DNA of 64,000 bases, from NCBI GenBank assembly GCA_030386875.1, contig CM059580.1, forward strand, positions 1,640,838 through 1,704,837, written 5' to 3'. Every line of letters starts with the position of its first letter. Within the stretch, counting starts at the first letter, position 1. The translations under genes were made by a program, and so were the position numbers. The stretch comes from Morinoia aosen. Taxonomy: Eukaryota > Arthropoda > Malacostraca > Amphipoda > Talitridae. Shown piece after piece: positions 1-64,000 of this stretch. The notes under the pieces are model-generated. The model ran no database searches. It was not told the origin of the DNA and was given only the letters and a program-made list of their open reading frames with translations.

Positions 1-206
1 AGACTGATAAGGAGTAACTACCCAACGGCCGAAGGGTGTCTTTATCTTTGTGGTGAAGTGCAGTAGTCCGCCGGTGCTGTAAATCGCTCTTCCTAAAATT
101 TAACTCATTCTAAAGCAGCCCATAGACGATCAATATCATTGACATTGATGAAATTTGTTTTACCCGCCTATAAGTCAAGTATTTGACGGTCGTCAATCAA
201 GCCCAC

Positions 207-271
207 AGACGATCAATTCAATTGTCAATATTCATAATTATCAATTATATTGACAATAACATTGATCGTCT
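207..271. repeat. Short AT-rich inverted repeat
   Basis: AGACGATCAAT at 207 pairs with ATTGATCGTCT ending at 271, with further ATTGTCAAT/ATTGACAAT pairing inside; a related half occurs near 123. It could be a small MITE remnant. Confidence 0.5.
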
Positions 272-423
272 AAGGGCCGCTTAACTTTGAAACTATACAC
301 TTTCGCACATGCCTCTCTAAAGTAAAAAGTGATTTTTTAATTGTGAAGGTTTTTGGTTGAATTTTGTTAAATGAATTACGGGAAACCTTGTATATTATTT
401 TCTTATGAGCAGGAGGAACGTAT

Positions 424-600
424 ATGGAGTGAGTCACTTGACCGCGACGTGCGCCACCGGTGGCCACGGAGGGAATTTTCATAATGCTGCTCATTGACCA
501 GTAGTCACAAACTCAGTTTTCATCAAAACTTAATTAAAGCTAAATGAAGGCACGATCTAGTTCATGTTTGCTTTTTTAAACCAAAAATAGCAAACATGGA
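424..600 (+). repeat. Family P repeat copy, split by later insertions
   Basis: The part CGCCACCGGTGGCCACGGAG to GAAGGCACGATCTAG aligns with 6885-7060, and its continuation (TTTGAGTTGAATGTTAAACT) reappears at 1155. MITE M and SINE S lie between. Confidence 0.7.
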
Positions 601-611
601 CTGGATCACGA

Positions 612-752
612 TAGAGGAAACAAGGTAGGGTCATTTCTATGGGAGAAAATACACCTCCTCTTGTTCGGCTAGCCAATAGAAAGGCTTTATTTCAAACAAA
701 CTTTATGACGTCACCAAAACGCCATGTCGTTAGGCCAATAGTGGAGCCAGAT
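612..752 (+). mobile_element. MITE family M (TIR GAGGAAACAAGGTAGGGTCA), copy 1, truncated
   Basis: It begins AGAGGAAACAAGGTAGGGTC and is cut at AGTGGAGCCAGAT, where SINE-like copy 1 landed. Confidence 0.75.
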
Positions 753-1119
753 TTTGATTATTATTATTATTATATAAGAAAGTTTTAGCCTCCCTTAACC
801 ACGACAAAGACGTTCCAAGAGAGGAAAGAGGAAGGCACCATTTAGGATGGAGTTGAGGGAATGCGGAATCTATGCACGAGGTGCACAGAAACAGTAAGCT
901 AGGAAAGAAGTTCATGAAACAAGAAAAAAGTTGAAGAAGAAAGTAGAAGGTGCTGAAAACATGACAGCAGTGAACCGAAAAAAGATGGTCCGTAACAAAA
1001 CAAAAACCTATTTTATTCCAACAAAAAGGAAGCCTACCTAACCTTTTGCTCAGGCCCTCACATAGTCCCCCTGGGAGCGCCAATTCCCATAGATACAATA
1101 GTTGTATCCCCCTGAGAGG
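753..1119 (-). mobile_element. SINE-like repeat (family S), copy 1, with 13-bp target duplication
   Basis: In minus orientation it runs from CCTCTCAGGGGGATACAACT to a TATATAATAATAATAA tail. Perfect 13-bp direct repeats AGTGGAGCCAGAT flank it at 740-752 and 1120-1132, which shows retroposition. It inserted into a MITE. No tRNA-like promoter boxes are obvious, so the 5' origin is unknown. Confidence 0.82.
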
Positions 1120-1439
1120 AGTGGAGCCAGATAGCGTGCTACAGTTGACTTTAAGTTTGAGTTGAATGTTAAACTTCAGTTGTATACCTGCCGCCGCAGT
1201 CAGAGTGTTGAAGTGGTTTGGCCGTGTATCTGTGCTACGGAGCTGGTCTTATCACTGTGGCAGGAAACAAGTGTTTGTGCGGCCAGAAATTCTCCTTCGA
1301 ACGAATTTCTGGCCAACGGAAATGAAACTAATGGGCGCAATATTCGGTTAGAAATGAAGAGAAGCAGATTAAATTCTGAGGAAACCAAGAACATCAACAC
1401 AAAATAATAAAACGTCAGGTGTCTCCATATATTTATAAG

Positions 1440-1595
1440 TATTTATTTGTAAGCTATTTCTCCTGTTTTATCACAACGGGCACCTGAGTGAAGACATTAC
1501 ATTGGTTGGTGCGTGTGTCTGTGACGCTCACAAGGACGCCCAATGACCGTATCTGTGATACGAGTTTACCAGTGCACAAGTACAAGAATATTTTA
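1440..1595 (+). repeat. Unique flank of the 61-bp-repeat element
   Basis: GACCGTATCTGTGATACGAG followed by TTTACCAGTGCACAAGTAC matches, inverted, 48200-48260 and, without a minisatellite, 35243-35300. It marks one end region of a dispersed element of unknown class. Confidence 0.65.
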
Positions 1596-2696
1596 ATGGC
1601 GGGTACTGTTGGGATGGATATATTTGTTGGCCATCCACATCTGGAGGATTTATTTAATGGCGGGTAGTGTTGGGATGGATATATTTGTTGGCCATCCACA
1701 TCTGGAGGATTTATTTAATGGCGGGTAGTGTTGGGATGGATATATTTGTTGGCCATCCACATCTGGAGGATTTATTTAATGGCGGGTAGTGTTGGGATGG
1801 ATATATTTGTTGGGCATCCACATCTGCAAGATTTATTTAATGGCGGGTACTGTTGGGATGGATATATTTGTTGGCCATCCACATCTGGAGGATTTATTTA
1901 ATGGCGGGTAGTGTTGGGATGGATATATTTGTTGGCCATCCACATCTGGAGGATTTATTTAATGGCGGGTAGTGTTGGGATGGATATATTTGTTGGGCAT
2001 CCACATCTGCAGGATTTATTTAATGGCGGGTACTGTTGGGATGGATATATTTGTTGGGCATCCACATCTGCAGGATTTATTTAATGGCGGGTACTGTTGG
2101 GATGGATATATTTGTTGGGCATCCACATCTGCAGGATTTATTTAATGGCGGGTAGTGTTGGGATGGATATATTTGTTGGGCATCCACATCTGCAAGATTT
2201 ATTTAATGGCGGGTACTGTTGGGATGGATATATTTGTTGGGCATCCACATCTGCAGGATTTATTTAATGGCGGGTACTGTTGGGATGGATATATTTGTTG
2301 GGCATCCACATCTGCAAGATTTATTTAATGGCGGGTACTGTTGGGATGGATATATTTGTTGGGCATCCACATCTGCAAGATTTATTTAATAGCGGGTACT
2401 GTTGGGATGGATATATTTGTTGGGCATCCACATCTGCAGGATTTATTTAATGGCGGGTACTGTTGGGATGGATATATTTGTTGGGCATCCACATCTGGAG
2501 GATTTATTTGATGGCGGGTACTGTTGGGATGGATATATTTGTTGGGCATCCACATCTGCAGGATTTATTTAATGGCGGGTACTGTTGGGATGGATATATT
2601 TGTTGGGCATCCACGTCTGGAGGATTTATTTAATGGCGGGTACTGTTGGGATGGATATATTTGTTGGGCATCCACATCTGCAGGATTTATTTGAGG
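1596..2696 (+). repeat. 61-bp minisatellite, 18 units
   Basis: Units start ATGGCGGGTACTGTTGGGAT and include CATCCACATCTGCAGGATTT. Two subtypes (GGCCATCC...CTGGAGG and GGGCATCC...CTGCAGG) are interspersed. The same unit occurs inverted at 48000-48195 and about 45957-45995, always beside the same unique flank, so it belongs to a dispersed element. Confidence 0.92.
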
Positions 2697-3138
2697 TAAA
2701 TATCAAATCCCGTCATGTTTTGACGGGCCGTGAACACTGGTTAACCAATAAAGAGAGTTTACCCACTTCTTTTCACAGTGTGTCCGTTATCATACTGGAA
2801 TGCAAGTACGAGTTCATAACGCTTTGACATAATCCTGTGTTCACTCTACGATCTATTGTGTGCATATTGCCAGTTATGTGCACAGAAAAACATCCCCACA
2901 CCAAACTCAACAATAGCTATTGTGTTGGTCGGTGCAAAAGCAGTGCCGTCTTTACTCTCAACAAGTCTTCGTGATTTGCGTACAAGTTATTTAATTTTGG
3001 CCTTATGCGTTCACGGAATATGTCTCAGAATGTGAAGCAGATTTAAACCTTGCTCACCTAAAGTCTTTGCTCATCCATGGCTTCGACTAGTGACGTGGGT
3101 ATCACGATACTCATGTGTGCGTATCAACTAAGAATCTT
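2697..3138 (+). other. No feature seen
   Basis: Unique-looking sequence between the 61-bp array and a piggyBac-like MITE. No frame with splice-site support and no known repeat. Confidence 0.5.
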
Positions 3139-3142
3139 TTAA

Positions 3143-3363
3143 CCCTTTAACGCCCACATTTTTATACTCATATTACCGTTATGACAACCACTATCACTAA
3201 ACCGACACTGGCATTAGGTAGTCACTGTTATCAAGATGGAGAAGGAACTGCCACTTGGCAGGGAAGTTCAAAGGACACATTAGTGAACAAATTGAATAAG
3301 AAATACAATATATTATTGTTATTTTTGAAAGAGGACGAAATAGTCCAGTTGGGCGGTAGAGGG
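3143..3363. mobile_element. piggyBac-like MITE with TTAA target
   Basis: TTAA at 3139-3142 and 3364-3367 flank 221 bp with termini CCCTTTAACGCCCA and TGGGCGGTAGAGGG (12 of 14 matching as inverted repeats). The short open frame inside is not a gene. Confidence 0.75.
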
Positions 3364-3484
3364 TTAAGATATTTTAAAAAAGAAATGATGTGCTTTTTGT
3401 ATCATCTTTATTGGATATAAACTGTTTTTCTTCGATTATTTTATTCAACAAAAAAGGAGTTTTTCTCCGATTGCGCGAGTTCAA

Positions 3485-3675
3485 TTTATATTATTGTTCA
3501 TGAAATGAAAAAATTTGTTCCTTTTATTGTTCATAAAATGAAAAAAAAGTATTGTTCATTTTATTTTTCATAAAATGAAAAAAAAAATTATTGTTCATTC
3601 TATTGTTCATAAAATGGAAAAAATGTTCATTCTATTGTTCATAAAATGGGAAAAAATTGTTCATTTCATTGTTCA
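3485..3675 (+). repeat. Degenerate TATTGTTCATAAAATG tandem repeat
   Basis: About seven units of TATTGTTCATAAAATGAAAA with variable A-runs. Confidence 0.7.
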
Positions 3676-5108
3676 TTGTGTGCATTGAGACGCTAGAGCG
3701 AGCGTTCATTGTCTTGCTTGCAACTTGCATATGCAACTTGCGCCATGTGCTAATGAGTGCATTGCGAAGAGGATTTGAATAGTGTTACAGTAAACGATCT
3801 ATTATAAAAGGTTATCTGAATTATTCCCATTTCTTATCGTGCGAGTTAATTCAGGATTTATATTAGCATTTTTGTGCTATAACACAGCAATTCATTATTG
3901 CTATATTTCTGTGTAATCATAAAATTCTGAATTACTGAATAGGATATCTGAATTACTTAACATACTTATTTTGTACGAATACTTTTTCCATCCATGAATA
4001 CATGAAAATTGTGACGCATTCTACCTAAGTTGATGTTTCCTTGATTATTCTTCCTTGGTCTGTTTCCATGCATTCTTGACCGTATATTTGTGGCCAATTA
4101 GTTTCAGTTCAGTTAGTTTTTAATTTTTTGTATGAATAATTTCTGAGTTTAGGATTATTATTTTTCTGACACACAAAAAAGAATAGAATAAAACATGGCA
4201 ACCACAACGAGCGAAGTGACTCGTGCTCGGGTTGTGACCAAGTGCCTTTTACGAGTAGTTAAAAAAAAGTGAAGAAAAAACATTTAGTTCTACAAAAAAT
4301 GATACTTGACATGTATAACACATTGAATTTTAAAAATTATTAATATAAAGATCGTTAAATGTTGATGTATAACACATTGGATTTAAAAATGTAATAATAT
4401 AGAGGTCCTTAAATGTAGATGTATCGCAATTTGGATTTTAAAAATTTCTCAATATAAAGCAAAGTTTGGCCGTGACGCAAAGTGTGGTCCCATACATGAT
4501 TAGTTTTATTCGCATTATTATTGGAAATGCTGGTGCCAAGGGCACATCTTTACTGGCCTTACGAAGCTATCTGCTTCTGCATCGCCTGTGGTAAATAAAT
4601 GGTTTTCTCCGAGCCACGCTGACGCTACTGTCAGAAGAGACATTCCTGTCGAAATAATTACTAGACATTTCCATCGAAATAATTAGCAGACAATATTCCA
4701 TTAACATAATTGATACATCGCGAGAGGCGAGGCGGGAGGGAGCGGCTCATTTACGTACTAGTGCATTATTTTAATGAGAGAAGCAACGTAATTGTCCTCG
4801 TTGACGTACGACATGATGCGACAATGACGCGCTATCTTACTTACGGTCCCCTTAAATGGGGGGGGTGTTCTAGGGGGTGCAGTACATAATGGGTAAGGGG
4901 CAAGGTGACGCCTTGGGGAGGGGGGGGGGGGGGTTGTTCCTCGGTATCATAGCTACGTGTCCTCCCATGCTCATAAAATGCGGTCGTCTACTTGCCACAC
5001 ACACCCAAAATTTTCAAATGTTCAGAACGTGTGTTGGTGTGGTGTGTGACGTGGTGATGTGCGTGTAGTGGTGTTAGTGTATGTGTGTGCGTGTAGCGTG
5101 TGTGTGAG
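3676..5108 (+). other. Intergenic AT-rich sequence
   Basis: I see no exon. It holds three related segments (GATGTATAACACATTGGATT-like, 4310-4450) and a G-run at 4857-4934. Confidence 0.5.
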
Positions 5109-5303
5109 CGTATGTGGAATCCCTTAGGCATAGCGGTTAACTGCGCTCAAATCGAGTGCAAAAATCTGTGGGTTCGAGACCCTGCATTGCGACCCTGGTG
5201 TTTTTTCCCGTTGGGAAATCACCAGGTGTATGAAATAGGCACTGACTCGACTGAGGAAGTCCGTCACTGCGTATTGACGTTTAACAAACAAACAAACGCA
5301 ACT
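5109..5303 (+). mobile_element. Second tRNA-derived SINE type
   Basis: The A-box-like TTAGGCATAGCGGTTAACTG and B-box-like GTGGGTTCGAGACCCTGC head a unique body, with an (AAAC)n tail near 5285-5297. It sits directly 5' of a family T SINE, so one probably inserted beside the other. Confidence 0.7.
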
Positions 5304-5308
5304 CCTTT

Positions 5309-5545
5309 AGTGGTCACCGTGGCCGAGTGGTAAGAGCGCGCCCTTCACGAGAAAGTATCGGCAGTTCGAGTCCCGGCCGTGTTACCCGATTTTTCTCCCT
5401 GTTGGGAAAAAGGAGAACTCGGCCACAATTCCCCACTCTACCCAGGTGTCGGAAATGGGTGTAACCGTCATTGCTTCCTGGTGTTAGTTATAAGGCATTT
5501 GATATACCAATGTACAAGATGATGTGGAGATATCAGGCTGGATTG
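5309..5545 (+). mobile_element. tRNA-derived SINE (family T), copy 1
   Basis: The A box region GTGGCCGAGTGGTAAGAG and B box GCAGTTCGAGTCCCGGCC resemble a class II (Ser/Leu type) tRNA. A conserved body follows (CACAATTCCCCACTCTACCC, CCAGGTGTCGGAAATGGGT) and then a weak A-rich end. Confidence 0.82.
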
Positions 5546-5740
5546 GAATAACTAAACATCAGTGAAAAAATGCTCCGTGTTGCAGATTTGAGTGTAGGTT
5601 ATGACTACGGTGGTGACGTGAGGCTGATACACTGCAGTGCTGACAAGAGGAGCGACGGGTGACGATGGTGTTCTTGGAGCGCTCGCAGTTCATCCTCCTG
5701 CTGGGGGGGGGCGTCGGTGGGCCTCATTATTGGGGTGCTG

Positions 5741-6272
5741 GTGGGCCATCTGGCAACTTCTGGCGACAGGTTCCCGGTGAGTGGCAACTCGGAACCCAGT
5801 AAGTTATAGACATAATCTGGCAACTCTAGATAAGAAAAGTTGGAGACAATCTGGCAACTTCGGGCAACAGGTTTCCGGTGAGTGGTGGGCCATCTGGCAA
5901 CTTCTGGCGACAGGTTCCCGGTGAGTGGTGGGTCATCTGGCAACTTATGGCGACAGGTTTCCGGTGAGTGGTGGGCCATCTGGCAACTTCTGGCGACAGG
6001 TTTCCGGTGAGTGGTGGGCCATCTGGCAACTTCTGGCGACAGGTTCCCGGTGAGTGGTGGGCCATCTGGCAACTTCTGGCGACAGGTTCCCGGTGAGTGG
6101 TGGGCCATCTGGCAACTTATGGCGACAGGTTTCCGGTGAGTGGTGGGCCATCTGGCAACTTCTGGCGACAGGTTTCCGGTGAGTGGTGGGCCATCTGGCA
6201 ACTTCTGGCGACAGGTTTCCGGTGAGTGGTGGGCCATCTGGCAACTTCTGGCGACAGGTTCCCGGTGAGTGG
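5741..6272 (+). repeat. 43-bp minisatellite, about 11 units
   Basis: Units contain GGGCCATCTGGCAACTTCTG and GCGACAGGTTTCCGGTGAGT. Because 43 is not a multiple of 3 and the unit has no minus-strand stop in any phase, long frames appear (5605-6237 and others); they are artefacts. Each unit holds CCGGTGAGT, a good splice-donor match. Confidence 0.9.
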
Positions 6273-6461
6273 TGGAGAAAATTCGGGTTCGATACCCCTC
6301 TTGCGTCTGTTATGTTTTTACCGAAATGAAAGCAGCTCCTCTGACGATAGTAGAAAATGCAGAAAAGTTTAAAGGCGGATCTCTCGCTCCTTTTTTTTCG
6401 AACGCTAAGAAGCTGAAAGTAAACATATGTGCCTTTTTTGAGTTTGTAGTGACCAATAAAA

Positions 6462-6815
6462 ATATTTATAACTATTACACGTGATATTTATAACTATTAC
6501 ACGTGATATTTATAACTATTACACGTGATATTTATAACTATTACACGAAATATTTATAACTGTTACACGTGATATTTATAACTATTACACGTGATATTTA
6601 TAACTATTACACGTGATATTTATAACTATTACACGTGATATTTATAACTATTACACGTGATATTTATAACTATTACACGAAATATTTATAACTGTTACAC
6701 GTGATACTTATATTTATTACACGTAATATTTATATCTATTACACGAAATATTTATAACTGTTACACGTGATATTTATAACTATTACATGTAATAGTTATA
6801 ACTGTTACACGTATA
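6462..6815 (+). repeat. 22-bp minisatellite, about 16 units
   Basis: Unit TATTTATAACTATTACACGT with GA; some units have CACGAAATA or TGTTACACG variants. Confidence 0.9.
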
Positions 6816-6884
6816 CAGTGGGATTCTTTGTAGTGGTAAACGATAAAAGAAAGTTCTCATATTCTCGCCCATGACGACAGTAAA

Positions 6885-7138
6885 GTGATGTCCATGACAG
6901 TGTATTGGTCTCACACCCTTGACACTTTGACAGCAATGTGACCCACCGGTGGTACACGGAGGGGATTTTCACAACGCTGCAGACCAACCAGAAGTCGCAA
7001 ACCCAATTTCCATAAATACTTAATCAAAGCTAAATGAAGGCACGATCCAGTCCATGTTTGCTATTTTCAACATCACTTACTAAAGTTGACTTTACATTTG
7101 AGTTGAATGTTAAACTTCAGCTTAACCTGCCGCAGTCA
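6885..7138 (+). repeat. Family P repeat copy
   Basis: It shares TGACCCACCGGTGGTACACG, CCAGAAGTCGCAAACCCA, TAAATGAAGGCACGATCCAG and TTTGAGTTGAATGTTAAACT with the other family P copies at 424, 10026 and 45560. Confidence 0.7.
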
Positions 7139-7546
7139 AGCGTTAGACAGCCCTTCTTTTTATTAAAAAAAATTTTTTTTTGTTTTGTTAAGGAACATTT
7201 CTTTTCGGTTCACTGCTTCCCTGTTTTTTAGCACCTATGAGTTTTTTCAACTTATATCATGTTTCATAACCTTCATTCTTATCTTACTGTTTCTATGCGC
7301 ATGGGATTCTTTGTAGGAACTCCCTTTGTGCTTAGATTCCACGTTCCCCTAACTCCCCAGTCTAACTTTTACGCCGGAGCATGCATGTTTTTCGCCGCCC
7401 AACCAATTGAATTACTTCAGCTGCGAAAAACATGCATGCAGGCGGCGAGAAAGTTAGGCTGGGTCTGTATTAAATGGCGCCTTCGTCCTTCCTCTCTTTG
7501 AACATCTTTGTTGCGGTAAAGGGAGGCTAAAAATAATTTATAATCA
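7139..7546 (+). mobile_element. SINE-like repeat family S, copy 2 (5' truncated, interrupted by a hairpin MITE)
   Basis: It contains the family landmarks TTTTCGGTTCACTGC, TAGATTCCACGTTCCC and GGGAGGCTAAA, but is split at about 7356 by a roughly 110-bp hairpin. It ends 48 bp before gene A exon 1. Confidence 0.75.
7355..7468. mobile_element. About 110-bp hairpin MITE nested in SINE-like copy 2
   Basis: CCCAGTCTAACTTTTACGCC at the left end pairs with GGCGAGAAAGTTAGGCTGGG at the right end, with GCATGCATGTTTTTCGC inner arms, leaving a loop of about 25 nt. It interrupts the SINE landmark CCTAACTCC|...|ATTAAATGGCGCC. Confidence 0.78.
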
Positions 7547-7594
7547 ATTAATCCTGCCACATTCAAAACATTAACAAGGCCCCCCCCCCCCCAG

Positions 7595-7710
7595 GACGCG
7601 GCGGCCTACATAGATGACCAGTGGGCTGACGACGAGGATGGGAAGCATGGCAGGCGGTCAGCCCAGCTGATGCGCCTCGTCAGCACTGACAAGATCGCTG
7701 ACAACCTCAG
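7595..7710 (+). CDS. Gene A exon 1 in window (stalk)
   Basis: Acceptor follows a C14 tract ending in CAG. It encodes an acidic stalk starting [12 protein letters not shown] and ending KIADNLR, the membrane-proximal helix before the PA domain. It ends in phase 2 at CTCAG|GTGAGG. The donor is the first copy of a 20-bp tandem repeat. Confidence 0.8.
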
Positions 7711-10700
7711 GTGAGGGCTGACAACCTCAGGTGAGGGCTGAAAATCTCAGGTGAGGGCTGAAAACCTCAGGTGAGGGCTGACAACCTTAGGTGAGGGCTG
7801 ACAACCTCAAGTGAGGGCTGACAGCTCCAGAAATAATCCTGTCATGGATGATATTTTTCTCCATTGTCCAATAATTGAATGCGTTCTAAAGCTTCGAACC
7901 GAATCTGAAACCTCGGAACTTTGATTAAATGTGGTCTAAAACTTGGAACTTTTATTAAATGCACTACCCGCATACCGCCAGAGAGCTGACGAAGGCCCCG
8001 CACCTGGCAGGGAGTGAGCGGGACGAGGAGTTGGCGGTGCTGCTGGAGCGGCGGTTCCGCCAGTACGGGTTTGACGAGGTCACCCGTCCTGCTAGGGAGT
8101 ACCTGCTGTCCCGCCCTGACCCTGAAAACCCTAATCTGGTGAGTCCTGACAACCCTAATTTGGCGGGTCTTGGCTCTGACAACCCCAATCTGGTGGGTCC
8201 TGACCCTGACAGCCTCCAATCTGGAGGGTCCTGACCCTGACAGCCTCCAATCTGGAGGGTCCTGATCCTGACAGCCTCCAATCTGGAGGGCCCTGTTCCT
8301 GACAACCCTAATCTGATGGGTTCTGACCCTGACAACCTCCAATCTGGTGGGTCCTGATCCTGACAGCCTCCAATCTGGAGGGTCCTGATCCTGACAGCCT
8401 CCAATCTGGAGGGTCCTGATCCTGACAACCCTAATCTGATGGGTTCTGACCCTGACAACCTCTAATCTGGTGGGTCCTGATCCTGAACACCCCAATTTGG
8501 GGTGTCCTGACCCTGACAACCCTGGTGGGTCCTGACCCTGGTAATCCCAATCTGGTGGGTCCTGACAACCCCTATCCCCTATCTAGTGGGTCCTGACCCT
8601 GACAACCCCAATCTGGTGGGCGTTGCCTCCCCATGGGTCTTGGGAAGTGAGAACTTTTGGAGATAATGAATGTGGTCACCGTGGCCGAGTGGTTAAGAGT
8701 GCGCCCTTCATGGGAAGTTGGCGGTTATTTGAACCCCGGCGCCGCGCGGTGATTTTTATATGTTGGGAAAAGGAAGAACCGGGCACAATTCCCCACTCTA
8801 CTCAGGTGTCAGAAATGGGTACCGGCTTGACCGGGGGTAACCGTCATGGCGTCCTGGTGTTAGTTATGAGGCTTTTGAAAAGCCCATTTGCAAGATGATG
8901 TGTATCGGGCTTGATTGATTGAAATAAAGCATCCATTTAAGAAAACAAGGGCATGACGCTCGCTGTGTTGCCACGCTCTGCCTGCCTGTGTGTTCGCCTC
9001 TCATGCCACTTGTGTTTGCCTGTCATTCCACGCAAAACCCGCCTCTCATGCCACTACCTTGATTTTTGACTAATACAGTGGTTCTTAACCTGGGTTAGAT
9101 CGAACCCCAGGGGTTCGGTGAGTCAGTTTCGGGGGTTCGGCAAATGATGCATGGTACAATTTCGGGGGTTCGGCAAATGATGCAGGGTTCGATGAATGTA
9201 TGTGTGGAACTTGTGGGGTTCAGTCCCTCCAGTAAGGTTAAGAACCTTTGGACTAGTTTAGTGTTAATGGAAGGGATAAAAGATAGAGTAATTATGCAGG
9301 GCTTGGTCTGTTTCTAGCGTTTGGAAACAGCATGATGTGCGCATTAATCTATTTTAACCCATTTACTTTACCCATGTTCCGAATATTACAACCTCTGTCA
9401 TTAGACTGGAGCTGGCACCAGGTTATCACCACCATCAGACAGAACTGCCCTCCAGCAAAAAGCTTCCACGAGCACATTACGGCGCAAATTCGGCGAAAAA
9501 AATAAATTGTGTTGGCATTTTTAGTGATTGTGCCTTATATGGCACGTCCGGCTGAAATGGGTTAAGATAATCGGTAGCGAGAACTTCGATTTGTGACTAG
9601 GTATCACGTTGAGCGAACTCTGGGTGATGACTACGCCAGTTTCGTTGGCGGCTCAATATTTCGAAGATGAGTACTGCCCTCACGTGCCTTCCCTCATGCC
9701 ACACTGCCTGCCCCTCATGCCACACTAACTGTGCTGATCATAACCCACTGCCCACGTCATGCCACACTCCCCATCTCTCATGCCACACTGCCCACCAGGT
9801 GAGGCTGCATGACGCCGACAACACGACAGTGTTCCAGTCAAACTTCAAGGAGGTGCCGCTGCATGAAGACGACGAGCATCCAAACTTCGTGCACGCCTTC
9901 AATGCGTACACTCCTAAAGGTAGGAATCCCGCGCCCCGCACCCGTCCTCATCCATGCAACACGTGTGTACACCACTGCTGTATGCACCCAACTCTTCGTA
10001 TGAGATGAGAGCAAGATGGAAACACCAACCTTTAACACTTTGACTGAGACGTGAACCACCGGTGGTACATTGAGGGAATTTTTACGATGCAGCTGTTCGA
10101 CCAGTAGTCACAAACTCAATTTTCATAAATACTCGATCAAAACTAAATGAATCAGTTTTGCGTGCAGCAGACAGTCTAAGTATAAGCTTTTCTACCTCCT
10201 GCAATGCTTGCCCTTATTTGCCTCCTGATCCGACATTCCCCCCTCCCTCCCCCTGCTACCCTAGCCCCCTAATATCCCCCTCTGACCCCCTTGCAGGGGA
10301 CGTGTGGTCGGCGGAGGGGGAAGGTGCGGTGTACGTCAACTACGGCCGCATGGAGGACTTCAGACGCCTGCAGGAGCTGGGGGTGTCTGTGGAGGGGCGC
10401 ATCGCCCTCATCAGATACGGCAAGATATTCCGCGGCAATAAGGTGGGCCGGGTGATGGGGTAACTAAGGTGAGCGAGCTCATGAGGTAATTCCGCGACTA
10501 CAATGGGGTAATTCCGCGGCAACAAGGTGAGCCAGGTGATGGGGTAATTCATGTGAGCCAAGTGATGGAGTAATTCCGTGGGAATAAGGTGAACTGAGCA
10601 AAGGGGAATTGGTCAAAACAGGTTTCCCTCTCATGATCTTTCCTCAGGGACGCGTCACGGATAAACCAATGCTGCTCAGCGCTGTGCATTGCCTGGGTTT

Positions 10701-11826
10701 GGGGTTTGGGTGTGGTCTCGTATTGATTAGGGCACAATGAAGCGTTGGTCTACCTTACACGTTTGGTGGCGTCTCTTCATTACCGCCTTTGCGGTCATGC
10801 AAAAGAAGAAAAAAGAAAGAAAAACCGTTTTTTTTCCAAAAAACAGTTGGTACATGAAATTTATTACAATACATTAAATTTTTTATAAAATCTGCTGCAA
10901 GCTCATAGTGCTCCACAGCGGAGTTTTGTGACTATCACCTTGAGTGAACGCTGGGTGGTGACTACGCCGGCTTCGTTGACGGCTTAGGATTTTGAAGATA
11001 ACACTGACCTCACACGCCCGACTCTTAGAGTCTGTTTAAAATTTATTGGTCCCCTTTGATTTGAGGTTTTAACCCTGCAAGGTGCACATTTTTGGCGGGA
11101 TAACACAACTTATAACAATTCGAACGGTCTGGCTTGAAGAATGATTTAAGCTAGAAACACCTACAGGGGAATGGGTGCACTTGACACCCTAAAGGGGCTT
11201 AGAAATACCTTCCCCTCGTCCCCCCCAAAATGACCCCTCGTCCCCCCAAAACGCCCCTTCGTCCCCCCAAAACGCCCCTTCGTCCCCCCCCCCAAATCGC
11301 CCCTTCGTCCCCCCCCCCCAAATGCCCCTTCGTCCCCCCCCCCCAAAACGCCCCTTCGTTCCCCACAAAACGCCCCTTTGTTCCCCCCCCAAAACGCCCC
11401 TTTGTTCCCCCCCAAAACGCCCCTTCGTCCCCCCCCCCAAATCGCCCCTTCGTCCCCCCCCCCAAATGCCCCTTCGTCCCCCCCCCCCAAAACGCCCCTT
11501 CGTTCCCCCCAAAACGCCCCTTCGTTCCCCCCAAAACGCCCCTTCGTTCCCTCCAAAACGCCCCTTCGTCCCCCTTCAAAACGACCCCTCGTCCCCCTTC
11601 AAAACGACCCCTCGTCCCCCCGAAACACCCCCTCGTCCCCCCAAAATTAATCCCCCGTGCCCCGCAGGTATCCCACGCTGCACAGTTCGGCGCGACGGGC
11701 GTGATCCTCTTCAGCGACCCGCAGGACGTGGCGCGTCAGGGGCAGCGTCCTGAGGACGTGTACCCCCACAGCATCTGGCTGCCGGGTGTGTGGTGTGTTG
11801 AAGTGTTCTGTGGTGTGTTAAAGTGT

Positions 11827-11869
<43 letters not shown>

Positions 11870-14224
11870 TGTTGTGTGGTGTGTAGTGAAGTGTGGTGCG
11901 TGGTGCTGGTGTGGTTGCAGAAAGCACTGCCACCCAAAGGCAGTGAATTATGTGAAAGAATCCCATGGAAACGGAGCGTAGAATCATGGTACTCACATAT
12001 ACACTCGGGTAGAACATAGAATCATGGTACTCACATGTACACTCGAGTAGAACATGGAATCAAGTTACTCTCATGTACAGAATGCGAGTCCCCGGGATGA
12101 GAGTATGCCCTCCCCCAGGCACGGGTATGCAGAGAGGTACCACCATGATGGGGAACGGCGACCCCCTCACCCCGGGGTGGCCCTCCACCGACACGGCACA
12201 TCGCATCCCGAAGGAGCAGGCGGGGTTACCATCCATCCCCGCACAGCCTATAGGATACGCCGACGCCAGGGAGATCCTAGAGTGAGTCAGTCGAGTCCTA
12301 GAGTGAGTCAGTCGAGTCCTAGAGTGAGTCAGTCGAGTCCTAGAGTGAGTCAGTCGAGTCCTAGAGTGAGTCAGTCGAGTCCTAGAGTGAGTCAGTCGAG
12401 TCCTAGAGTGAGTCAGTCGAGTCCTAGAGTGAGTCAGTCGAGTCCTAGAGTGAGTTAGTCGAGTCCTAGAGTGAGTCAGTCGAGTCCTAGAGTGAGTCAG
12501 TCGAGTCCTAGAGTGAGTCAGTCGAGTCCTAGAGTGAGTCAGTCGAGTCCTAGAGTGTGTCAGTCGAGTCCTAGAGTGAGTCAGTCGAGTCCTAGAGTGA
12601 GTCAGTCGAGTCCTAGAGTGAGTCAGTCGAGTCCTAGAGTGAGTCAGTCGAGTCCTAGAGTGAGTCAGTCGAGTCCTAGAGTGAGTCAGTCGAGTCCTAG
12701 AGTGAGTCAGTCGAGTCCTAGAGTGAGTCAGTCGAGTCCTAGAGTGAGTCAGTCGAGTCCTAGAGTGAGTCAGTCGAGTCCTAGAGTGAGTCAGTCGAGT
12801 CCTAGAGTGAGTCAGTCGAGTCCTAGAGTGAGTCAGTCGAGTCCTAGAGTGAGTCAGTCGAGTCCTAGAGTGAGTCAGTCGAGTCCTAGAGTGAGTCAGT
12901 CGAGTCCTAGAGTGAGTCAGTCGAGTCCTAGAGTGAGTCAGTCGAGTCTTAGAGTGAGTCAGTCGAGTCCTAGAGTGAGTCAGTCGAGTCCTAGAGTGAG
13001 TCAGTCGAGTCCTAGAGTGAGTCAGTCGAGTCCTAGAGTGAGTCAGTCGAGTCCTAGAGTGAGTCAGTCGAGTCCTAGAGTGAGTCAGTCGAGTCCTAGA
13101 GTGAGTCAGTCGAGTCCTAGAGTGAGTCAGTCGAGTCCTAGAGTGAGTCAGTCGAGTCCTAGAGTGAGTCAGTCGAGTCCTAGAGTGAGTCAGTCGAGTC
13201 CTAGAGTGAGTCAGTCGAGTCCTAGAGTGAGTCAGTCGAGTCCTAGAGTGAGTCAGTCGAGTCCTAGAGTGAGTCAGTCGAGTCCTAGAGTGAGTCAGTC
13301 GAGTCCTAGAGTGAGTCAGTCGAGTCTTAGAGTGAGTCAGTCGAGTCCTAGAGTGAGTCAGTCGAGTCCTAGAGTGAGTCAGTCGAGTCCTAGAGTGAGT
13401 CAGTCGAGTCCTAGAGTGAGTCAGTCGAGTCCTAGAGTGAGTCAGTCGAGTCCTAGAGTCCATAAGTTTCTGTATCAAGTATTCTACACAACACAGAAGA
13501 GCCTCTTGCTTTAGAAAGACCCTGGTTCGAGTCCTGCGACGGCATTATACTTTTGTAGAGTAGGCAGCATTTTGACGTCTGTCACCGAATGTACAGTACC
13601 ATTACGCTAATCATATTGTTCATCAGGCAACAACAAGCATATTCAAGAGAGTAGATTTCCTCTCAGTAACTGCGCGGATTGCCAGCTATAACTTTCTATT
13701 TAGAGTAACATTTGGGGTCAGCCCCCACTGGCGTATGGACCTTTAGACAAATGAGGGCGGGAAGCCTTAGTGGACTACTTAGGGTGGATTTCTTATACAA
13801 GTATTCCACTATGGCTTTACACCCTTAAATTTTAAACAATGTATGTGTTTGCAAGAAGCGATACAGTACTAAATTGTTTCTCAAGTTCTATCACAATGAT
13901 TACATTTGAGTATTGCACTTGTAATCCCAGGGGGACTATGTGAGGGCCCGAACTAAAGGTTAGGTAGGCTTCTTTTTATTGAAGTAGAATAGGTTTTTGT
14001 TCTGTTACGGACCATCTTTTTTCGGTTCACTACTATCCTGTTTTTCAGCACCTACTACTTTCTCCTTCAACTTTTTCTTGTTTCATGATCTTCTTTCTTA
14101 GCTTCCTGTTTCTGTGCACCTTGTGCATAGGTTCCGCGTTCCCTCAACTCCATACTAAATGGTGCCTTCCTTCTTCCTCTCTTGGAACATCTTTTGTCGT
14201 GGTAAATGGAAGCTAAAACTTTCT

Positions 14225-14267
<43 letters not shown>

Positions 14268-17200
14268 TAATAGCACTTGTGAACCCGACCTTACGTTTTG
14301 GTGGTTCCCACAGGAAGCTGGGGGGGCCCGTCGCCCCCGAGGACTGGCAGGGGGCGCTGGAGGGCGTCCAGTACAAACTGGGGCCCGAAATGGCCCCCGA
14401 GTTCTCCTCGCACCGCCTCCGCCTCACCTCCAACAACGAGGAGGTCATGGTCAAGTCGTACAATGTCATCGCCACCATCAGAGGCAACGTCGAGCCTGGT
14501 GAGGGGCTGGTGCCTTCTTCGTCCTCTCTTTGGGACACTGGGTGTGATCCTCTCATTGGTCCGCTGGGTGTGGTCCTATCATTGGTGTACTCTCATTGGT
14601 CCGCTGGGTGTGGTCCTATCATTGGTGTGCTCTCATTGGTCTGCTGGGTGGACCAATCTACATGGCCACACCACGCGCTATATAGCTACAGCACATCATG
14701 TATTTCCTACCTTCACCGTGTGATAAAATTTTGAAGCATTTCCTGAACGCTGGGCACTCCGCTAATGATTCAGAAACAAGTACACAGATACTCATATTGA
14801 AATAAACAGAAATCTAATACGTAAAATGAAAAAAGAACCTATATAAAAAGAAACTTTCTAGACACGGAGATGCTGAGGGACCAAAGTCGCTTGACTTCTT
14901 CTTCGAACAAAGGCAGTCTCTCATTGTTTTCGATGGTCTTTCACATCTTCAGACTCGTATCTTCCCTTCCTAGTCATATCCTCCAAACTATCCTTTTCCC
15001 CACCGTCAAATCCTCCTTATCACCCGCTCAAATCCTCCATATCCTCTTCCCCCCCGCAGACCGGTACGTGTTCGTGGGCAACCACCGGGACGCGTGGGGG
15101 TACGGGGCGAGTGACCCGTCCAGCGGCACCGCCCAGCTGCTGGAGACTGCCAGGATCCTGGGCCGTCTCGCGAAGAATGGTGAGGGGTGGCTGGTGAGGC
15201 AATGTGAGGGGCGGCCTTTAACTCTACAGTGAATGGTGACTTCCTCCTTCCTTTGGTATACCTTTACTGTGTCTAGGAAGCCCAGAACTAACCTACCTAA
15301 CCTAATCTAACCTAACCTAACCTAATCTAACCTAACCTAATCTAACCTAACCTAATCTAACCTAACCTAATCTAACCTAACCTAATCTAACCTAACCTAA
15401 TCTAATCTAACCTAACCTAATCTAACCTAACTGTTATACCTTAAAATACGCATCGTTTTAATGTGACACTGGTTTTGTGAGTAAGAGTTCCGGAAGCTGT
15501 TGTCACGCTCCGCATTTACGAGCGCCGGAAAGTCTTTGTTGCACTTTGCCTTACGAGCACCGGAAAATCTTTGTTATGCGCGCTAGCCTGACTTCCGGGC
15601 AAGACGATTATATGTATAGAGGAAACAGTAACCGACGAGAGGCAGTATACAGATCAGTGCGTAGCAGAGCGTTTCATTCTCCTGCCTTGGTAGTTTAAGG
15701 CAACTAACACTGTAGTTTGCGGCTACAGCTAAATCTACCTCATGATGTGTTGAAAGAAACTTCACAATACTAACCTAATCTAACCTAACTTAACCTAACC
15801 TAACTTAACCTAACCAAGCCTAACCTAACATAGCCTTACCTAACCAAGCCTTACCTAACCAAGCCTAACATGACTTAACCTAGCCAAGTCTAACTTACCT
15901 AATCTAACCAAGTCTAACTTGACATAACCTAGCCAAGTGTAACTTACCTAACCTAACCAAATCTAACTTAACCTAACCTAACTCACCTAACTTAGCCTGC
16001 CTGTCCCTCCCAGGCTGGAGGCCGCGCCGCACCCTCGTGTTCTGCTCGTGGGGGGCGGAGGAGTATGGCCTCATCGGGTCTACTGAGTGGGTCGAGGTGG
16101 GTGGTGGGTCGAGGTGCATGGGGGAGAAAATCGAGGAGGCTTTGATGGTGGAAAAAAGAAAAAAGAAAAACAGTTTTTTTCAAATTAAGATCGTTCAAAA
16201 AAGATAGTACCATCATTGGTTTTTAAAATATCCTAAAGTTTATACACTTCAATGATACACACACATGAGTATTGAAAGCAGGCAATGGGTGAATGAAGCT
16301 GTGAGCCAGTTGGCAGGAGGAGAAGTTGGGTGCCAGAGTGGGTCGGAGAGGTGGGAGGAGTGGATGCAGCCTGATCGCCACTGAGTGTGGCGAGGTGTAC
16401 CAGGTGAGCAGCGTGGCGTGTTGTCATGAACAGGCTGCAGTGCGTCACAGCTGCAGTGCGTTACAGCTGCAGTGCATTACAGCTGCTATGCCCACAGGAG
16501 CACGAGCTACAGCTGCAGCAGCGGGCCGTGGCCTACGTCAACACGGATACCTGCGCCTCAGGGCCTCACGTCCAGCTGAAGGCCTCGCCCCTCCTCTGGG
16601 GCCTCATCAGGGACGTCGCCGGCATGGTGAGGGGCTGGTGAGGGGCCTCGCCGGCGTGGTGAGGGGCTGGTGAGGGGGGTGTTTGGGTATGGGGGAGGGT
16701 TATGTGTACTTCTACAGAGTTAATGAGGGCGTCTAGATGCCGGGTGGTTAACCTCATCTCGTTAACGAGGAAGGATTACCCATTAGAGGGTGAGTTGTCG
16801 CTGTTGTGCTGTTGGGACCAGCTGTGGGGACCAGCTGTTGGGATCAGCTGTGGAGACAGCTGATGGGACCAGCTGCAGGGACCAGCAACGGGGACCAGCT
16901 GTAGGTAGGATCAATTCCCGTAACCCTCGTAACGCCCCCACAATACCTGCAACACCCCTGCAACACCCATGTAACCCCCCGTAACCTCCAGGTCCCGGGC
17001 GTGCTGGACTCCACCACCTCGCTGCTGCAGGAGTGGATAGAAAACGACAAGCTGAGGGAGCCCGAGGCACAGCAGTATCCTGTGTGAGTGCTGTGTGGTC
17101 TGTGTGAGTGAGCTGTTCGGCCTGTGGGAGTGTACTGTGTGGCCTGTGTGGGTGTGTTGTGTGGCCTGTGTGTGTGTTGTGTGGCCTGTGTGTGTGTTGT

Positions 17201-20200
17201 GTGGCCTGTGTGTGTGGTGTTGTGTGGTCTGTGTGAGTGTGCTGTGTGGCCTGTGTGAGTGTGCTGTGTGGCCTGTGTGGGTGTGTTGTGTGGCCTGTGT
17301 CACGGTACTATATGTGTGCAGCATGACGTCCAGTAATTCTGTGTGCAGCATGAGGACGCTGGGGTCCGGCAGTGACTACGCTGCTTTCCTCTTCTTCCTG
17401 GGCATCCCCTCCATGGATGTGTGGTTTCGGCGCGACCAGGTGCGTTCCCGTACGAATACCACGCACTAACTCGGCACCCCACGCCAACCAATTGCTCCGT
17501 CGTAACATTTATTCATTAAACTCAGCGTTAAACTAAGTGCTCGTATCCACGCTACAAGGTGTGGGCATAAAAAATCGTGAGGGTAGGGCGTGAGTTAACA
17601 AGACCTGATCTACTGATTTATTTCTCCAAATATTTGCTCTGCTGGGGAAGAAGGAGAATCATATAATTGTGCCAAAAGCCACGTGACGCGTTATGAGTCG
17701 CTTGTGAGTTTTATTCATTAGCTCTTCTTTGCTCCTATAAAACACACGTGTGTACTTGACAGCTTCTGCTGCTCATCATATTGTCTACGTTTGTCAGAGT
17801 CTCAGTTTTGACAAAGGTTGGCCTTTACGCGCGTTCACGCACGTAAAATTAGCCTATGGTAGCGTAACTGCTTGCAGTCTCGAAGTTGACAAAGATTGGC
17901 CTTTACGCGCGTACGCAAAATTTCACCTGAGATTGCCTTACTTTGGTTGCAGTCGGAGCACAAAGGCACGTATCCTAGCTACCACACGGGCTACGAGACG
18001 TACTTCATGGTGAGCAACAACACGGACCCAGGGTTCAAGGCCATCCAAGGTGGGTTACGCCTTCGTTTGTTTCATCATTATATACAAAAATATGTGCGCC
18101 TGTGACCTTTAAACATGTTATTATCTTCTGACTAAATCTTGAATATCTTTGTGTTTTTGTTTATGTTAGTTGTAACTTAAATTTAGACGTTTAATTATCT
18201 TGAATTTGATGTTCTTTTCTATTTTTGAACTCGTAAGACTGTCATCTATTTCAACAAACAACATTCAAATTGAATACATGCGAACTAGGAGAGGGGAAAT
18301 CATAACCTTGCGGTAGAAGAGTAGTCCGTTTTTTAAATTGAAGTGAAGATAAAATGCAATCTCTTCGTTTTGTCTGGTACAATTCCCGTCAGAAGTGAAG
18401 ATATAATGCAATCTTTTTGTTTTGTCTGGTACAATTCCCGTCAGAAGTGAAGATAAAATGCAATCTCTTCGTTTTGTCTGGTACAATTCCCGTCAGAAGT
18501 GAAGATATAATGCAATCTCTTCGTTTTGTCTGGTACAATTCCCGTCAGAAGTGAAGATATAATGCAATCTTTTTGTTTTGTCTGGTACAATTCCCGTCAG
18601 AAGTGAAGATATAATGCAATCTCTTCGTTTTGTCTGGTACAATTCCCGTCAGAAGTAAAGATAAAATGCAATCTCTTCGTTTTGTCTGGTACAATTCCCG
18701 TCAGAAGTAAAGATAAAATGCAATCTCTTCGTTTTGTCTGGTACAATTCCCGTCAGAAGTAAAGATAAAATGCAATCTCTTCGTTTTGTCTGGTACAATT
18801 CCCGTCAGAAGTGAAGATATAATGCAATCTTTTTGTTTTGTCTGGTACAATTCCCGTCAGAAGTAAAGATAAAATGCAATCTCTTCGTTTTGTCTGGTAC
18901 AATTCCCGTCAGAAGTAAAGATAAAATGCAATCTCTTCGTTTTGTCTGGTACAATTCCCGTCAGAAGTGAAGATATAATGCAATCTTTTTGTTTTGTCTG
19001 GTACAATTCCCGTCAGAAGTAAAGATAAAATGCAATCTCTTCGTTTTGTCTGGTACAATTCCCGTCAGAAGTGAAGATATAATGCAATCTTTTTGTTTTG
19101 TCTGGTACAATTCCCGTCAGAAGTAAAGATAAAATGCAATCTTTTTGTTTTGTCTGGTACAATTCCCGTCAGAAGTAAAGATAAAATGCAATCTCTTCGT
19201 TTTGTCTGGTACAATTCCCGTCAGAAGTAAAGATAAAATGCAATCTCTTCGTTTTGTCTGGTACAATTCCCGTCACACCGGCAGGCTGCAGTCGCCTGGC
19301 GCTGATATCCCTGAAGAGGCTCGCAGACTCGCGCGTGCTGCCTTTCTCCATCTCGGACTTCCCTCGCGCCATGAAGAAGGCCCTCGACACCTTCCAGGAG
19401 AAGGGCAAGGCGGACATTCTGTCCCGCATCTACCCCAAGTACAGTAAGTGTGTAAATGGGTTGGGGGGGTTGCGGCAGAAGAAACAAGGTAGGGTCAAAC
19501 CAGTTTTTTTCCGTCGATCGTCTGGCAATGCTGTCATCATGGCAACGAACCAATAGCAGCGCTCATATTGCATCTGCTAGCACTGCTACCCCCCAAATCT
19601 GGCTCCACTATTGGCCTAACGAAATGGCGTTTTGGTGACGTCACAAAATTTGTTTGAAATAAAGCCTTTCTATTGGCTGTGCGAAGAAGAGGAGGTGTAT
19701 TTTCTCCCATAGAAATGACCCTACCTGGAGCTAGTGGAGCCAGATTTGGGGGGTAGCAGTGCTACCAGACGCAATATGAGCGCTGCTATTGGTTCGTTGC
19801 CGTGACGTCAGCAAAACCACACCGTCAACGAAAAAAAAGACTAATTTGACCCTACCTTGTTTCCTCTACCGTGGCTTGTACACGCGTTCACACGCGTAAA
19901 ATTAACCAAAGATTGCCTAACTTTGAATCCAGTTTCAGTGTTGACAAAGGTTATCCTTTACGCGCGTCCACGCACGCAAAATTAACGTGCGTACTTTTTA
20001 TTTCTTCATGTTTTTTATTTTTTTATTTCATTACCTGACGTACATCAAACCGTGCCCCCAGAGCACCTGGTGACGGCGGTGGAGGAGCTGCAGGCCGCCA
20101 CGGAGAGGTTTGAGGAGGCCGTGCTGCAGAGGGGCAAGGAGAAGATGATGTGAGTTAGGGAGGCGCTCGGCACTCTATCTATGGGCCTCATACGAGGGGA

Positions 20201-23200
20201 ATATGGCTTATTCGGTCATGATATTCAATGTAAAACTGAATGGAAGCTGCGATAATACTTTGTTATGAAATTTTTATCGAGTGATATTCTAAAAATTATA
20301 CCATCGTTATCAGAAAAATAAAAAAGAACCATTGCAGTAAACTATGTCGTGCCTCATATGCTGCACTGTGAAGTGTTCAACATCAAAATCCGTTCAAAAA
20401 TGTGCAAACTGGAAATTTCGTATCACGACTTCTACTGTTTTAAATTAAAAGCTGTGAGCGTTTCAGTATTACTACAGGGAGAGGGGGGGGGGGGGCGGTG
20501 ACAATAGGAAAGAAGAGAAGAGAATTAGAGTTTGCACAGGGTGGGCCATAAGAGAAAAAGGAGGAGAGAAAAGGAAAGGGATAGTGGGAGAAAAAAAAAA
20601 GGCGCATAACGCATAATTAGTTGATCTTGTGCATCTTGTTCAATTGATACTACTAATTTGTTAATTCAATGGGGGAAAATACCCGTCAGGGCTTTTTATG
20701 CTAAAAAATGATTCGTCTATTTAATTATGCCGCTTCTACTCTGCTCTATTGTGATTATTTTTTTCAGTGGGAAGGCGGTAAAAGCTCTCGGCAAGCAATC
20801 TAAATTTTAAATGGGATAAATTTATGCTCATCTACAAGTCCCTATCTACAATATACCTACATAATTATACATATATAATATAATTTTTTTTTTTTTTTAC
20901 ATATGCATTTATACACATTTTACATTTATATACACACACACACCCGACATATGCACTCGTGCCTTTTTTCAGAATTTCACACACCCGATACACAGGCATA
21001 CATATGAGTATATAAAAATATGTTAAAATTTTTGTTTTATCATACATACCTATATATACATTATCACCCATACACACGACACATGAGCACACAATGGTTA
21101 TATACGTTCCATACCCTTATACCCACAACCCACGCACACACACGCACACGAATTGCATGCACACCAATATGCATATATACATTTTTTTTATTTATTTTTT
21201 ATTTTTTTCTTATTTTTTTTTATTTTTTTTACTTTTTATTTTTATTTTTTTATTATTTTTTTTTTATTGATTTTTTTATTTTTTTTTATACTATTTACAT
21301 ACATCCTAACTATCTAAACAATTACACTTATCTACCTACACAGTAAGCCTTATCTAAAATTTCATACTTTGTTACTGAAATATGACTTAGGCCTATCTAG
21401 TTTTTGATCTAAGTATATACAATCTAATATCTACACATTTACATCACCTAGCGGCTATAATTGGAGAATCCGTTATTACTTATTTACTATCTTACTCACA
21501 TTACCTACATTACATCCTAGCTATCTAAACAATTACACTTTTCTTACCTACACAGTAAGCAGTACCTAAAAATTCATTTTTTGTTACTGAACTATGACTT
21601 AGGCCTATCTAGTTATTGATCTACGAGTATTTACAATCTAATATCTACACATTTGCATCACTTATCGCCTTTTATCGGACAATAAGTTTTTACTTATTTA
21701 CTATCTTATTTACGAGTGTTGTCTATTCTCTACAGTGCGCGAGCACATTATGTTGCATTACCTTCGACCTACCATATATATCTACATATAAATATATATA
21801 CATTTCAAGTTACTTATTTTTATCTACCTATTTACAATTATAGCGTCTGTGCACATCGTGCATTATATACACCTAGATACAGTTTTGCAGACATGCACTT
21901 TACACTACGTACATCTTTACAAGTTGGCTATTAAGTAATTTGAGGTGTAAGTAAATAAGAATTTAAGAAATTTTACAGTAATGAAAAATAATTAATGAAA
22001 AGAAGAGTTTTTGTGTATGTCAATGCAACTGAAATGAAGTTAAAAGTCTGGGGTTTTGGCTTCCCACCCATGGGGGGGAAGACCGTCCTACCGCTCGCCA
22101 AAACCCCAGAAAACAAAAAATAAAAATATTAATGAAATTAATTTGGTCTTCCCCCACGTCCTCATAACAGGACTGGAATTTGTCTTAGTAGGTCTGCCTG
22201 GCAAGATTGTTGGTTCATGTATATTTCGGAGGTGGAGGGGGGGCCAATGCAAGTAGTCTAGAGCTTTTAAATCGGGAATGTTGATTGGGGATGAGCTCCG
22301 GAGGAAAACTTAATTTTGTGTACAGGTCAGGATCGAATTGCTGTATGTTGTGCCAGATCCTGTTTGCATGCTCGTGCAGCAGTATGTTTATGGGAGGGAT
22401 ATTTAGATGATTGTGCAGGTGTTGTGATGGTACTGCTTCTATTAAACTAGTGCCGGTAATAAATCTAAGTGCTTTGTTTTGAACTCTTTGTAATTTGGAT
22501 ATTGCTGTTGCTGATGCTGTGTGTAAAGGTATGACTGGGTAAATTAATGCTGATCTTACAAAGGCCATGTATAATTTCAGTTTGGTTTCTGTAGGAAGGT
22601 AAGTAAAACGGTAAATTTTTTCTAGATTCTTGTAGGCTATTGCTTGTCTAATGGAGGCTTGTGATGATATACCATGTGTAGTTATGTTCAACCCCAGGAC
22701 TTTTCCTTTATTTGTGTATGGTATTGATTTGCCGTTTATGGTAACTTCAAATGTTTTCCTTCTATTTATGGGGATTATTGCAAATTTGCTACTGTTGGTT
22801 AATATTTTCCATTTACTTTCAAATGTGTTTATTTGTTCTATTGCTCTTTTGGTATTGGCTGTTGCATATTTTGGTGAATATTTTCCGGCTGTTATCTGTG
22901 TGATGTCATCTGCAAAGCATATGTAGTCTGTTTTAGGTAGCGGCGGTGGTAAATCATGGGTATAGAAGCTAAACAGTGTAGGGGATAAGCATGCTCCTTG
23001 GGGTACACCTGTGCACAGTGAGAATCGCGGTCCTAAGTAATTGGATATTCTTATTGAGGCTGTCCTGCCATTGAGGTAACTATTCAGGGTCCGGAGAAAT
23101 ATAGGGTGAAGATTAATTTGCTAAAGTTTGAAGATGAGACCAGAGTGCCATACCTTATCGAATGCTTTTTTAACATCTCTTAAGCAAATGTCTATTGTGA

Positions 23201-26200
23201 ATTTTTGAGCTAATTGGATGGAAATTGATTCGTGAAGGGTTGCCAGTGCGGTGTGAGTGCCTCTATTACATCTGAATCCGTGTTGTCTGCAATTAAAATG
23301 GTTATGAATTGTAAGGAAATTTGTTAATCTATTATTTAAAATTTTATCTAGTAATTTGCCGTGTACATCCAGGAGGGAAATTGGTCTGTAATTTTGAACT
23401 GATTTTAGGGATGTGTTTGGTTTTGGGAGGAAAATCATTATGGCGTGTTTTAGACTGTTCGGGAAGTAACCAGCAGATATGGACATATTGAAAATGTAAA
23501 TCAGAAAGTGAATCATGTTTTCTGGTAAGTTTTTAAGTTGTAAAGTGGTTATTTCCGTTGTCCCTGGTGCTTTCTGTTTGAACGTTCTCAGTGATTGTAA
23601 TAGTTCTTCGAATGTAATAGGGGGAAAATGTATAGGGTCCAGTCTGTTGATATTTCCCGTTCGGTATGGTTTGATTGTATTTGCTAAGTTGATCATTTGC
23701 TCTTGTACCGTTTCAATGTGTTCCTTGTCGAAGAGGGGATCGTCCTTTTCAGTGAATATTTCCTTCCAGTGTGCTCTGAAGATGGGTTCTTTTTCTTTAG
23801 GAGTATGTAACTGTTCTTTACTATGTTCTATGTATGGTATTTGTTGTTTAGTGTTACCGCCCATCATCCTCTTGCAGGAGGACCAAAACATTTTCGGATC
23901 CTCCTGCAGTTTGAGACTGTGAATTAATTCCTCCCAGGTTTGCTGATATTTGCCTTTGTATATATCTTGTAATCGGATTCTTATTGCGTTCAAATGTCGG
24001 TTCAAATCTATAGATGGCCCGTATCTGGAGATGTATTGAGTTGTCTGTCGGTATTGTGCTTGTAATGTCAAAGTTTCGTGAGTTGGTTTGATCCCCGGGA
24101 TTATTCTGTGATTTATGAGTGGAACGGCTGTATTTGTGGCATCCTGTACGTGTTTGGTCCATGTGCCTAGGTACTTGTTTATTTCGTTTATAGTTGGATC
24201 CGGTTGTAAAGGGGGTGTGACAGGTGATAGTAACTGTTTATATAAATTCCAATTTGCTTTACGAAAGTGTCTTCGCGGTTTGATGGGAATTTGTATTGGG
24301 TTGGCTGTGATGGTAGCGATTATTGGAATGTGATCCGAAGGTGTGATGGGGCCAGGCTTCAAGAAAATATTATGAAATGCATGCTTGTTTTGTAAAACTA
24401 CATCGGGTGAGGTGGTGCTATTGTGAGTTATTAGGGTGCGAAAAAAGGGTCCAATGTGAGTGCATTTCTGCTTTGAGATTAGGTAGAAAAGATGATTTCC
24501 TCTATTTTTCCTATGTGAGTATCCAGTTATGCTATGTGCGGCGTTTATGTCACCTAGAAAATAGGTTGGATGCGGTCTATTGAAAAGCATGTGGAAGTCT
24601 ATAAAATTCAGGTAGTCTGTTCTCGGAGGTGTATATGTAGTACCTATGGTGATTGGTCCCTGTAGCGTATCTATTGTTACTGCTAACATGTCTGTGTGGA
24701 AATCATCGTGAAGTCTGTACGAAATGCTTTTCCTGAGTGCTATTGCAGTGCCTGCGTGGTTTTCGTTTTGCTTATTTGAATAAAATGTATTGTAATTAAA
24801 GATCTTAAGGGGCTGGTTATTTATGAGGCAGTGACTATTGATAAGTATTATGTCTGGGTCCAGTGAGTTGTATATGTTGGATAGTGTGATTCTATTTGTA
24901 TTCCAAGATTGCACGTTATGTTGAATTATTGTTACTTTCTTTAGGTTCATTTTTAAGCAATTAATTTTTTTGGTTTTTTGGTGGCTGCTATTATTGACTG
25001 GTGTCTTGGAAGATTTATGAAGTCCTCATGGGGGATTATGTTTATTTTTGTTCTTGTGAATTGGACCCTGTTACTCTTGATGTAATCCAGTAATGTTTGT
25101 GATCTTATGTCCTGAACTGTGAATTTTAATCCTTTATCATTTTCTTGTCTGCTGAGTTCCCGGATGTACCATTCTATTGGGGGATTTTCTGGGATTGGTG
25201 AATTGTCTATGAAGTTTCTGTACAGTTTCATTTGAAAGTTGTGTTTGTTATCTAATACTATGCTTGAATTACCCAAATCATCACTTATCCTTCGTTTAGT
25301 TCCAGCCTCCGTGTCCATAGCCTCCTCCATCTGTTCCTGCTCACATTCCAGAGAGACATCCACCGTTTTTTTCTGTTCCGTTTCCGTCTCCTGTGGTATT
25401 GTTTCTGATTTGTAGTAAAAGTTGAAAATTGCGGCTGAGTCACGATCTGGGAAAGTAGTATCGATATTGAAGTTCAGTTTTAAAGATTGTGAAAGAAGTT
25501 CGCCAAATTTCTGTGTTCTGTTCAGTGCTGCTATGTGTGCTTCCAAGATGAGTGCTGTCAGTTTAATATGTGTTTGTGATGTTAGTGTGAGGGTGTGTTC
25601 TGGGGGGTTTGTTTGTAATATTGCCGGCTTTGCAATTTCAGCATAGGTGTTTTGAGTTTGTTGGTGATGCTCCTGTTTTTCATTTTCGATTTTTTGTTTG
25701 ATTACATTTTTCCTATGCGGGCAACTTGATGCTAATGTTCTGTGGTGTGGTCCATTGCAATTGAGGCATTGTTTAAGTGTGCTTGTGCATTGTTGGTAAG
25801 TATGTTCTTGTGAAGAGCATTCTGAGCAATATTGTGTTGTTTGGGTGCATTTGGATGTTGGGTGGTCTTCATATTTATAGCACTTGTAACAGATGAGGAT
25901 GTGTGTGTATTTTTCTTGTTCACATTGATAGGGTGTAATTTTTGTATGATACATATAAAACCCATCTCGGAGGATCCTCTGTGCAGTGGTGGTGTCGGAA
26001 GTTATAATTTTGATTAGATGAGTGTATTGCTTTATTTCAACTATTTCTGTGACTGATAACCATGAATTTTGCTGTTGGATTTCTGATTTGATTTCATCGG
26101 CAGGTCTTGCACCTATTTCATTATCAATTTGTCTGACAAAAATGGATCTTTTTGCTCTTCGGTCGGGGGGAATAACTGGTATTATATTCAATTTTTGGAA

Positions 26201-29200
26201 TGCATTGATTGCTTTACTGGAAGTTAGTTTATCAACCGAAGTGACATCGTCAGTTAATGCATAGAAACCTGTACTGGTGGAAGTCAGTCTAATGAGAGGA
26301 GCATTTAGGTCTTTGAAGGTTGTTTCAAAAATTTTTGTCTTGTCCACTGGTTTAGCTGGATCGATATACTTAAGTTGTACTCTATATGTTGATGACTTTA
26401 TTCTAGGTGCTGTACTGGTTGCGGCAATGTTGGGTTTTGGTGGAATAAGCATCGTAGGCGGAGGGTTACCAGGGTTAAGGGGGAAGGACCCCGGAATTGT
26501 GTTCCTAGTTTTGGAAGCAGAACGAGGGTTTGAAGAAAGAGGGGCCCTGGGGGGGCGGCCACCCGGGCCTTCCCGCCCAGCACCAGCTCCCCTCCCTCGA
26601 TCCGGGGGGGGGGGGCATTACGGAAGGAGCCTAGCCCTACCCTACTATAATTACAGTTGAGCTACTCAATATTATGATACAATGTATACAACACACAGCT
26701 GTACAAATCGCCTTCTGAAGGCACACTTAGCAACGGTGCCCCTAGTTCAGTTATTAATTACCTAAATAGACGAGTTCCAGAAAATTGTATCACTGTGAAC
26801 TATACAATATCAACACAGTGAAGCAATCCCTAAATGAAGAAGCATATTATTACATTACACTATACGATACTAATATAGTAAACTATACAGTACTAATACA
26901 ATATGCTATACAATTATAATACAATAGACTATACAATATCAATACATTAAACTATACAATGTGAGTGAATACAAACTGTACAGAATTAGGACATTTGAAT
27001 CGACAAGTATGCACAAGATCACACAACTGAAAAAACACACGGAATGAGAAAAACGACAGTTGGGAAACAGTGCTCACCTCAGGCCCGGAGGGGGTGCCCC
27101 TGGGCCGGTGGTCAAAAAAAACACACTCAGTTCTCCGACTTAACTTTCTGTTAAGCCTTCAAAAAAACAGAAAGAATAGAAAATAGGGAGCTGAAGAAAG
27201 TATTACTTAAATGCACTTTTACCGCTCAAAGAGAGCCACTAACCAACCACGGCGCATTCACGAGAGTCCACAGGGAGAGAATTTGCATGTGTATAATGAC
27301 ACTGGGTCAGTCGGGGGCGAGTGGAACAGAGTCAATACGCTACCGCGAGCTTCCCGTACGAATATCATGTTCGGACTCGCCACCCCGTGCCATCCAATAA
27401 CTCCGAGTCGCAGCATTTACTCACGACATTGAGCGTAGCTTGGCGCCCCTATCCACGATACGAGGTGTGGGCATAAAAGAGGGGCTACCTGAGTGTCGTG
27501 GCCAGTATCCCTTACGTTCTTTTCGTGGGCCCCACCACGGCAGAGGAAACAAGGTAGGGTCATTTCTGTGGGAGAAAATACACCTCCTCTTGTTCGGCTA
27601 GCCAATAGAACGACTTTATTTCAAATAAACTTTATGACGTCACCATTGCGACACGTCGTTAGGCCAATAGTGGTGCCAGATTTGGGGCTGGTAGTGTTGC
27701 CAGATGGAATCTGAGCACTGATATTGGTTCGTTGCCGTGACATCAGCATTGGAACATGTCGTTTGGCCAATGGTGGTGCCAGATTTGGGGGTAGCAGTGT
27801 TGCCAGATAGAATCGGTGCGCTGCTATTAGGTCGTTGCCATGACGTCAGCATTGCCACACGGTCGACTCAAAAGATTGGGTTGACCCTACCTTGTTTTTT
27901 CTGCTGTGGCTTACACTCGGGGTGTGACCACACTATCGCGATGCTATAATGAAAGCCTTAGGAATTATCATGCTAAAATAACTCCATCATTGATGCTTCT
28001 CGGCTTAAGAATAAAGGGCAAGGCAAAAATCGCTACACGTAAAGTCATTTTTATTAAAAATGATCAAATAAAACTGAACGTTTCCGACAAACGGTCTATC
28101 TTCAGCAAAATCTCTGCAAAAAAAAAGCAAAAGAGGAAGAAATTAATTCCCTGATGAAGTATTTCTAAAAGTTAAAACTTTGAAAAACACGAACAACATT
28201 GGGAAAAAAACTATGAAAACGGTATTATGAGTATTGTGAGGCTATAGTGAACGTCCTTACCCCTCTCTAAACGTCCTTACCTACATGGGTATTACAATAC
28301 TCATGTGTGTGTATCATCTAAGTGCATTAACTTTGAGATATTTAAAAAAAAAACAATGATAGTACTTGTGCAACATCTCTATTGGAAATAAAAAATTTTT
28401 TTATCGCTTCCAGAGCGGCGGATGTACGCATGATCAATGACCAGCTCATGGCGTTCGAGCGCGCCTTCCTGTTGCCTGCAGGCCTGCCTGACCGCTCCCA
28501 CTACAGGTGGGTGCTGGAGCCGGGCGCTGGGAATTTCTATCTTCCTTACCCAAGTGTTAGGTTGTGTTAGGTTAGGTCAGGTCCCATTCTCATTTAGTCA
28601 CCGTGACCGAGTGGTTAAGAACGCGCCCTTCCGAGAAGGTGTCGGCAGTTCGAATCCCGGCGCGCGCGGTGATTTCTCCCCGCTGGGAAAGGGAGAACTC
28701 AGCCACAATTCCCCACTCTACCCAGGTGTCGGAAATGGGTACCGGCTTGACTGGGGGTAACCGTCATGGCGTCCTGCTGTTAGTTATGAGGCATTTGATA
28801 TACCAATGGGGTGTGTATCAGGCTTGATTGATTGGAATAAAGCACCATTTTTTTAAACTTTGTGCGCCCTTCAGGGGGAGACAACTATTGTATCTATGGG
28901 AATTAGCGCTCCCGGGGGGGACTATTTGAGGGCCCGAGCTGAAAGTTAGGTAGGCCTTCTTTTTGTTGAAATAAATTTTTTTTTTGCCATGTTAAGGACC
29001 ACCTTTTTCGGTTCACTGCTGCCCTGTTTTTCAGTACCTACTACTTTTTTCTTCAACAAACAATTATCCTGCTACATAAATTTATTTCTCAACTTACTGT
29101 TTCTATGCCCTTTCTGCGTAGATTCCGCGTTCCCTTACTCCATCCTAAATGGTGCCTCCCTCTCTTCGATACGCTTATTTTGTAGCGGTTAGGGAGGCCT

Positions 29201-29452
29201 AAACTAACTTATAATCTACTCTAACCTACACCCCGCACCTCCGACAGACACGCGGTGTTCGCGCCGTCCCAGTTCGACTCGTACGCTGCCGCCGGCTTCC
29301 CCGGCATCTCGGACCTGCTGCACGAGTACGAGGACCTCGAGGGCGAGGCCAGGGCGGAGCGGGAGGAGCAGATCAGGAGACATGTGAACTTCCTCACGGT
29401 GCTCACCCAGCGAGCTGCCGCCATCTTGCAGGACCCCACATCTCTCATGTGA
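7595..29452 (+). CDS. FOLH1-like: Gene A: glutamate carboxypeptidase II / NAALADase-like zinc peptidase, 17 exons, N-terminus outside
   Basis: Spliced exons 7595-7710, 7982-8138, 9799-9919, 10297-10442, 11668-11785, 12119-12281, 14314-14498, 15060-15179, 16014-16096, 16498-16626, 16992-17083, 17349-17439, 17953-18049, 19285-19443, 20062-20149, 28414-28506 and 29248-29452 total 2163 nt and stay in one frame to a TGA. The 720 residues follow the M28B family order: stalk, protease-associated domain, di-zinc peptidase domain, helical dimerisation domain. Seen motifs are NHRDAW and SDPSSG (zinc His and Asp), WGAEEYG (catalytic Glu and zinc Glu), YVNTD (zinc Asp) and [11 protein letters not shown] (zinc His). 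Family members are type II membrane exopeptidases, about 750 residues long in mammals, so roughly 30-50 N-terminal residues including the membrane anchor are missing, probably on an exon upstream. Residues that hold a C-terminal glutamate in human GCPII are replaced, so the substrate is probably not NAAG or folate; an NAALADL1-type aminopeptidase is the better guess. Identity of family is near certain, subfamily is not. Confidence 0.93.
7697..7826 (+). repeat. 20-bp array seeded from exon 1 end and splice donor
   Basis: Six to seven copies of GCTGACAACCTCAGGTGAGG. The first copy is the last 14 bases of exon 1 plus the donor. Later copies mutate the AG|GT (for example TTAGGTGAGG and TCAAGTGAGG). 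Confidence 0.9.
7982..8138 (+). CDS. Gene A exon 2 ([12 protein letters not shown] region)
   Basis: The acceptor ACCGCCAG|AGAGCTG restores frame with exon 1 to give [15 protein letters not shown], matching the family motif IPHLAGTE. It ends in phase 0 at AATCTG|GTGAGT. The last about 30 exon bases are already a unit of the 31-bp array that follows. Reading on would stay open to about 8234, so a longer exon form is possible. Confidence 0.88.
8105..8620 (+). repeat. 31-bp array seeded from exon 2 end and splice donor
   Basis: About 16 units of the type CCTGACCCTGACAACCC plus AATCTGGTGGGT. The first unit is coding (PDPENPNL) and carries the real donor CTG|GTGAGT; most later units have CTGGTGGGT or CTGGAGGGT. 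Confidence 0.9.
8674..8940 (+). mobile_element. tRNA-derived SINE (family T), copy 2, in gene A intron 2
   Basis: It starts GTCACCGTGGCCGAGTGG and has a degenerate B box (GCGGTTATTTGAACCCCGG), the shared body, and a GATTGATTGAAATAAAGCAT tail. Confidence 0.82.
9076..9250. mobile_element. hAT-like MITE with 8-bp target duplication
   Basis: The termini CAGTGGTTCTTAACCTGGG and AAGGTTAAGAACCTTTG are the classic hAT-type inverted repeat. The flanking 8-mers GACTAATA and GACTAGTT agree in 6 of 8. The body has three copies of TTTCGGGGGTTCGGCAAATG-like sequence. Confidence 0.75.
9358..9561. mobile_element. piggyBac-like MITE with TTAA target, gene A intron 2
   Basis: TTAA at 9354-9357 and 9562-9565 flank 204 bp starting CCCATTTACTTTACCC and ending GGCTGAAATGGG; only about 7 terminal bases pair. 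Confidence 0.6.
9799..9919 (+). CDS. Gene A exon 3 (start of PA domain)
   Basis: Acceptor CCCACCAG. It encodes [16 protein letters not shown] up to [10 protein letters not shown], which aligns with the family segment ending in FSAFSPQG. It ends in phase 1 at CTAAAG|GTAGGA. Confidence 0.88.
10026..10150 (+). repeat. Family P repeat copy, gene A intron 3
   Basis: It contains TTAACACTTTGACTGAGACG and AACCACCGGTGGTACATTG, then CAGTAGTCACAAACTCAATT. The 3' part is missing. Confidence 0.65.
10297..10442 (+). CDS. Gene A exon 4 (PA domain, YVNYGR and FRGNK motifs)
   Basis: Acceptor CCCTTGCAG. It encodes [12 protein letters not shown] and [14 protein letters not shown], strongly conserved in the family; the Arg of FRGNK corresponds to the substrate-contacting Arg210 of human GCPII and is kept. 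It ends in phase 0 at AATAAG|GTGGGC, followed by degenerate copies of its own end. Confidence 0.92.
10424..10602 (+). repeat. Imperfect 35-40-bp repeats of exon 4 end and donor
   Basis: ATTCCGCGGCAATAAGGTGG of the exon junction recurs as ATTCCGCGGCAACAAGGTGA near 10511 and ATTCCGTGGGAATAAGGTGA near 10573, with shared spacers CAGGTGATGGGGTA. Confidence 0.82.
11216..11645 (+). repeat. C-rich about 21-26-bp array just upstream of exon 5
   Basis: About 18 units of AAAACGCCCCTTCGTCCCCC with variable C-runs of 4 to 10. It ends 23 bp before the exon 5 acceptor and supplies a pure pyrimidine-rich strand. The long frames on both strands here are artefacts. Confidence 0.9.
11668..11785 (+). CDS. Gene A exon 5 (PA domain)
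   Basis: Acceptor GTGCCCCGCAG after 440 bp of C-rich tandem repeat. It encodes [19 protein letters not shown] and ends SIWLPG, the counterpart of GAKGVILYSDP. It ends in phase 1; the donor GTGTGTGG leads into a GT-rich tract. Confidence 0.9.
11786..11895 (+). repeat. GT-rich tract with (GT)n after exon 5
   Basis: The donor GTGTGTGG opens into GTGTGTTGAAGTGT repeats and a (GT)19-20 run at about 11829-11867. Confidence 0.85.
12119..12281 (+). CDS. Gene A exon 6 ([15 protein letters not shown])
   Basis: Acceptor CCTCCCCCAG. It encodes [19 protein letters not shown] and [18 protein letters not shown], matching NGAGDPLTPGYP and LPSIPVHPIGYYDAQKLL. It ends in phase 2 at CCTAGA|GTGAGT, which is unit one of the 21-bp array. 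In the exon frame the codon straddling the donor is followed at once by TGA, so use of any downstream donor copy would truncate the protein. Confidence 0.93.
12276..13459 (+). repeat. 21-bp array of about 56 splice-donor copies after exon 6
   Basis: The unit CCTAGAGTGAGTCAGTCGAG(T) begins with the last six bases of exon 6 and the donor GTGAGT. Units are almost identical (rare changes at 12447, 12557, 12949 and 13327), pointing to recent expansion. In the exon 6 frame the first read-through codons are GAG TGA. Confidence 0.95.
13929..14272 (+). mobile_element. SINE-like repeat family S, copy 3, in gene A intron 6
   Basis: It runs from AGGGGGACTATGTGAGGGCC to a (TAA)n tail. The flanks GCACTTGTAATCCC (13915) and GCACTTGTGAACCC (14273) agree in 12 of 14 bases, a target duplication. 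It lies 41 bp upstream of exon 7. Confidence 0.8.
14224..14272 (+). repeat. (TAA)n microsatellite, tail of SINE-like copy 3
   Basis: About 14 TAA units with one AAC interruption, 41 bp before exon 7. Confidence 0.9.
14314..14498 (+). CDS. Gene A exon 7 (PA/peptidase junction)
   Basis: Acceptor TTCCCACAG. It encodes [17 protein letters not shown], then KLGPEM, and ends [14 protein letters not shown], equivalent to YNVIGTLRGAVEPD, just before the first zinc motif. Phase 1 end at AGCCTG|GTGAGG. Confidence 0.92.
14525..14650 (+). repeat. About 47-bp repeat after exon 7, 2-3 units
   Basis: CTCTCATTGGTCCGCTGGGT and GTGGTCCTATCATTGGTGT recur. It begins about 30 bp beyond the exon 7 donor and does not include it. 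Confidence 0.75.
15060..15179 (+). CDS. Gene A exon 8 (zinc ligands His and Asp)
   Basis: Acceptor CCCCCCGCAG. It encodes [19 protein letters not shown], then [15 protein letters not shown]. The His of NHRD and the Asp of SDPSSG are the first two metal ligands. It ends in phase 1 at AAGAATG|GTGAGG. Confidence 0.95.
15287..15432 (+). repeat. CCTAA-type telomere-like repeats, block 1
   Basis: AACCTAACCTAATCTAACCT motifs are arranged in 15-bp higher-order units. CCTAA is the complement of the arthropod telomere unit TTAGG. Confidence 0.85.
15771..16003 (+). repeat. CCTAA-type telomere-like repeats, block 2, adjoining exon 9
   Basis: Degenerate CCTAAC, CTTAAC and CAAGCC variants run to about 10 bp before the exon 9 acceptor and form its pyrimidine-rich upstream region. 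Confidence 0.8.
16014..16096 (+). CDS. Gene A exon 9 (catalytic Glu pair)
   Basis: Acceptor CTCCCAG directly after CCTAA-type repeats. It encodes [19 protein letters not shown], then LIGSTEWVE. The first Glu of AEEYG is the general base and the second a zinc ligand; the two Glu of STEWVE match the calcium-site Glu433 and Glu436 of human GCPII. Phase 0 end at GTCGAG|GTGGGT, repeated once 17 bp on. Confidence 0.95.
16085..16120 (+). repeat. Two-copy duplication of exon 9 end and donor
   Basis: GTGGGTCGAGGTG at the junction recurs 17 bp later as GTGGGTCGAGGTGC. Confidence 0.75.
16498..16626 (+). CDS. Gene A exon 10 (zinc Asp in YVNTD)
   Basis: Acceptor TGCCCACAG. It encodes [17 protein letters not shown], with the Asp as third zinc-ligand position, then a segment where the arginine matching human Arg463 is absent. 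Phase 0 end at GGCATG|GTGAGG, with exon end plus donor duplicated 36 bp on. Confidence 0.93.
16611..16682 (+). repeat. Two-copy duplication of exon 10 end and donor
   Basis: CGCCGGCATGGTGAGGGGCT at the junction recurs as CGCCGGCGTGGTGAGGGGCT 36 bp later, with a further GGTGAGGGG in each copy. Confidence 0.88.
16800..16910 (+). repeat. GGGACCAGCTG short tandem repeats
   Basis: About eight degenerate units of GTGGGGACCAGCTG in intron 10. Confidence 0.75.
16992..17083 (+). CDS. Gene A exon 11
   Basis: Acceptor AACCTCCAG. It encodes [19 protein letters not shown] and ends EAQQYP plus two bases of the next codon. Donor CCTGT|GTGAGT is fixed by frame with exon 12. About ten degenerate 22-bp copies of the junction follow. 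Confidence 0.85.
17079..17302 (+). repeat. About 22-bp array seeded from exon 11 end and donor
   Basis: About ten units of CCTGTGTGAGTGTGCTGTGT(GG). The junction CCTGT|GTGAGTG is unit one; later units have GTGTGAGTG, GTGGGTGTG or pure GT. Confidence 0.85.
17322..17348 (+). other. Tandem in-frame alternative acceptor for exon 12
   Basis: GTGTGCAGCATGA occurs twice, with AG ends at 17321 and 17348. The 27 bp between are open and in phase, so use of the first site would insert nine residues (MTSSNSVCS) before MRTLGSG. Confidence 0.55.
17349..17439 (+). CDS. Gene A exon 12 (LGSGSDY)
   Basis: Acceptor GTGTGCAG|CATGAGG. It encodes [19 protein letters not shown] and then [11 protein letters not shown]. 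Human GCPII has Asn519 where this has Ser, and Arg534/Arg536 where this has Asp and Trp. A second in-frame acceptor, GTGTGCAG|CATGACG, sits 27 bp upstream and would add nine residues. Confidence 0.92.
17953..18049 (+). CDS. Gene A exon 13 (last zinc His)
   Basis: Acceptor TTTGGTTGCAG. It encodes [18 protein letters not shown] and ends [11 protein letters not shown]. The Tyr-His of SYHTGYET are the family Tyr552 and zinc ligand His553. Phase 1 end at ATCCAAG|GTGGGT. Confidence 0.94.
18341..19276 (+). repeat. 52-bp array, 18 units, ending at exon 14 acceptor
   Basis: Each unit has GATAAAATGCAATCTCTTCG then TTTTGTCTGGTACAATTCCC and GTCAG, that is a pyrimidine-rich tract followed by AG, a plausible weak acceptor. 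Two subtypes (GAAGATATAATG...CTTTTTG and AAAGATAAAATG...CTCTTCG) alternate. The array stops 8 bp before the exon. Confidence 0.93.
19285..19443 (+). CDS. Gene A exon 14 (dimerisation domain)
   Basis: Acceptor CACCGGCAG, 8 bp after the end of an 18-unit 52-bp array. It encodes [20 protein letters not shown], equivalent to the family GGMVFELANSIVLP helix. Phase 1 end at AAGTACA|GTAAGT. Confidence 0.9.
19477..19870. mobile_element. MITE family M, copy 2 (about 1.6 units joined), in gene A intron 14
   Basis: The left TIR AGAAACAAGGTAGGGTCA and right TIR TGACCCTACCTTGTTTCCTC bound the copy. An internal right end (ATGACCCTACCTGG near 19720) shows that one copy is fused to part of a second. Confidence 0.78.
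20062..20149 (+). CDS. Gene A exon 15
   Basis: Acceptor GTGCCCCCAG. It encodes [20 protein letters not shown] and LQRGKEKM, a charged helix equivalent to SAVKNFTEIASKF. Donor GATGAT|GTGAGT, phase 2, opens an 8.3-kb intron containing a LINE. Confidence 0.86.
20460..20600 (+). repeat. Purine-rich tract in gene A intron 15
   Basis: GGGAGAGGGGGGGGGGGGCG then AGAAGAGAAGAGAATTAG and GAGGAGAGAAAAGGAAAGGG: a strongly purine-biased 140 bp. Confidence 0.7.
20865..21345 (+). repeat. AT-rich low-complexity region with T-runs
   Basis: Long T-runs at 20884-20899 and 21180-21290, with ACACAC and TATATA motifs around. No coding signal. Confidence 0.8.
21350..21710 (+). repeat. Tandem duplication of about 190 bp
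   Basis: ACTGAAATATGACTTAGGCC at 21378 recurs as ACTGAACTATGACTTAGGCC at 21587, with matching flanks (ATCCTAACTATCTAAACAAT, TACACATTTACATCAC). Two diverged copies; origin unknown. Confidence 0.7.
22048..22109 (-). other. Stem-loop in LINE 3' UTR
   Basis: CTGGGGTTTTGGC at 22048-22060 pairs perfectly with GCCAAAACCCCAG at 22097-22109, a 13-bp stem with a 36-nt loop about 110 nt after the ORF2 stop. Position suggests a 3' UTR structure recognised by the reverse transcriptase (inference). Confidence 0.6.
22215..24950 (-). CDS. LINE ORF2, endonuclease/reverse transcriptase with one amber stop
   Basis: The N-terminal about 230 residues are an APE-like endonuclease and residues about 480-760 the reverse transcriptase with the FADD catalytic pair. 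A single in-frame TAG at 23121-23123 falls inside the RT domain, between KAFDKVWHS and the FADD motif; the same frame continues open on both sides. It is otherwise full length, so the copy looks young and only recently inactivated, unless the stop is read through. Confidence 0.88.
24953..26452 (-). CDS. LINE ORF1, gag-like RNA-binding protein
   Basis: This 499-residue ORF has three CCHC-type knuckles near residues 190-260, including [14 protein letters not shown] (CX2CX4HX4C). Such ORF1 proteins package LINE RNA and carry it to target DNA. It ends in TAA, and the ORF2 start codon lies 2 nt further. No internal stop or frameshift is seen. Confidence 0.88.
   Translation of the reverse strand: MLIPPKPNIAATSTAPRIKSSTYRVQLKYIDPAKPVDKTKIFETTFKDLNAPLIRLTSTSTGFYALTDDVTSVDKLTSSKAINAFQKLNIIPVIPPDRRAKRSIFVRQIDNEIGARPADEIKSEIQQQNSWLSVTEIVEIKQYTHLIKIITSDTTTAQRILRDGFYMYHTKITPYQCEQEKYTHILICYKCYKYEDHPTSKCTQTTQYCSECSSQEHTYQQCTSTLKQCLNCNGPHHRTLASSCPHRKNVIKQKIENEKQEHHQQTQNTYAEIAKPAILQTNPPEHTLTLTSQTHIKLTALILEAHIAALNRTQKFGELLSQSLKLNFNIDTTFPDRDSAAIFNFYYKSETIPQETETEQKKTVDVSLECEQEQMEEAMDTEAGTKRRISDDLGNSSIVLDNKHNFQMKLYRNFIDNSPIPENPPIEWYIRELSRQENDKGLKFTVQDIRSQTLLDYIKSNRVQFTRTKINIIPHEDFINLPRHQSIIAATKKPKKLIA
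26785..26975 (+). repeat. Degenerate ACTATACAATA repeats
   Basis: AAACTATACAATATCAATAC-like units recur about eight times upstream of the LINE 5' end. Confidence 0.6.
27540..27905. mobile_element. MITE family M, copy 3, in gene A intron 15
   Basis: It runs from GCAGAGGAAACAAGGTAGGG to CCTACCTTGTTTTTTCTGC. The inner part GCCAATAGTGGTGCCAGATT is present twice, so it is also internally duplicated. Confidence 0.78.
28414..28506 (+). CDS. Gene A exon 16 ([13 protein letters not shown])
   Basis: Acceptor TCGCTTCCAG. It encodes [19 protein letters not shown] and [11 protein letters not shown], matching [22 protein letters not shown]. Phase 2 end at CTACAG|GTGGGT, followed by short TTAGG-like repeats and a tRNA SINE. 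Confidence 0.95.
28597..28855 (+). mobile_element. tRNA-derived SINE (family T), copy 3, in gene A intron 16
   Basis: The best preserved copy: TGACCGAGTGGTTAAGAAC as A box, GCAGTTCGAATCCCGGC as B box, then the shared body and GATTGATTGGAATAAAGCAC. It lies directly upstream of a family S copy. Confidence 0.85.
28866..29218 (+). mobile_element. SINE-like repeat family S, copy 4, in gene A intron 16
   Basis: It starts at GCCCTTCAGGGGGAGACAAC and ends GGGAGGCCTAAACTAACTTA, with all family landmarks. Its end is 30 bp upstream of the acceptor of the last exon. Confidence 0.78.
29248..29452 (+). CDS. Gene A terminal exon 17
   Basis: Acceptor CTCCGACAG. It encodes [20 protein letters not shown] through a Glu/Arg-rich helix to [12 protein letters not shown] and TGA. 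The lysine of the family motif SSHNKYAG (Lys699 in human) is serine here. The last about 22 coding bases and the stop are unit one of a 1-kb array, so the present C-terminus may have been shaped by the repeat. Confidence 0.92.
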
Positions 29453-30455
29453 TGTGTTGTAGGACCCCCACATCCCTCGTGTGAAGTGTCTTGTGGGACC
29501 CCACATCCCTCATGTGAAGTGTCTTGAGGGACCCCACATCCCTCATGTGAAGTGTCTTGAGGGACCCCACATCCCTCATGTGAAGTGTCTTGTAGGACCC
29601 CAGATCTCTCATGTGATGTCTTGCCCAACCCCACTTCCCTCATGTGAAGTGTCTTGTGGAACCCCACATCCCTCATGTGAAGTGTCTTGTGGGACCCCAC
29701 ATCTCTCATGTGATGCCTTGCAGAACCCCACTTTCCTCATGTGAAGGCCCCGTCTTGTGGGACCCCACATCTCTCATGTGAAGGCCCCGTCCTGTGGGAC
29801 CTCACATCTCTCATGTGAAGGCTCCGTCCTGTGGGTCACATCTCTAATGTGGAGGCCCCGTCCTGTGGGACCCTACATCTCTCATGTGAAGGCCCCGTCC
29901 TGTGGGACCTCACATCTCTCATGTGAAGGCCCCGTCTAGTGGGACCCCACATCTTTAATGTGAAGGCCCTGTCCTGTGGGACCCCACATCTATCATGTGA
30001 AGGCCCCGTCCTGTGGGACCCCAAATCTATCATGTGAAGGCCCCGTCTTGTGGGACCCCACATCTCTAATGTGAAGGCCCCGTCCTGTGGGACCCCACAT
30101 CTATCATGTGAAGGCCCCGTCCTGTGGGACCCCAAATCTATCATGTGAAGGCCCCGTCTTGTGGGACCCTACATCTCTCATGTGTAGGCTCCGTCCTGTG
30201 GGACCCCACATCTATCATGTGAAGGCCCCGTCCTGTGGGACCCCAAATCTATCATGTGAAGGCCCCGTCTTGTGGGACCCTACATCTCTCATGTGGAGGC
30301 TCCGTCCTGTGGGACCCCACATCTATCATGTGAAGGCCCCGTCCTGTGGGACCCCACATCTATCATGTGAATGCCCCATCCTGTGGGACCCCACATCTCT
30401 AATGTGAAGGCCCCGTCTTGTGGGACCCCACATCTCTCATGTGAAGGCCACCATT
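29430..30455 (+). repeat. Array seeded from the gene A stop codon region (33-bp, then 37-bp units)
   Basis: The first unit CAGGACCCCACATCTCTCAT plus GTGA is the end of the coding sequence (QDPTSLM, stop). About eight 33-bp units (GGGACCCCACATCCCTCATG) are followed by about 19 units of 36-37 bp containing GAAGGCCCCGTCCTGTGGGA. The 3' UTR therefore begins inside the repeat. Confidence 0.92.
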
Positions 30456-30539
30456 TTGAATTTTTGTGTCAGTGTAGGGAAAAAAATGGAAATTTAGGCC
30501 TGGGTCGCGTCCCTGGCGCCGCTGGCCGGGGCGTTTGCC

Positions 30540-30795
30540 GTGATGCGGTTGTGTTTGTTTCTTGTGCGTGTGCGTGTGTTGTGTTGGTGTATATTGGTTT
30601 CTAGGTGTTGGTGTGTTAGTGTCGGGCTGTTGAGTGTAGGTGTCTGGGTGTTGGTGTGTAGGTGTTTGGGTGATGGGTGTGAGTGTTGGTGTGTAGGTGT
30701 CTGGATATTGGTGTGTGTGTCTGTGTGTTAGTGTGTAGGTTTGTAGGTGCCTGGGTGTTGGGTGAAAGTGTTCGAGTGTAAGTGTGCAGGTATGT
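30540..30795 (+). repeat. Degenerate GT-rich repeats
   Basis: GTGTTGGTGTGTAGGTGTCT-like units recur about ten times. No coding signal. Confidence 0.75.
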
Positions 30796-31127
30796 ATGTA
30801 CGTCAGATATTCCCCCTTCATATAAAGATGGTCCTAAAGATATGCATTAAACTGCCGTCCACTGTAGAGTTAGGTTTGAACAACGCGTAATATTAAAAAA
30901 ATTTTATCTGGAGTTGTAATGTGAGGTACAACGACTAATTTTATACTTCAATATATATTTATAGATATGTACATTTAGATATATGTATAGAAAACATACC
31001 AATTCAATTCAGTTTACGTAGCACATTTTATAATTGGTTTTGTCTGTTGATGACGCTGAGTGACTTTTAGTACAGTATTTAGAGAGCCATACCTGGACTG
31101 ATGCGAGCATGAGTCAAGTAACTCTAA

Positions 31128-31414
31128 AGGGCCGTTTACACTAGGGGACATTTTGGCCCTGAGGCGCGACACGTGTATACGAGGCTCACCACTGAGGCTC
31201 ATATTTGTGTGTGTTTATGCGAAGTTCTTTCTCTATTCGCCACGGTAGTTACGAGGCTCTTGAGTGTCGTGCATTACGAATTCGATCAAAGCGAATAGGG
31301 AACTTCGTATATGAACCTTCGTATATGAACCTCACAAATATGAACCTTAGTGGTGAGCCTCGTATACACGTGTCGCGCCTCACGGCCGAAATGTCCCCTA
31401 GTGTAAACGGCCCT
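31128..31414. mobile_element. Harbinger-like MITE with long inverted repeats
   Basis: Termini AGGGCCGTTTACACTAGGGG and its inverse bound 287 bp, with perfect TAA duplications at 31125-31127 and 31415-31417. The inverted repeats run about 80 bp (TGGTGAGCCTCGTATACACG near the inner end). TAA target and GGGCCGTTTACAC termini fit PIF/Harbinger-type MITEs. It is noncoding. Confidence 0.85.
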
Positions 31415-33871
31415 TAAGTGGCGTGACTGAGTGCCGCTCTCCTCTTGTGCGTCCCCCATCTCAAATTTGTTCAAAGTCTAATATTTCATTCAAAATTAAA
31501 TTGAGGGTTTTCTTTGCGATAACGATACAGACAAGATATGAAAACCCTGAGGGCTGGTTCGTGCCTGCCCAGGTTCAGGAAAGGTTCCGTTGTGGGAGGT
31601 TTGTGAATTTCCTTTGGCTTAGAAGTGGAGTTGAGCTTGGAAAGGAGCAAGGGAATAGAGAAGTAGATTTACTTTGGAGACTCAAATTCTTGATGAAAGA
31701 TTCCTTTGAAAAGCATCGTCATTTTTTCCCACTTTTTTATGCTATTTTTCCAGTGTTCATATGATTCGCAATCGGTACTTGAATAAAGCTTTTATGCATA
31801 GGGTTTGAAGAAATAAATCGCGAGAAATTTTTGTGTGATTTGAAAAAAACCCTTGACTTGAACCACCTCGCTACCAAAGAGGATGCAAAGAAAGATATTC
31901 ACGACGCTGCTACTACATACTCCTTCTTCTCAAGAAGTTGATACATGAACTGCATTGTAACCAATTAGATTTTAGAAACATTTTGATATGACCCCCTCCC
32001 CCTTCCCGTCTGGCCGCATCATGTTGAGGATTAAATTTTGACGGAATCCCTAACTTGTAAAGTGCAGAAATAAAAGTTTCATTTGAACAGAAATGCACTC
32101 ACTATTAAAAGAAGTTGAAGGTTTCATAAACTTTTGCATTCAAATAGATTCTAGAAAACATGAGGCAACAACACATATCAGGGACAGAAATTCATTGAGT
32201 GAAAATTGACATCACTGGAGAGAATAAATATAGTACCTATATAAAAATGAATCGGACCGTTCTGTATCAGGATATTTTTCATTAAAACATATTACAAAAT
32301 TTCATTCATAGTTTTTATAATATTTTTCAGGGAGATTTACATCGAAGGCATACATCAGATCAAAACTGAAAAATATTTTCAATGCTCTATGCCAAACGGT
32401 TGTAACCGGATCCAATATAATGTGCAATGCTTTAAACTTTCGATGGTCAATCATTTATTTAAGGTAACTTAAAACATTCAAACTGGATTAATGTAAAAAA
32501 AATGTTTTCTTTCGGACAAAAAATATGTGTAATGTTTGTCTATATTTTGTTCAACTCACTCCTGCTGTAGTTATATGACATCTCTGATGTGAACACGCTA
32601 AGTCGCAGTAAACAGAACTTGATCAAGCGTGGGGATTCAAGGCCGACGACGAGCGACTTCTATCTAAGAGCTTTGGAATTCCTTGTTTTTCAGGTATTTC
32701 CTACTGGATTCTTTGATAATTAAAGGAATGTATTTATTTTGCCAAAATTTATTCAGCAATATTAGTTTCTAATCGGATTTCAAGATGTTCGAACTCATAC
32801 ATGGGATCATGTCGCCAAATGTGCCACTTTTTGAGCAAAACTAGTTCTTTAAACTGTACTATTTGTTAATGGATAAAGTGCATTAATTTGATTTAAGGAA
32901 ATTAGAACGTCATTACTCTTTTTACGATCTGTAAAATTTGTGCAATTTTGAGTAATTTATCCCATTTCAGCTTCCTATGTTATTCTTGAAAGATTTGTGT
33001 AATTTTAGACTTGTAGTTATATAATTTTTATTGTATCATTTCATCCACAAAAATCATGATAGTTTTCTCATTAGTGTTTAAAATTAAACGGGAACCTTTG
33101 TTTGCTAAACTGACAAACAGTTCTATTGCCTTTTTGCTCTGCATGGTACACAGATCATGCCCTTGACCTTGAGGGCTGACAGTGTTAGGGCCTTTGTCAC
33201 GGCCTACAATTCCCTCCACATTATTCACACAAAGAGTTTAGCGCCTGTGTACCAGACTTGTCTAATTAACTACCCAGGATCCACCAATCCTTGCCACAAG
33301 CTGCAATCATTATAGCCCACTCAAATGACTGGCTCATTCCAGTCACTGTCTCTTACTCCAGGCACATACATGAAAAATTTTCACAGCATCAATGATACTC
33401 AAATTACAGTCCTAATCCAATTTAGCAAGACAGCTCAACACCACAATCATCTTCAGCCCATCTGGTCTGGATCCTAGAATTTTTTTAATATATCTACTTA
33501 TGCATTTTTATTTGAATATATTATTGAAATTATAGTATATTTGCATTCCTTTTTAATTGTGGAAAAATTGATATAAATTTTATTTGAAAACAAAGTTGCT
33601 TAGTATTTCCTAACAAAACTTTTTTTTTTTAATTCTGAATATTACCAGCAGATTCAATTTTGATTTCATGGATAATTTAGTTATTTGATACTTGTAATGC
33701 AGCACAAGTATCTAATTTTAATATATATTGGACAATATTTATTTTAGGTCCGGCAAGGAAATTAATAATTTGGGGGCAAATAATCAATAAAGGAACACAT
33801 TTTATAACCTTTCACAAGAATGACATTCTGCTCGCTGATGCGTTATTTTTGAATAATTGTACTTTGAAGTT

Positions 33872-34061
33872 GGCGCCGGTGCGCGCGTGCCGGCGCCGTT
33901 ATTTAGTTAATAAGGGTAGTTAACCCCCTATTACAAACGTAAAGAGGTTGGGTCGTGAGGGTTAGCCACAGTTCTTATAGTGAAAATTATAAATAAAGCT
34001 TCTAACCCACCCATTAGGGTGACGACCGCAATCTTGTTTACATCAAATCCAAGATGGCGGC
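33872..34061 (+). promoter_or_regulatory. Candidate promoter/5' region for gene B (GC palindrome and YY1-type motif)
   Basis: In an otherwise AT-rich stretch, GGCGCCGGTGCGCGCGTGCC at 33872 forms part of a GC palindrome (arms GGCGCCGG and CCGGCGCC), and AAGATGGCGGC at 34051-34061 is the core YY1 motif often found at transcription starts. Gene B needs a noncoding exon upstream of 44648, and this lies 10.6 kb before it. No exon is proven here. Confidence 0.3.
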
Positions 34062-35242
34062 GCCCATGGTGGTCGTTTGCCGGACCTAAAGTAAATATTG
34101 ACCAATATATTAAAAAAATCATAGTGAAAAATGTTATTTGAATATTAACAAAGCTTAAAAAAAACTAAGGTAAATCTGAAGGATATGATAGTAATTGATT
34201 ATGTAAATTTCAATGCCTAAACATAGTTAATTTAATCAAAAGAAACAAGTTTTCTTCTATGCCCTTTCCATCAGAAATGAGTATTTTATTAGTTATGGCG
34301 GTAAATGACTTGCCGCAGCTCCAGTGTTTGAAGCAGAAAGAAATTTATCGATCGCCCGATATGGCAGAGTCTTGCTTTTGACACGCTCGTCATCAAAGAC
34401 AAAACTAAACCTACCGCTATACCTCGTTAAATACTCATTTGGCAAAAAAAGTGTATAAAAGAAAAGTGGTTTATTTTGATGTTATTACCAAGATTAAAAC
34501 AAAAATTCAAAAATCGATGAGTAGCTGTTTATTCGAGCGCATTCGTCGTCAAAGACGAAACTAAACCTACCACTATAACTCGTAAAATAATCATTTCAGA
34601 CGGAAAGTGCATAGAAAAAACTTGTTTATTTTGATTTAATTCATTATGTTTAGGCAGCAAAAAGTTGGAAATAGATTACTGTCATCTCCTTCAGATTTAC
34701 CAAAAATAATGAAGGTAGATAGCATGCTGAAAATGTATGCTTCAGCCACAAGTCATTGTGATATGGACTGGAACGGAGTGAAGATATACAGAAATTTAAA
34801 TTCAATATTGGGAAAAATTAATTCCAATAATTCACTAAAAAACGTGCAATAGATTATCACAAAAAAATGACATAATACACTAAACAACTTGAAATAGATG
34901 AGCACAAAAATTGAAAATTTAATAATACACAAAACACCTTGCAATAAATAAGCACAAAGACCTTTATTTAACTGAAAAGTTTGGTAGTGATGAAAAATTC
35001 TGAAATGCAAAGGCTCTAAGGAGTTGAAAGTAGAGACTAAAATTTTGAAGTCAGCTAATTTTATAGGAACATTTTGGCTCTGCTAAGCAAGCCTAGAGAA
35101 CTCGTGTGGTGAAGCCTATGTGTTTAATTGCACGCTATGCGCAATTGTGATAACTAGCAGGAGCCGTGGAAATTCCACGGGCTACGTGATCGTTAACCTA
35201 GGCGGACCTGTGAAAAAATTCCGTCAGCATTACCCAACCTAT

Positions 35243-35305
35243 TCTTGTGCACTGGTGAAGCTCAAAACACAGATACGGTCAATAAGCATCCTTATGAGCA
35301 TCACA
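35243..35305 (-). repeat. Solo flank of the 61-bp-repeat element
   Basis: CTTGTGCACTGGTGAAGCTC and ACACAGATACGGTCAATAAG match the flank at 48202-48250 with no minisatellite units. Confidence 0.55.
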
Positions 35306-36107
35306 GAGAGACGGAAGAAGTGGACACCAAACAAATATATAAACATACTAGAGCATTATTAGGTAGGAAGATAAAGAAACAAAATTTAGGTCATGTTAGG
35401 AATATTATATCTACCAATCTTTAAGATTATTATCATTATGGATAAATGCTGATATTACAATTGGCTATTACATAAACATGGCTTTGTAAATATCATTTGA
35501 ACTTCCAATAGCTACTCTTTCAAATACACTAGGTCTTTAATCTTTTTATTGTGTTGTGAATTTAATTTTGATTATTGTTGAACAGTAACAGTGCCTCATG
35601 CACTAGGTTTCTGAAGTGTGCATTATTTATTAAATAAGAGCCCTCATGAGCTAAAATCTTGGAAACTGAAAATACACAGAAATGGCACTAGCCATGTTAC
35701 AAGTGCGTAACTATTGGAAGCAGGGTCAGACTGTAAGCATTTTTGAAGCATGTACAAATCCAGGTAAGAAAGTATTGAGGCTGGTTGTGTATGACAACAC
35801 ATTTTTAGCTCATAACTTCATGAAGTACGTAGTATGATCTCTTTAGACTTTGGACTCATTTTTTTTTACTGGAGCATATCAGACTGTTTCCATAAAGAAC
35901 TATTTTGTCTTATTGTAAAAGAAAAATGAACCTTTTGAGAAGGCAGTTGTCTTGAAAGTATAAAATATTTGGAAATTTTTTCTGGGATTCACCCCCTTGC
36001 TTACATTGAGCGTGACATTGATATTGTTGGTACAAGTTGTGCTTATTGCAGCTGTGTTTAGCAACAAGAGCATTTCTGCCTTCATTTGGACTTCTTACCA
36101 TTATTAA

Positions 36108-36328
36108 CACGTTAGTTGTGATGGGTTAAACTGAAGTTCAATATTCAACTTGAATTTAAAGTCAAAATTGATTAGCAAATTTGTAAATATCAAACATTGA
36201 CTGGGCCTGTTAGATACCATTAATTTAGAAAGGTTGTTAGAATTTTTCAAAACGACCCATCGATGGGTCGTTTCGCAGCAGGAAAACCTAACTGCAACCC
36301 ACCGGTGAGTCATACCGCAATGAATGCG
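36108..36328 (-). mobile_element. Family P repeat (ACCGGTGG), piggyBac-like copy with TTAA
   Basis: TTAA at 36104-36107 and 36329-36332 flank 221 bp. In minus orientation it starts CGCATTCATTGCGGTATGAC and carries CACCGGTGGGT. It includes the small palindrome AACGACCCATCGATGGGTCG. Confidence 0.6.
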
Positions 36329-37194
36329 TTAATATATCTTTGAAGATTTTTTGTTGTCAAAGATGATGGTTGCTAAGAATGGTGCTGCTGAGAATAAAAA
36401 AGTGCTATTTCTTTAATGTATACTATCCAAGATCCAAGAGAAAAATGTAAGCTGAGTTGTAGTGAATTGCCTCACTTGGCTATTTTTGTCAACTAGGTTG
36501 CATCACGTAGCTATTTTTTGTAAACAATATTGCATCACATAGCTATTATTGTCAACACTATTCATTCTCATTGAGAAGGAAACATGATATGTTTCATTGA
36601 AGGTTTATTATTCATAGACAAATATTGGTTAAATATTGTCTGGTACATATATTGATGTTATGGATATGTAGAAGATTTGACTTTTCATTTCAATTAACAT
36701 GGCAGTTTTTATGTTCACAAGGTCACAATACAGGCTACATTATTTTCCTGTCTAAATTTTTTCCAGACATTTGTTACAAAAAAAACACTTGCCTTTGATT
36801 AATTTTTCTAAGAAAAGTATTTCATTTTAGTGCTATAGATATTATTTATGTTCTAAATGAGTATTATTTAGTTGTAAATATTGTATTCTTGGCATATATA
36901 TATATGTATATATGTACTGCAGTATGTTTTTCTTAATTTTACATCAGAGTAACGAGGGTCTTCCTTTTCAGTAATTTCAGATTTAGAGGCATCCAGGAAC
37001 TTGCTATAGTGCGTTGTGAGTCTGAGTATTTGTTTTTACGATTGGAGTCTTTTTAAAAATTTCCTTCATGGACGTCTAAGTGTTGACATTGGTAAGCAGA
37101 TAATGTTTCATTGTTGCAGCGAGTGATGTCTGTTTTTCAGCGTTTCCCGGTAAGTGATCAGCGTAAGTATGGTTTCCTCCTCTAAAGAAGCAAA

Positions 37195-37470
37195 CAAATT
37201 ATGGAGCAGTTAAGAGTATTTTCTAAAAGCTAAGTATGGTCTAAAGTAACAAACAAACAATAATGATACAATTACCAGTATTTTCTAAAAGCTAAGTAGG
37301 GTCTAAAAAACATAAAAAAAAATGGAGCAATTACTTGTGTTTTCTAAAAGCTAAGTAAAGTCTAAAGAAACAAAAAATAATGAAACCATTACTAGTATTT
37401 TCTAAAAGCCAAGTATAGTCATTTCCTCCAAACAAACAATCAACAGTACAATTACTAATATATTTCTTAA
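37195..37470 (+). repeat. Degenerate about 65-bp repeat, 4-5 units
   Basis: ATTTTCTAAAAGCTAAGTA followed by GTCTAAAGAAACAAA and a TAATGxxxCAATTAC segment recurs. Confidence 0.7.
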
Positions 37471-38189
37471 AAGACAGTTGTGAAATAAAAAATCCAGGGA
37501 CTGATTCAGGAAACCTTTGGTGCTGTTTCCTGTTTTGAGGTCCAAAAAAATTACTGTAAAAACTGAGAAGTGAAGTTGAATTTCATGGGAGAAGCAAGAG
37601 CATAAGAGAAAAAAGTTAGTTTCAAGAAAAAACTAAAAAAAAAGTTTGTAAAGATAATCCAATTAATGAAAATGATTACATAAATCAAGGAAAACTTATT
37701 ACAAAATGAATGAAAAAACTGGCAAGATCCTTATTTATTTATATAGCTCAGCAGTGCTATCAAAAAAAGGCTTGACAGTGTAAGCAGGAGGAGACTTGGC
37801 AGTGTAAACAGAAGGAGGCTTGATGGTATAAACTAGAGATTTAGTAGTGTAATTAAACCTAAATCTACTCACCAAATCTCTTATTTATTAAGTAGTGTAA
37901 ACAATGTCAGGTTTGCAAAATACAAATAAGAGGAAAAGAGTAGCATGATGGCCCTTTTCTTTAGCTTAGTATATCCCAACATAACCAGGAAAAATGATTC
38001 ATTTTATCTGCTTTAATTGCAAGTCGATGGTTCTGAAAACTTCTGCAACTGTGTTATGTATGCACTCTAGAGAATAGTTAGCAAGATTGTAGTTTGTGGA
38101 AGGTTTCAAAAACTGAACAAGACTTAGTGAAAGTATGGTTGCAATATTCTGTAAAGGAGGCTGGGCTTCAGTGTTAGATTATACCATAT

Positions 38190-38520
38190 GTTAGTTTAAG
38201 CCTCCCTAACTGCTAAAAAACATATTTTTGAAAAGAGGAAGGCACCATCTAGTATGAAGTTAGGGAATGCGGAATCTATGCACAAGTTGCACAAAAAACA
38301 GTAAGCTGAGAAAGAAGTTCATGAAACAAGAAAAAGTTGAAGAATAAAGTAGTAGGTGCTGAAAAACAGGACGGTAGTAAATAAAAAAATGATGGTCCTT
38401 TAACATAACAAAAAACATTGTATTTCAATAAAAAAGCCTACCTAACTCTCAGCTGGGGCCCTCACACATTCCCCCTGGGAGGGCTAATTCCTGTAGAAAC
38501 AATAGTTGTCTCCCTGAGGG
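38190..38520 (-). mobile_element. SINE-like repeat family S, copy 5
   Basis: The minus-strand copy contains GGCACCATCTAGTATGAAGT, GGAATCTATGCACAAG, CCTACCTAACTCTCAGC and ends CTCCCTGAGGG. It lies in the gene-poor middle of the window. Confidence 0.75.
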
Positions 38521-39224
38521 TCAAACTTCAGTGTTTACATTTTTTCAATTGGAATGCATCATTGCATCTAATTGAAATTACTGATTCGTAAAGAATGCAA
38601 TTCAAAATGAGAAATTTAGTAAAGTGGTTGAATTACATTTAAAAATCTATTGAATTTTGAATCAAATGTCAACAAATCATTCCAAAAAATCAACTGCATG
38701 TCTGAAGAAGTGTTGTTGGAAGCTCCAAAAGTAAGAATTTATTTGCTTTCGATCCCTCAAAGTGCCACGCAAGATTTGAAAATCTGATTTCCTGTATTTT
38801 CTAGAAATTTTCAAGTATATTCACGATAAGCCATGAATATCCTTTGTTAGTCATCTTAAAAACACAGTTTTTCAAGGACAAGTACTGAGGGCAAAGGAAA
38901 TTTTCTTCCTATGGAAACATCGTTGGTGTGAAAACCATGTGTGTGATCCGTTGACCATAGAGCAATTCCAGGAGTTTCGTGAAAATAGTTTTCCAGGAGT
39001 GAGACTCCACAAAAAAATTGTGTATTAAAAATGTTGTCATGAGAGACAAGTGAAGTGTTACAAGGTGTATGTCTGTGTCGTTAGCAAGATTCTAAAGAAT
39101 CCTTGAATGCATTAAAATTGCTGTGTTGTGTTTTACACAAAAAAATTAGGCTAAAATTTGAGTTCTGAAAACGTGAGTGTACCCAAGGTGTGTAGGACAG
39201 GTTCCCAAGAACATTGAGGTGATA

Positions 39225-39482
39225 AGAATGCTTATTGTTAAAGTGAGTATTTCAGTGAGGTGTTATGAGTGCTTATTGTTATATTGAGTGCTACAGGGAG
39301 GTGATACGAGTGCTTGTTGTTATATTGAGTGCTGCAGGGAGGTGTTGTGAGTGCTTATTGTTATATTGAGTGCTGCAGGGAGGTGTTATGAGTGCTTATT
39401 GTTATATTGAGTGCTGCAGAGAGGTGTTATGAGTGCTTGTTGGTATACTCAGTGCTGCAGGGAGGTGTTACAAGTGCTCATG
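39225..39482 (+). repeat. 41-bp minisatellite, about 6 units
   Basis: Units of TGAGTGCTTATTGTTATATT then GAGTGCTGCAGGGAGGTGTT. Confidence 0.88.
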
Positions 39483-40299
39483 TACAATTTCATGAGTTGC
39501 AATTGTGTGCTTTTCGAGATTGTGCCTTGATTCCTATGTTGATCCTGAAACATGGTTTACTTTGCAGTGAAATGAATGCTTCAAAACTGCATAAATGCTT
39601 CAGCGTAAGGGATTTCTGCCAGTTGCTGCGCTGGCATTTCTGAGTAATTGTGACTGGGAGCTGTGCTTGTGACATTCTAATTTGATATTTTAATTTTTAT
39701 TTGTGTTGGAACAAAATTACCTATAAGCCATCCTCTCAAAACCTAGGAAGATTTTTAAACCATGAAGCTGTTTTATTGATGAAAATACCTACGTACAAAG
39801 ACTTCTAAAGCATGAAAATGTTTTCTTGAGGGAGTGATTGATGTGAGGCAATAAGCCATCCTTTCAAAACCTACATACAAGCATTCATAAATCATGAAGA
39901 TGTTTAATTGATGAAAATGTTCAAGTTTGGTGTTGATAAATACTTTAGAGAAATTAACTTAGATAATCTGTATTGTAGCTTTTGGTGTGCCAGACTGATG
40001 ACAAGGGGAGTGTTGGACATAGTTGTTTGCCCTCTGTGTTGTCAAGCTTTGGCTTGAAGGGATTTGTGTTGGCATTGATAGCATGTCTGAAGTTTGTGTT
40101 GCAGGCAAGCTTTGTCAGTTGAGGTCAAAAGAGAAACAGACTGAAACAAAAGAGATGTATTCAAATGATGAATGCAGGTTTAAAGAAGAATAAGAAAATT
40201 TTGATGATACTCTCACAAAGTGAAATGATGAAATAGAATCAGTTAAGGGTTGTGATATATTTGGTTAAATTTAGACCAAAACATTGAACTGGGACATAA

Positions 40300-41049
40300 T
40301 ACGAGGCCTGTCTAAAAAGTATCCGACCTTTGGCCAGAAAAAATACTTCAACAACCTGACGGGGTTGGGACCCTAATCCCCTTCAAAGTATGCCCCTTGT
40401 GCTTGCACACACTTAGCCCACCGATCCTTCCACTGCTGGAAACACCTCTGGTAGTTTTTTTTTAGAATGGTGTTCAGCTCCATCGTCGCATTGCCTGTTT
40501 GACTCCTTCGATGCTGACTGTTTTCTTTGATGTCCGTGGAATTGTGCATCACGAATACGCACCGGAAGGACAAACAGTGACAAAGGAGTACTATCAGGAT
40601 GTTCTCCGGCGACTTCGTGATGCAGTTCGGCGCAAAAGACCAGACATGTGGACTGCGAACAACTGGCACTTGCATCACGACAACGCGCCCGCACATTCAT
40701 CCCATTTGATCCGCAATTTCTTGGCCAAACATGGAATTACGACCGTTCGCCAACCTCCCTACTCTCCAGACCTGGCTCCTTGCGACTTCTGGTTGTTTCC
40801 AAAATTGAAGACACCACTGAAAGGATCCCGTTTTGAGAGTAGAGAAGAGATAATGCGGAACGCGACGACAGAGCTGAACACCATTCCAAAAGAAGACTTC
40901 CAGAGGTGTTTCCGGCAGTGGAAGGATCGGTGGGCTAAGTGTGTGGAAGCACAAGGAGCCTACTTTGAAGGGGATTAGGGTCCCAACCCCGTCAGGTTGT
41001 TGAAGTATTTTTTCTGGCCAAAGGTCGGATACTTTTTCGACAGGCCTCG
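40300..41049. mobile_element. Mariner-like element with inverted duplicate 3' ends
   Basis: The element is 750 bp, flanked by TA at 40298-40299 and 41050-41051. The termini CGAGGCCTGTC and GACAGGCCTCG are inverted. The left about 194 bp (40300-40493) is a diverged inverted copy of the right about 194 bp, and both arms encode the same transposase C-terminus ending AQGAYFEGD, on opposite strands. The 5' half of the transposase is missing. Confidence 0.88.
40499..40978 (+). pseudogene. Truncated mariner transposase (second and third catalytic Asp only)
   Basis: The reading frame starts inside the catalytic domain (FFDVRGIVHHEY), carries HHDNAPAH and YSPDLAPCDFWLFPKLK (second and third Asp, D34D spacing) and runs to the natural C-terminus. 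The first Asp and the DNA-binding domain are absent, so it cannot be active. Confidence 0.88.
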
Positions 41050-41524
41050 TATGCTTCAAATAAAGCAACTTGCACTACATCTAAAAATATTGGGCCAAAG
41101 TTTGGTCATATAAGGTGGTTGTGTTTACAAAGTTGAAACAAAATCAACAAAGAAGCAGATATACTGATCAATAAATTACAAATGGAGGGTACAAAAACTA
41201 AGAAGCCAAATGAAATGCTGATAGCTAAATAAATAATCAGTTCTGAGGGTACACCAAAACTCAAATTCACTTGAGAACCATGGCACCCAACCAACAAAGT
41301 TCAATAACTGAAATTTAAGAAAAACAATTGGGAACAGAAAAGGAGTAGCTGGTATACAAAGAGCAATAAGTGGGATAGAATGAGGAATTAAAATATACAT
41401 CCAGTTATTCAGTCTATCCAATCAAAATTGGCATCCGGTTGTTCAGTGCTGTGTCCTAGTCATGAAAAGGTCTTTTAATAGAGTACAAATTGGGCAAAAT
41501 CCTTCATGACTTGCTAGCTTCAGC

Positions 41525-41731
41525 CTCTTTAGCATTGGCATTTTTGTACTCATATTACTGTGATCACAGCCATCATCTCTAACCTGGCACTGGCATCAGG
41601 CAGTCACGGATATCTGGATGAGGAAGAAATGCCCTTGACAGGGAACTCCAAAAGTACTCATTAAGGAACTAATTTAACGAGAAAGGCTATTTTTGAAAGA
41701 AGACTGTAGAGTCCTCTTGAGCATTAAAGGG
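41525..41731. mobile_element. Second copy of the same piggyBac-like MITE, degraded
   Basis: The body aligns with 3143-3363 (TTTTTGTACTCATATTACTG, AACTCCAAAAGTACTCATTA) and the right end ATTAAAGGG|TTAA is kept. The left TTAA is mutated. Confidence 0.65.
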
Positions 41732-41784
41732 TTAAGACACATGAGTGGCCTTACATTGAAATAATTGAACAAACAAAAAGAAGA

Positions 41785-41960
41785 TGCCTCAATAATTATA
41801 CAACAAAAAGATGCATCAATAATTATACAACAATAAGAAGATGCATCAATAATTATACAACAATAAGAAGATGCATCAATAATTATACAACAATAAGAAG
41901 ATGCATCAATAATTATACAACAATAAGAAGATGCATCAATAATCATACAGCAAAAAGAAG
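41785..41960 (+). repeat. 30-bp minisatellite, about 6 units
   Basis: Units of GATGCATCAATAATTATACA plus ACAATAAGAA. Confidence 0.88.
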
Positions 41961-42064
41961 ATTCACCAGAACTCAACTTGGTAACTCCACTGATCTCACT
42001 CTTGGCCTATAGTCATCGCTGGTTTTGAGCCCAAGTAAAGCTACAGCATCAGGCGATTGAGTGA

Positions 42065-42412
42065 TTAATTATAAGAAAGTTTTATCCTCCCTCTACCACT
42101 ACAAAGATGTTCAAAGAGAAGAAGGATGAAGGCACCATTAGTATGAAGTTGAGGGAATGCAGAATCTATGCACAAGGTGCATAAAAAATAGCTAAGAAAA
42201 AAGTTCATGAAACATGAAAAAAAATTGGAGTAATAGGCATTGAAAAACAGAACATCAGTGAACCAAAAAAATATGGTTCATGACAAAACAAAAAATCTAT
42301 TCTACTTCAATGAAAAGAGGGCCAATCTAACCTTTAGCTCAGGACCTCACATAATCTTCCTGGGAGTGCTAATTCCCATAAATACAACAGTTGTACCCCC
42401 TGAGGGGATGCA
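42065..42412 (-). mobile_element. SINE-like repeat family S, copy 6
   Basis: The minus-strand copy has AAGAAAGTTTTATCCTCCCT, GGCACCATTAGTATGAAG and TACAACAGTTGTACCCCCTG as landmarks. Confidence 0.75.
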
Positions 42413-42717
42413 GTCACAGGTGGTGAACAAGGATTAATGCATTTGAAGGTCTTGGCTGCAGTGGACAACTATGATAGGAAGGCAAATAGATCGAGAGTTG
42501 CAAGGAAATTTAACTCGACAAAAGCACAGACACGTAGAATTTCAAGCATGAAGGGAATGCTCAGAACGATATAAAATGAGGGAAGCTACACACACACAAC
42601 CAAAGCAGGTAAATAGAAAAGGAAAGGAGGTGCACGACATTGAATGAGAGCTTCCAAGTGTAGAATTCAGATCTTCAGGGCCAAATGTGGCCTGGTGATG
42701 TGTTTATACTTGTCGCA

Positions 42718-42750
42718 CATGTATGCATGCATGCATGCATTCATTCATTC
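42718..42750 (+). repeat. ATGC/ATTC tetranucleotide tract
   Basis: GTATGCATGCATGCATGCAT followed by TCATTCATTC. Confidence 0.8.
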
Positions 42751-43994
42751 AAGCTCCAAATGTTTGAAAGCCAAAGGAATTACTGGAGTTTAAGATGCAG
42801 CTGATTGAAATACATATGCTCCAATAAGAAATTATTGGTGATTGGGATGCAACTGATTGAAATATATGTACTCCATTAAGAAATTATTGGAGATTGGGAT
42901 GCACCATTGATGGGGTGAGGTGAGCAAGTTGTGGACCTTGCTCACTTTGATTAGAGCTTCTTCCTTCTTTCTCTCTTGTCCCACTTTTGATTCTTGTCCA
43001 TTGGAATACACTCCAGCTGCTAAGTGAGACTACTTCATCTAGTCCTTACTGCTGAGTGAGTTCCGTAAGTTTTGGGAAATTGTGATCTGCGTACAAGCCA
43101 ACAGCATCCATCTATCAAGATCATCCTCACGTGCAGTGAAAGCAAGATAATTTGAGGATGATAAAATTTTGTGCTAGGCATTCATTTGTGGACTTCAAAA
43201 TGACACGCGGCAATCGTGAAGTTTGTGACAAGTACGTCATTGTGATCTTTGCCTCGTGTTTAGCTTTTATCCTTTGTTCCACGTGAGTTGAAATTCATTT
43301 CTATGTTAAAAAACTACTGCCACTTTTGGTTTTAAGTTGATATATACTCTTTGTTCTGAAGGAGATGAGTTTTTATCCTAGAATATGAATTGAAAATTTG
43401 TTCCAAGTGAGTTGAAATTCTGTTCTGTGTTCGGATAACAACTGACATTTTTGGTTGGTTTTAAGTTGAAGCATATTCTTCTTTGTTGTTTAGGGGATGA
43501 GATTTTGTCCTATGGTATGAATTGAAAATTTGGCTTAGAAATTCAAAATAAATCAACTGTACTATACTGTTCTAAACATCAAGGTTAAATTATTGGTAGT
43601 TTGAGCACAGATGACTTAAGCATTATGCAAGTGAGTTGCTAAAGTGAAAGTTTTATCTGTTGATCGATAGAAAGGTGGAATTCTCATGCATTTTGTGAAC
43701 ACGACTTTCTTCCCTAGTCTCATTGCTTGGGCTGCGTGTGGAGTGAGAGGAACGTGCGTCTTCTAAGCAGGAGGGGAAAATAATGAAAAGTTTCAAAAGA
43801 AATTTGACAAATTTAATCAATTATCTAGTAACATTACACGCTGATTATATAATTGAGTAACACGCTCAAGTTAACTGATCAGTAAATCTGTTGTGCTGGG
43901 TCCCCGTATCTCCCATGGAGCTTTGTCTTGTTTTGAATGCTTTAAAATATAATGTTTTTAATTTCATGCTTAGCACTTGTGTCAGAACTTCACT

Positions 43995-44180
43995 CACTTC
44001 ATAGTTTACTGTGCGTACAGGTTCAATGTATGTTTTTTTATTCTAACCATTAAAACTGTATGCTCCTTCATGGTTTCCTGTGCATACAGGTTTAATATAT
44101 GTTCTTTTATTCTAACCATTAAAACTGAATGCTCCTTCATAGTTTACTGTGCATACAGGTTTAATAAGTGTACTTTCATC
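43995..44180 (+). repeat. 69-bp repeat, 2.6 units
   Basis: GTGCATACAGGTTTAATATA, TATTCTAACCATTAAAACTG and GCTCCTTCATAGTTTACT recur at 44011, 44080 and 44149. Confidence 0.85.
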
Positions 44181-44647
44181 TCCCATTTTATCTAAAGATA
44201 GATGTTGTCAGTCGTTCACATTTCAAATGACAGCGGTTGCCTGAGAAGGTTTTATGTAGCCTTTACTTTCTATCTACTGATGTCTTCATCAGTGCCTTCC
44301 ATTCCAGCCAATTGTGTGTGAGATGGGAGGTTGTAGAAAACCAAATGTTGAATATTTATTTCATTTTTTTTTTTGAGAATGTTATTACCCTTTTTGTGAG
44401 GTCCTGAACTTTTTCAGCATTTATTTCAACTTTTTTCCAAATGCCATTTTTTTATACGAGGTCTTGAACTTCACAAACATTTTTAAATTATTTTTTTTTA
44501 ATGCCATTCATTTTTGTGCGAGATCCTAAACTTTTTCAGTATTCATATCATTAATTTTTTTCTTTAAAAATACCATTTATATGTGTGAGGTACTGGACTT
44601 CTTAAGAAGAGCATTTTCTGACGCAAAAATTTATTTGTTTGTTGCAG

Positions 44648-45387
44648 TCGTGTGAGCAGCAGCGGAGTGCGCCAAGAACCATTCGATGAACAACCCAAAC
44701 ATTCGGGGGCCTTTTCCAGGGCCCCCGAGGGGGCCCAACCAAAGGCTGGTTGTGCCCAACCCCAACGTTACCCAAATGGCCCAACTCACTCAGAATATGA
44801 CCAACCTTCTCATGTGCATGGCAAACCCAAACGGGAGCCCCAGACCTCTGAACATGGGCCCAGTTAACCCCAACATCAGACAAATGAATGCGAACATTGG
44901 CCCATGCAATCCAAATGTTCAGCAGATGGGGCGCGGGAATTCTAACATGGGCCAGCCAAACATGCGCCTCATGCACCCCAATGCCAGGCCTGGTTCTTTG
45001 AATTCAAAGCCCAACACTAGATTCGTACCCCCAAGCATGGGCCAGGGCCAAGTCAGTTCAAGCATGGGCCAGGGCCAAGTTCGTTCAAGCATGGGCCCCG
45101 TAGCCCAGCCTCTACTCCAGGCTCCAGGTGCCATGTCCTCAAGGGGAGCAGCTGGTCCCAGGTTTGGGCCTACCCCTGTGAGACCACCTGCGACAACTGG
45201 CGTGTCTGCACCGCCTGGCGTCACCACAACTGGACAGGATGTCAGGCCTGGCATCTCCCAGCCTGACCTGGCATCACCCCTGAGCTACTCTCAGACGGCG
45301 CTCTCTGCCCAGATGACGACCCGTCTTGGGGCACCCACCACCCAAACTAGGGCGTCGTCTCGAGGGGCTGAGGGGACCACATTCCGT
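44648..45387 (+). CDS. Gene B exon with start codon (Asn/Pro/Met-rich)
   Basis: Acceptor TTTGTTGCAG at 44647; ATG at 44686 is the first start after an in-frame TGA at 44652-44654 in the same exon, so at least one noncoding exon lies upstream. It encodes 234 residues of low complexity with PNIR, PNVTQM, SMGQGQV repeats and a proline-rich end. Phase 0 donor CGT|GTAAGT. Confidence 0.78.
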
Positions 45388-48300
45388 GTAAGTGAGCTTA
45401 ATAGAATTAAAAGGGCAAATTTTTGGAAATCTAATATGTAAAATGAAAAGAAGAAGCAATATAAAAGGAAATATTCTTTTAATTGCATACGTTTTGGAAT
45501 CTCCAATTTAATCATCAGTGTTGTTAAACGAAGAAAAAATTGCAATGAACAAATTGCAAGATTAATTCTTTGCCTGTAATGTATGCCACTGGTGGCCACA
45601 GAGGGAACTTTCATGATGCTGCTGACCAACCAGTATTCACAAACTCAATTTTCATAAATGCTTAAAGCTAAATGAACGCATGATCCTGTTAATGTTTATT
45701 TTCAAAATTTCTTCTTACAATTGCCTTTGAATTTGAGTTGAATATTGAACTTGAATCAATTGCTGTCTAAGTTTTGGGGTGTGTGAATCTCATCTTTCTA
45801 CATCACGCTTATTTCTTGGCAGAAAGTTTAGTGTTGGCTAAGTATGGGAGAAGTTAAACACTTATTTTGGTGTTTTCCAAGTGTGAACATGTCGCCAGTG
45901 TACACAGCCTGTCAAAAATGACAGTATTGGATATTTTACTCATAAATTTTCCCTGATGTGGATGCCCAACAAATATATCCATCCCAACAATACATATACA
46001 TAAATACATATACCGGGCTTATCCTCCCTATGGGAGGGTAGCCGACAGCAGGCCACAATCACCACACTTAGTCACTAGGAGGCGAGAGAGGCAGCACTGG
46101 CCGCACCTGAACTGCCAGGATCAGCAGCAGCCCAGCACAACCACCTTCCACAGTCAGGCCCGACAGCCACAGCTGGTTTACCCCAACCGCTTCATTGAGT
46201 GCAGCCCCTCCCCCCGCACATGACAGGTCAACCCCATCACACGCGGGCAGCTTCCAGTAACGCGTCAAAAAATAAAATTACCTCCTTATACACTGCCCCC
46301 GCTCACTTCTGTCCGCAGCCATCCCTCTCGCCACGTCCACAGTCAGACCCCTCTCATACAAAGCACGTCGCACCCCATCCATCCAACTCATCCGTGGTCT
46401 ACCTCGCGCTCAAAGACCACTCACTTCCGACATATATATCTTTTTCACCAGCCGCTCAACATTCATTCTTTCAACATGCCCAAACCATCCAAGCACTCTT
46501 TCATCCACTCGCCTGCTCAACTTTTTGATAACACCCGTCTGCCCCCTAACCAACTCATTCCTGATCCTATCTCTTCTAGTTGCTCCATACATGCTCCTCA
46601 AACACTTCATCTCAAACACATCCAACTTCCTTCTCTCAGCTGCTCTCAACCCCCAGGACTCTGCTCCATACAACAAAACTGGCACAATCAAACTTTCATA
46701 CAGTCCCCTCTTAGCATTCATACTCAAACTCCTGCATTCAAAAACTTTCCTCATTGCACTCAATGTCTTACAACCTTCACTCACTCGATGCTTCACTTCT
46801 ACTTCCATCTATCCTTAAGTCACCTCCGACCCGAGGTACCTAAAATGTTCTACCTCCTCTAAAACTTCCCCATTCAACCTCACATCCAAAGTTCCAAACA
46901 CTCCACCTCTTGAACATCTCATCACCTTACTTTTATTCACATTTACCCTTAATTTCCGCCTTTCGCACACTCTACCAAACTCTGCAACCAGTCTCCTCAG
47001 TTTTTCCTCTGAATCAGCCACAAGCGCTGTATCATCTGCAAACAATAGCTGACACACTTCCCAATACATACCATTTCGTCCCACCAACTGCGCACCTTTT
47101 CCCAACACTCTGGCATTCACTTCTCTCACCACACCATCCATAAACAAATTAAACAACCACGGCGACATCACACATCCCTGTCTCACACCTGTCACAACTA
47201 AGAACCATTCACTCACCTCATTCCCTACTCTCACACATGCTCTGCTATCAATGTAGAAACTCTTGATCGCATTCAACAGTCTCCCACCCACTCCATACAA
47301 ACTTACCACTAGCCTCGCGATCCACTCTGTCATACGCCTTCTCTAGATCCATAAATGCCCAATATACATCCTTTCCCTTTAATAAGTATTTTTCATTCAC
47401 CTGCCTCACAGCAAACATTTGATCCACACAACCTCTACCACACCTAAAACCACACTGTTCTTCAGCAAGCACACGATCCGTCAACACTCTCACTCTTCCA
47501 ATTAACACTCTTCCACACAGCTTCCCAACAACACTCAGTAGACTTATACCCCTAGAATTACTGCACTCATACCTGTCACCTTTCCCCTTGTACAACGGAA
47601 CTACGCACGCGCTACTCCAATCATCCTGCACTTTACTAGCTTCGAAACACACATTTAATAAACGCACCAACCATTCTATAACCACATTTCCTCCTTTCTA
47701 TAGACATTCAACCGTGCAGCCATCCAAACCTGGAGCTTTCCCGTTTTTCATTTCATCCAACGCACATCTCACCTCTGCACTTCTTATTCGACTTCTATTC
47801 ACTTCACCAAACAGAAGCATTCTAACATCACTTCTAACAGCTACTACTCTCGCAATCTATCATCCCTCACGTTCAGCAGTTCCTCAAAATACTCCGCCCA
47901 TCTCTTTCTCACATCACAACTCTCCACTAGCAGCCTACCATTTGTATCCATCTGGCTTCACTTCCAACACTACAACTTCACTTCACTTCCAACAGTACCC
48001 GCCATTAAATAAATCCTCCAGATGTGGATGCCCAACAAATATATCCATCCCAACAGTACCCACCATTAAATAAATCCTCCAGATGTGGATGCCCAACAAA
48101 TATATCCATCCCAACAGTACCCGCCATTAAATAAATCCTCCAGATGTGGATGCCCAACAAATATATCCATCCCAACAGTGCCCGCCATTAAAATATTCCT
48201 GCACTTGTGCACTGGTGAAACTCGTATCACAGATACGGTCATTGCGCGTCCTTCAAGATCATATAAAAGAAGCTGTATCACCAAACATGTTTAAGTTGGC

Positions 48301-48996
48301 AAGATTGGTCAACATAATGTAGAGTGCATAAAAATATAAATTTATAAATGAATGTGCATACTGAAAGCATTATCAGGTAAGATGGATGAATAAAATGATG
48401 GATAGATTTATTTAGAAATAAATGATTATTCATTATACAAAAACATATAATAATATTCTTTAAACAGAAATATAACATCATTAATGCAGGAATATAATAT
48501 TATTAACCCTAAAACACTAACCTATTTTTTGAGCATAGCGTACACAGTGCAAATGATACCCATGTTTAGCATTCTAGGATTATACAGAAATATGCTATTA
48601 TTATTAATACAGAAATATAATATTCTTTATACATAAATATAATATTCTTTATACAGAAACATATTATTCTTTGCATAGAACAATAGAACATAGATTGACA
48701 CAATGTACGGTCCGCAGCACCAGGAGAAGATGTTCTTGCCGAGCGTGTGTGGGGCCCTGGACGAGGGGCCGCTGCGCCAGATGCTGCTGGCCCACCTCGG
48801 CCCCATCAGCAGCAAGACGAACATCGTGCCCCAGCTCAGGGGCGGCAGGACCACCAATGAGAAGCTTCATTTCTACCTGGGGTGGGTGTATATGTACTCT
48901 TGCTCTCAGTGAAGTAAACGTTGATAGTTGGGAGCGCACCTTGTGCATAGATTCGGCTCTCCCTTGGCTCCATTATATGAGGTGCACTTGGGGGTG

Positions 48997-49031
<35 letters not shown>

Positions 49032-49699
49032 GGTGCGCCAGAGAAACTCACTTATTTGAAAGGTCAATAAAAGCAAAAGTACTGCAGTTATTGTTTTATT
49101 GTCTTTTTTATTTGATAATACAATATCCCAATTTTGTTTTACACTGTTTTGAAAATGACATCGGCTAAATGGCGACCCCCATTGCGCATACACTGATTAA
49201 GTCGATTTTTGAAGTGCGTGTCCACTCTTTGCAGCATATCAATCGGTATGTTGGCAATGGCATCGCGAATGTTGTTTTTGAGGTGAGCTATTGTCCGTGG
49301 TCGATCGACATAAACCAGCGATTTCAAATAACCCCATAAAAAGAAATTGCGTGGAGCCAAATCTCAAAGTTTGAACGGTGATGGGATTCCATGTGATGGA
49401 TAGTTTACTTCAAAAATCGACTTAATCAGTGTATGCGCAATGGGGGTCGCCATTTAGCCAATGTCATTTTCAAAACAGTGTAAAACAAAATTGGGATATT
49501 GTATTCTCAAATAAAAAAGACAATAAAACAATAACTGCAGTACTTTTGCTTTTATTGACCTTTCAAATAAGTAAGTTTCTCTGGCGCACCCTGTATATAT
49601 ACTCATGTTTTCAGTGGAGTAAATGTTGGTAGTTGGGAGCACACCTTGTGCATAGATTCTGTGTTCCCTTGACCCTATAATATAAGGTCTACTTGGGGG

Positions 49700-49730
<31 letters not shown>

Positions 49731-52700
49731 CTTTTCTTCTCAGTGGAGTAAACATTGCCTGCTGGAAACACACCTTGTGCATAGCTAGTCTGGTTCATAA
49801 TTCAATTACGAGGAAAATTGTTATTGTAGTTAGCTCATTATTCCCCACCCAATATTGTGAGGAATTTAGACAGGCCAGGTCTTTACACTTGTGTTAGCCC
49901 ACACAAGGATCTCTGGTCATGGTACTCTAATTCGAGTTTGTGCGTTTGCATAACCCAGGGTGCGTACAGGCATGGAGAAGCATGGAAAGTAGTTGAATTT
50001 CGAAAATAAAATTCAAGGCCTCGAAAGTAGTGGAATTTTAAAAATGGTCATTGAAAGTCATGAAATTTTAGGATTTTCGTGAAAAGAAAATTTTACTGTT
50101 GAAAATTTTCGTTCCGTTTGGTCCGCGTTGAGCGAGGCGTTGTCAGTAACCTTCGAGTGTTACTTGGGCTCTGATTGGTTGATACAGCTACGTCTTTAGT
50201 GTCCGCGATTTTGATTGGTTCTCAGGCGTCACGTGAAACCAAACGCGCTCAGTGTGACTGAAGACACGCGCTCGCTCGGACCATTGACTGAAGACACGCA
50301 TTGTGCTCGCTCGGACCATTGATCAGATGGCTGCAAAGAAGTGAATGAGAGGCTTGCTTTCTCCTTCAGGGATGATGTTAAGAATTTCCTTGTTGCTGTC
50401 ATCAAGAAGATTGTTGAGAAGTCACCTTTGAAGTTCGGGTTGGCCCGAAACATGGGCTGGCTGGTGCCAAGTGTCTTTGTGGATCGCACAAAGAGAGAGA
50501 AGACCAAGTCCATGCTGAAAAACTGTCTGCAGCTGCTCAGCGATGCTGAGAGGCTACCACAGGGTGACATCGATGAGGTGATGGGCCAGTTTTCAGAGTT
50601 CTTTGATGAGGCACAGAGGAAGATCAGCACTTTCAACAGTTTTCAGCAAGACACTGATTGGCTAGATGTCTTCTGGAGCAGCCAGCTGGCCACATCCTCC
50701 CTCAAGAAACTGTGGCTGGTTGTGAAGATGCTACTGGTCCTGTCACATGGCCAGGCTTCAGTGGAAAGGGGCTTTTCTGTGAGCAAGCAGCTCATGGAAG
50801 TCAACATGGGTGAGAACACCATCGTGGCGCAGAGAGTGGTCATGGACCACATCAAACATGTAGGAGGTATCTCCAAAGTTGACATTTCCAAGAAACTCCT
50901 CTTTTCAGCTTCACAGGGCAGACAGCGCTATCAACACTACCTGGATCAAAAGAAGGAAGAGGCAGAGAAGCAGAAGAAGGGAGAGAAGAGGAAGAGAGAA
51001 CTGGATGAAGTGGAGAACCTGAAGACAAAACGGAAGAGGATGGAGGAGAGTCTGCAAGCGCTGGTGGAGGATGCTGACAGCTTTGCACGGAAGGCAGAGG
51101 ACAAGAATGATTTGCGCCTACTGGCAAAGTCAAATGCATTGAGGAAATCAGCCAAAGACAAGCAAGAACAACTCAAGGGGCTGAATGCGGAAATTAATGA
51201 CAAACTTAATGCACTGGCAAATGCATAGCAGATGCTATTGAACTGTCCAGCATGACTGTTTGGTGTTGTGATGATGATTTACACATTTATGAAAACAAAA
51301 CCTGCAAGTAATGATGAATGTTCTGTGAAGTTTATGACTGAAATACATTTATTGTGCTGCAATTTAACTTTGTGTGACATTATTTTGGGCAGAGAGAGGT
51401 AGTGAAAATGTGATTTGGTTGGCATAAAAAGTCATGAAAAAGTAGTGGAATTTTGAACCTCAGAGCCTGTACGCACCCTGAATTAACCAGTAATTGTATG
51501 AACATCAAGCAGGCTTAGTTTGCAGTGTATGCAGTTGAGAATGGTAAAATTTTAGTGTATGAATCCTGAAAATATTGATGTATGTAGGTTGAAAATGCAA
51601 AAATAATGATGTATCTAGGTTAAAAATGCAAAAATAATGATGTATCTAGGTTAAAAATGCAAATATATTGATGTGTGTAGGTTAAAAATGCAAAAATATT
51701 GATGTGTGTAGGTTAAAAATGCAAAAATATTGATGAATATAGGTTAAAATGCTGAAATATTGATGTATGTAGGTTAAAATGCTGAAATATTGATGTATGT
51801 AGGTTAAAAATACAAAAATATTGATGTATGTAGGTTAACAATGCTGAAATATTGATGTGTGTAGGTTAAATTGCTGAAATATTGATGAATGTAGGTTAAC
51901 AATGCTGAAATATTGATGAATGTAGGTTAACAATGCTGAAATATTGATGTATGTAGGTTAAAATGCTAAAATATTGATGTATGTAGGTTAAAAATACAAA
52001 AATATTGATGTATGTAGGTGAACAATGCTGAAATATTGATGTGTGTAGGTTAAAATGCTGAAATATTGATGAATGTAGGTTAACAATGCTGAAATATTGA
52101 TGAATGTAGGTTAACAATGCTGAAATATTGATGAATGTAGGTTAAAATGCTAAAATATTGATGTATGTAGGTTAACAATGCTGAAATATTGATGTATGTA
52201 GGTAAACAATGCTGAAATATTGATGCATGTAAAATTGACGCTAGAAGTGAACGTTTTACGATGGCAGATCAAACGACGAGTGGAGCTTCAACGAGGCAAA
52301 GCGGATGATCATCGTGCTGGTGCAGTCGGTGGTGACGGAGATGCAGGACCTGCTTGCTGAGGAGGACGACGATGACGATGCTCCCCCAGCAGGCACACCC
52401 AGCAGCACCCCCACCTTCGTCAGTAGCGCCACCTCTGCGCCCTCGGGGACCTCCACCTTCGTCAGTAGCGCCAGGCCCTCAGTGCTGAACACAAAAGCCA
52501 TCACAGACCCGGTGGGGATATTCACGTCAAAGGACTCTGCCAAAATTTCGGAGGAGGAGAAGCGGGAGAAGGTGAAGAATGTCATCGCTGACCAGAAGTT
52601 CATCTTCGAGAGCAAGCTGCGCGCGAAGGGCGCCACAGCTACTGCTGGGGACGACGGGGAGGTGGAGGTGGTGGTGACAGAGGGTGCCCCACACCCCCAG

Positions 52701-55700
52701 CAGGAGCAGAAGCGGCGGGAACAGCTGCAGAAGGCTGTCGATATCCTCGGCTGCCTCAGCAAGGACGGTAGAGGTGAGGCGTCGTTGTGGCACTGTTCAC
52801 TGAGTTCTGGTCTCATTTGACTGTGTTGACTGGAGTGTTCACTGAGTTTGGTTGTGATTTGACTGTGTCTCCACTTCCACTTGAGAAGTGGAATAGCGAG
52901 TCCTGCCAGTCTCCTACTATAGGGGCCTTACCGGGTCAACAGTTATCCCCCAACAACTGTGTTCACTGGAGATTTGACTGAGTGTAGTTAGGGTTTGCTG
53001 GAGATTTGATGGAGCGTAGTTTTGATGTGACCATTTACTGAAGAGTTAACTTGGCTTACCAGAGATTTGACTGATCATAGTTTTGATTAAGCTGTGCCGG
53101 TGTCCCTTCCAACCTCTCACCACTGTGCAGGAATCAACGAACAAAACGCCAGTCCCCCCCTCATTGTGGGGGAGGTGATCCACAACAGCCCTCCCCCCTC
53201 CCCGGCCCGCGTGGGGCTGCTGGGGCACCACCCCCCTCCCCACTTCCCCCCTCTCCCCTACTCTGGGCCCCCACTTATGCCAGACCTCTACTCTCGTAAC
53301 GGTCGGGGCAGGACACGGGGGCGCGGGAGGGGGGAGAATGGGGGGAAATGGGCGTCTAACTCCCCCCCACCCTCTGGGGATCGAGCAGAACTCCCCCCAC
53401 TGTCAGAGAACCTCATGTCGCGTCTGGGGGGCGTGGCCCCTGCCGAGCCCCCGCCTGGGGAAGGGACCCCCCTGCAGTCCCGCCTGGAGGGAATATCCCA
53501 CCGCCAGTCCCCCCCCGCCGGCCGCAGGGGCAGGAGGAAGAAGAAGGACAGAAGCAGGGACCGCAAGGGCCACGACGACGACATCCAGGTTACGTGTTTA
53601 GGCCATTTTTTTTTTGCCTCCTCAAACGACATCCGTTTGGTCCTTTGTTGCGTCCTCGCTTGGATTCTGGGATTGTGCTTGAATGATAGAAATGATGGAT
53701 AGGAATAAGGGATTGTACCCAGCACTGGTGTGGCTGCAGCGCACTGCGTTACGATAAGCAAGGTACTACTTGTGCTGTGACCGAGGCATTCTTTTACGTT
53801 GACCACCTTACTGAAAACACCAGCCTAAGAAGTAGTCTGGCTCCAGCGGCAGCAAAGTTTGGGCTGAAAGTCGGTCAGTCAGGAGTCTTAGAGAGAGCGA
53901 GGCAGGGTGCAGACCTGTTTTCTTGTGTGCCGCGCAGGCTAATGCGTGGATTGTTGCCCCTATATGCTCTACTCGTACGCCGTGTTCCTGAGCAACACGT
54001 GCGGTTGTCAGGTTTTGTCAGTGTTGTCAGCACTTGCGCCTGCGGGCTGCCTCGGTGGCTCTACTTGTGCTATAAGCTCGTGTGTTTAAGCTACCTGAGT
54101 CGAGGACTTTCCTAGTCTCAAGTCGTCAAGCCTATTTAAAGTGCGGTCTTTGCCAGTTTTTCACCTTCTAAATCTTTTTAAAACTGTTTGTCAATAAACG
54201 CGAACTTTTTAATCGCATTGCAAATGCTAGCTAATAAAGTGCAATTCCTTCGGTTAATTTAACCACGTTTTTAATAAATTATCAAACTACCGGAACTGTT
54301 TTACTATAGGCATTCCAACTGCATAGAAACGCAAAGATTTCCGTGGAAAAGGAAAGAAAAGAATAACGACATTGAAATAATTTATTGAACACCATCACAG
54401 TCCATTGTGAATCGTCTGTCGGCAATTTATAGTGGTCAGGAATCCTGAAGTCGTAGTTTATCGGCCACAGTGCTATGTCTTGTTCATGGTGAAATGTGTG
54501 GTGTATGTGAGGGCCTGAGCTAAAGTTTCGGTAGGCTTCCTTTTGTTAAAATAGAGTAGGTTTTTGTTTTGTTACGGACCATCTTTTTTCGGTTGACTGC
54601 TGTCCTGTTTTTCAACACCTACTACTTTCTTCTTCAACTTTGATCTTGTTTCATGAACTTCTTTCCTAGCTTACTGTTTCTGTGCACCTTGTGCATAGAT
54701 TCCACGTTCCCTCAACTTCATACTAAATAGTGCCTTCCTCCTTCCTCTCTTAGAACATCTTTGTCGTGCAGTTAAGGGAGGCTAGAACTTTCATATATAA
54801 TAATAATAATAATGTGAGGCGTGGTGTGCATGTGCATGTGCATGTGCGTGTGCATTCTGGTGTGAGGCATGATGGTGTGTTCGTGTGTGTGAGGCGTAGA
54901 GGCAGCTATACCCATGCCTCATACCAACACCTCCACTGACAGGTGCTGGCAGAGAAGCCCCCCGTGGTGAGCGCGTCCCCCCTCCCGGACAAGGGGGGGT
55001 CCGCCCCGCTCCCACCCCCCCTCATAGACCCCGCGCTGGACTACCTCTACAACCCCACCGTCGTGGAGACCATCCACCGCTCCAAGGTGGGTTGTGGTGG
55101 TTGGTTGGGTGGCCTCTTTTTATTTTATTATCGACACATGTCATGTACAGTAGGGTGGCCAGTACTCATAGGTTCAATTTTTTTCACGGAATTTTCTTGA
55201 CAGGACCCCCTAAAAAGGTAAGTTTGATAGAAAAAATGATATTGGTGAAGTTTTTAGACCATTTGAACATCGTTGACCCGTGCCCCAACGGCCTCAAAGT
55301 TCTAAAAAAATCGTGAAAAATGCCATTTTTCAGAACTTTGAGGCCGTTGGGGCACGGGGTTAACGATGTTCAAATGGTCTGAAACTTTACCAGTATCATT
55401 TTTTCTATCAAACTTACCTTTTTAGGGGGTCCCGTCAAGAAAATTCCGTGAAAAAATCTACCCTATGAGTACTGGCCACCCTACTGTACAGTCATACCTC
55501 AACATACGACGCGATGTTCGGTCAAGGCTCTCACTTCTTAGTTATAATTAGTTTTATTTTTTCATTTTTTGTATGTTAATTACATTTTCTTTGGTCCCAA
55601 GAAGGCTAGTGCTTCTTATTTGTAATTAGTTGTATTTTTTCATTCATTATCATCATAATCCCATTATCATAGGTTCCAATTTGGCTAGTGCTTCTTAGTT

Positions 55701-58700
55701 GTATTTTTTCATTCATTATCATCATAATCCCATTATCATAGGTTCCAATTTGGCTAGTGCTTCTTAGTTGTATTTTTTCATTCATTATCATCATAATCCC
55801 ATTATCATAGGTTCCAATTTGGCTAGTGCTTCTTAGTTGTATTTTTTCATTCATTATCATCATAATCCCATTATCATAGGTTCCAATTTGGCTAGTGCTT
55901 CTTAGTTGTAATTTTTCATTCATTATCATCATAATCCCATTATCATAGGTTCCAATTTGGCTAGTGCATCTTAGTTGTATTTTTTCATTCATTATCATCA
56001 TAATCCCATTATCATAGGTTCCAATTTGGCTAGTGCATCTTAGTTGTATTTTTTCATTCATTATCATCATAATCCCATTATCATAGGTTCCAATTTGGCT
56101 AGTGCTTCTTAGTTGTATTTTTTCATTCATTATCATTATAATCCCATTATCATAGGTTCCAATTTGGCTAGTGCTTCTTAGTTGTATTTTTTCATTCATT
56201 ATCATTATAATCCCATTATCATAGGTTCCAATTTGGCTAGTGCATCTTAGTTGTATTTTTTCATTCATTATCATCATAATCCCATTATCATAGGTTCCAA
56301 TTTGGCTAGTGCATCTTAGTTGTATTTTTTCATTCATTATCATCATAATCCCATTATCATAGGTTCCAATTTGGCTAGTGCATCTTAGTTGTATTTTTTC
56401 ATTCATTATCATCATAATCCCATTATCATAGGTTCCAATTTGGCTAGTGCTTCTTAGTTGTATTTTTTCATTCATTATCATCATAATCCCATTATCATAG
56501 GTTCCAATTTGGCTAGTGCTTCTTAGTTGTATTTTTTCATTCATTATCATCATAATCCCATTATCATAGGTTCCAATTTGGCTAGTGCTTCTTAGTTGTA
56601 TTTTTTCATTCATTATCATTATAATCCCATTATCATAGGTTCCAATTTGGCTAGTGCTTCTTAGTTGTATTTTTTCATTCATTATCATCATAATCCCATT
56701 ATCATAGGTTCCAATTTGGCTAGTGCTTCTTAGTTGTATTTTTTCATTCATTATCATCATAATCCCATTATCATAGGTTCCAATTTGGCTAGTGCTTCTT
56801 AGTTGTATTTTTTCATTCATTATCATCATAATCCCATTATCATAGGTCCCAAGAAGGCTATAGCGAGTGGTATTAGTGGTAAAAAAGGGGGGGAAATGCT
56901 ATCATTTGAATCAGAGCTAGAAATATGAAACCATGAATGTGGTGTGCGGGTGAGCAAAATGTTCACGATTTCCTCTATTATACAATGATAATAAAAAAGG
57001 TAGGTTTTTAGGCTGTGAAACGAATTAAATCATTTTATATGTATTCCTATGGGGAAAATTGATCCAACATACGGATAATTCGACATACAACGTAGGTCGA
57101 ATTACATTCGTATGTCGAGGTATCACTACATACCGTGTGTGTGTTGTATTATTACTGTATGTACTAAAAATACAACACCATATTATATATATATAAAGTA
57201 TTGTATTAGATGTCACTGTATACCATTGATCCAACATACGAAGAACTCGACATACAGCGTAGGTCGAATGAAATTCGTGTGTCGAGGTATCACTGTCTAC
57301 TGCGTGTTGTGATGAGCTGTTCCTGCTGCAGGAGGGGGGCGGTGCGCCCCCTGCTGCAGAAGGCACGCTGCAGGTGGGCTACCTGCCCGACGCTGATATC
57401 TTCGGCGAGAGCGAGGAGCCCTACAGCGAGGTGCTCTCGCCCCCCAAGGGGGGGGACGGCCGGCGGGGTGAGCTTGTGTTATATCTTGATTTTACGTGTA
57501 TATTTGTGTGGTGTTGCCCCTCGGGAAGAGGGACACAACTATTGTATCTGTGGGGATTAGCGCCCTCAGGGGGAATGTGTGAGGTCCCGAGATTAGAGTT
57601 AGGTAGGCTATTGTTATTTTGGTAGGCTATTGTTATTTTTGTTATTTTGGTGACCCATTTTTTTGGCTCACCGCTGTCCTGTTCTTCAACACCTATTGCT
57701 TTCTTCTTCTACTTATGTCTTGTTTCATGAACTTCTTTCTCAACTCACTGTTTCTGTGCCCCTTCTGCATAGATTCCGCGTTCCCTTAATTAACTCCATA
57801 CTAAATGGTGCCTTCGTCTCTTCGTAAATCTTTTCGTTCTTAGAGTTTATGGAAGTTTAAACAAACATCTAATCTAATTTTTTGCATTGTTGGCACTTGT
57901 ATGTGACGGGGCAGGGGTAAACCGAGGGAGGTATGTTTGGTCTGATGAACTCCGTGTCTGTGTGTCAGCTCGTCGCGCCTCTGGCAGCAGAGGCCAAGTG
58001 AGGGGGCGGGGCTCAGGTTGCCCACCTCGTGATTGGCGGCCTCATCCTGCCGAAGCCAATCAGCGACGGCATCGCCGTCACGACTTCCACCAATCACACG
58101 GCGACTTCATGCGACTCCACCGCCGCAGCGGGGAGTTTGTGCACCGCGCCAATCAGGAGCCCGGACCTATTGATGATCACTCGCGATTGGCTGATCGCAC
58201 CCGTCGTCAGTCAGCCAATCAGGAGCTCGGTGATGATCGCTCGCGATTGGGTGATCGCCCCCGCCGTCTGTCAGCCAATCAGGAGCTTGGTGATGATCGC
58301 TCGCGGTTGCCCGAGCGCGACCGGCGGCTGTCGGCCAATCAGGAGCCTCCTGTATTGGCTGAGGAGCGCTCGCGATTGGCTGAGGAGCGCTCGCGATTGG
58401 CTGAGCACGCGAGGGCGAGCGTGGCGCGCGAGCGCAGCCTCGAGCGCCGGGAGCAGAACGAGCGGAGGGCGCGCCACGAGCGCTACGCTCGCGAGCGCAG
58501 GTACGAGAAGGCGAGGCATGAGCGTGAGACGTGGCGGGAGCGTGAGCAGCAGCGGAGGGAGAGGTGAGCGCACTCACAAATATTTTCTTTCTACTCATAA
58601 TAACGGAGTTGTTTTTGTTCGTTATTGATGCTGCCTTGTGAGGCCTACGAATGAATGATGGAATAAATTAAAGTAAACAACAATAAATGATTGAATAATA

Positions 58701-61700
58701 AACATAAACAAAAATAAATGATGGGATAATAAAAATATAAACAAATGATGCCACGCCTCATGAGGCAGGTGATACCATGTGAGGCTGGGTACGCAGGTAC
58801 GAGCGGGACCGAGGCGGGCTGGGCGAGGCTGAGCGCGAGGCGCGTGGCCACTACGAGGAGCAGCGGAGGAGGCGGGTGGAGGCGGAGCTGGCCGAGTGGG
58901 AGGAGGCGGAGCGGAGGCAGCTCAAGGCAGAGCTCGAGGAGGAGATGGAGGCTGAGCGCGAGGCTAAGAGGCTCGGCAGGCATGGGGTGAGGCTTATGGA
59001 GGGGGTGAGGCGGGGAGAGGGTTATGGACGGGGTGAGGCAGGGGGAGGGTTATGGATGGGGTTGTGTAGGTGATGGTGGAGTCCTTGCTTATGTTTATAA
59101 TAGTATTGTATGCATGTATAGTCGTATGTGATTGAAATGAAAACCAGCTATCCCTCGTTTATCGCGGTTGGTCGTATAACTGAATTTCCGCGAAGTAGGG
59201 AGGGAACACTATAGTCATACATATATGATGGAGGTGGAAGAGATACATGTAGAGCTCTATGTATGTAGTGGAAATTATCCAGTGAATACCTTCAGTCTAT
59301 TTTGTGAGGGTGCTGCTGCCCCACAGGCCCCCATATGCGTCTCAAAAAGAAATGAATAAATATATGAATGAATATTTCTGCACCGCTTGAGCTCGTGGGT
59401 CAGATTGGAAAAGTCTGATACTGATTATATATAGTTACCTTCGGTTTCGATATGGTCTGAGTAACTTAAGTGCTAGCAAAACCATGTTATTAGTTGTGGT
59501 GTCGTTTCTTCTCAACACAACATGGGGTTTAGTTAGCTGTAGCTGCAACTACAGTTTTCGTAGCCTTAAACTTCGAAGAGAGGAGAAATGATCCGCTCTG
59601 CAACGTTCTTATTATTATACTGCTTTCCGTTGGTCACAGCTTCCTCTAAAAGCTACTGCGCAACAAAAACTTTCCGGCTGGCAGAGCATTTTCGGCCCAC
59701 GGAGCGTGACAGAGACATCCAAAACCAAGCGCTATAAAGACATCCGGCGACGCTCACAATACAAGGCACGTTTTGAGATAAAACATTAGTACTACTCTTA
59801 ACTGCTCTCTCCCGCAGCCTCCCATTGTGTATGTGGGGAACGTGTGTCCTGTGAGCAACGAAGCGAGGCTCCACCGCCACTTCTCCCTCTACGGCACCGT
59901 CACCAAGGTGGTCATCATCAGGTGGGTGTAGTGAGGTGTATGGTGGTGCTGCACGGTGGTGGTGAGGTGTATGGTGGTGCTGCACGGTGGTGGTAGTGAG
60001 TTCTAGTGCTGCGTGGTGGTGGTAGTGAGATCTGGTGCTGCGTGGTGGTGGTGAGGTGTGATGTGGTGAGGTGTATGGTGGTGCTGCACGGTGGTGGTAG
60101 TAAGGTCTGGTGCTGCGTGGTGGTGGTGGTGAGATCTGGTGCTGCGTGGTGGTGGTGAGGTGTGATGTGGTGAGGTGTATGGTGGTGCTGCACGGTGGTG
60201 GTAGTAAGGTCTGGTGCTGCGTGGTGGTGGTGGTGAGATCTGGTGCTGCGTGGTGGTGGTGAGGTGTGATGTGGTGAGGTGTATGGTGGTGCTGCACGGT
60301 GGTGGTAGTAAGGTCTGGTGCTGCGTGGTGGTGGTGTGAGATCTGGTGCTGCGTGGCAGTGGTGAGGTGTGATGTGGTGAGGTGTATGGTGGTGCTGCAC
60401 GGTGGTGGTAGTAAGGTCTGGTGCTGCGTGGTGGGTGGTGCTGTGCTGTGTGGTGTGGTGGGTGGTGGTGCTGCGTGGTTTGTGGTGAGGTCTGGTGCTG
60501 CGTGGTGGGTGGTGAGGTCTGGTGCTGCGTGGTGGTGGTGTTTGATGGGTGGTGGTTTGGTGTGGGTAGTAGTGTGATGGTTGTATGTGTTGCATGGTGG
60601 GAGTGTCCACTACACCCTGACGTGTGTGTGGTGAGCTTACTGGTAGCGGTATGTGTGTTGCCTGCAGTACATGTAAAGCATGTAGTACACCTGACGTACA
60701 CACACAGTACATTTAGTACCAAATACCATGCAGGACGCGCCAGAAGAACGTGCTGAGTGCCGAGGTCCACTTCGAGAAGTGGGCGCACTGCAACCGGGCC
60801 GTGCGAGCCATCCCTGGCGCCCATGTGGTGAGTGGGACCCTCTGGGGGAGGGGATAGTTCGAAAGTCTTGCCTTTTGTGTTTCCTGGATCCTGTAGTGGG
60901 GGGGGGGGGGGTCCCATAGTCCTGCCCATGTTTGTCTAGTGAACTTTCTTCCTCTTCTTGACGGCGTCATTCTCTTCAGTCTCATGTAGTCCTCCGTTTG
61001 TGGGTCAATAGTCATGTTGTGTTACTGAGTCGCCTTGGTGGCCGCTAGTTGTCTTACGAGCTGCACGCAGCTCGGGTTCCCCTTACATCTCTTTTAATGA
61101 ACGACAATGTTACTTCCATTTTGTGGGTAAATATTGAGAGTTGCATTACTCAAGTTGGACATGCTAGCTTTGTTTCGAGTGCCCTTTTGATTGTCTTTGT
61201 ACGCGAGTGCTGGGCTTAGAAGCGCTTTCTGTGCTGCTCATAAGCTGTTGTGAGTCTTGAGGGTGAGCTGAGGTGATGGGTGATACACCTACCTACACCT
61301 ACATCTCTTCCTCAACACTCCCACTGTTTACACTCCCCCAACCCACACTCCCTCAACACACCCCGATGCCGTGTGCAGGTGGACGGCTACACGCTGCGTG
61401 TGGGCCACGAGCGGCCCCAGCTGGTGTCCGCCATCACCCGCATGGACGAGTTCAAAATCGAGCGCAAGCCCGAGAGCTTCGACGAGATCCTCCTCAAGTA
61501 CAAGCTCCAGACGGAGATCAAGCAGGGGCGCAGTGGGGGACCCGCCCCCCAGCGGCGCCCGGGGGGGGACGCCCCCTGGAAGGACCGGCACCCCCTTCGG
61601 GGGGAGGCAGCGTCGCGTGATGTGTTCATCACGGCCGTTGTGCCCCCCACCCCCGGGATACATCGGTCCGTGGACCCCAGTGACCCACGGGGGAAGGACG

Positions 61701-64000
61701 TTGGGGAGAAGCGCGCCCTGTACTACGAAAAGCAGGACATACAGAAGCAGGTCTTCTCACAGGTGAGTCATCTAGCACCCACACAGCCTAGCCTTTAGGC
61801 AAACTCAGTGTAGTCTTTTGGCAAACTCAGCGTAGTATTTTGGCAAACTCAGCGTAATCTTTTGGCAAACTCAGCGTAGTCTTTTGGCAAACTCAGCGTA
61901 GTCTTTTGGCAAACTCAGCGTAGTCTTTTGGCAAACTCAGCGTAGTCTTTTGGCAAACTCAGCGTAGTCTTTTGGCAAACTCAGCGTAGTCTTTTGGCAA
62001 ACTCAATGTAGTCTATTGGCAAACTCAGCGTAGTCTTTTGGCAAACTCAGCGTAGTCTTTTGGCAAACTCAGCGTAGTCTTTTGGCAAACTCAGTGTAGT
62101 CTTTTGGCAAACTCAGCGTAGTCTTTTGGCAAACTCAGCGTAGTCTTTTGGCAAACTCGGTGTAGTCTTTTGGCAAACTCAGTGTAGTCTTTTGGCAAAC
62201 TCAGCGTAGTCTTTTGGCAAACTCAGCGTAGTCTTTTGGCAAACTCAGTGTAGTCTTTTGGCAAACTCAGTGTAGCCTTTGGCAAACTCAGCGTAGTCTT
62301 TTGGCAAACTCAGCGTAGTCTTTTGGCAAACTCAGCGTAGTCTTTTGGCAAACTCAATGTAGTCTATTGGCAAACTCAGCGCAGTCTTTTGGCAAACTCA
62401 GCGTAGTCTTTTGGCAAACTCAGCGTAGTCTTTTGGCAAACTCAGTGTAGTCTTTTGGCAAACTCAGCGTAGTCTTTTGGCAAACTCAGTGTAGTCTTTT
62501 GGCAAACTCAGTGTAGTCTTTTGGCAAACTCAGTGTAGTCTTTTGGCAAACTCAGCGTAGTCTTTTGGCAAACTCAGCGTAGTCTTTTGGCAAACTCAGT
62601 GTAGTCTTTTGGCAAACTCAGTGTAGCCTTTGGCAAACTCAGCATAGTCTTTTGGCAAACTCAGCGTAGTCTTTTGGCAAACTCAGTGTAGTCATGTGGC
62701 AAACACATCATGAATGCAGGTTAGAATTGCACTAAAGCAGGGGTTACAAATTTGGGGGTTGGAACACCCGCTGAGGAAGCAACCCGATATCTCAGGGGTG
62801 GGAGCCCAGCTGGTTATAGCAGATGAAGGTGGAAGTTTAGCCCATTAAGATAAAGACGTAAATTTTAACACGTAAACATAAAGACCCAAGGCTTAGCAAA
62901 TAATGATAGACACAAGCATCTACCTTTCATTATTGTGTAATCTTATTTTTAGCCAATAGAGGTCAAGACACAAGGGTTAACCAATAACGACATCAGTTTT
63001 TTTGGAGCAAGCATCTACCTCGCATTACTAAGCAATCCTATACATCATTGTACATTACACCTCACATTACTATGCAATCCTATACATCATTGTACATTAC
63101 ACCTCACATTACTATGCAATCCTATACATCATTGTACATTACACCTCGCATTATTATGTAATCTTATACCCGGGTCCCCACAGACGCTGAAGAAGCTGTC
63201 GTCATCCGAGAAGAGGCGAGAGCGGCCCCGGAAGCTGCACCTGCTGGTAGACACCGGCATGTCTTACTATGATGCGGCGCTGGTAGCCCAGTGCCAGCAC
63301 CCCGTGCTGGCAGGGTCTCCTGTCACCGTAGCCAGCTGCTGGCAACTCGTACAGCAGCACTGGCTTGCTGCCCCCCGTCATGCTGGCCCCCTACAGGTGT
63401 GTCTTGTGTGTGTCGTGTCTTGTGTGTGTCGTGGACACGGTAGAGGAAACAGGGTAGGTTCAAACCAGTCTTTTTTTTCATTGACGGTGTGGTTTTGCTT
63501 ACGCCACGGCAACGAACCAATAGCAGCGCTCATATTGCGTCTGGTGCCTTTGCTACCCCCAAATCTGGCTCCACTATTGGCCTAACGACATGGCGTTTTG
63601 GTGACGTCATAAAGTTTGTTTGAAATAAAACCTTTCTATTGGCTAGCCGAACAAGAGGTGACCCTACCTTGTTTCCTCTACAGTCTCACTTGTTATTTGA
63701 ATCTTATTATGATGAAATATCAAAGTTAAATCATATATCATTTAAATTTTATTATATCTTAACCTTATAACATAATTAAGTTTTATTACGATACCTAAAT
63801 CTCACTACAATGTTTAAATATCACTATAGTACATGAATCTATTAATGAATAAGTCTTGTTGTAACAAAATCTCGACACAACTGGTGAGCAGGTGTACGTG
63901 GTGCTGCCGTCGCTGCACTTCCTGGTGAACCTTCTGACTGGGGACTGTGCTGCTGACGCTGCTCAGGCCGGCCTTTTCAGCGCTGACTTTGTGGACAGCT
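44686..64000 (+). CDS. Gene B: large RRM and Arg/Glu-rich protein, 13 exons, C-terminus outside
   Basis: Exons 44648-45387 (ATG at 44686), 48718-48881, 52268-52773, 53131-53588, 54943-55086, 57332-57467, 57969-58563, 58797-58986, 59818-59921, 60734-60827, 61379-61762, 63184-63396 and 63892-64000 join in one frame with matching phases, giving about 1266 residues. Order seen: Asn/Pro/Met/Gly-rich low complexity (1-234), an unknown conserved-looking block with acidic stretch (235-460), proline-rich and RGRGRG-containing linker, PPPLIDPALDYLYNP block, long Arg/Glu-rich repeat region with coiled-coil character, an RRM-like fold, then a basic/acidic linker and an unknown domain starting LHLLVDTGMSYYDAALV. 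The RRM plus RGG/RE content suggests a nuclear RNA-associated role (inference). I do not recognise the orthologue. Confidence 0.82.
45560..45760 (+). repeat. Family P repeat copy, gene B intron 1
   Basis: It contains TATGCCACTGGTGGCCACAG, CAGTATTCACAAACTCAATT and GAATTTGAGTTGAATATTGA, collinear with the 6885 copy. Confidence 0.65.
45996..47985 (-). mobile_element. Decayed RTE-like LINE reverse transcriptase nested in a 61-bp-repeat element
   Basis: Minus-strand fragments 47685-47248, 47333-46815 and 46808-46410 encode successive parts of one RT (KGKGDRYECSNSRGISLL, EEQCGFRCGRGCVDQ, LLFADDTALVADS, LYGAESWGL). At least one frameshift near 47300 and stops near 46810 break it. The 3' end runs into a TATATG-rich simple repeat near 46010, typical of RTE elements. 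Matching 61-bp minisatellite sequence lies on both sides, so the LINE inserted into that element. Confidence 0.82.
46410..47685 (-). pseudogene. Broken reverse transcriptase ORF of RTE-like LINE
   Basis: The RT core runs from a fingers segment to the thumb with the FADD motif kept, but it is spread over two frames and interrupted by stops, so no active enzyme can be made. The region upstream to about 47970 still reads as related coding sequence with more stops. Confidence 0.8.
47995..48265 (-). repeat. 61-bp-repeat element, inverted copy (3-4 units plus unique flank)
   Basis: About three and a half units of the 61-bp monomer in inverse orientation are followed by the conserved flank containing TATCACAGATACGGTCATTG. 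The RTE-like LINE separates these from the partial unit at about 45957. Confidence 0.82.
48718..48881 (+). CDS. Gene B exon 2 in window
   Basis: Acceptor GGTCCGCAG. It encodes HQEKMFLPSVCGALDEGPL and QMLLAHLGPISSKTN, ending EKLHFYLG. It looks like a folded domain but I do not recognise it. Donor CTGGG|GTGGGT, phase 2, is repeated twice downstream in about 120-bp copies. Confidence 0.8.
49029..49593. mobile_element. Second mariner-like element with inverted duplicate 3' ends
   Basis: This 565-bp element lies in a gene B intron between TA dinucleotides, with termini GGGTGCGCCAGAGAAAC and GTTTCTCTGGCGCACCC. The left arm (49029 to about 49208) is an inverted copy of the right arm (about 49410-49593). 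The minus strand 49360-49139 encodes only a transposase C-terminus (NFFLWGYLKSLVYVDRPRT to DVIFKTV). It interrupts a duplicated intron segment. Confidence 0.82.
49139..49360 (-). pseudogene. Mariner/Tc1 transposase C-terminal fragment
   Basis: The 73-residue frame contains FFLWGYLKS and a helical tail with HFKNRLNQCMRNGGRHLAD, typical of the end of mariner-type transposases. No catalytic residues except those near its start could be present; upstream coding sequence is absent. Confidence 0.78.
49956..51480 (+). mobile_element. hAT-family transposon remnant
   Basis: Terminal inverted repeats CAGGGTGCGTACAGGC (49956) and GCCTGTACGCACCCTG (to 51480) bound 1525 bp. The flanking 8-mers GCATAACC and AATTAACC agree in 5 of 8 positions, a decayed target duplication. 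It carries a partial hAT transposase. It lies in the 48882-52267 intron of gene B. Confidence 0.82.
50341..51228 (+). pseudogene. hAT transposase C-terminal part (dimerisation domain plus Lys/Glu coiled coil)
   Basis: An open frame of about 295 codons, opening at GTG and with an in-frame TGA at 50320, encodes the end of a hAT transposase: the LSHGQASVERGFSVSKQL block is the classical hAT dimerisation motif. BED finger and the RNase-H catalytic part are missing. After the motif comes an unusually long Lys/Glu/Arg-rich coiled-coil tail of about 110 residues. No frameshift is seen in what remains, so it is deleted at the 5' side, not eroded. Confidence 0.8.
51545..52232 (+). repeat. 31-bp minisatellite, about 22 units, before gene B exon 3
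   Basis: Units of GAAATATTGATGTATGTAGG then TTAACAATGCT. It stops 36 bp upstream of the exon. Confidence 0.9.
52268..52773 (+). CDS. Gene B exon 3 (acidic, Ser/Thr-rich)
   Basis: Acceptor CGATGGCAG. It encodes SNDEWSFNEAKRMIIVLVQ, then AEEDDDDDAPPAG, two TFVSSA repeats, a lysine-rich helix and QQEQKRREQLQKAVDILGC. Phase 1 donor AGAG|GTGAGG. Confidence 0.82.
53131..53588 (+). CDS. Gene B exon 4 (proline-rich, RGRGRG)
   Basis: Acceptor CACTGTGCAG. It encodes GINEQNASPPLIVGEVIHN, a proline-rich stretch, NGRGRTRGRGRGENGG, and a basic RRGRRKKKDRSRDRK tract that could be a nuclear localisation signal. Phase 0 donor ATCCAG|GTTACG. Confidence 0.8.
53589..54504 (+). other. Gene B intron 4, unique part
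   Basis: A segment at about 54045-54130 (GGGCTGCCTCGGTGGCTCTA) resembles 61030-61090 (CGCCTTGGTGGCCGCTAG) and could be a worn tRNA-like SINE; nothing else is seen. Confidence 0.4.
54505..54815 (+). mobile_element. SINE-like repeat family S, copy 7, in gene B intron
   Basis: It begins at GTGAGGGCCTGAGCTAAAG (5' truncated) and ends in TATATAATAATAATAATG. All middle landmarks are present. Confidence 0.78.
54943..55086 (+). CDS. Gene B exon 5 (PPPLIDPALDYLYNP)
   Basis: Acceptor CACTGACAG. It encodes VLAEKPPVVSASPLPDKGG then PPPLIDPALDYLYNPTVVE and ends IHRSK. The second block has few low-complexity residues and may be a short interaction motif. Phase 0 both ends. Confidence 0.8.
55148..55486. 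mobile_element. Full-length foldback MITE with TA target
   Basis: The 339 bp form one nearly perfect hairpin, from CAGTAGGGTGGCCAGTACTC to its complement at 55467-55486, flanked by TA on both sides. Two arms of about 160 bp meet near 55325. It is noncoding and sits in the intron after gene B exon 5. Confidence 0.88.
55489..57126. mobile_element. Tigger/pogo-like nonautonomous element expanded by a 69-bp minisatellite
   Basis: The left end CAGTCATACCTCAACATACG starts directly after a TA at 55487-55488 shared with the foldback MITE. The right end carries the complementary CGTATGTCGAGGTATCACTA at about 57126, and a second copy of that end occurs at 57232-57297. Between them lie a unique part and the 69-bp array. 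The TIR type is that of Tigger-like Tc1/mariner elements. Confidence 0.65.
55600..56850. repeat. 69-bp tandem array, about 18 units
   Basis: Units start with ATAGGTTCCAATTTGGCTAG and contain TTTTTCATTCATTATCATCA. Because 69 is a multiple of 3 the minus strand stays open for 407 codons of one repeated 23-residue unit; this is a by-product, not a gene. Units differ by single bases (CTTCTT versus CATCTT). Confidence 0.9.
57232..57297. repeat. Second copy of Tigger-like TIR end
   Basis: The sequence from CCAACATACGAAGAACTCGA to GTCGAGGTATCACTG repeats the element end at 57062-57126 about 170 bp downstream, 35 bp before gene B exon 6. Confidence 0.6.
57332..57467 (+). CDS. Gene B exon 6 (acidic, PYSEVLSPPKGG)
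   Basis: Acceptor CTGCTGCAG. It encodes EGGGAPPAAEGTLQVGYLPD then IFGESEEPYSEVLSPPKGG. Phase 1 donor CGGCGGG|GTGAGC. The exon lies just after Tigger-like TIR remnants. Confidence 0.78.
57518..57862 (+). mobile_element. SINE-like repeat family S, copy 8, in gene B intron
   Basis: It starts with CCTCGGGAAGAGGGACACAA and includes GGGGATTAGCGCCCTCAGG and TAGATTCCGCGTTCCC. The end is degenerate (GGAAGTTTAAACAAAC). It begins 50 bp after a gene B donor. Confidence 0.75.
57969..58563 (+). CDS. Gene B exon 7 (Arg/Glu-rich coding repeats)
   Basis: Acceptor TGTGTGTCAG. It encodes about 198 residues: RGQVRGRGSG start, His/Arg-rich middle, about four related units of the type SANQELGDDRSRLGDRPRRL, then AEERSRLAEERSRLAEHA and alternating RERSLERREQNERRARHERY. 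The DNA carries many CCAATCAG and GATTGG words because of the repeat unit. Phase 2 donor GGAGAG|GTGAGC. Confidence 0.78.
58797..58986 (+). CDS. Gene B exon 8 (Glu/Arg coiled coil)
   Basis: Acceptor GTACGCAG. It encodes RYERDRGGLGEAEREARGHY and AELAEWEEAERRQLKAELEE, a heptad-like Glu/Arg/Leu helix, ending RLGRHG. Phase 0 donor CATGGG|GTGAGG, followed by two more copies of the junction. Confidence 0.8.
58981..59062 (+). repeat. About 27-bp array seeded from exon 8 end and donor (gene B)
   Basis: CATGGGGTGAGGCTTATGGA at the junction is followed by GACGGGGTGAGGCAGGGGGA-type copies; three GGGGTGAGGC in 82 bp. Confidence 0.82.
59063..59817 (+). other. Gene B intron 8, unique sequence
   Basis: No exon, repeat array or mobile element recognised. 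Confidence 0.45.
59818..59921 (+). CDS. Gene B exon 9 (first half of RRM)
   Basis: Acceptor CTCTCCCGCAG. It encodes PPIVYVGNVCPVSNEARL, HRHFSLYGTVTKVVIIR. IVYVGNV fits RNP2 (beta 1), followed by helix 1 and beta 2 of an RRM. Phase 2 end. Confidence 0.85.
59923..60590 (+). repeat. GGTGGT-rich array with 113-bp higher-order units after gene B exon 9
   Basis: It starts at the donor GTGGGTGTAGTGAGG. About five 110-113-bp higher-order units contain GGTGCTGCGTGGTGGTGGTG and GTATGGTGGTGCTGCACGG. Long frames on either strand here are artefacts. Confidence 0.88.
60734..60827 (+). CDS. Gene B exon 10 (second half of RRM)
   Basis: Acceptor ATACCATGCAG. It encodes RTRQKNVLSAEVHFEKWAHC then NRAVRAIPGAHV. 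VLSAEVHF sits where RNP1 would be and lacks its usual Gly-Phe aromatics, so RNA stacking may be weak. Phase 0 donor CATGTG|GTGAGT. Confidence 0.82.
61379..61762 (+). CDS. Gene B exon 11 (RRM beta 4 and linker)
   Basis: Acceptor CCGTGTGCAG. It encodes VDGYTLRVGHERPQLVSAI (RRM last strand), then KIERKPESFDEILLKYKLQ, a Gly/Pro/Arg-rich linker and EKRALYYEKQDIQKQVFSQ. Phase 0 donor CTCACAG|GTGAGT. Confidence 0.84.
61788..62700 (+). repeat. 21-bp minisatellite, about 43 units, after gene B exon 11
   Basis: Units of GTCTTTTGGCAAACTCAGCG(TA); it starts 26 bp past the donor. Higher-order repeats are visible (an ATGTAGTCTATTGG variant at about 62007 and again at about 62355). Confidence 0.93.
63022..63168 (+). 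repeat. 42-bp repeat, 3.5 units, ending 15 bp before gene B exon 12
   Basis: CATTACACCTCACATTACTA, TGCAATCCTATACATCATTG recur. The last unit runs into the polypyrimidine tract of the acceptor. Confidence 0.85.
63184..63396 (+). CDS. Gene B exon 12 (unknown C-terminal domain)
   Basis: Acceptor GGTCCCCACAG. It encodes TLKKLSSSEKRRERPRK then LHLLVDTGMSYYDAALVAQ and a Trp/Gln/His-containing stretch ending HAGPLQ. No family recognised. Phase 0 donor CTACAG|GTGTGT. Confidence 0.75.
63397..63436 (+). repeat. Short GTGTGTCTTGTG repeat at the exon 12 donor
   Basis: GTGTGTCTTGTGTGTGTCGT and GTCTTGTGTGTGTCGT: two copies beginning at the donor itself. Confidence 0.7.
63438..63685. mobile_element. MITE family M, copy 4, in gene B intron 12
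   Basis: It runs from ACGGTAGAGGAAACAGGGTA to ACCCTACCTTGTTTCCTCTA, about 245 bp, and probably represents the unit length of the family. Confidence 0.8.
63892..64000 (+). CDS. Gene B exon 13, cut by window end
   Basis: Acceptor GGTGAGCAG. It encodes VYVVLPSLHFLVNLLTGDC, then AAQAGLFSADFVDS, in frame with exon 12 and open to the end of the window. It continues the unknown C-terminal domain. Confidence 0.72.
   Translation, partial: MYVVLPSLHFLVNLLTGDCAADAAQAGLFSADFVDS

Follow-up and report, generated by a model that had tools for sequence, protein, structure and literature searches.

Tandem arrays that span exon borders and pile up at exon edges in the genome of the amphipod Morinoia aosen

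Tandem arrays in introns of the amphipod Morinoia aosen have their edges close to exons about three times as often as expected: among 80 intronic arrays from 14 genes, 32 begin or end no more than 25 bp from a splice junction, where three placement nulls predict 9-11. The phenomenon is real, it is spread over unrelated genes of the genome, and it is not peculiar to the window in which it was noticed. The window is the whole stretch of DNA that was analysed, 64 kb at contig C25, positions 1640838-1704837, in a genome of 1.99 Gb and 29 contigs; TRF reports 103 array rows within it. We think that the arrays are probably junction-spanning minisatellites of the kind called mirages, that is, local tandem duplications tolerated near coding DNA, together with a real excess of arrays close to exon edges.

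The pattern is clearest in gene A of the window, which is a homologue of NAALADase, or glutamate carboxypeptidase II (GCPII). Its exon borders were taken from a splice-aware alignment of protein to DNA, with the human GCPII sequence as the query. The human protein aligns over 16 exons from position 7989 onwards with a score of 972, with GT donors and AG acceptors; the upstream exon 7595-7710 was placed by eye, and the stop codon ends at 29452. Independent confirmation of this identity came from PDB, searched with 461 aa of joined exon sequence: the best match was 3fec, glutamate carboxypeptidase III (E 2.9e-113), and the next top matches were NAALADase-like protein and GCPII. Pfam was silent for the two exons tried (61 and 27 aa). 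The relevant features of gene A are as follows, in window coordinates.

7595-29452, forward strand: gene A, NAALADase/glutamate carboxypeptidase II homologue (peptidase M28 kind), from protein alignment and PDB search
7697-7823, forward strand: 20-bp array, 6.3 copies, whose unit is the last 14 bp of exon 7595-7710 plus the donor gtgagg (TRF)
8115-8620, forward strand: 31/61/92-bp array from 24 bp inside exon 7989-8138, unit with donor-like CTGGTGGGT (TRF)
10427-10474, forward strand: junction of exon 10297-10442 (16 exon and 32 intron bp), copied 84 bp downstream with 42/48 matches; no TRF array
11212-11642, forward strand: 22-bp array ending 25 bp before the intron end 11667, next exon 11668-11785 (TRF)
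12275-13459, forward strand: 21-bp array of 56 copies, whose unit is the end of exon 12119-12281 plus the donor, GA followed by GTGAGT (TRF)
15770-15991, forward strand: degenerate array of CTAAC type (TTAGG) ending 22 bp before the intron end 16013, next exon 16014-16096
16087-16104, forward strand: junction of exon 16014-16096 (10 and 8 bp), copied 17 bp downstream with 16/18 matches; no TRF array
16609-16677, forward strand: 32-bp array from 18 bp inside exon 16498-16626 (TRF)
17079-17300, forward strand: 22-bp GT-rich array from 5 bp inside exon 16992-17083 (TRF)
18340-19275, forward strand: 52-bp array of 18 copies ending 9 bp before the intron end 19284, next exon 19285-19443 (TRF)
29424-30449, forward strand: 37-bp array from the last codons of gene A, first unit holding the TGA stop (TRF rows 29424-29818 and 29488-30449)

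An earlier note on this DNA, made from the letters alone, had claimed that the ends of exons 1, 2, 4, 6, 9, 10 and 11 of gene A each start a tandem repeat containing terminal exon bases and the donor. The same seven ends emerged when the 16-mer across each junction was searched for copies (at least 13/16 matches within 200 bp), which were present at 7 of the 16 donors and absent at donors 9919, 11785, 14498, 15179, 17439, 18049, 19443, 20149 and 28506. A tandem array proper, as reported by TRF, exists at exons 1, 2, 6, 10 and 11, and exons 4 and 9 have junction copies only. These five TRF arrays begin 5 to 24 bp inside the exons ending at 7710, 8138, 12281, 16626 and 17083, with the donor included in the unit. 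The copy is close at exon end 7710 (100/107 identical), it matches 14/16 at exon end 8138, and CCTAGAGTGAGT occurs in 53 exact copies by count in the array at 12275-13459. Arrays said to end near acceptors do so, with gaps of 25, 22 and 9 bp to the intron ends 11667, 16013 and 19284; those of CTAAC type correspond to TTAGG, the arthropod telomere motif. The further array proposed at the stop codon region was likewise recovered, its unit holding the last codons and TGA, with a 15/16 copy around the stop. Reading through past the donor meets a stop at +1, +1, +12 and +1 in the four donor arrays of gene A that were checked. Upstream of gene A, at 5849-6275 of the window, lies a 43-bp array of 9.9 copies with an acceptor-like CGACAG and a donor-like CCGGTGAGT in each unit; it is near no known exon.

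Gene B, the second gene for which such arrays had been claimed, is a putative gene, less secure than gene A and only partly confirmed. None of seven of its pieces gave a Pfam match above the cut-off (four had no match and three only matches below it). Two of its exon ends had been said to start arrays: exon 58797-58986 does, and exon 48718-48881 has no TRF array, only one imperfect copy about 110 bp on, seen by eye. On the acceptor side the proposed distances fit putative acceptors near 52262 and 63184, the models of gene B themselves being predicted. A further array, absent from the earlier note, lies just past a possible donor.

58984-59062, forward strand: 28-bp array at the putative gene B exon end 58986 (TRF, sequence)
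59931-60540, forward strand: GGT-rich array about 9 bp past a possible gene B donor, CATCATCAG followed by gtgggt, at about 59922 (TRF, sequence)

The window holds other repeated elements. The minus strand at 23121-25022 carries a non-LTR retrotransposon, in which Pfam recognizes an endonuclease and a reverse transcriptase domain, flanked by open frames, recognized by eye, that extend over 22215-26617. Arrays of a 61-bp unit occur at 1592-2692 and 47989-48192, 46 kb apart and on opposite strands; they are probably part of a mobile element, and one of them adjoins reverse transcriptase-like frames identified by eye.

Because the window itself had raised the idea, we turned to 14 conserved genes elsewhere in the genome: PGI, MUT, GLDC, MTR, PYG, ACO1, CLTC, RPB2, V-ATPase A, ACLY, KPNB1, EF2, VCP and VARS. 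They were found with E. coli or human proteins, were picked before their arrays were inspected, and lie on 12 contigs. Coverage is partial for VCP, EF2, RPB2, CLTC, ACLY, KPNB1, VARS, GLDC and some others; the longer of two alignments was used for VARS, and SERCA and UBA1 were located and left out of the sample. A filter on the identity of the flanking exons kept 122 of 131 introns, the 9 dropped having weak flanking exons, as did the 5 of 16 introns discarded in gene A. Arrays were counted as merged TRF arrays lying at least half inside an intron, with periods under 8 excluded, which gave n=80. Several nulls were run, and the p values quoted are uncorrected.

Additionally, some other features of the genome were noticed. 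In contig C27 at 55.0-72.8 Mb and in parts of C26 there are many intronless genes of bacterial type, with several divergent copies per E. coli query at 27-78% identity; this bacterial DNA probably represents contaminants or symbionts. Exon matches of identical score appeared twice, about 0.9-1.1 Mb apart, at C8:43.43-43.46 and 44.33-44.35 Mb and at C1:30.26 and 31.34 Mb, which we read as segmental or false haplotypic duplication. The hemocyanin family (PF00372) has 17 matches in this genome and none in 14 control genomes, which together with the CTAAC-type arrays marks the genome as arthropod, and it includes tandem clusters with long open frames at C13:64.80-64.90 Mb (10 matches) and C23:9.01-9.06 Mb (5 matches).

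The idea that arrays respect exon borders beyond chance, for which a comparison of array edges with shuffled positions had been proposed, was borne out in the 14 genes. The 32 arrays that begin or end no more than 25 bp from a junction compare with 10.5 expected under uniform placement with an overlap of 25 bp allowed (p 1e-4, the lowest value that 10,000 shuffles can give), with 9.25 under a tolerance-only null that allows an overlap of one unit (p 2e-4, likewise the lowest for 5000), and with 11.1 when interspersed repeats found by all-against-all BLAST are masked (p 3e-4). The p value of the tolerance-only null was unchanged at each of six TRF threshold settings. Although metH (MTR) supplies 31 of the 80 arrays, the result holds without it, and under the null with 25 bp of overlap p for the pooled count stays at or below 0.0004 when any one of the five array-richest genes, MTR, MUT, VARS, ACO1 and RPB2, is dropped in turn. 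The excess is found in introns of 700-1300 bp (16 observed, 4.1 expected) and in longer ones (10 and 2.9); introns under 700 bp, with 11 arrays, gave 6 against 4.1, which is not significant. At donors, array starts have a density of 2.62/kb in the 25 bp before the junction and likewise in the 25 bp after it, so that they are as dense just inside the intron as just inside the exon; deeper in the intron the density falls to 1.31/kb at 25-100 bp and to 0.16-0.52/kb between 100 and 1600 bp. Array ends at acceptors mirror this, at 2.95, 1.97, 1.64, 0.66 and then, between 100 and 1600 bp, 0.22-0.54/kb. Measured simply as coverage, duplications are no more frequent at junctions than in the deep intron (16 of 99 donors, gene A included, versus 13%), so that a coverage test misses an effect which edge density shows. 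What is unusual is that coverage does not fall off as the exon is approached, which requires array edges to pile up there. Arrays at edges, with 82% identity, are not clearly distinct from those in the interior, with 85% (p 0.13).

Straddling arrays, whose unit takes in exon bases, number 8 at donors and 9 at acceptors among the 122 introns and 80 arrays, in 9 of the 14 genes; counting either an array or a 16-mer copy, 10 of the 14 genes are affected. The expectation under the tolerance-only null is 4.5 at donors (p 0.08) and 4.45 at acceptors (p 0.03). With fixed overlaps of 20, 30 and 50 bp allowed, 2.1, 3.0 and 4.6 are expected per side, and p ranges from 0.001 to 0.09 at donors and from 0.0004 to 0.04 at acceptors, the least favorable case being 50 bp (8 versus 4.6, p 0.09; 9 versus 4.6, p 0.04). 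Straddling as such is thus only about twice the tolerance-only expectation and borderline. None of the 17 straddling arrays spans both ends of its intron.

A test independent of TRF used the 16-mer made of 8 exon and 8 intron bases and accepted copies with at least 13/16 matches within 150 bp (downstream at donors). The donor 16-mer is copied in 15 of 122 introns, versus 0.08% in comparisons across introns, and 11 of 106 donors with no TRF array within 25 bp still have such a copy. At acceptors the 16-mer is copied in 8 of 120 introns, versus 0.06% across introns, and in 3 of 104 without arrays. Copies below the TRF level are present at 10% of donors versus 1.2% of interior positions, and at 2.7% of acceptors versus 1.3%. 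This richness at donors may point to a donor component, or else copies next to conserved exon bases may stay detectable for longer. The copied exon portion measures 63 bp at GLDC intron 6, 46 bp at ACO1 intron 14, 41 bp at VCP intron 2 and 38 bp at MUT intron 2. Two clusters of offsets stand out among the junction copies, one of about 59-67 bp in CLTC, RPB2, KPNB1, VCP and a single MTR intron, the other of about 108-110 bp in MUT and GLDC. Helical periodicity (10.5 bp) of unit lengths was not significant (p 0.40 for 230 arrays; 0.05 for units of 26-110 bp).

Exon edges without an intron are affected as well. CLTC, one of seven sampled C-termini, has an array that begins 23 bp before the stop codon with a unit of 113 bp, gene A has the array described above, and in MTR an array starts 39 bp after the stop codon; 5 of the 8 C-terminal ends (seven sampled genes and gene A) have no array near the stop. 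Splicing is not required, because arrays occur at the stop codons of CLTC and gene A. In 23 junction duplications, with core splice motifs excluded, the exonic part has diverged by 11.5% (50/434) and the intronic part by 16.8% (64/381) (p 0.03), the mismatches at the three codon positions of the exonic part being 16/144, 10/143 and 24/147. The lower divergence of the exonic part fits selection on one copy only. Nonsense decay is no general safeguard, because in eight donor arrays of genes other than gene A the read-through stop lies 21 to 707 bp on.

What places array edges at exons can be considered from several sides. Selection that removes arrays only when they disturb the exon, one of two causes put forward in the earlier note, fits the tolerance seen at edges; it fails to explain the pile-up alone, because the roughly threefold excess persists under the tolerance and masking nulls. 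A fuller version of this reading, in which births are uniform and purifying selection together with slower loss of sequence beside exons does everything, holds that deletions cannot run into exons and that an old duplication remains recognizable in its exon half. The twofold level of straddling, the stronger enrichment of degenerate junction copies than of well-formed arrays at donors, and the lower divergence of the exon half, which keeps it visible longer, all agree with it, and the edge hugging (32 versus 9.25 under the tolerance null) does not. In a simple survival model with deletions of 100, 300 or 1000 bp, a ratio of at least 3 (3- to 5-fold) needs no fewer than 5 hits per detection time with 1-kb deletions, or about 20 with 300-bp ones. 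At such strong deletion pressure the median interior array would have passed through only 3-14% of its detectable life and its copies would be near-identical, whereas actual interior arrays have a median identity of 85% (IQR 81-92); interspersed repeats, moreover, make up only 1-20% of intron sequence. We therefore consider survival without any birth bias unlikely. Young transposons filling the middles of introns were rejected as too scarce at that 1-20%, in a within-sample comparison that rarer families would escape. The other cause put forward earlier, a mutational process linked to junctions through their splicing or transcription (R-loops, co-transcriptional structures; GT-rich donor flanks can be added to these), is in keeping with the G/T-rich 5' ends of introns (G 0.29 and T 0.35 in the first 25 bp), with GT-rich donor arrays at acnA intron 3, metH intron 18, VCP intron 1 and gene A exon 11, and with the commoner sub-TRF copies at donors. 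However, TRF arrays are found at acceptors as often as at donors (9 versus 8 of 122), and the affected stop codons mean that the process is not confined to junctions; a cause specific to splice junctions is thus not upheld, and we regard this reading as rather improbable.

Function of the repeated splice sites, as back-up sites, in U1 binding or in splicing strength, could be read from the way the copies retain the donor motif (gene A intron 6 has 53 exact copies, and GGTGAG is present 36 times in metH intron 6), but homogenization preserves any motif in long arrays, the true acceptor would face competition from its upstream copies, arrays at stop codons would have no such use, and both the exonic and the intronic parts of extra copies drift; selection for function is very improbable. 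Hardly any weight falls to the possibility that the arrays are relics of intron gain through tandem duplication of an exon segment bearing AGGT, a route proposed for amphioxus globins (PMC3087553) and reported for a potato gene (PMC4974935), since it predicts homology at both intron ends, which 0 of the 17 straddling arrays reach, and the stop-codon arrays have no intron. An artefact of the gene models or of the assembly has to be considered because the borders come from protein alignment, and the bacterial-type DNA in C26 and C27 points to an imperfect assembly. The aligner itself imposes GT/GC donors and AG acceptors, and consensus splice sites are for this reason no independent proof. Yet protein homology on both sides of every kept intron fixes the borders, and the effect is present in 10 of 14 genes (the 14 are spread over 12 contigs) and under six TRF threshold settings, so that an artefact seems scarcely credible.

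We therefore return to the reading of junction-spanning minisatellites. Short tandem duplications of about 20-150 bp would arise frequently in and near exons. One that straddles an exon edge would be tolerated if one copy stays intact and in place, which at an acceptor means the last copy and at donors and stop codons the first, and mid-exon duplications would be lost; the data bear out part of this step. Surplus copies would be non-functional and would drift as intron or 3'UTR while the exon copy remains under purifying selection, as the divergence figures support, and some arrays may then grow to dozens of units through ordinary minisatellite turnover. An intact first copy would be the basis of normal splicing. 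Tolerance does not account for everything: in the roughly 100 bp next to exon edges, array edges are in genuine excess. Donors and acceptors behave alike, and stop codons are affected too; therefore this is a coding-edge or exon-centred effect and not one of splicing function. Judging from array positions and identities, an excess of births near exons is more likely than survival to be its source, because survival alone needs very young interior arrays, contradicted by their identities. It is possible, and we put it forward tentatively, that exons here are centres of tandem-duplication birth, where a local mutational process other than splicing stutters the DNA and selection leaves the arrays that hug the edges. 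If so, mirages would be a signature of exon-centred mutation bias that crosses phyla, and they would keep supplying duplicated splice sites and stop regions. The roughly threefold excess within 25 bp of a junction constrains any theory of minisatellite birth, and whether tandem duplication is exon-centred becomes answerable with annotation and long reads. On this scale, duplicates of splice sites and stop regions also provide material from which exon borders can shift, and they can mislead gene prediction.

The earlier note knew of no described class of this kind, but one has been named. According to PMC3087553 and PMC3902484, mirages are minisatellites across exon-intron boundaries in the amphioxus genes Adh3 and the globins BflGb6 and BflGb9, and they leave splicing undisturbed; PMC3902484 adds PGBD5 and troponin C (TnC). 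In M. aosen the unit spans the boundary at seven ends of gene A and in 17 of 80 arrays, both 5' and 3' boundaries are involved, and 10 of 14 genes are affected. The class is thus already known, and new here are the arthropod case, the measured positional excess and the edges at stop codons; amphioxus-type mirages are not a lancelet oddity. No arthropod mirage was found in the titles and abstract openings of the open-access papers searched, which is no proof of absence elsewhere. As in amphioxus, the unit consists of an exon end plus the splice site and measures 10 to about 160 bp, both boundaries and several genes per genome are affected, and copies drift. Unlike the amphioxus cases, those described here are in an arthropod genome, known from the DNA of one assembly, and their counts in 14 genes were compared with nulls; arrays that lie just inside introns show an equal over-representation, and stop-codon edges are affected. 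Intron gain by tandem genomic duplication, which is reported for the potato RdRp gene (PMC4974935) and whose concept PMC3087553 credits to Rogers, shares with the present arrays a tandem duplication across AG/GT sequence, whereas the present arrays adjoin only one end of an intron that already exists and imply no new intron. Ordinary intronic minisatellites (VNTRs) resemble them in being head-to-tail, with units of about 10-150 bp and degenerate copies; the arrays of M. aosen differ in their non-uniform placement, with edges that pile up at exon borders.
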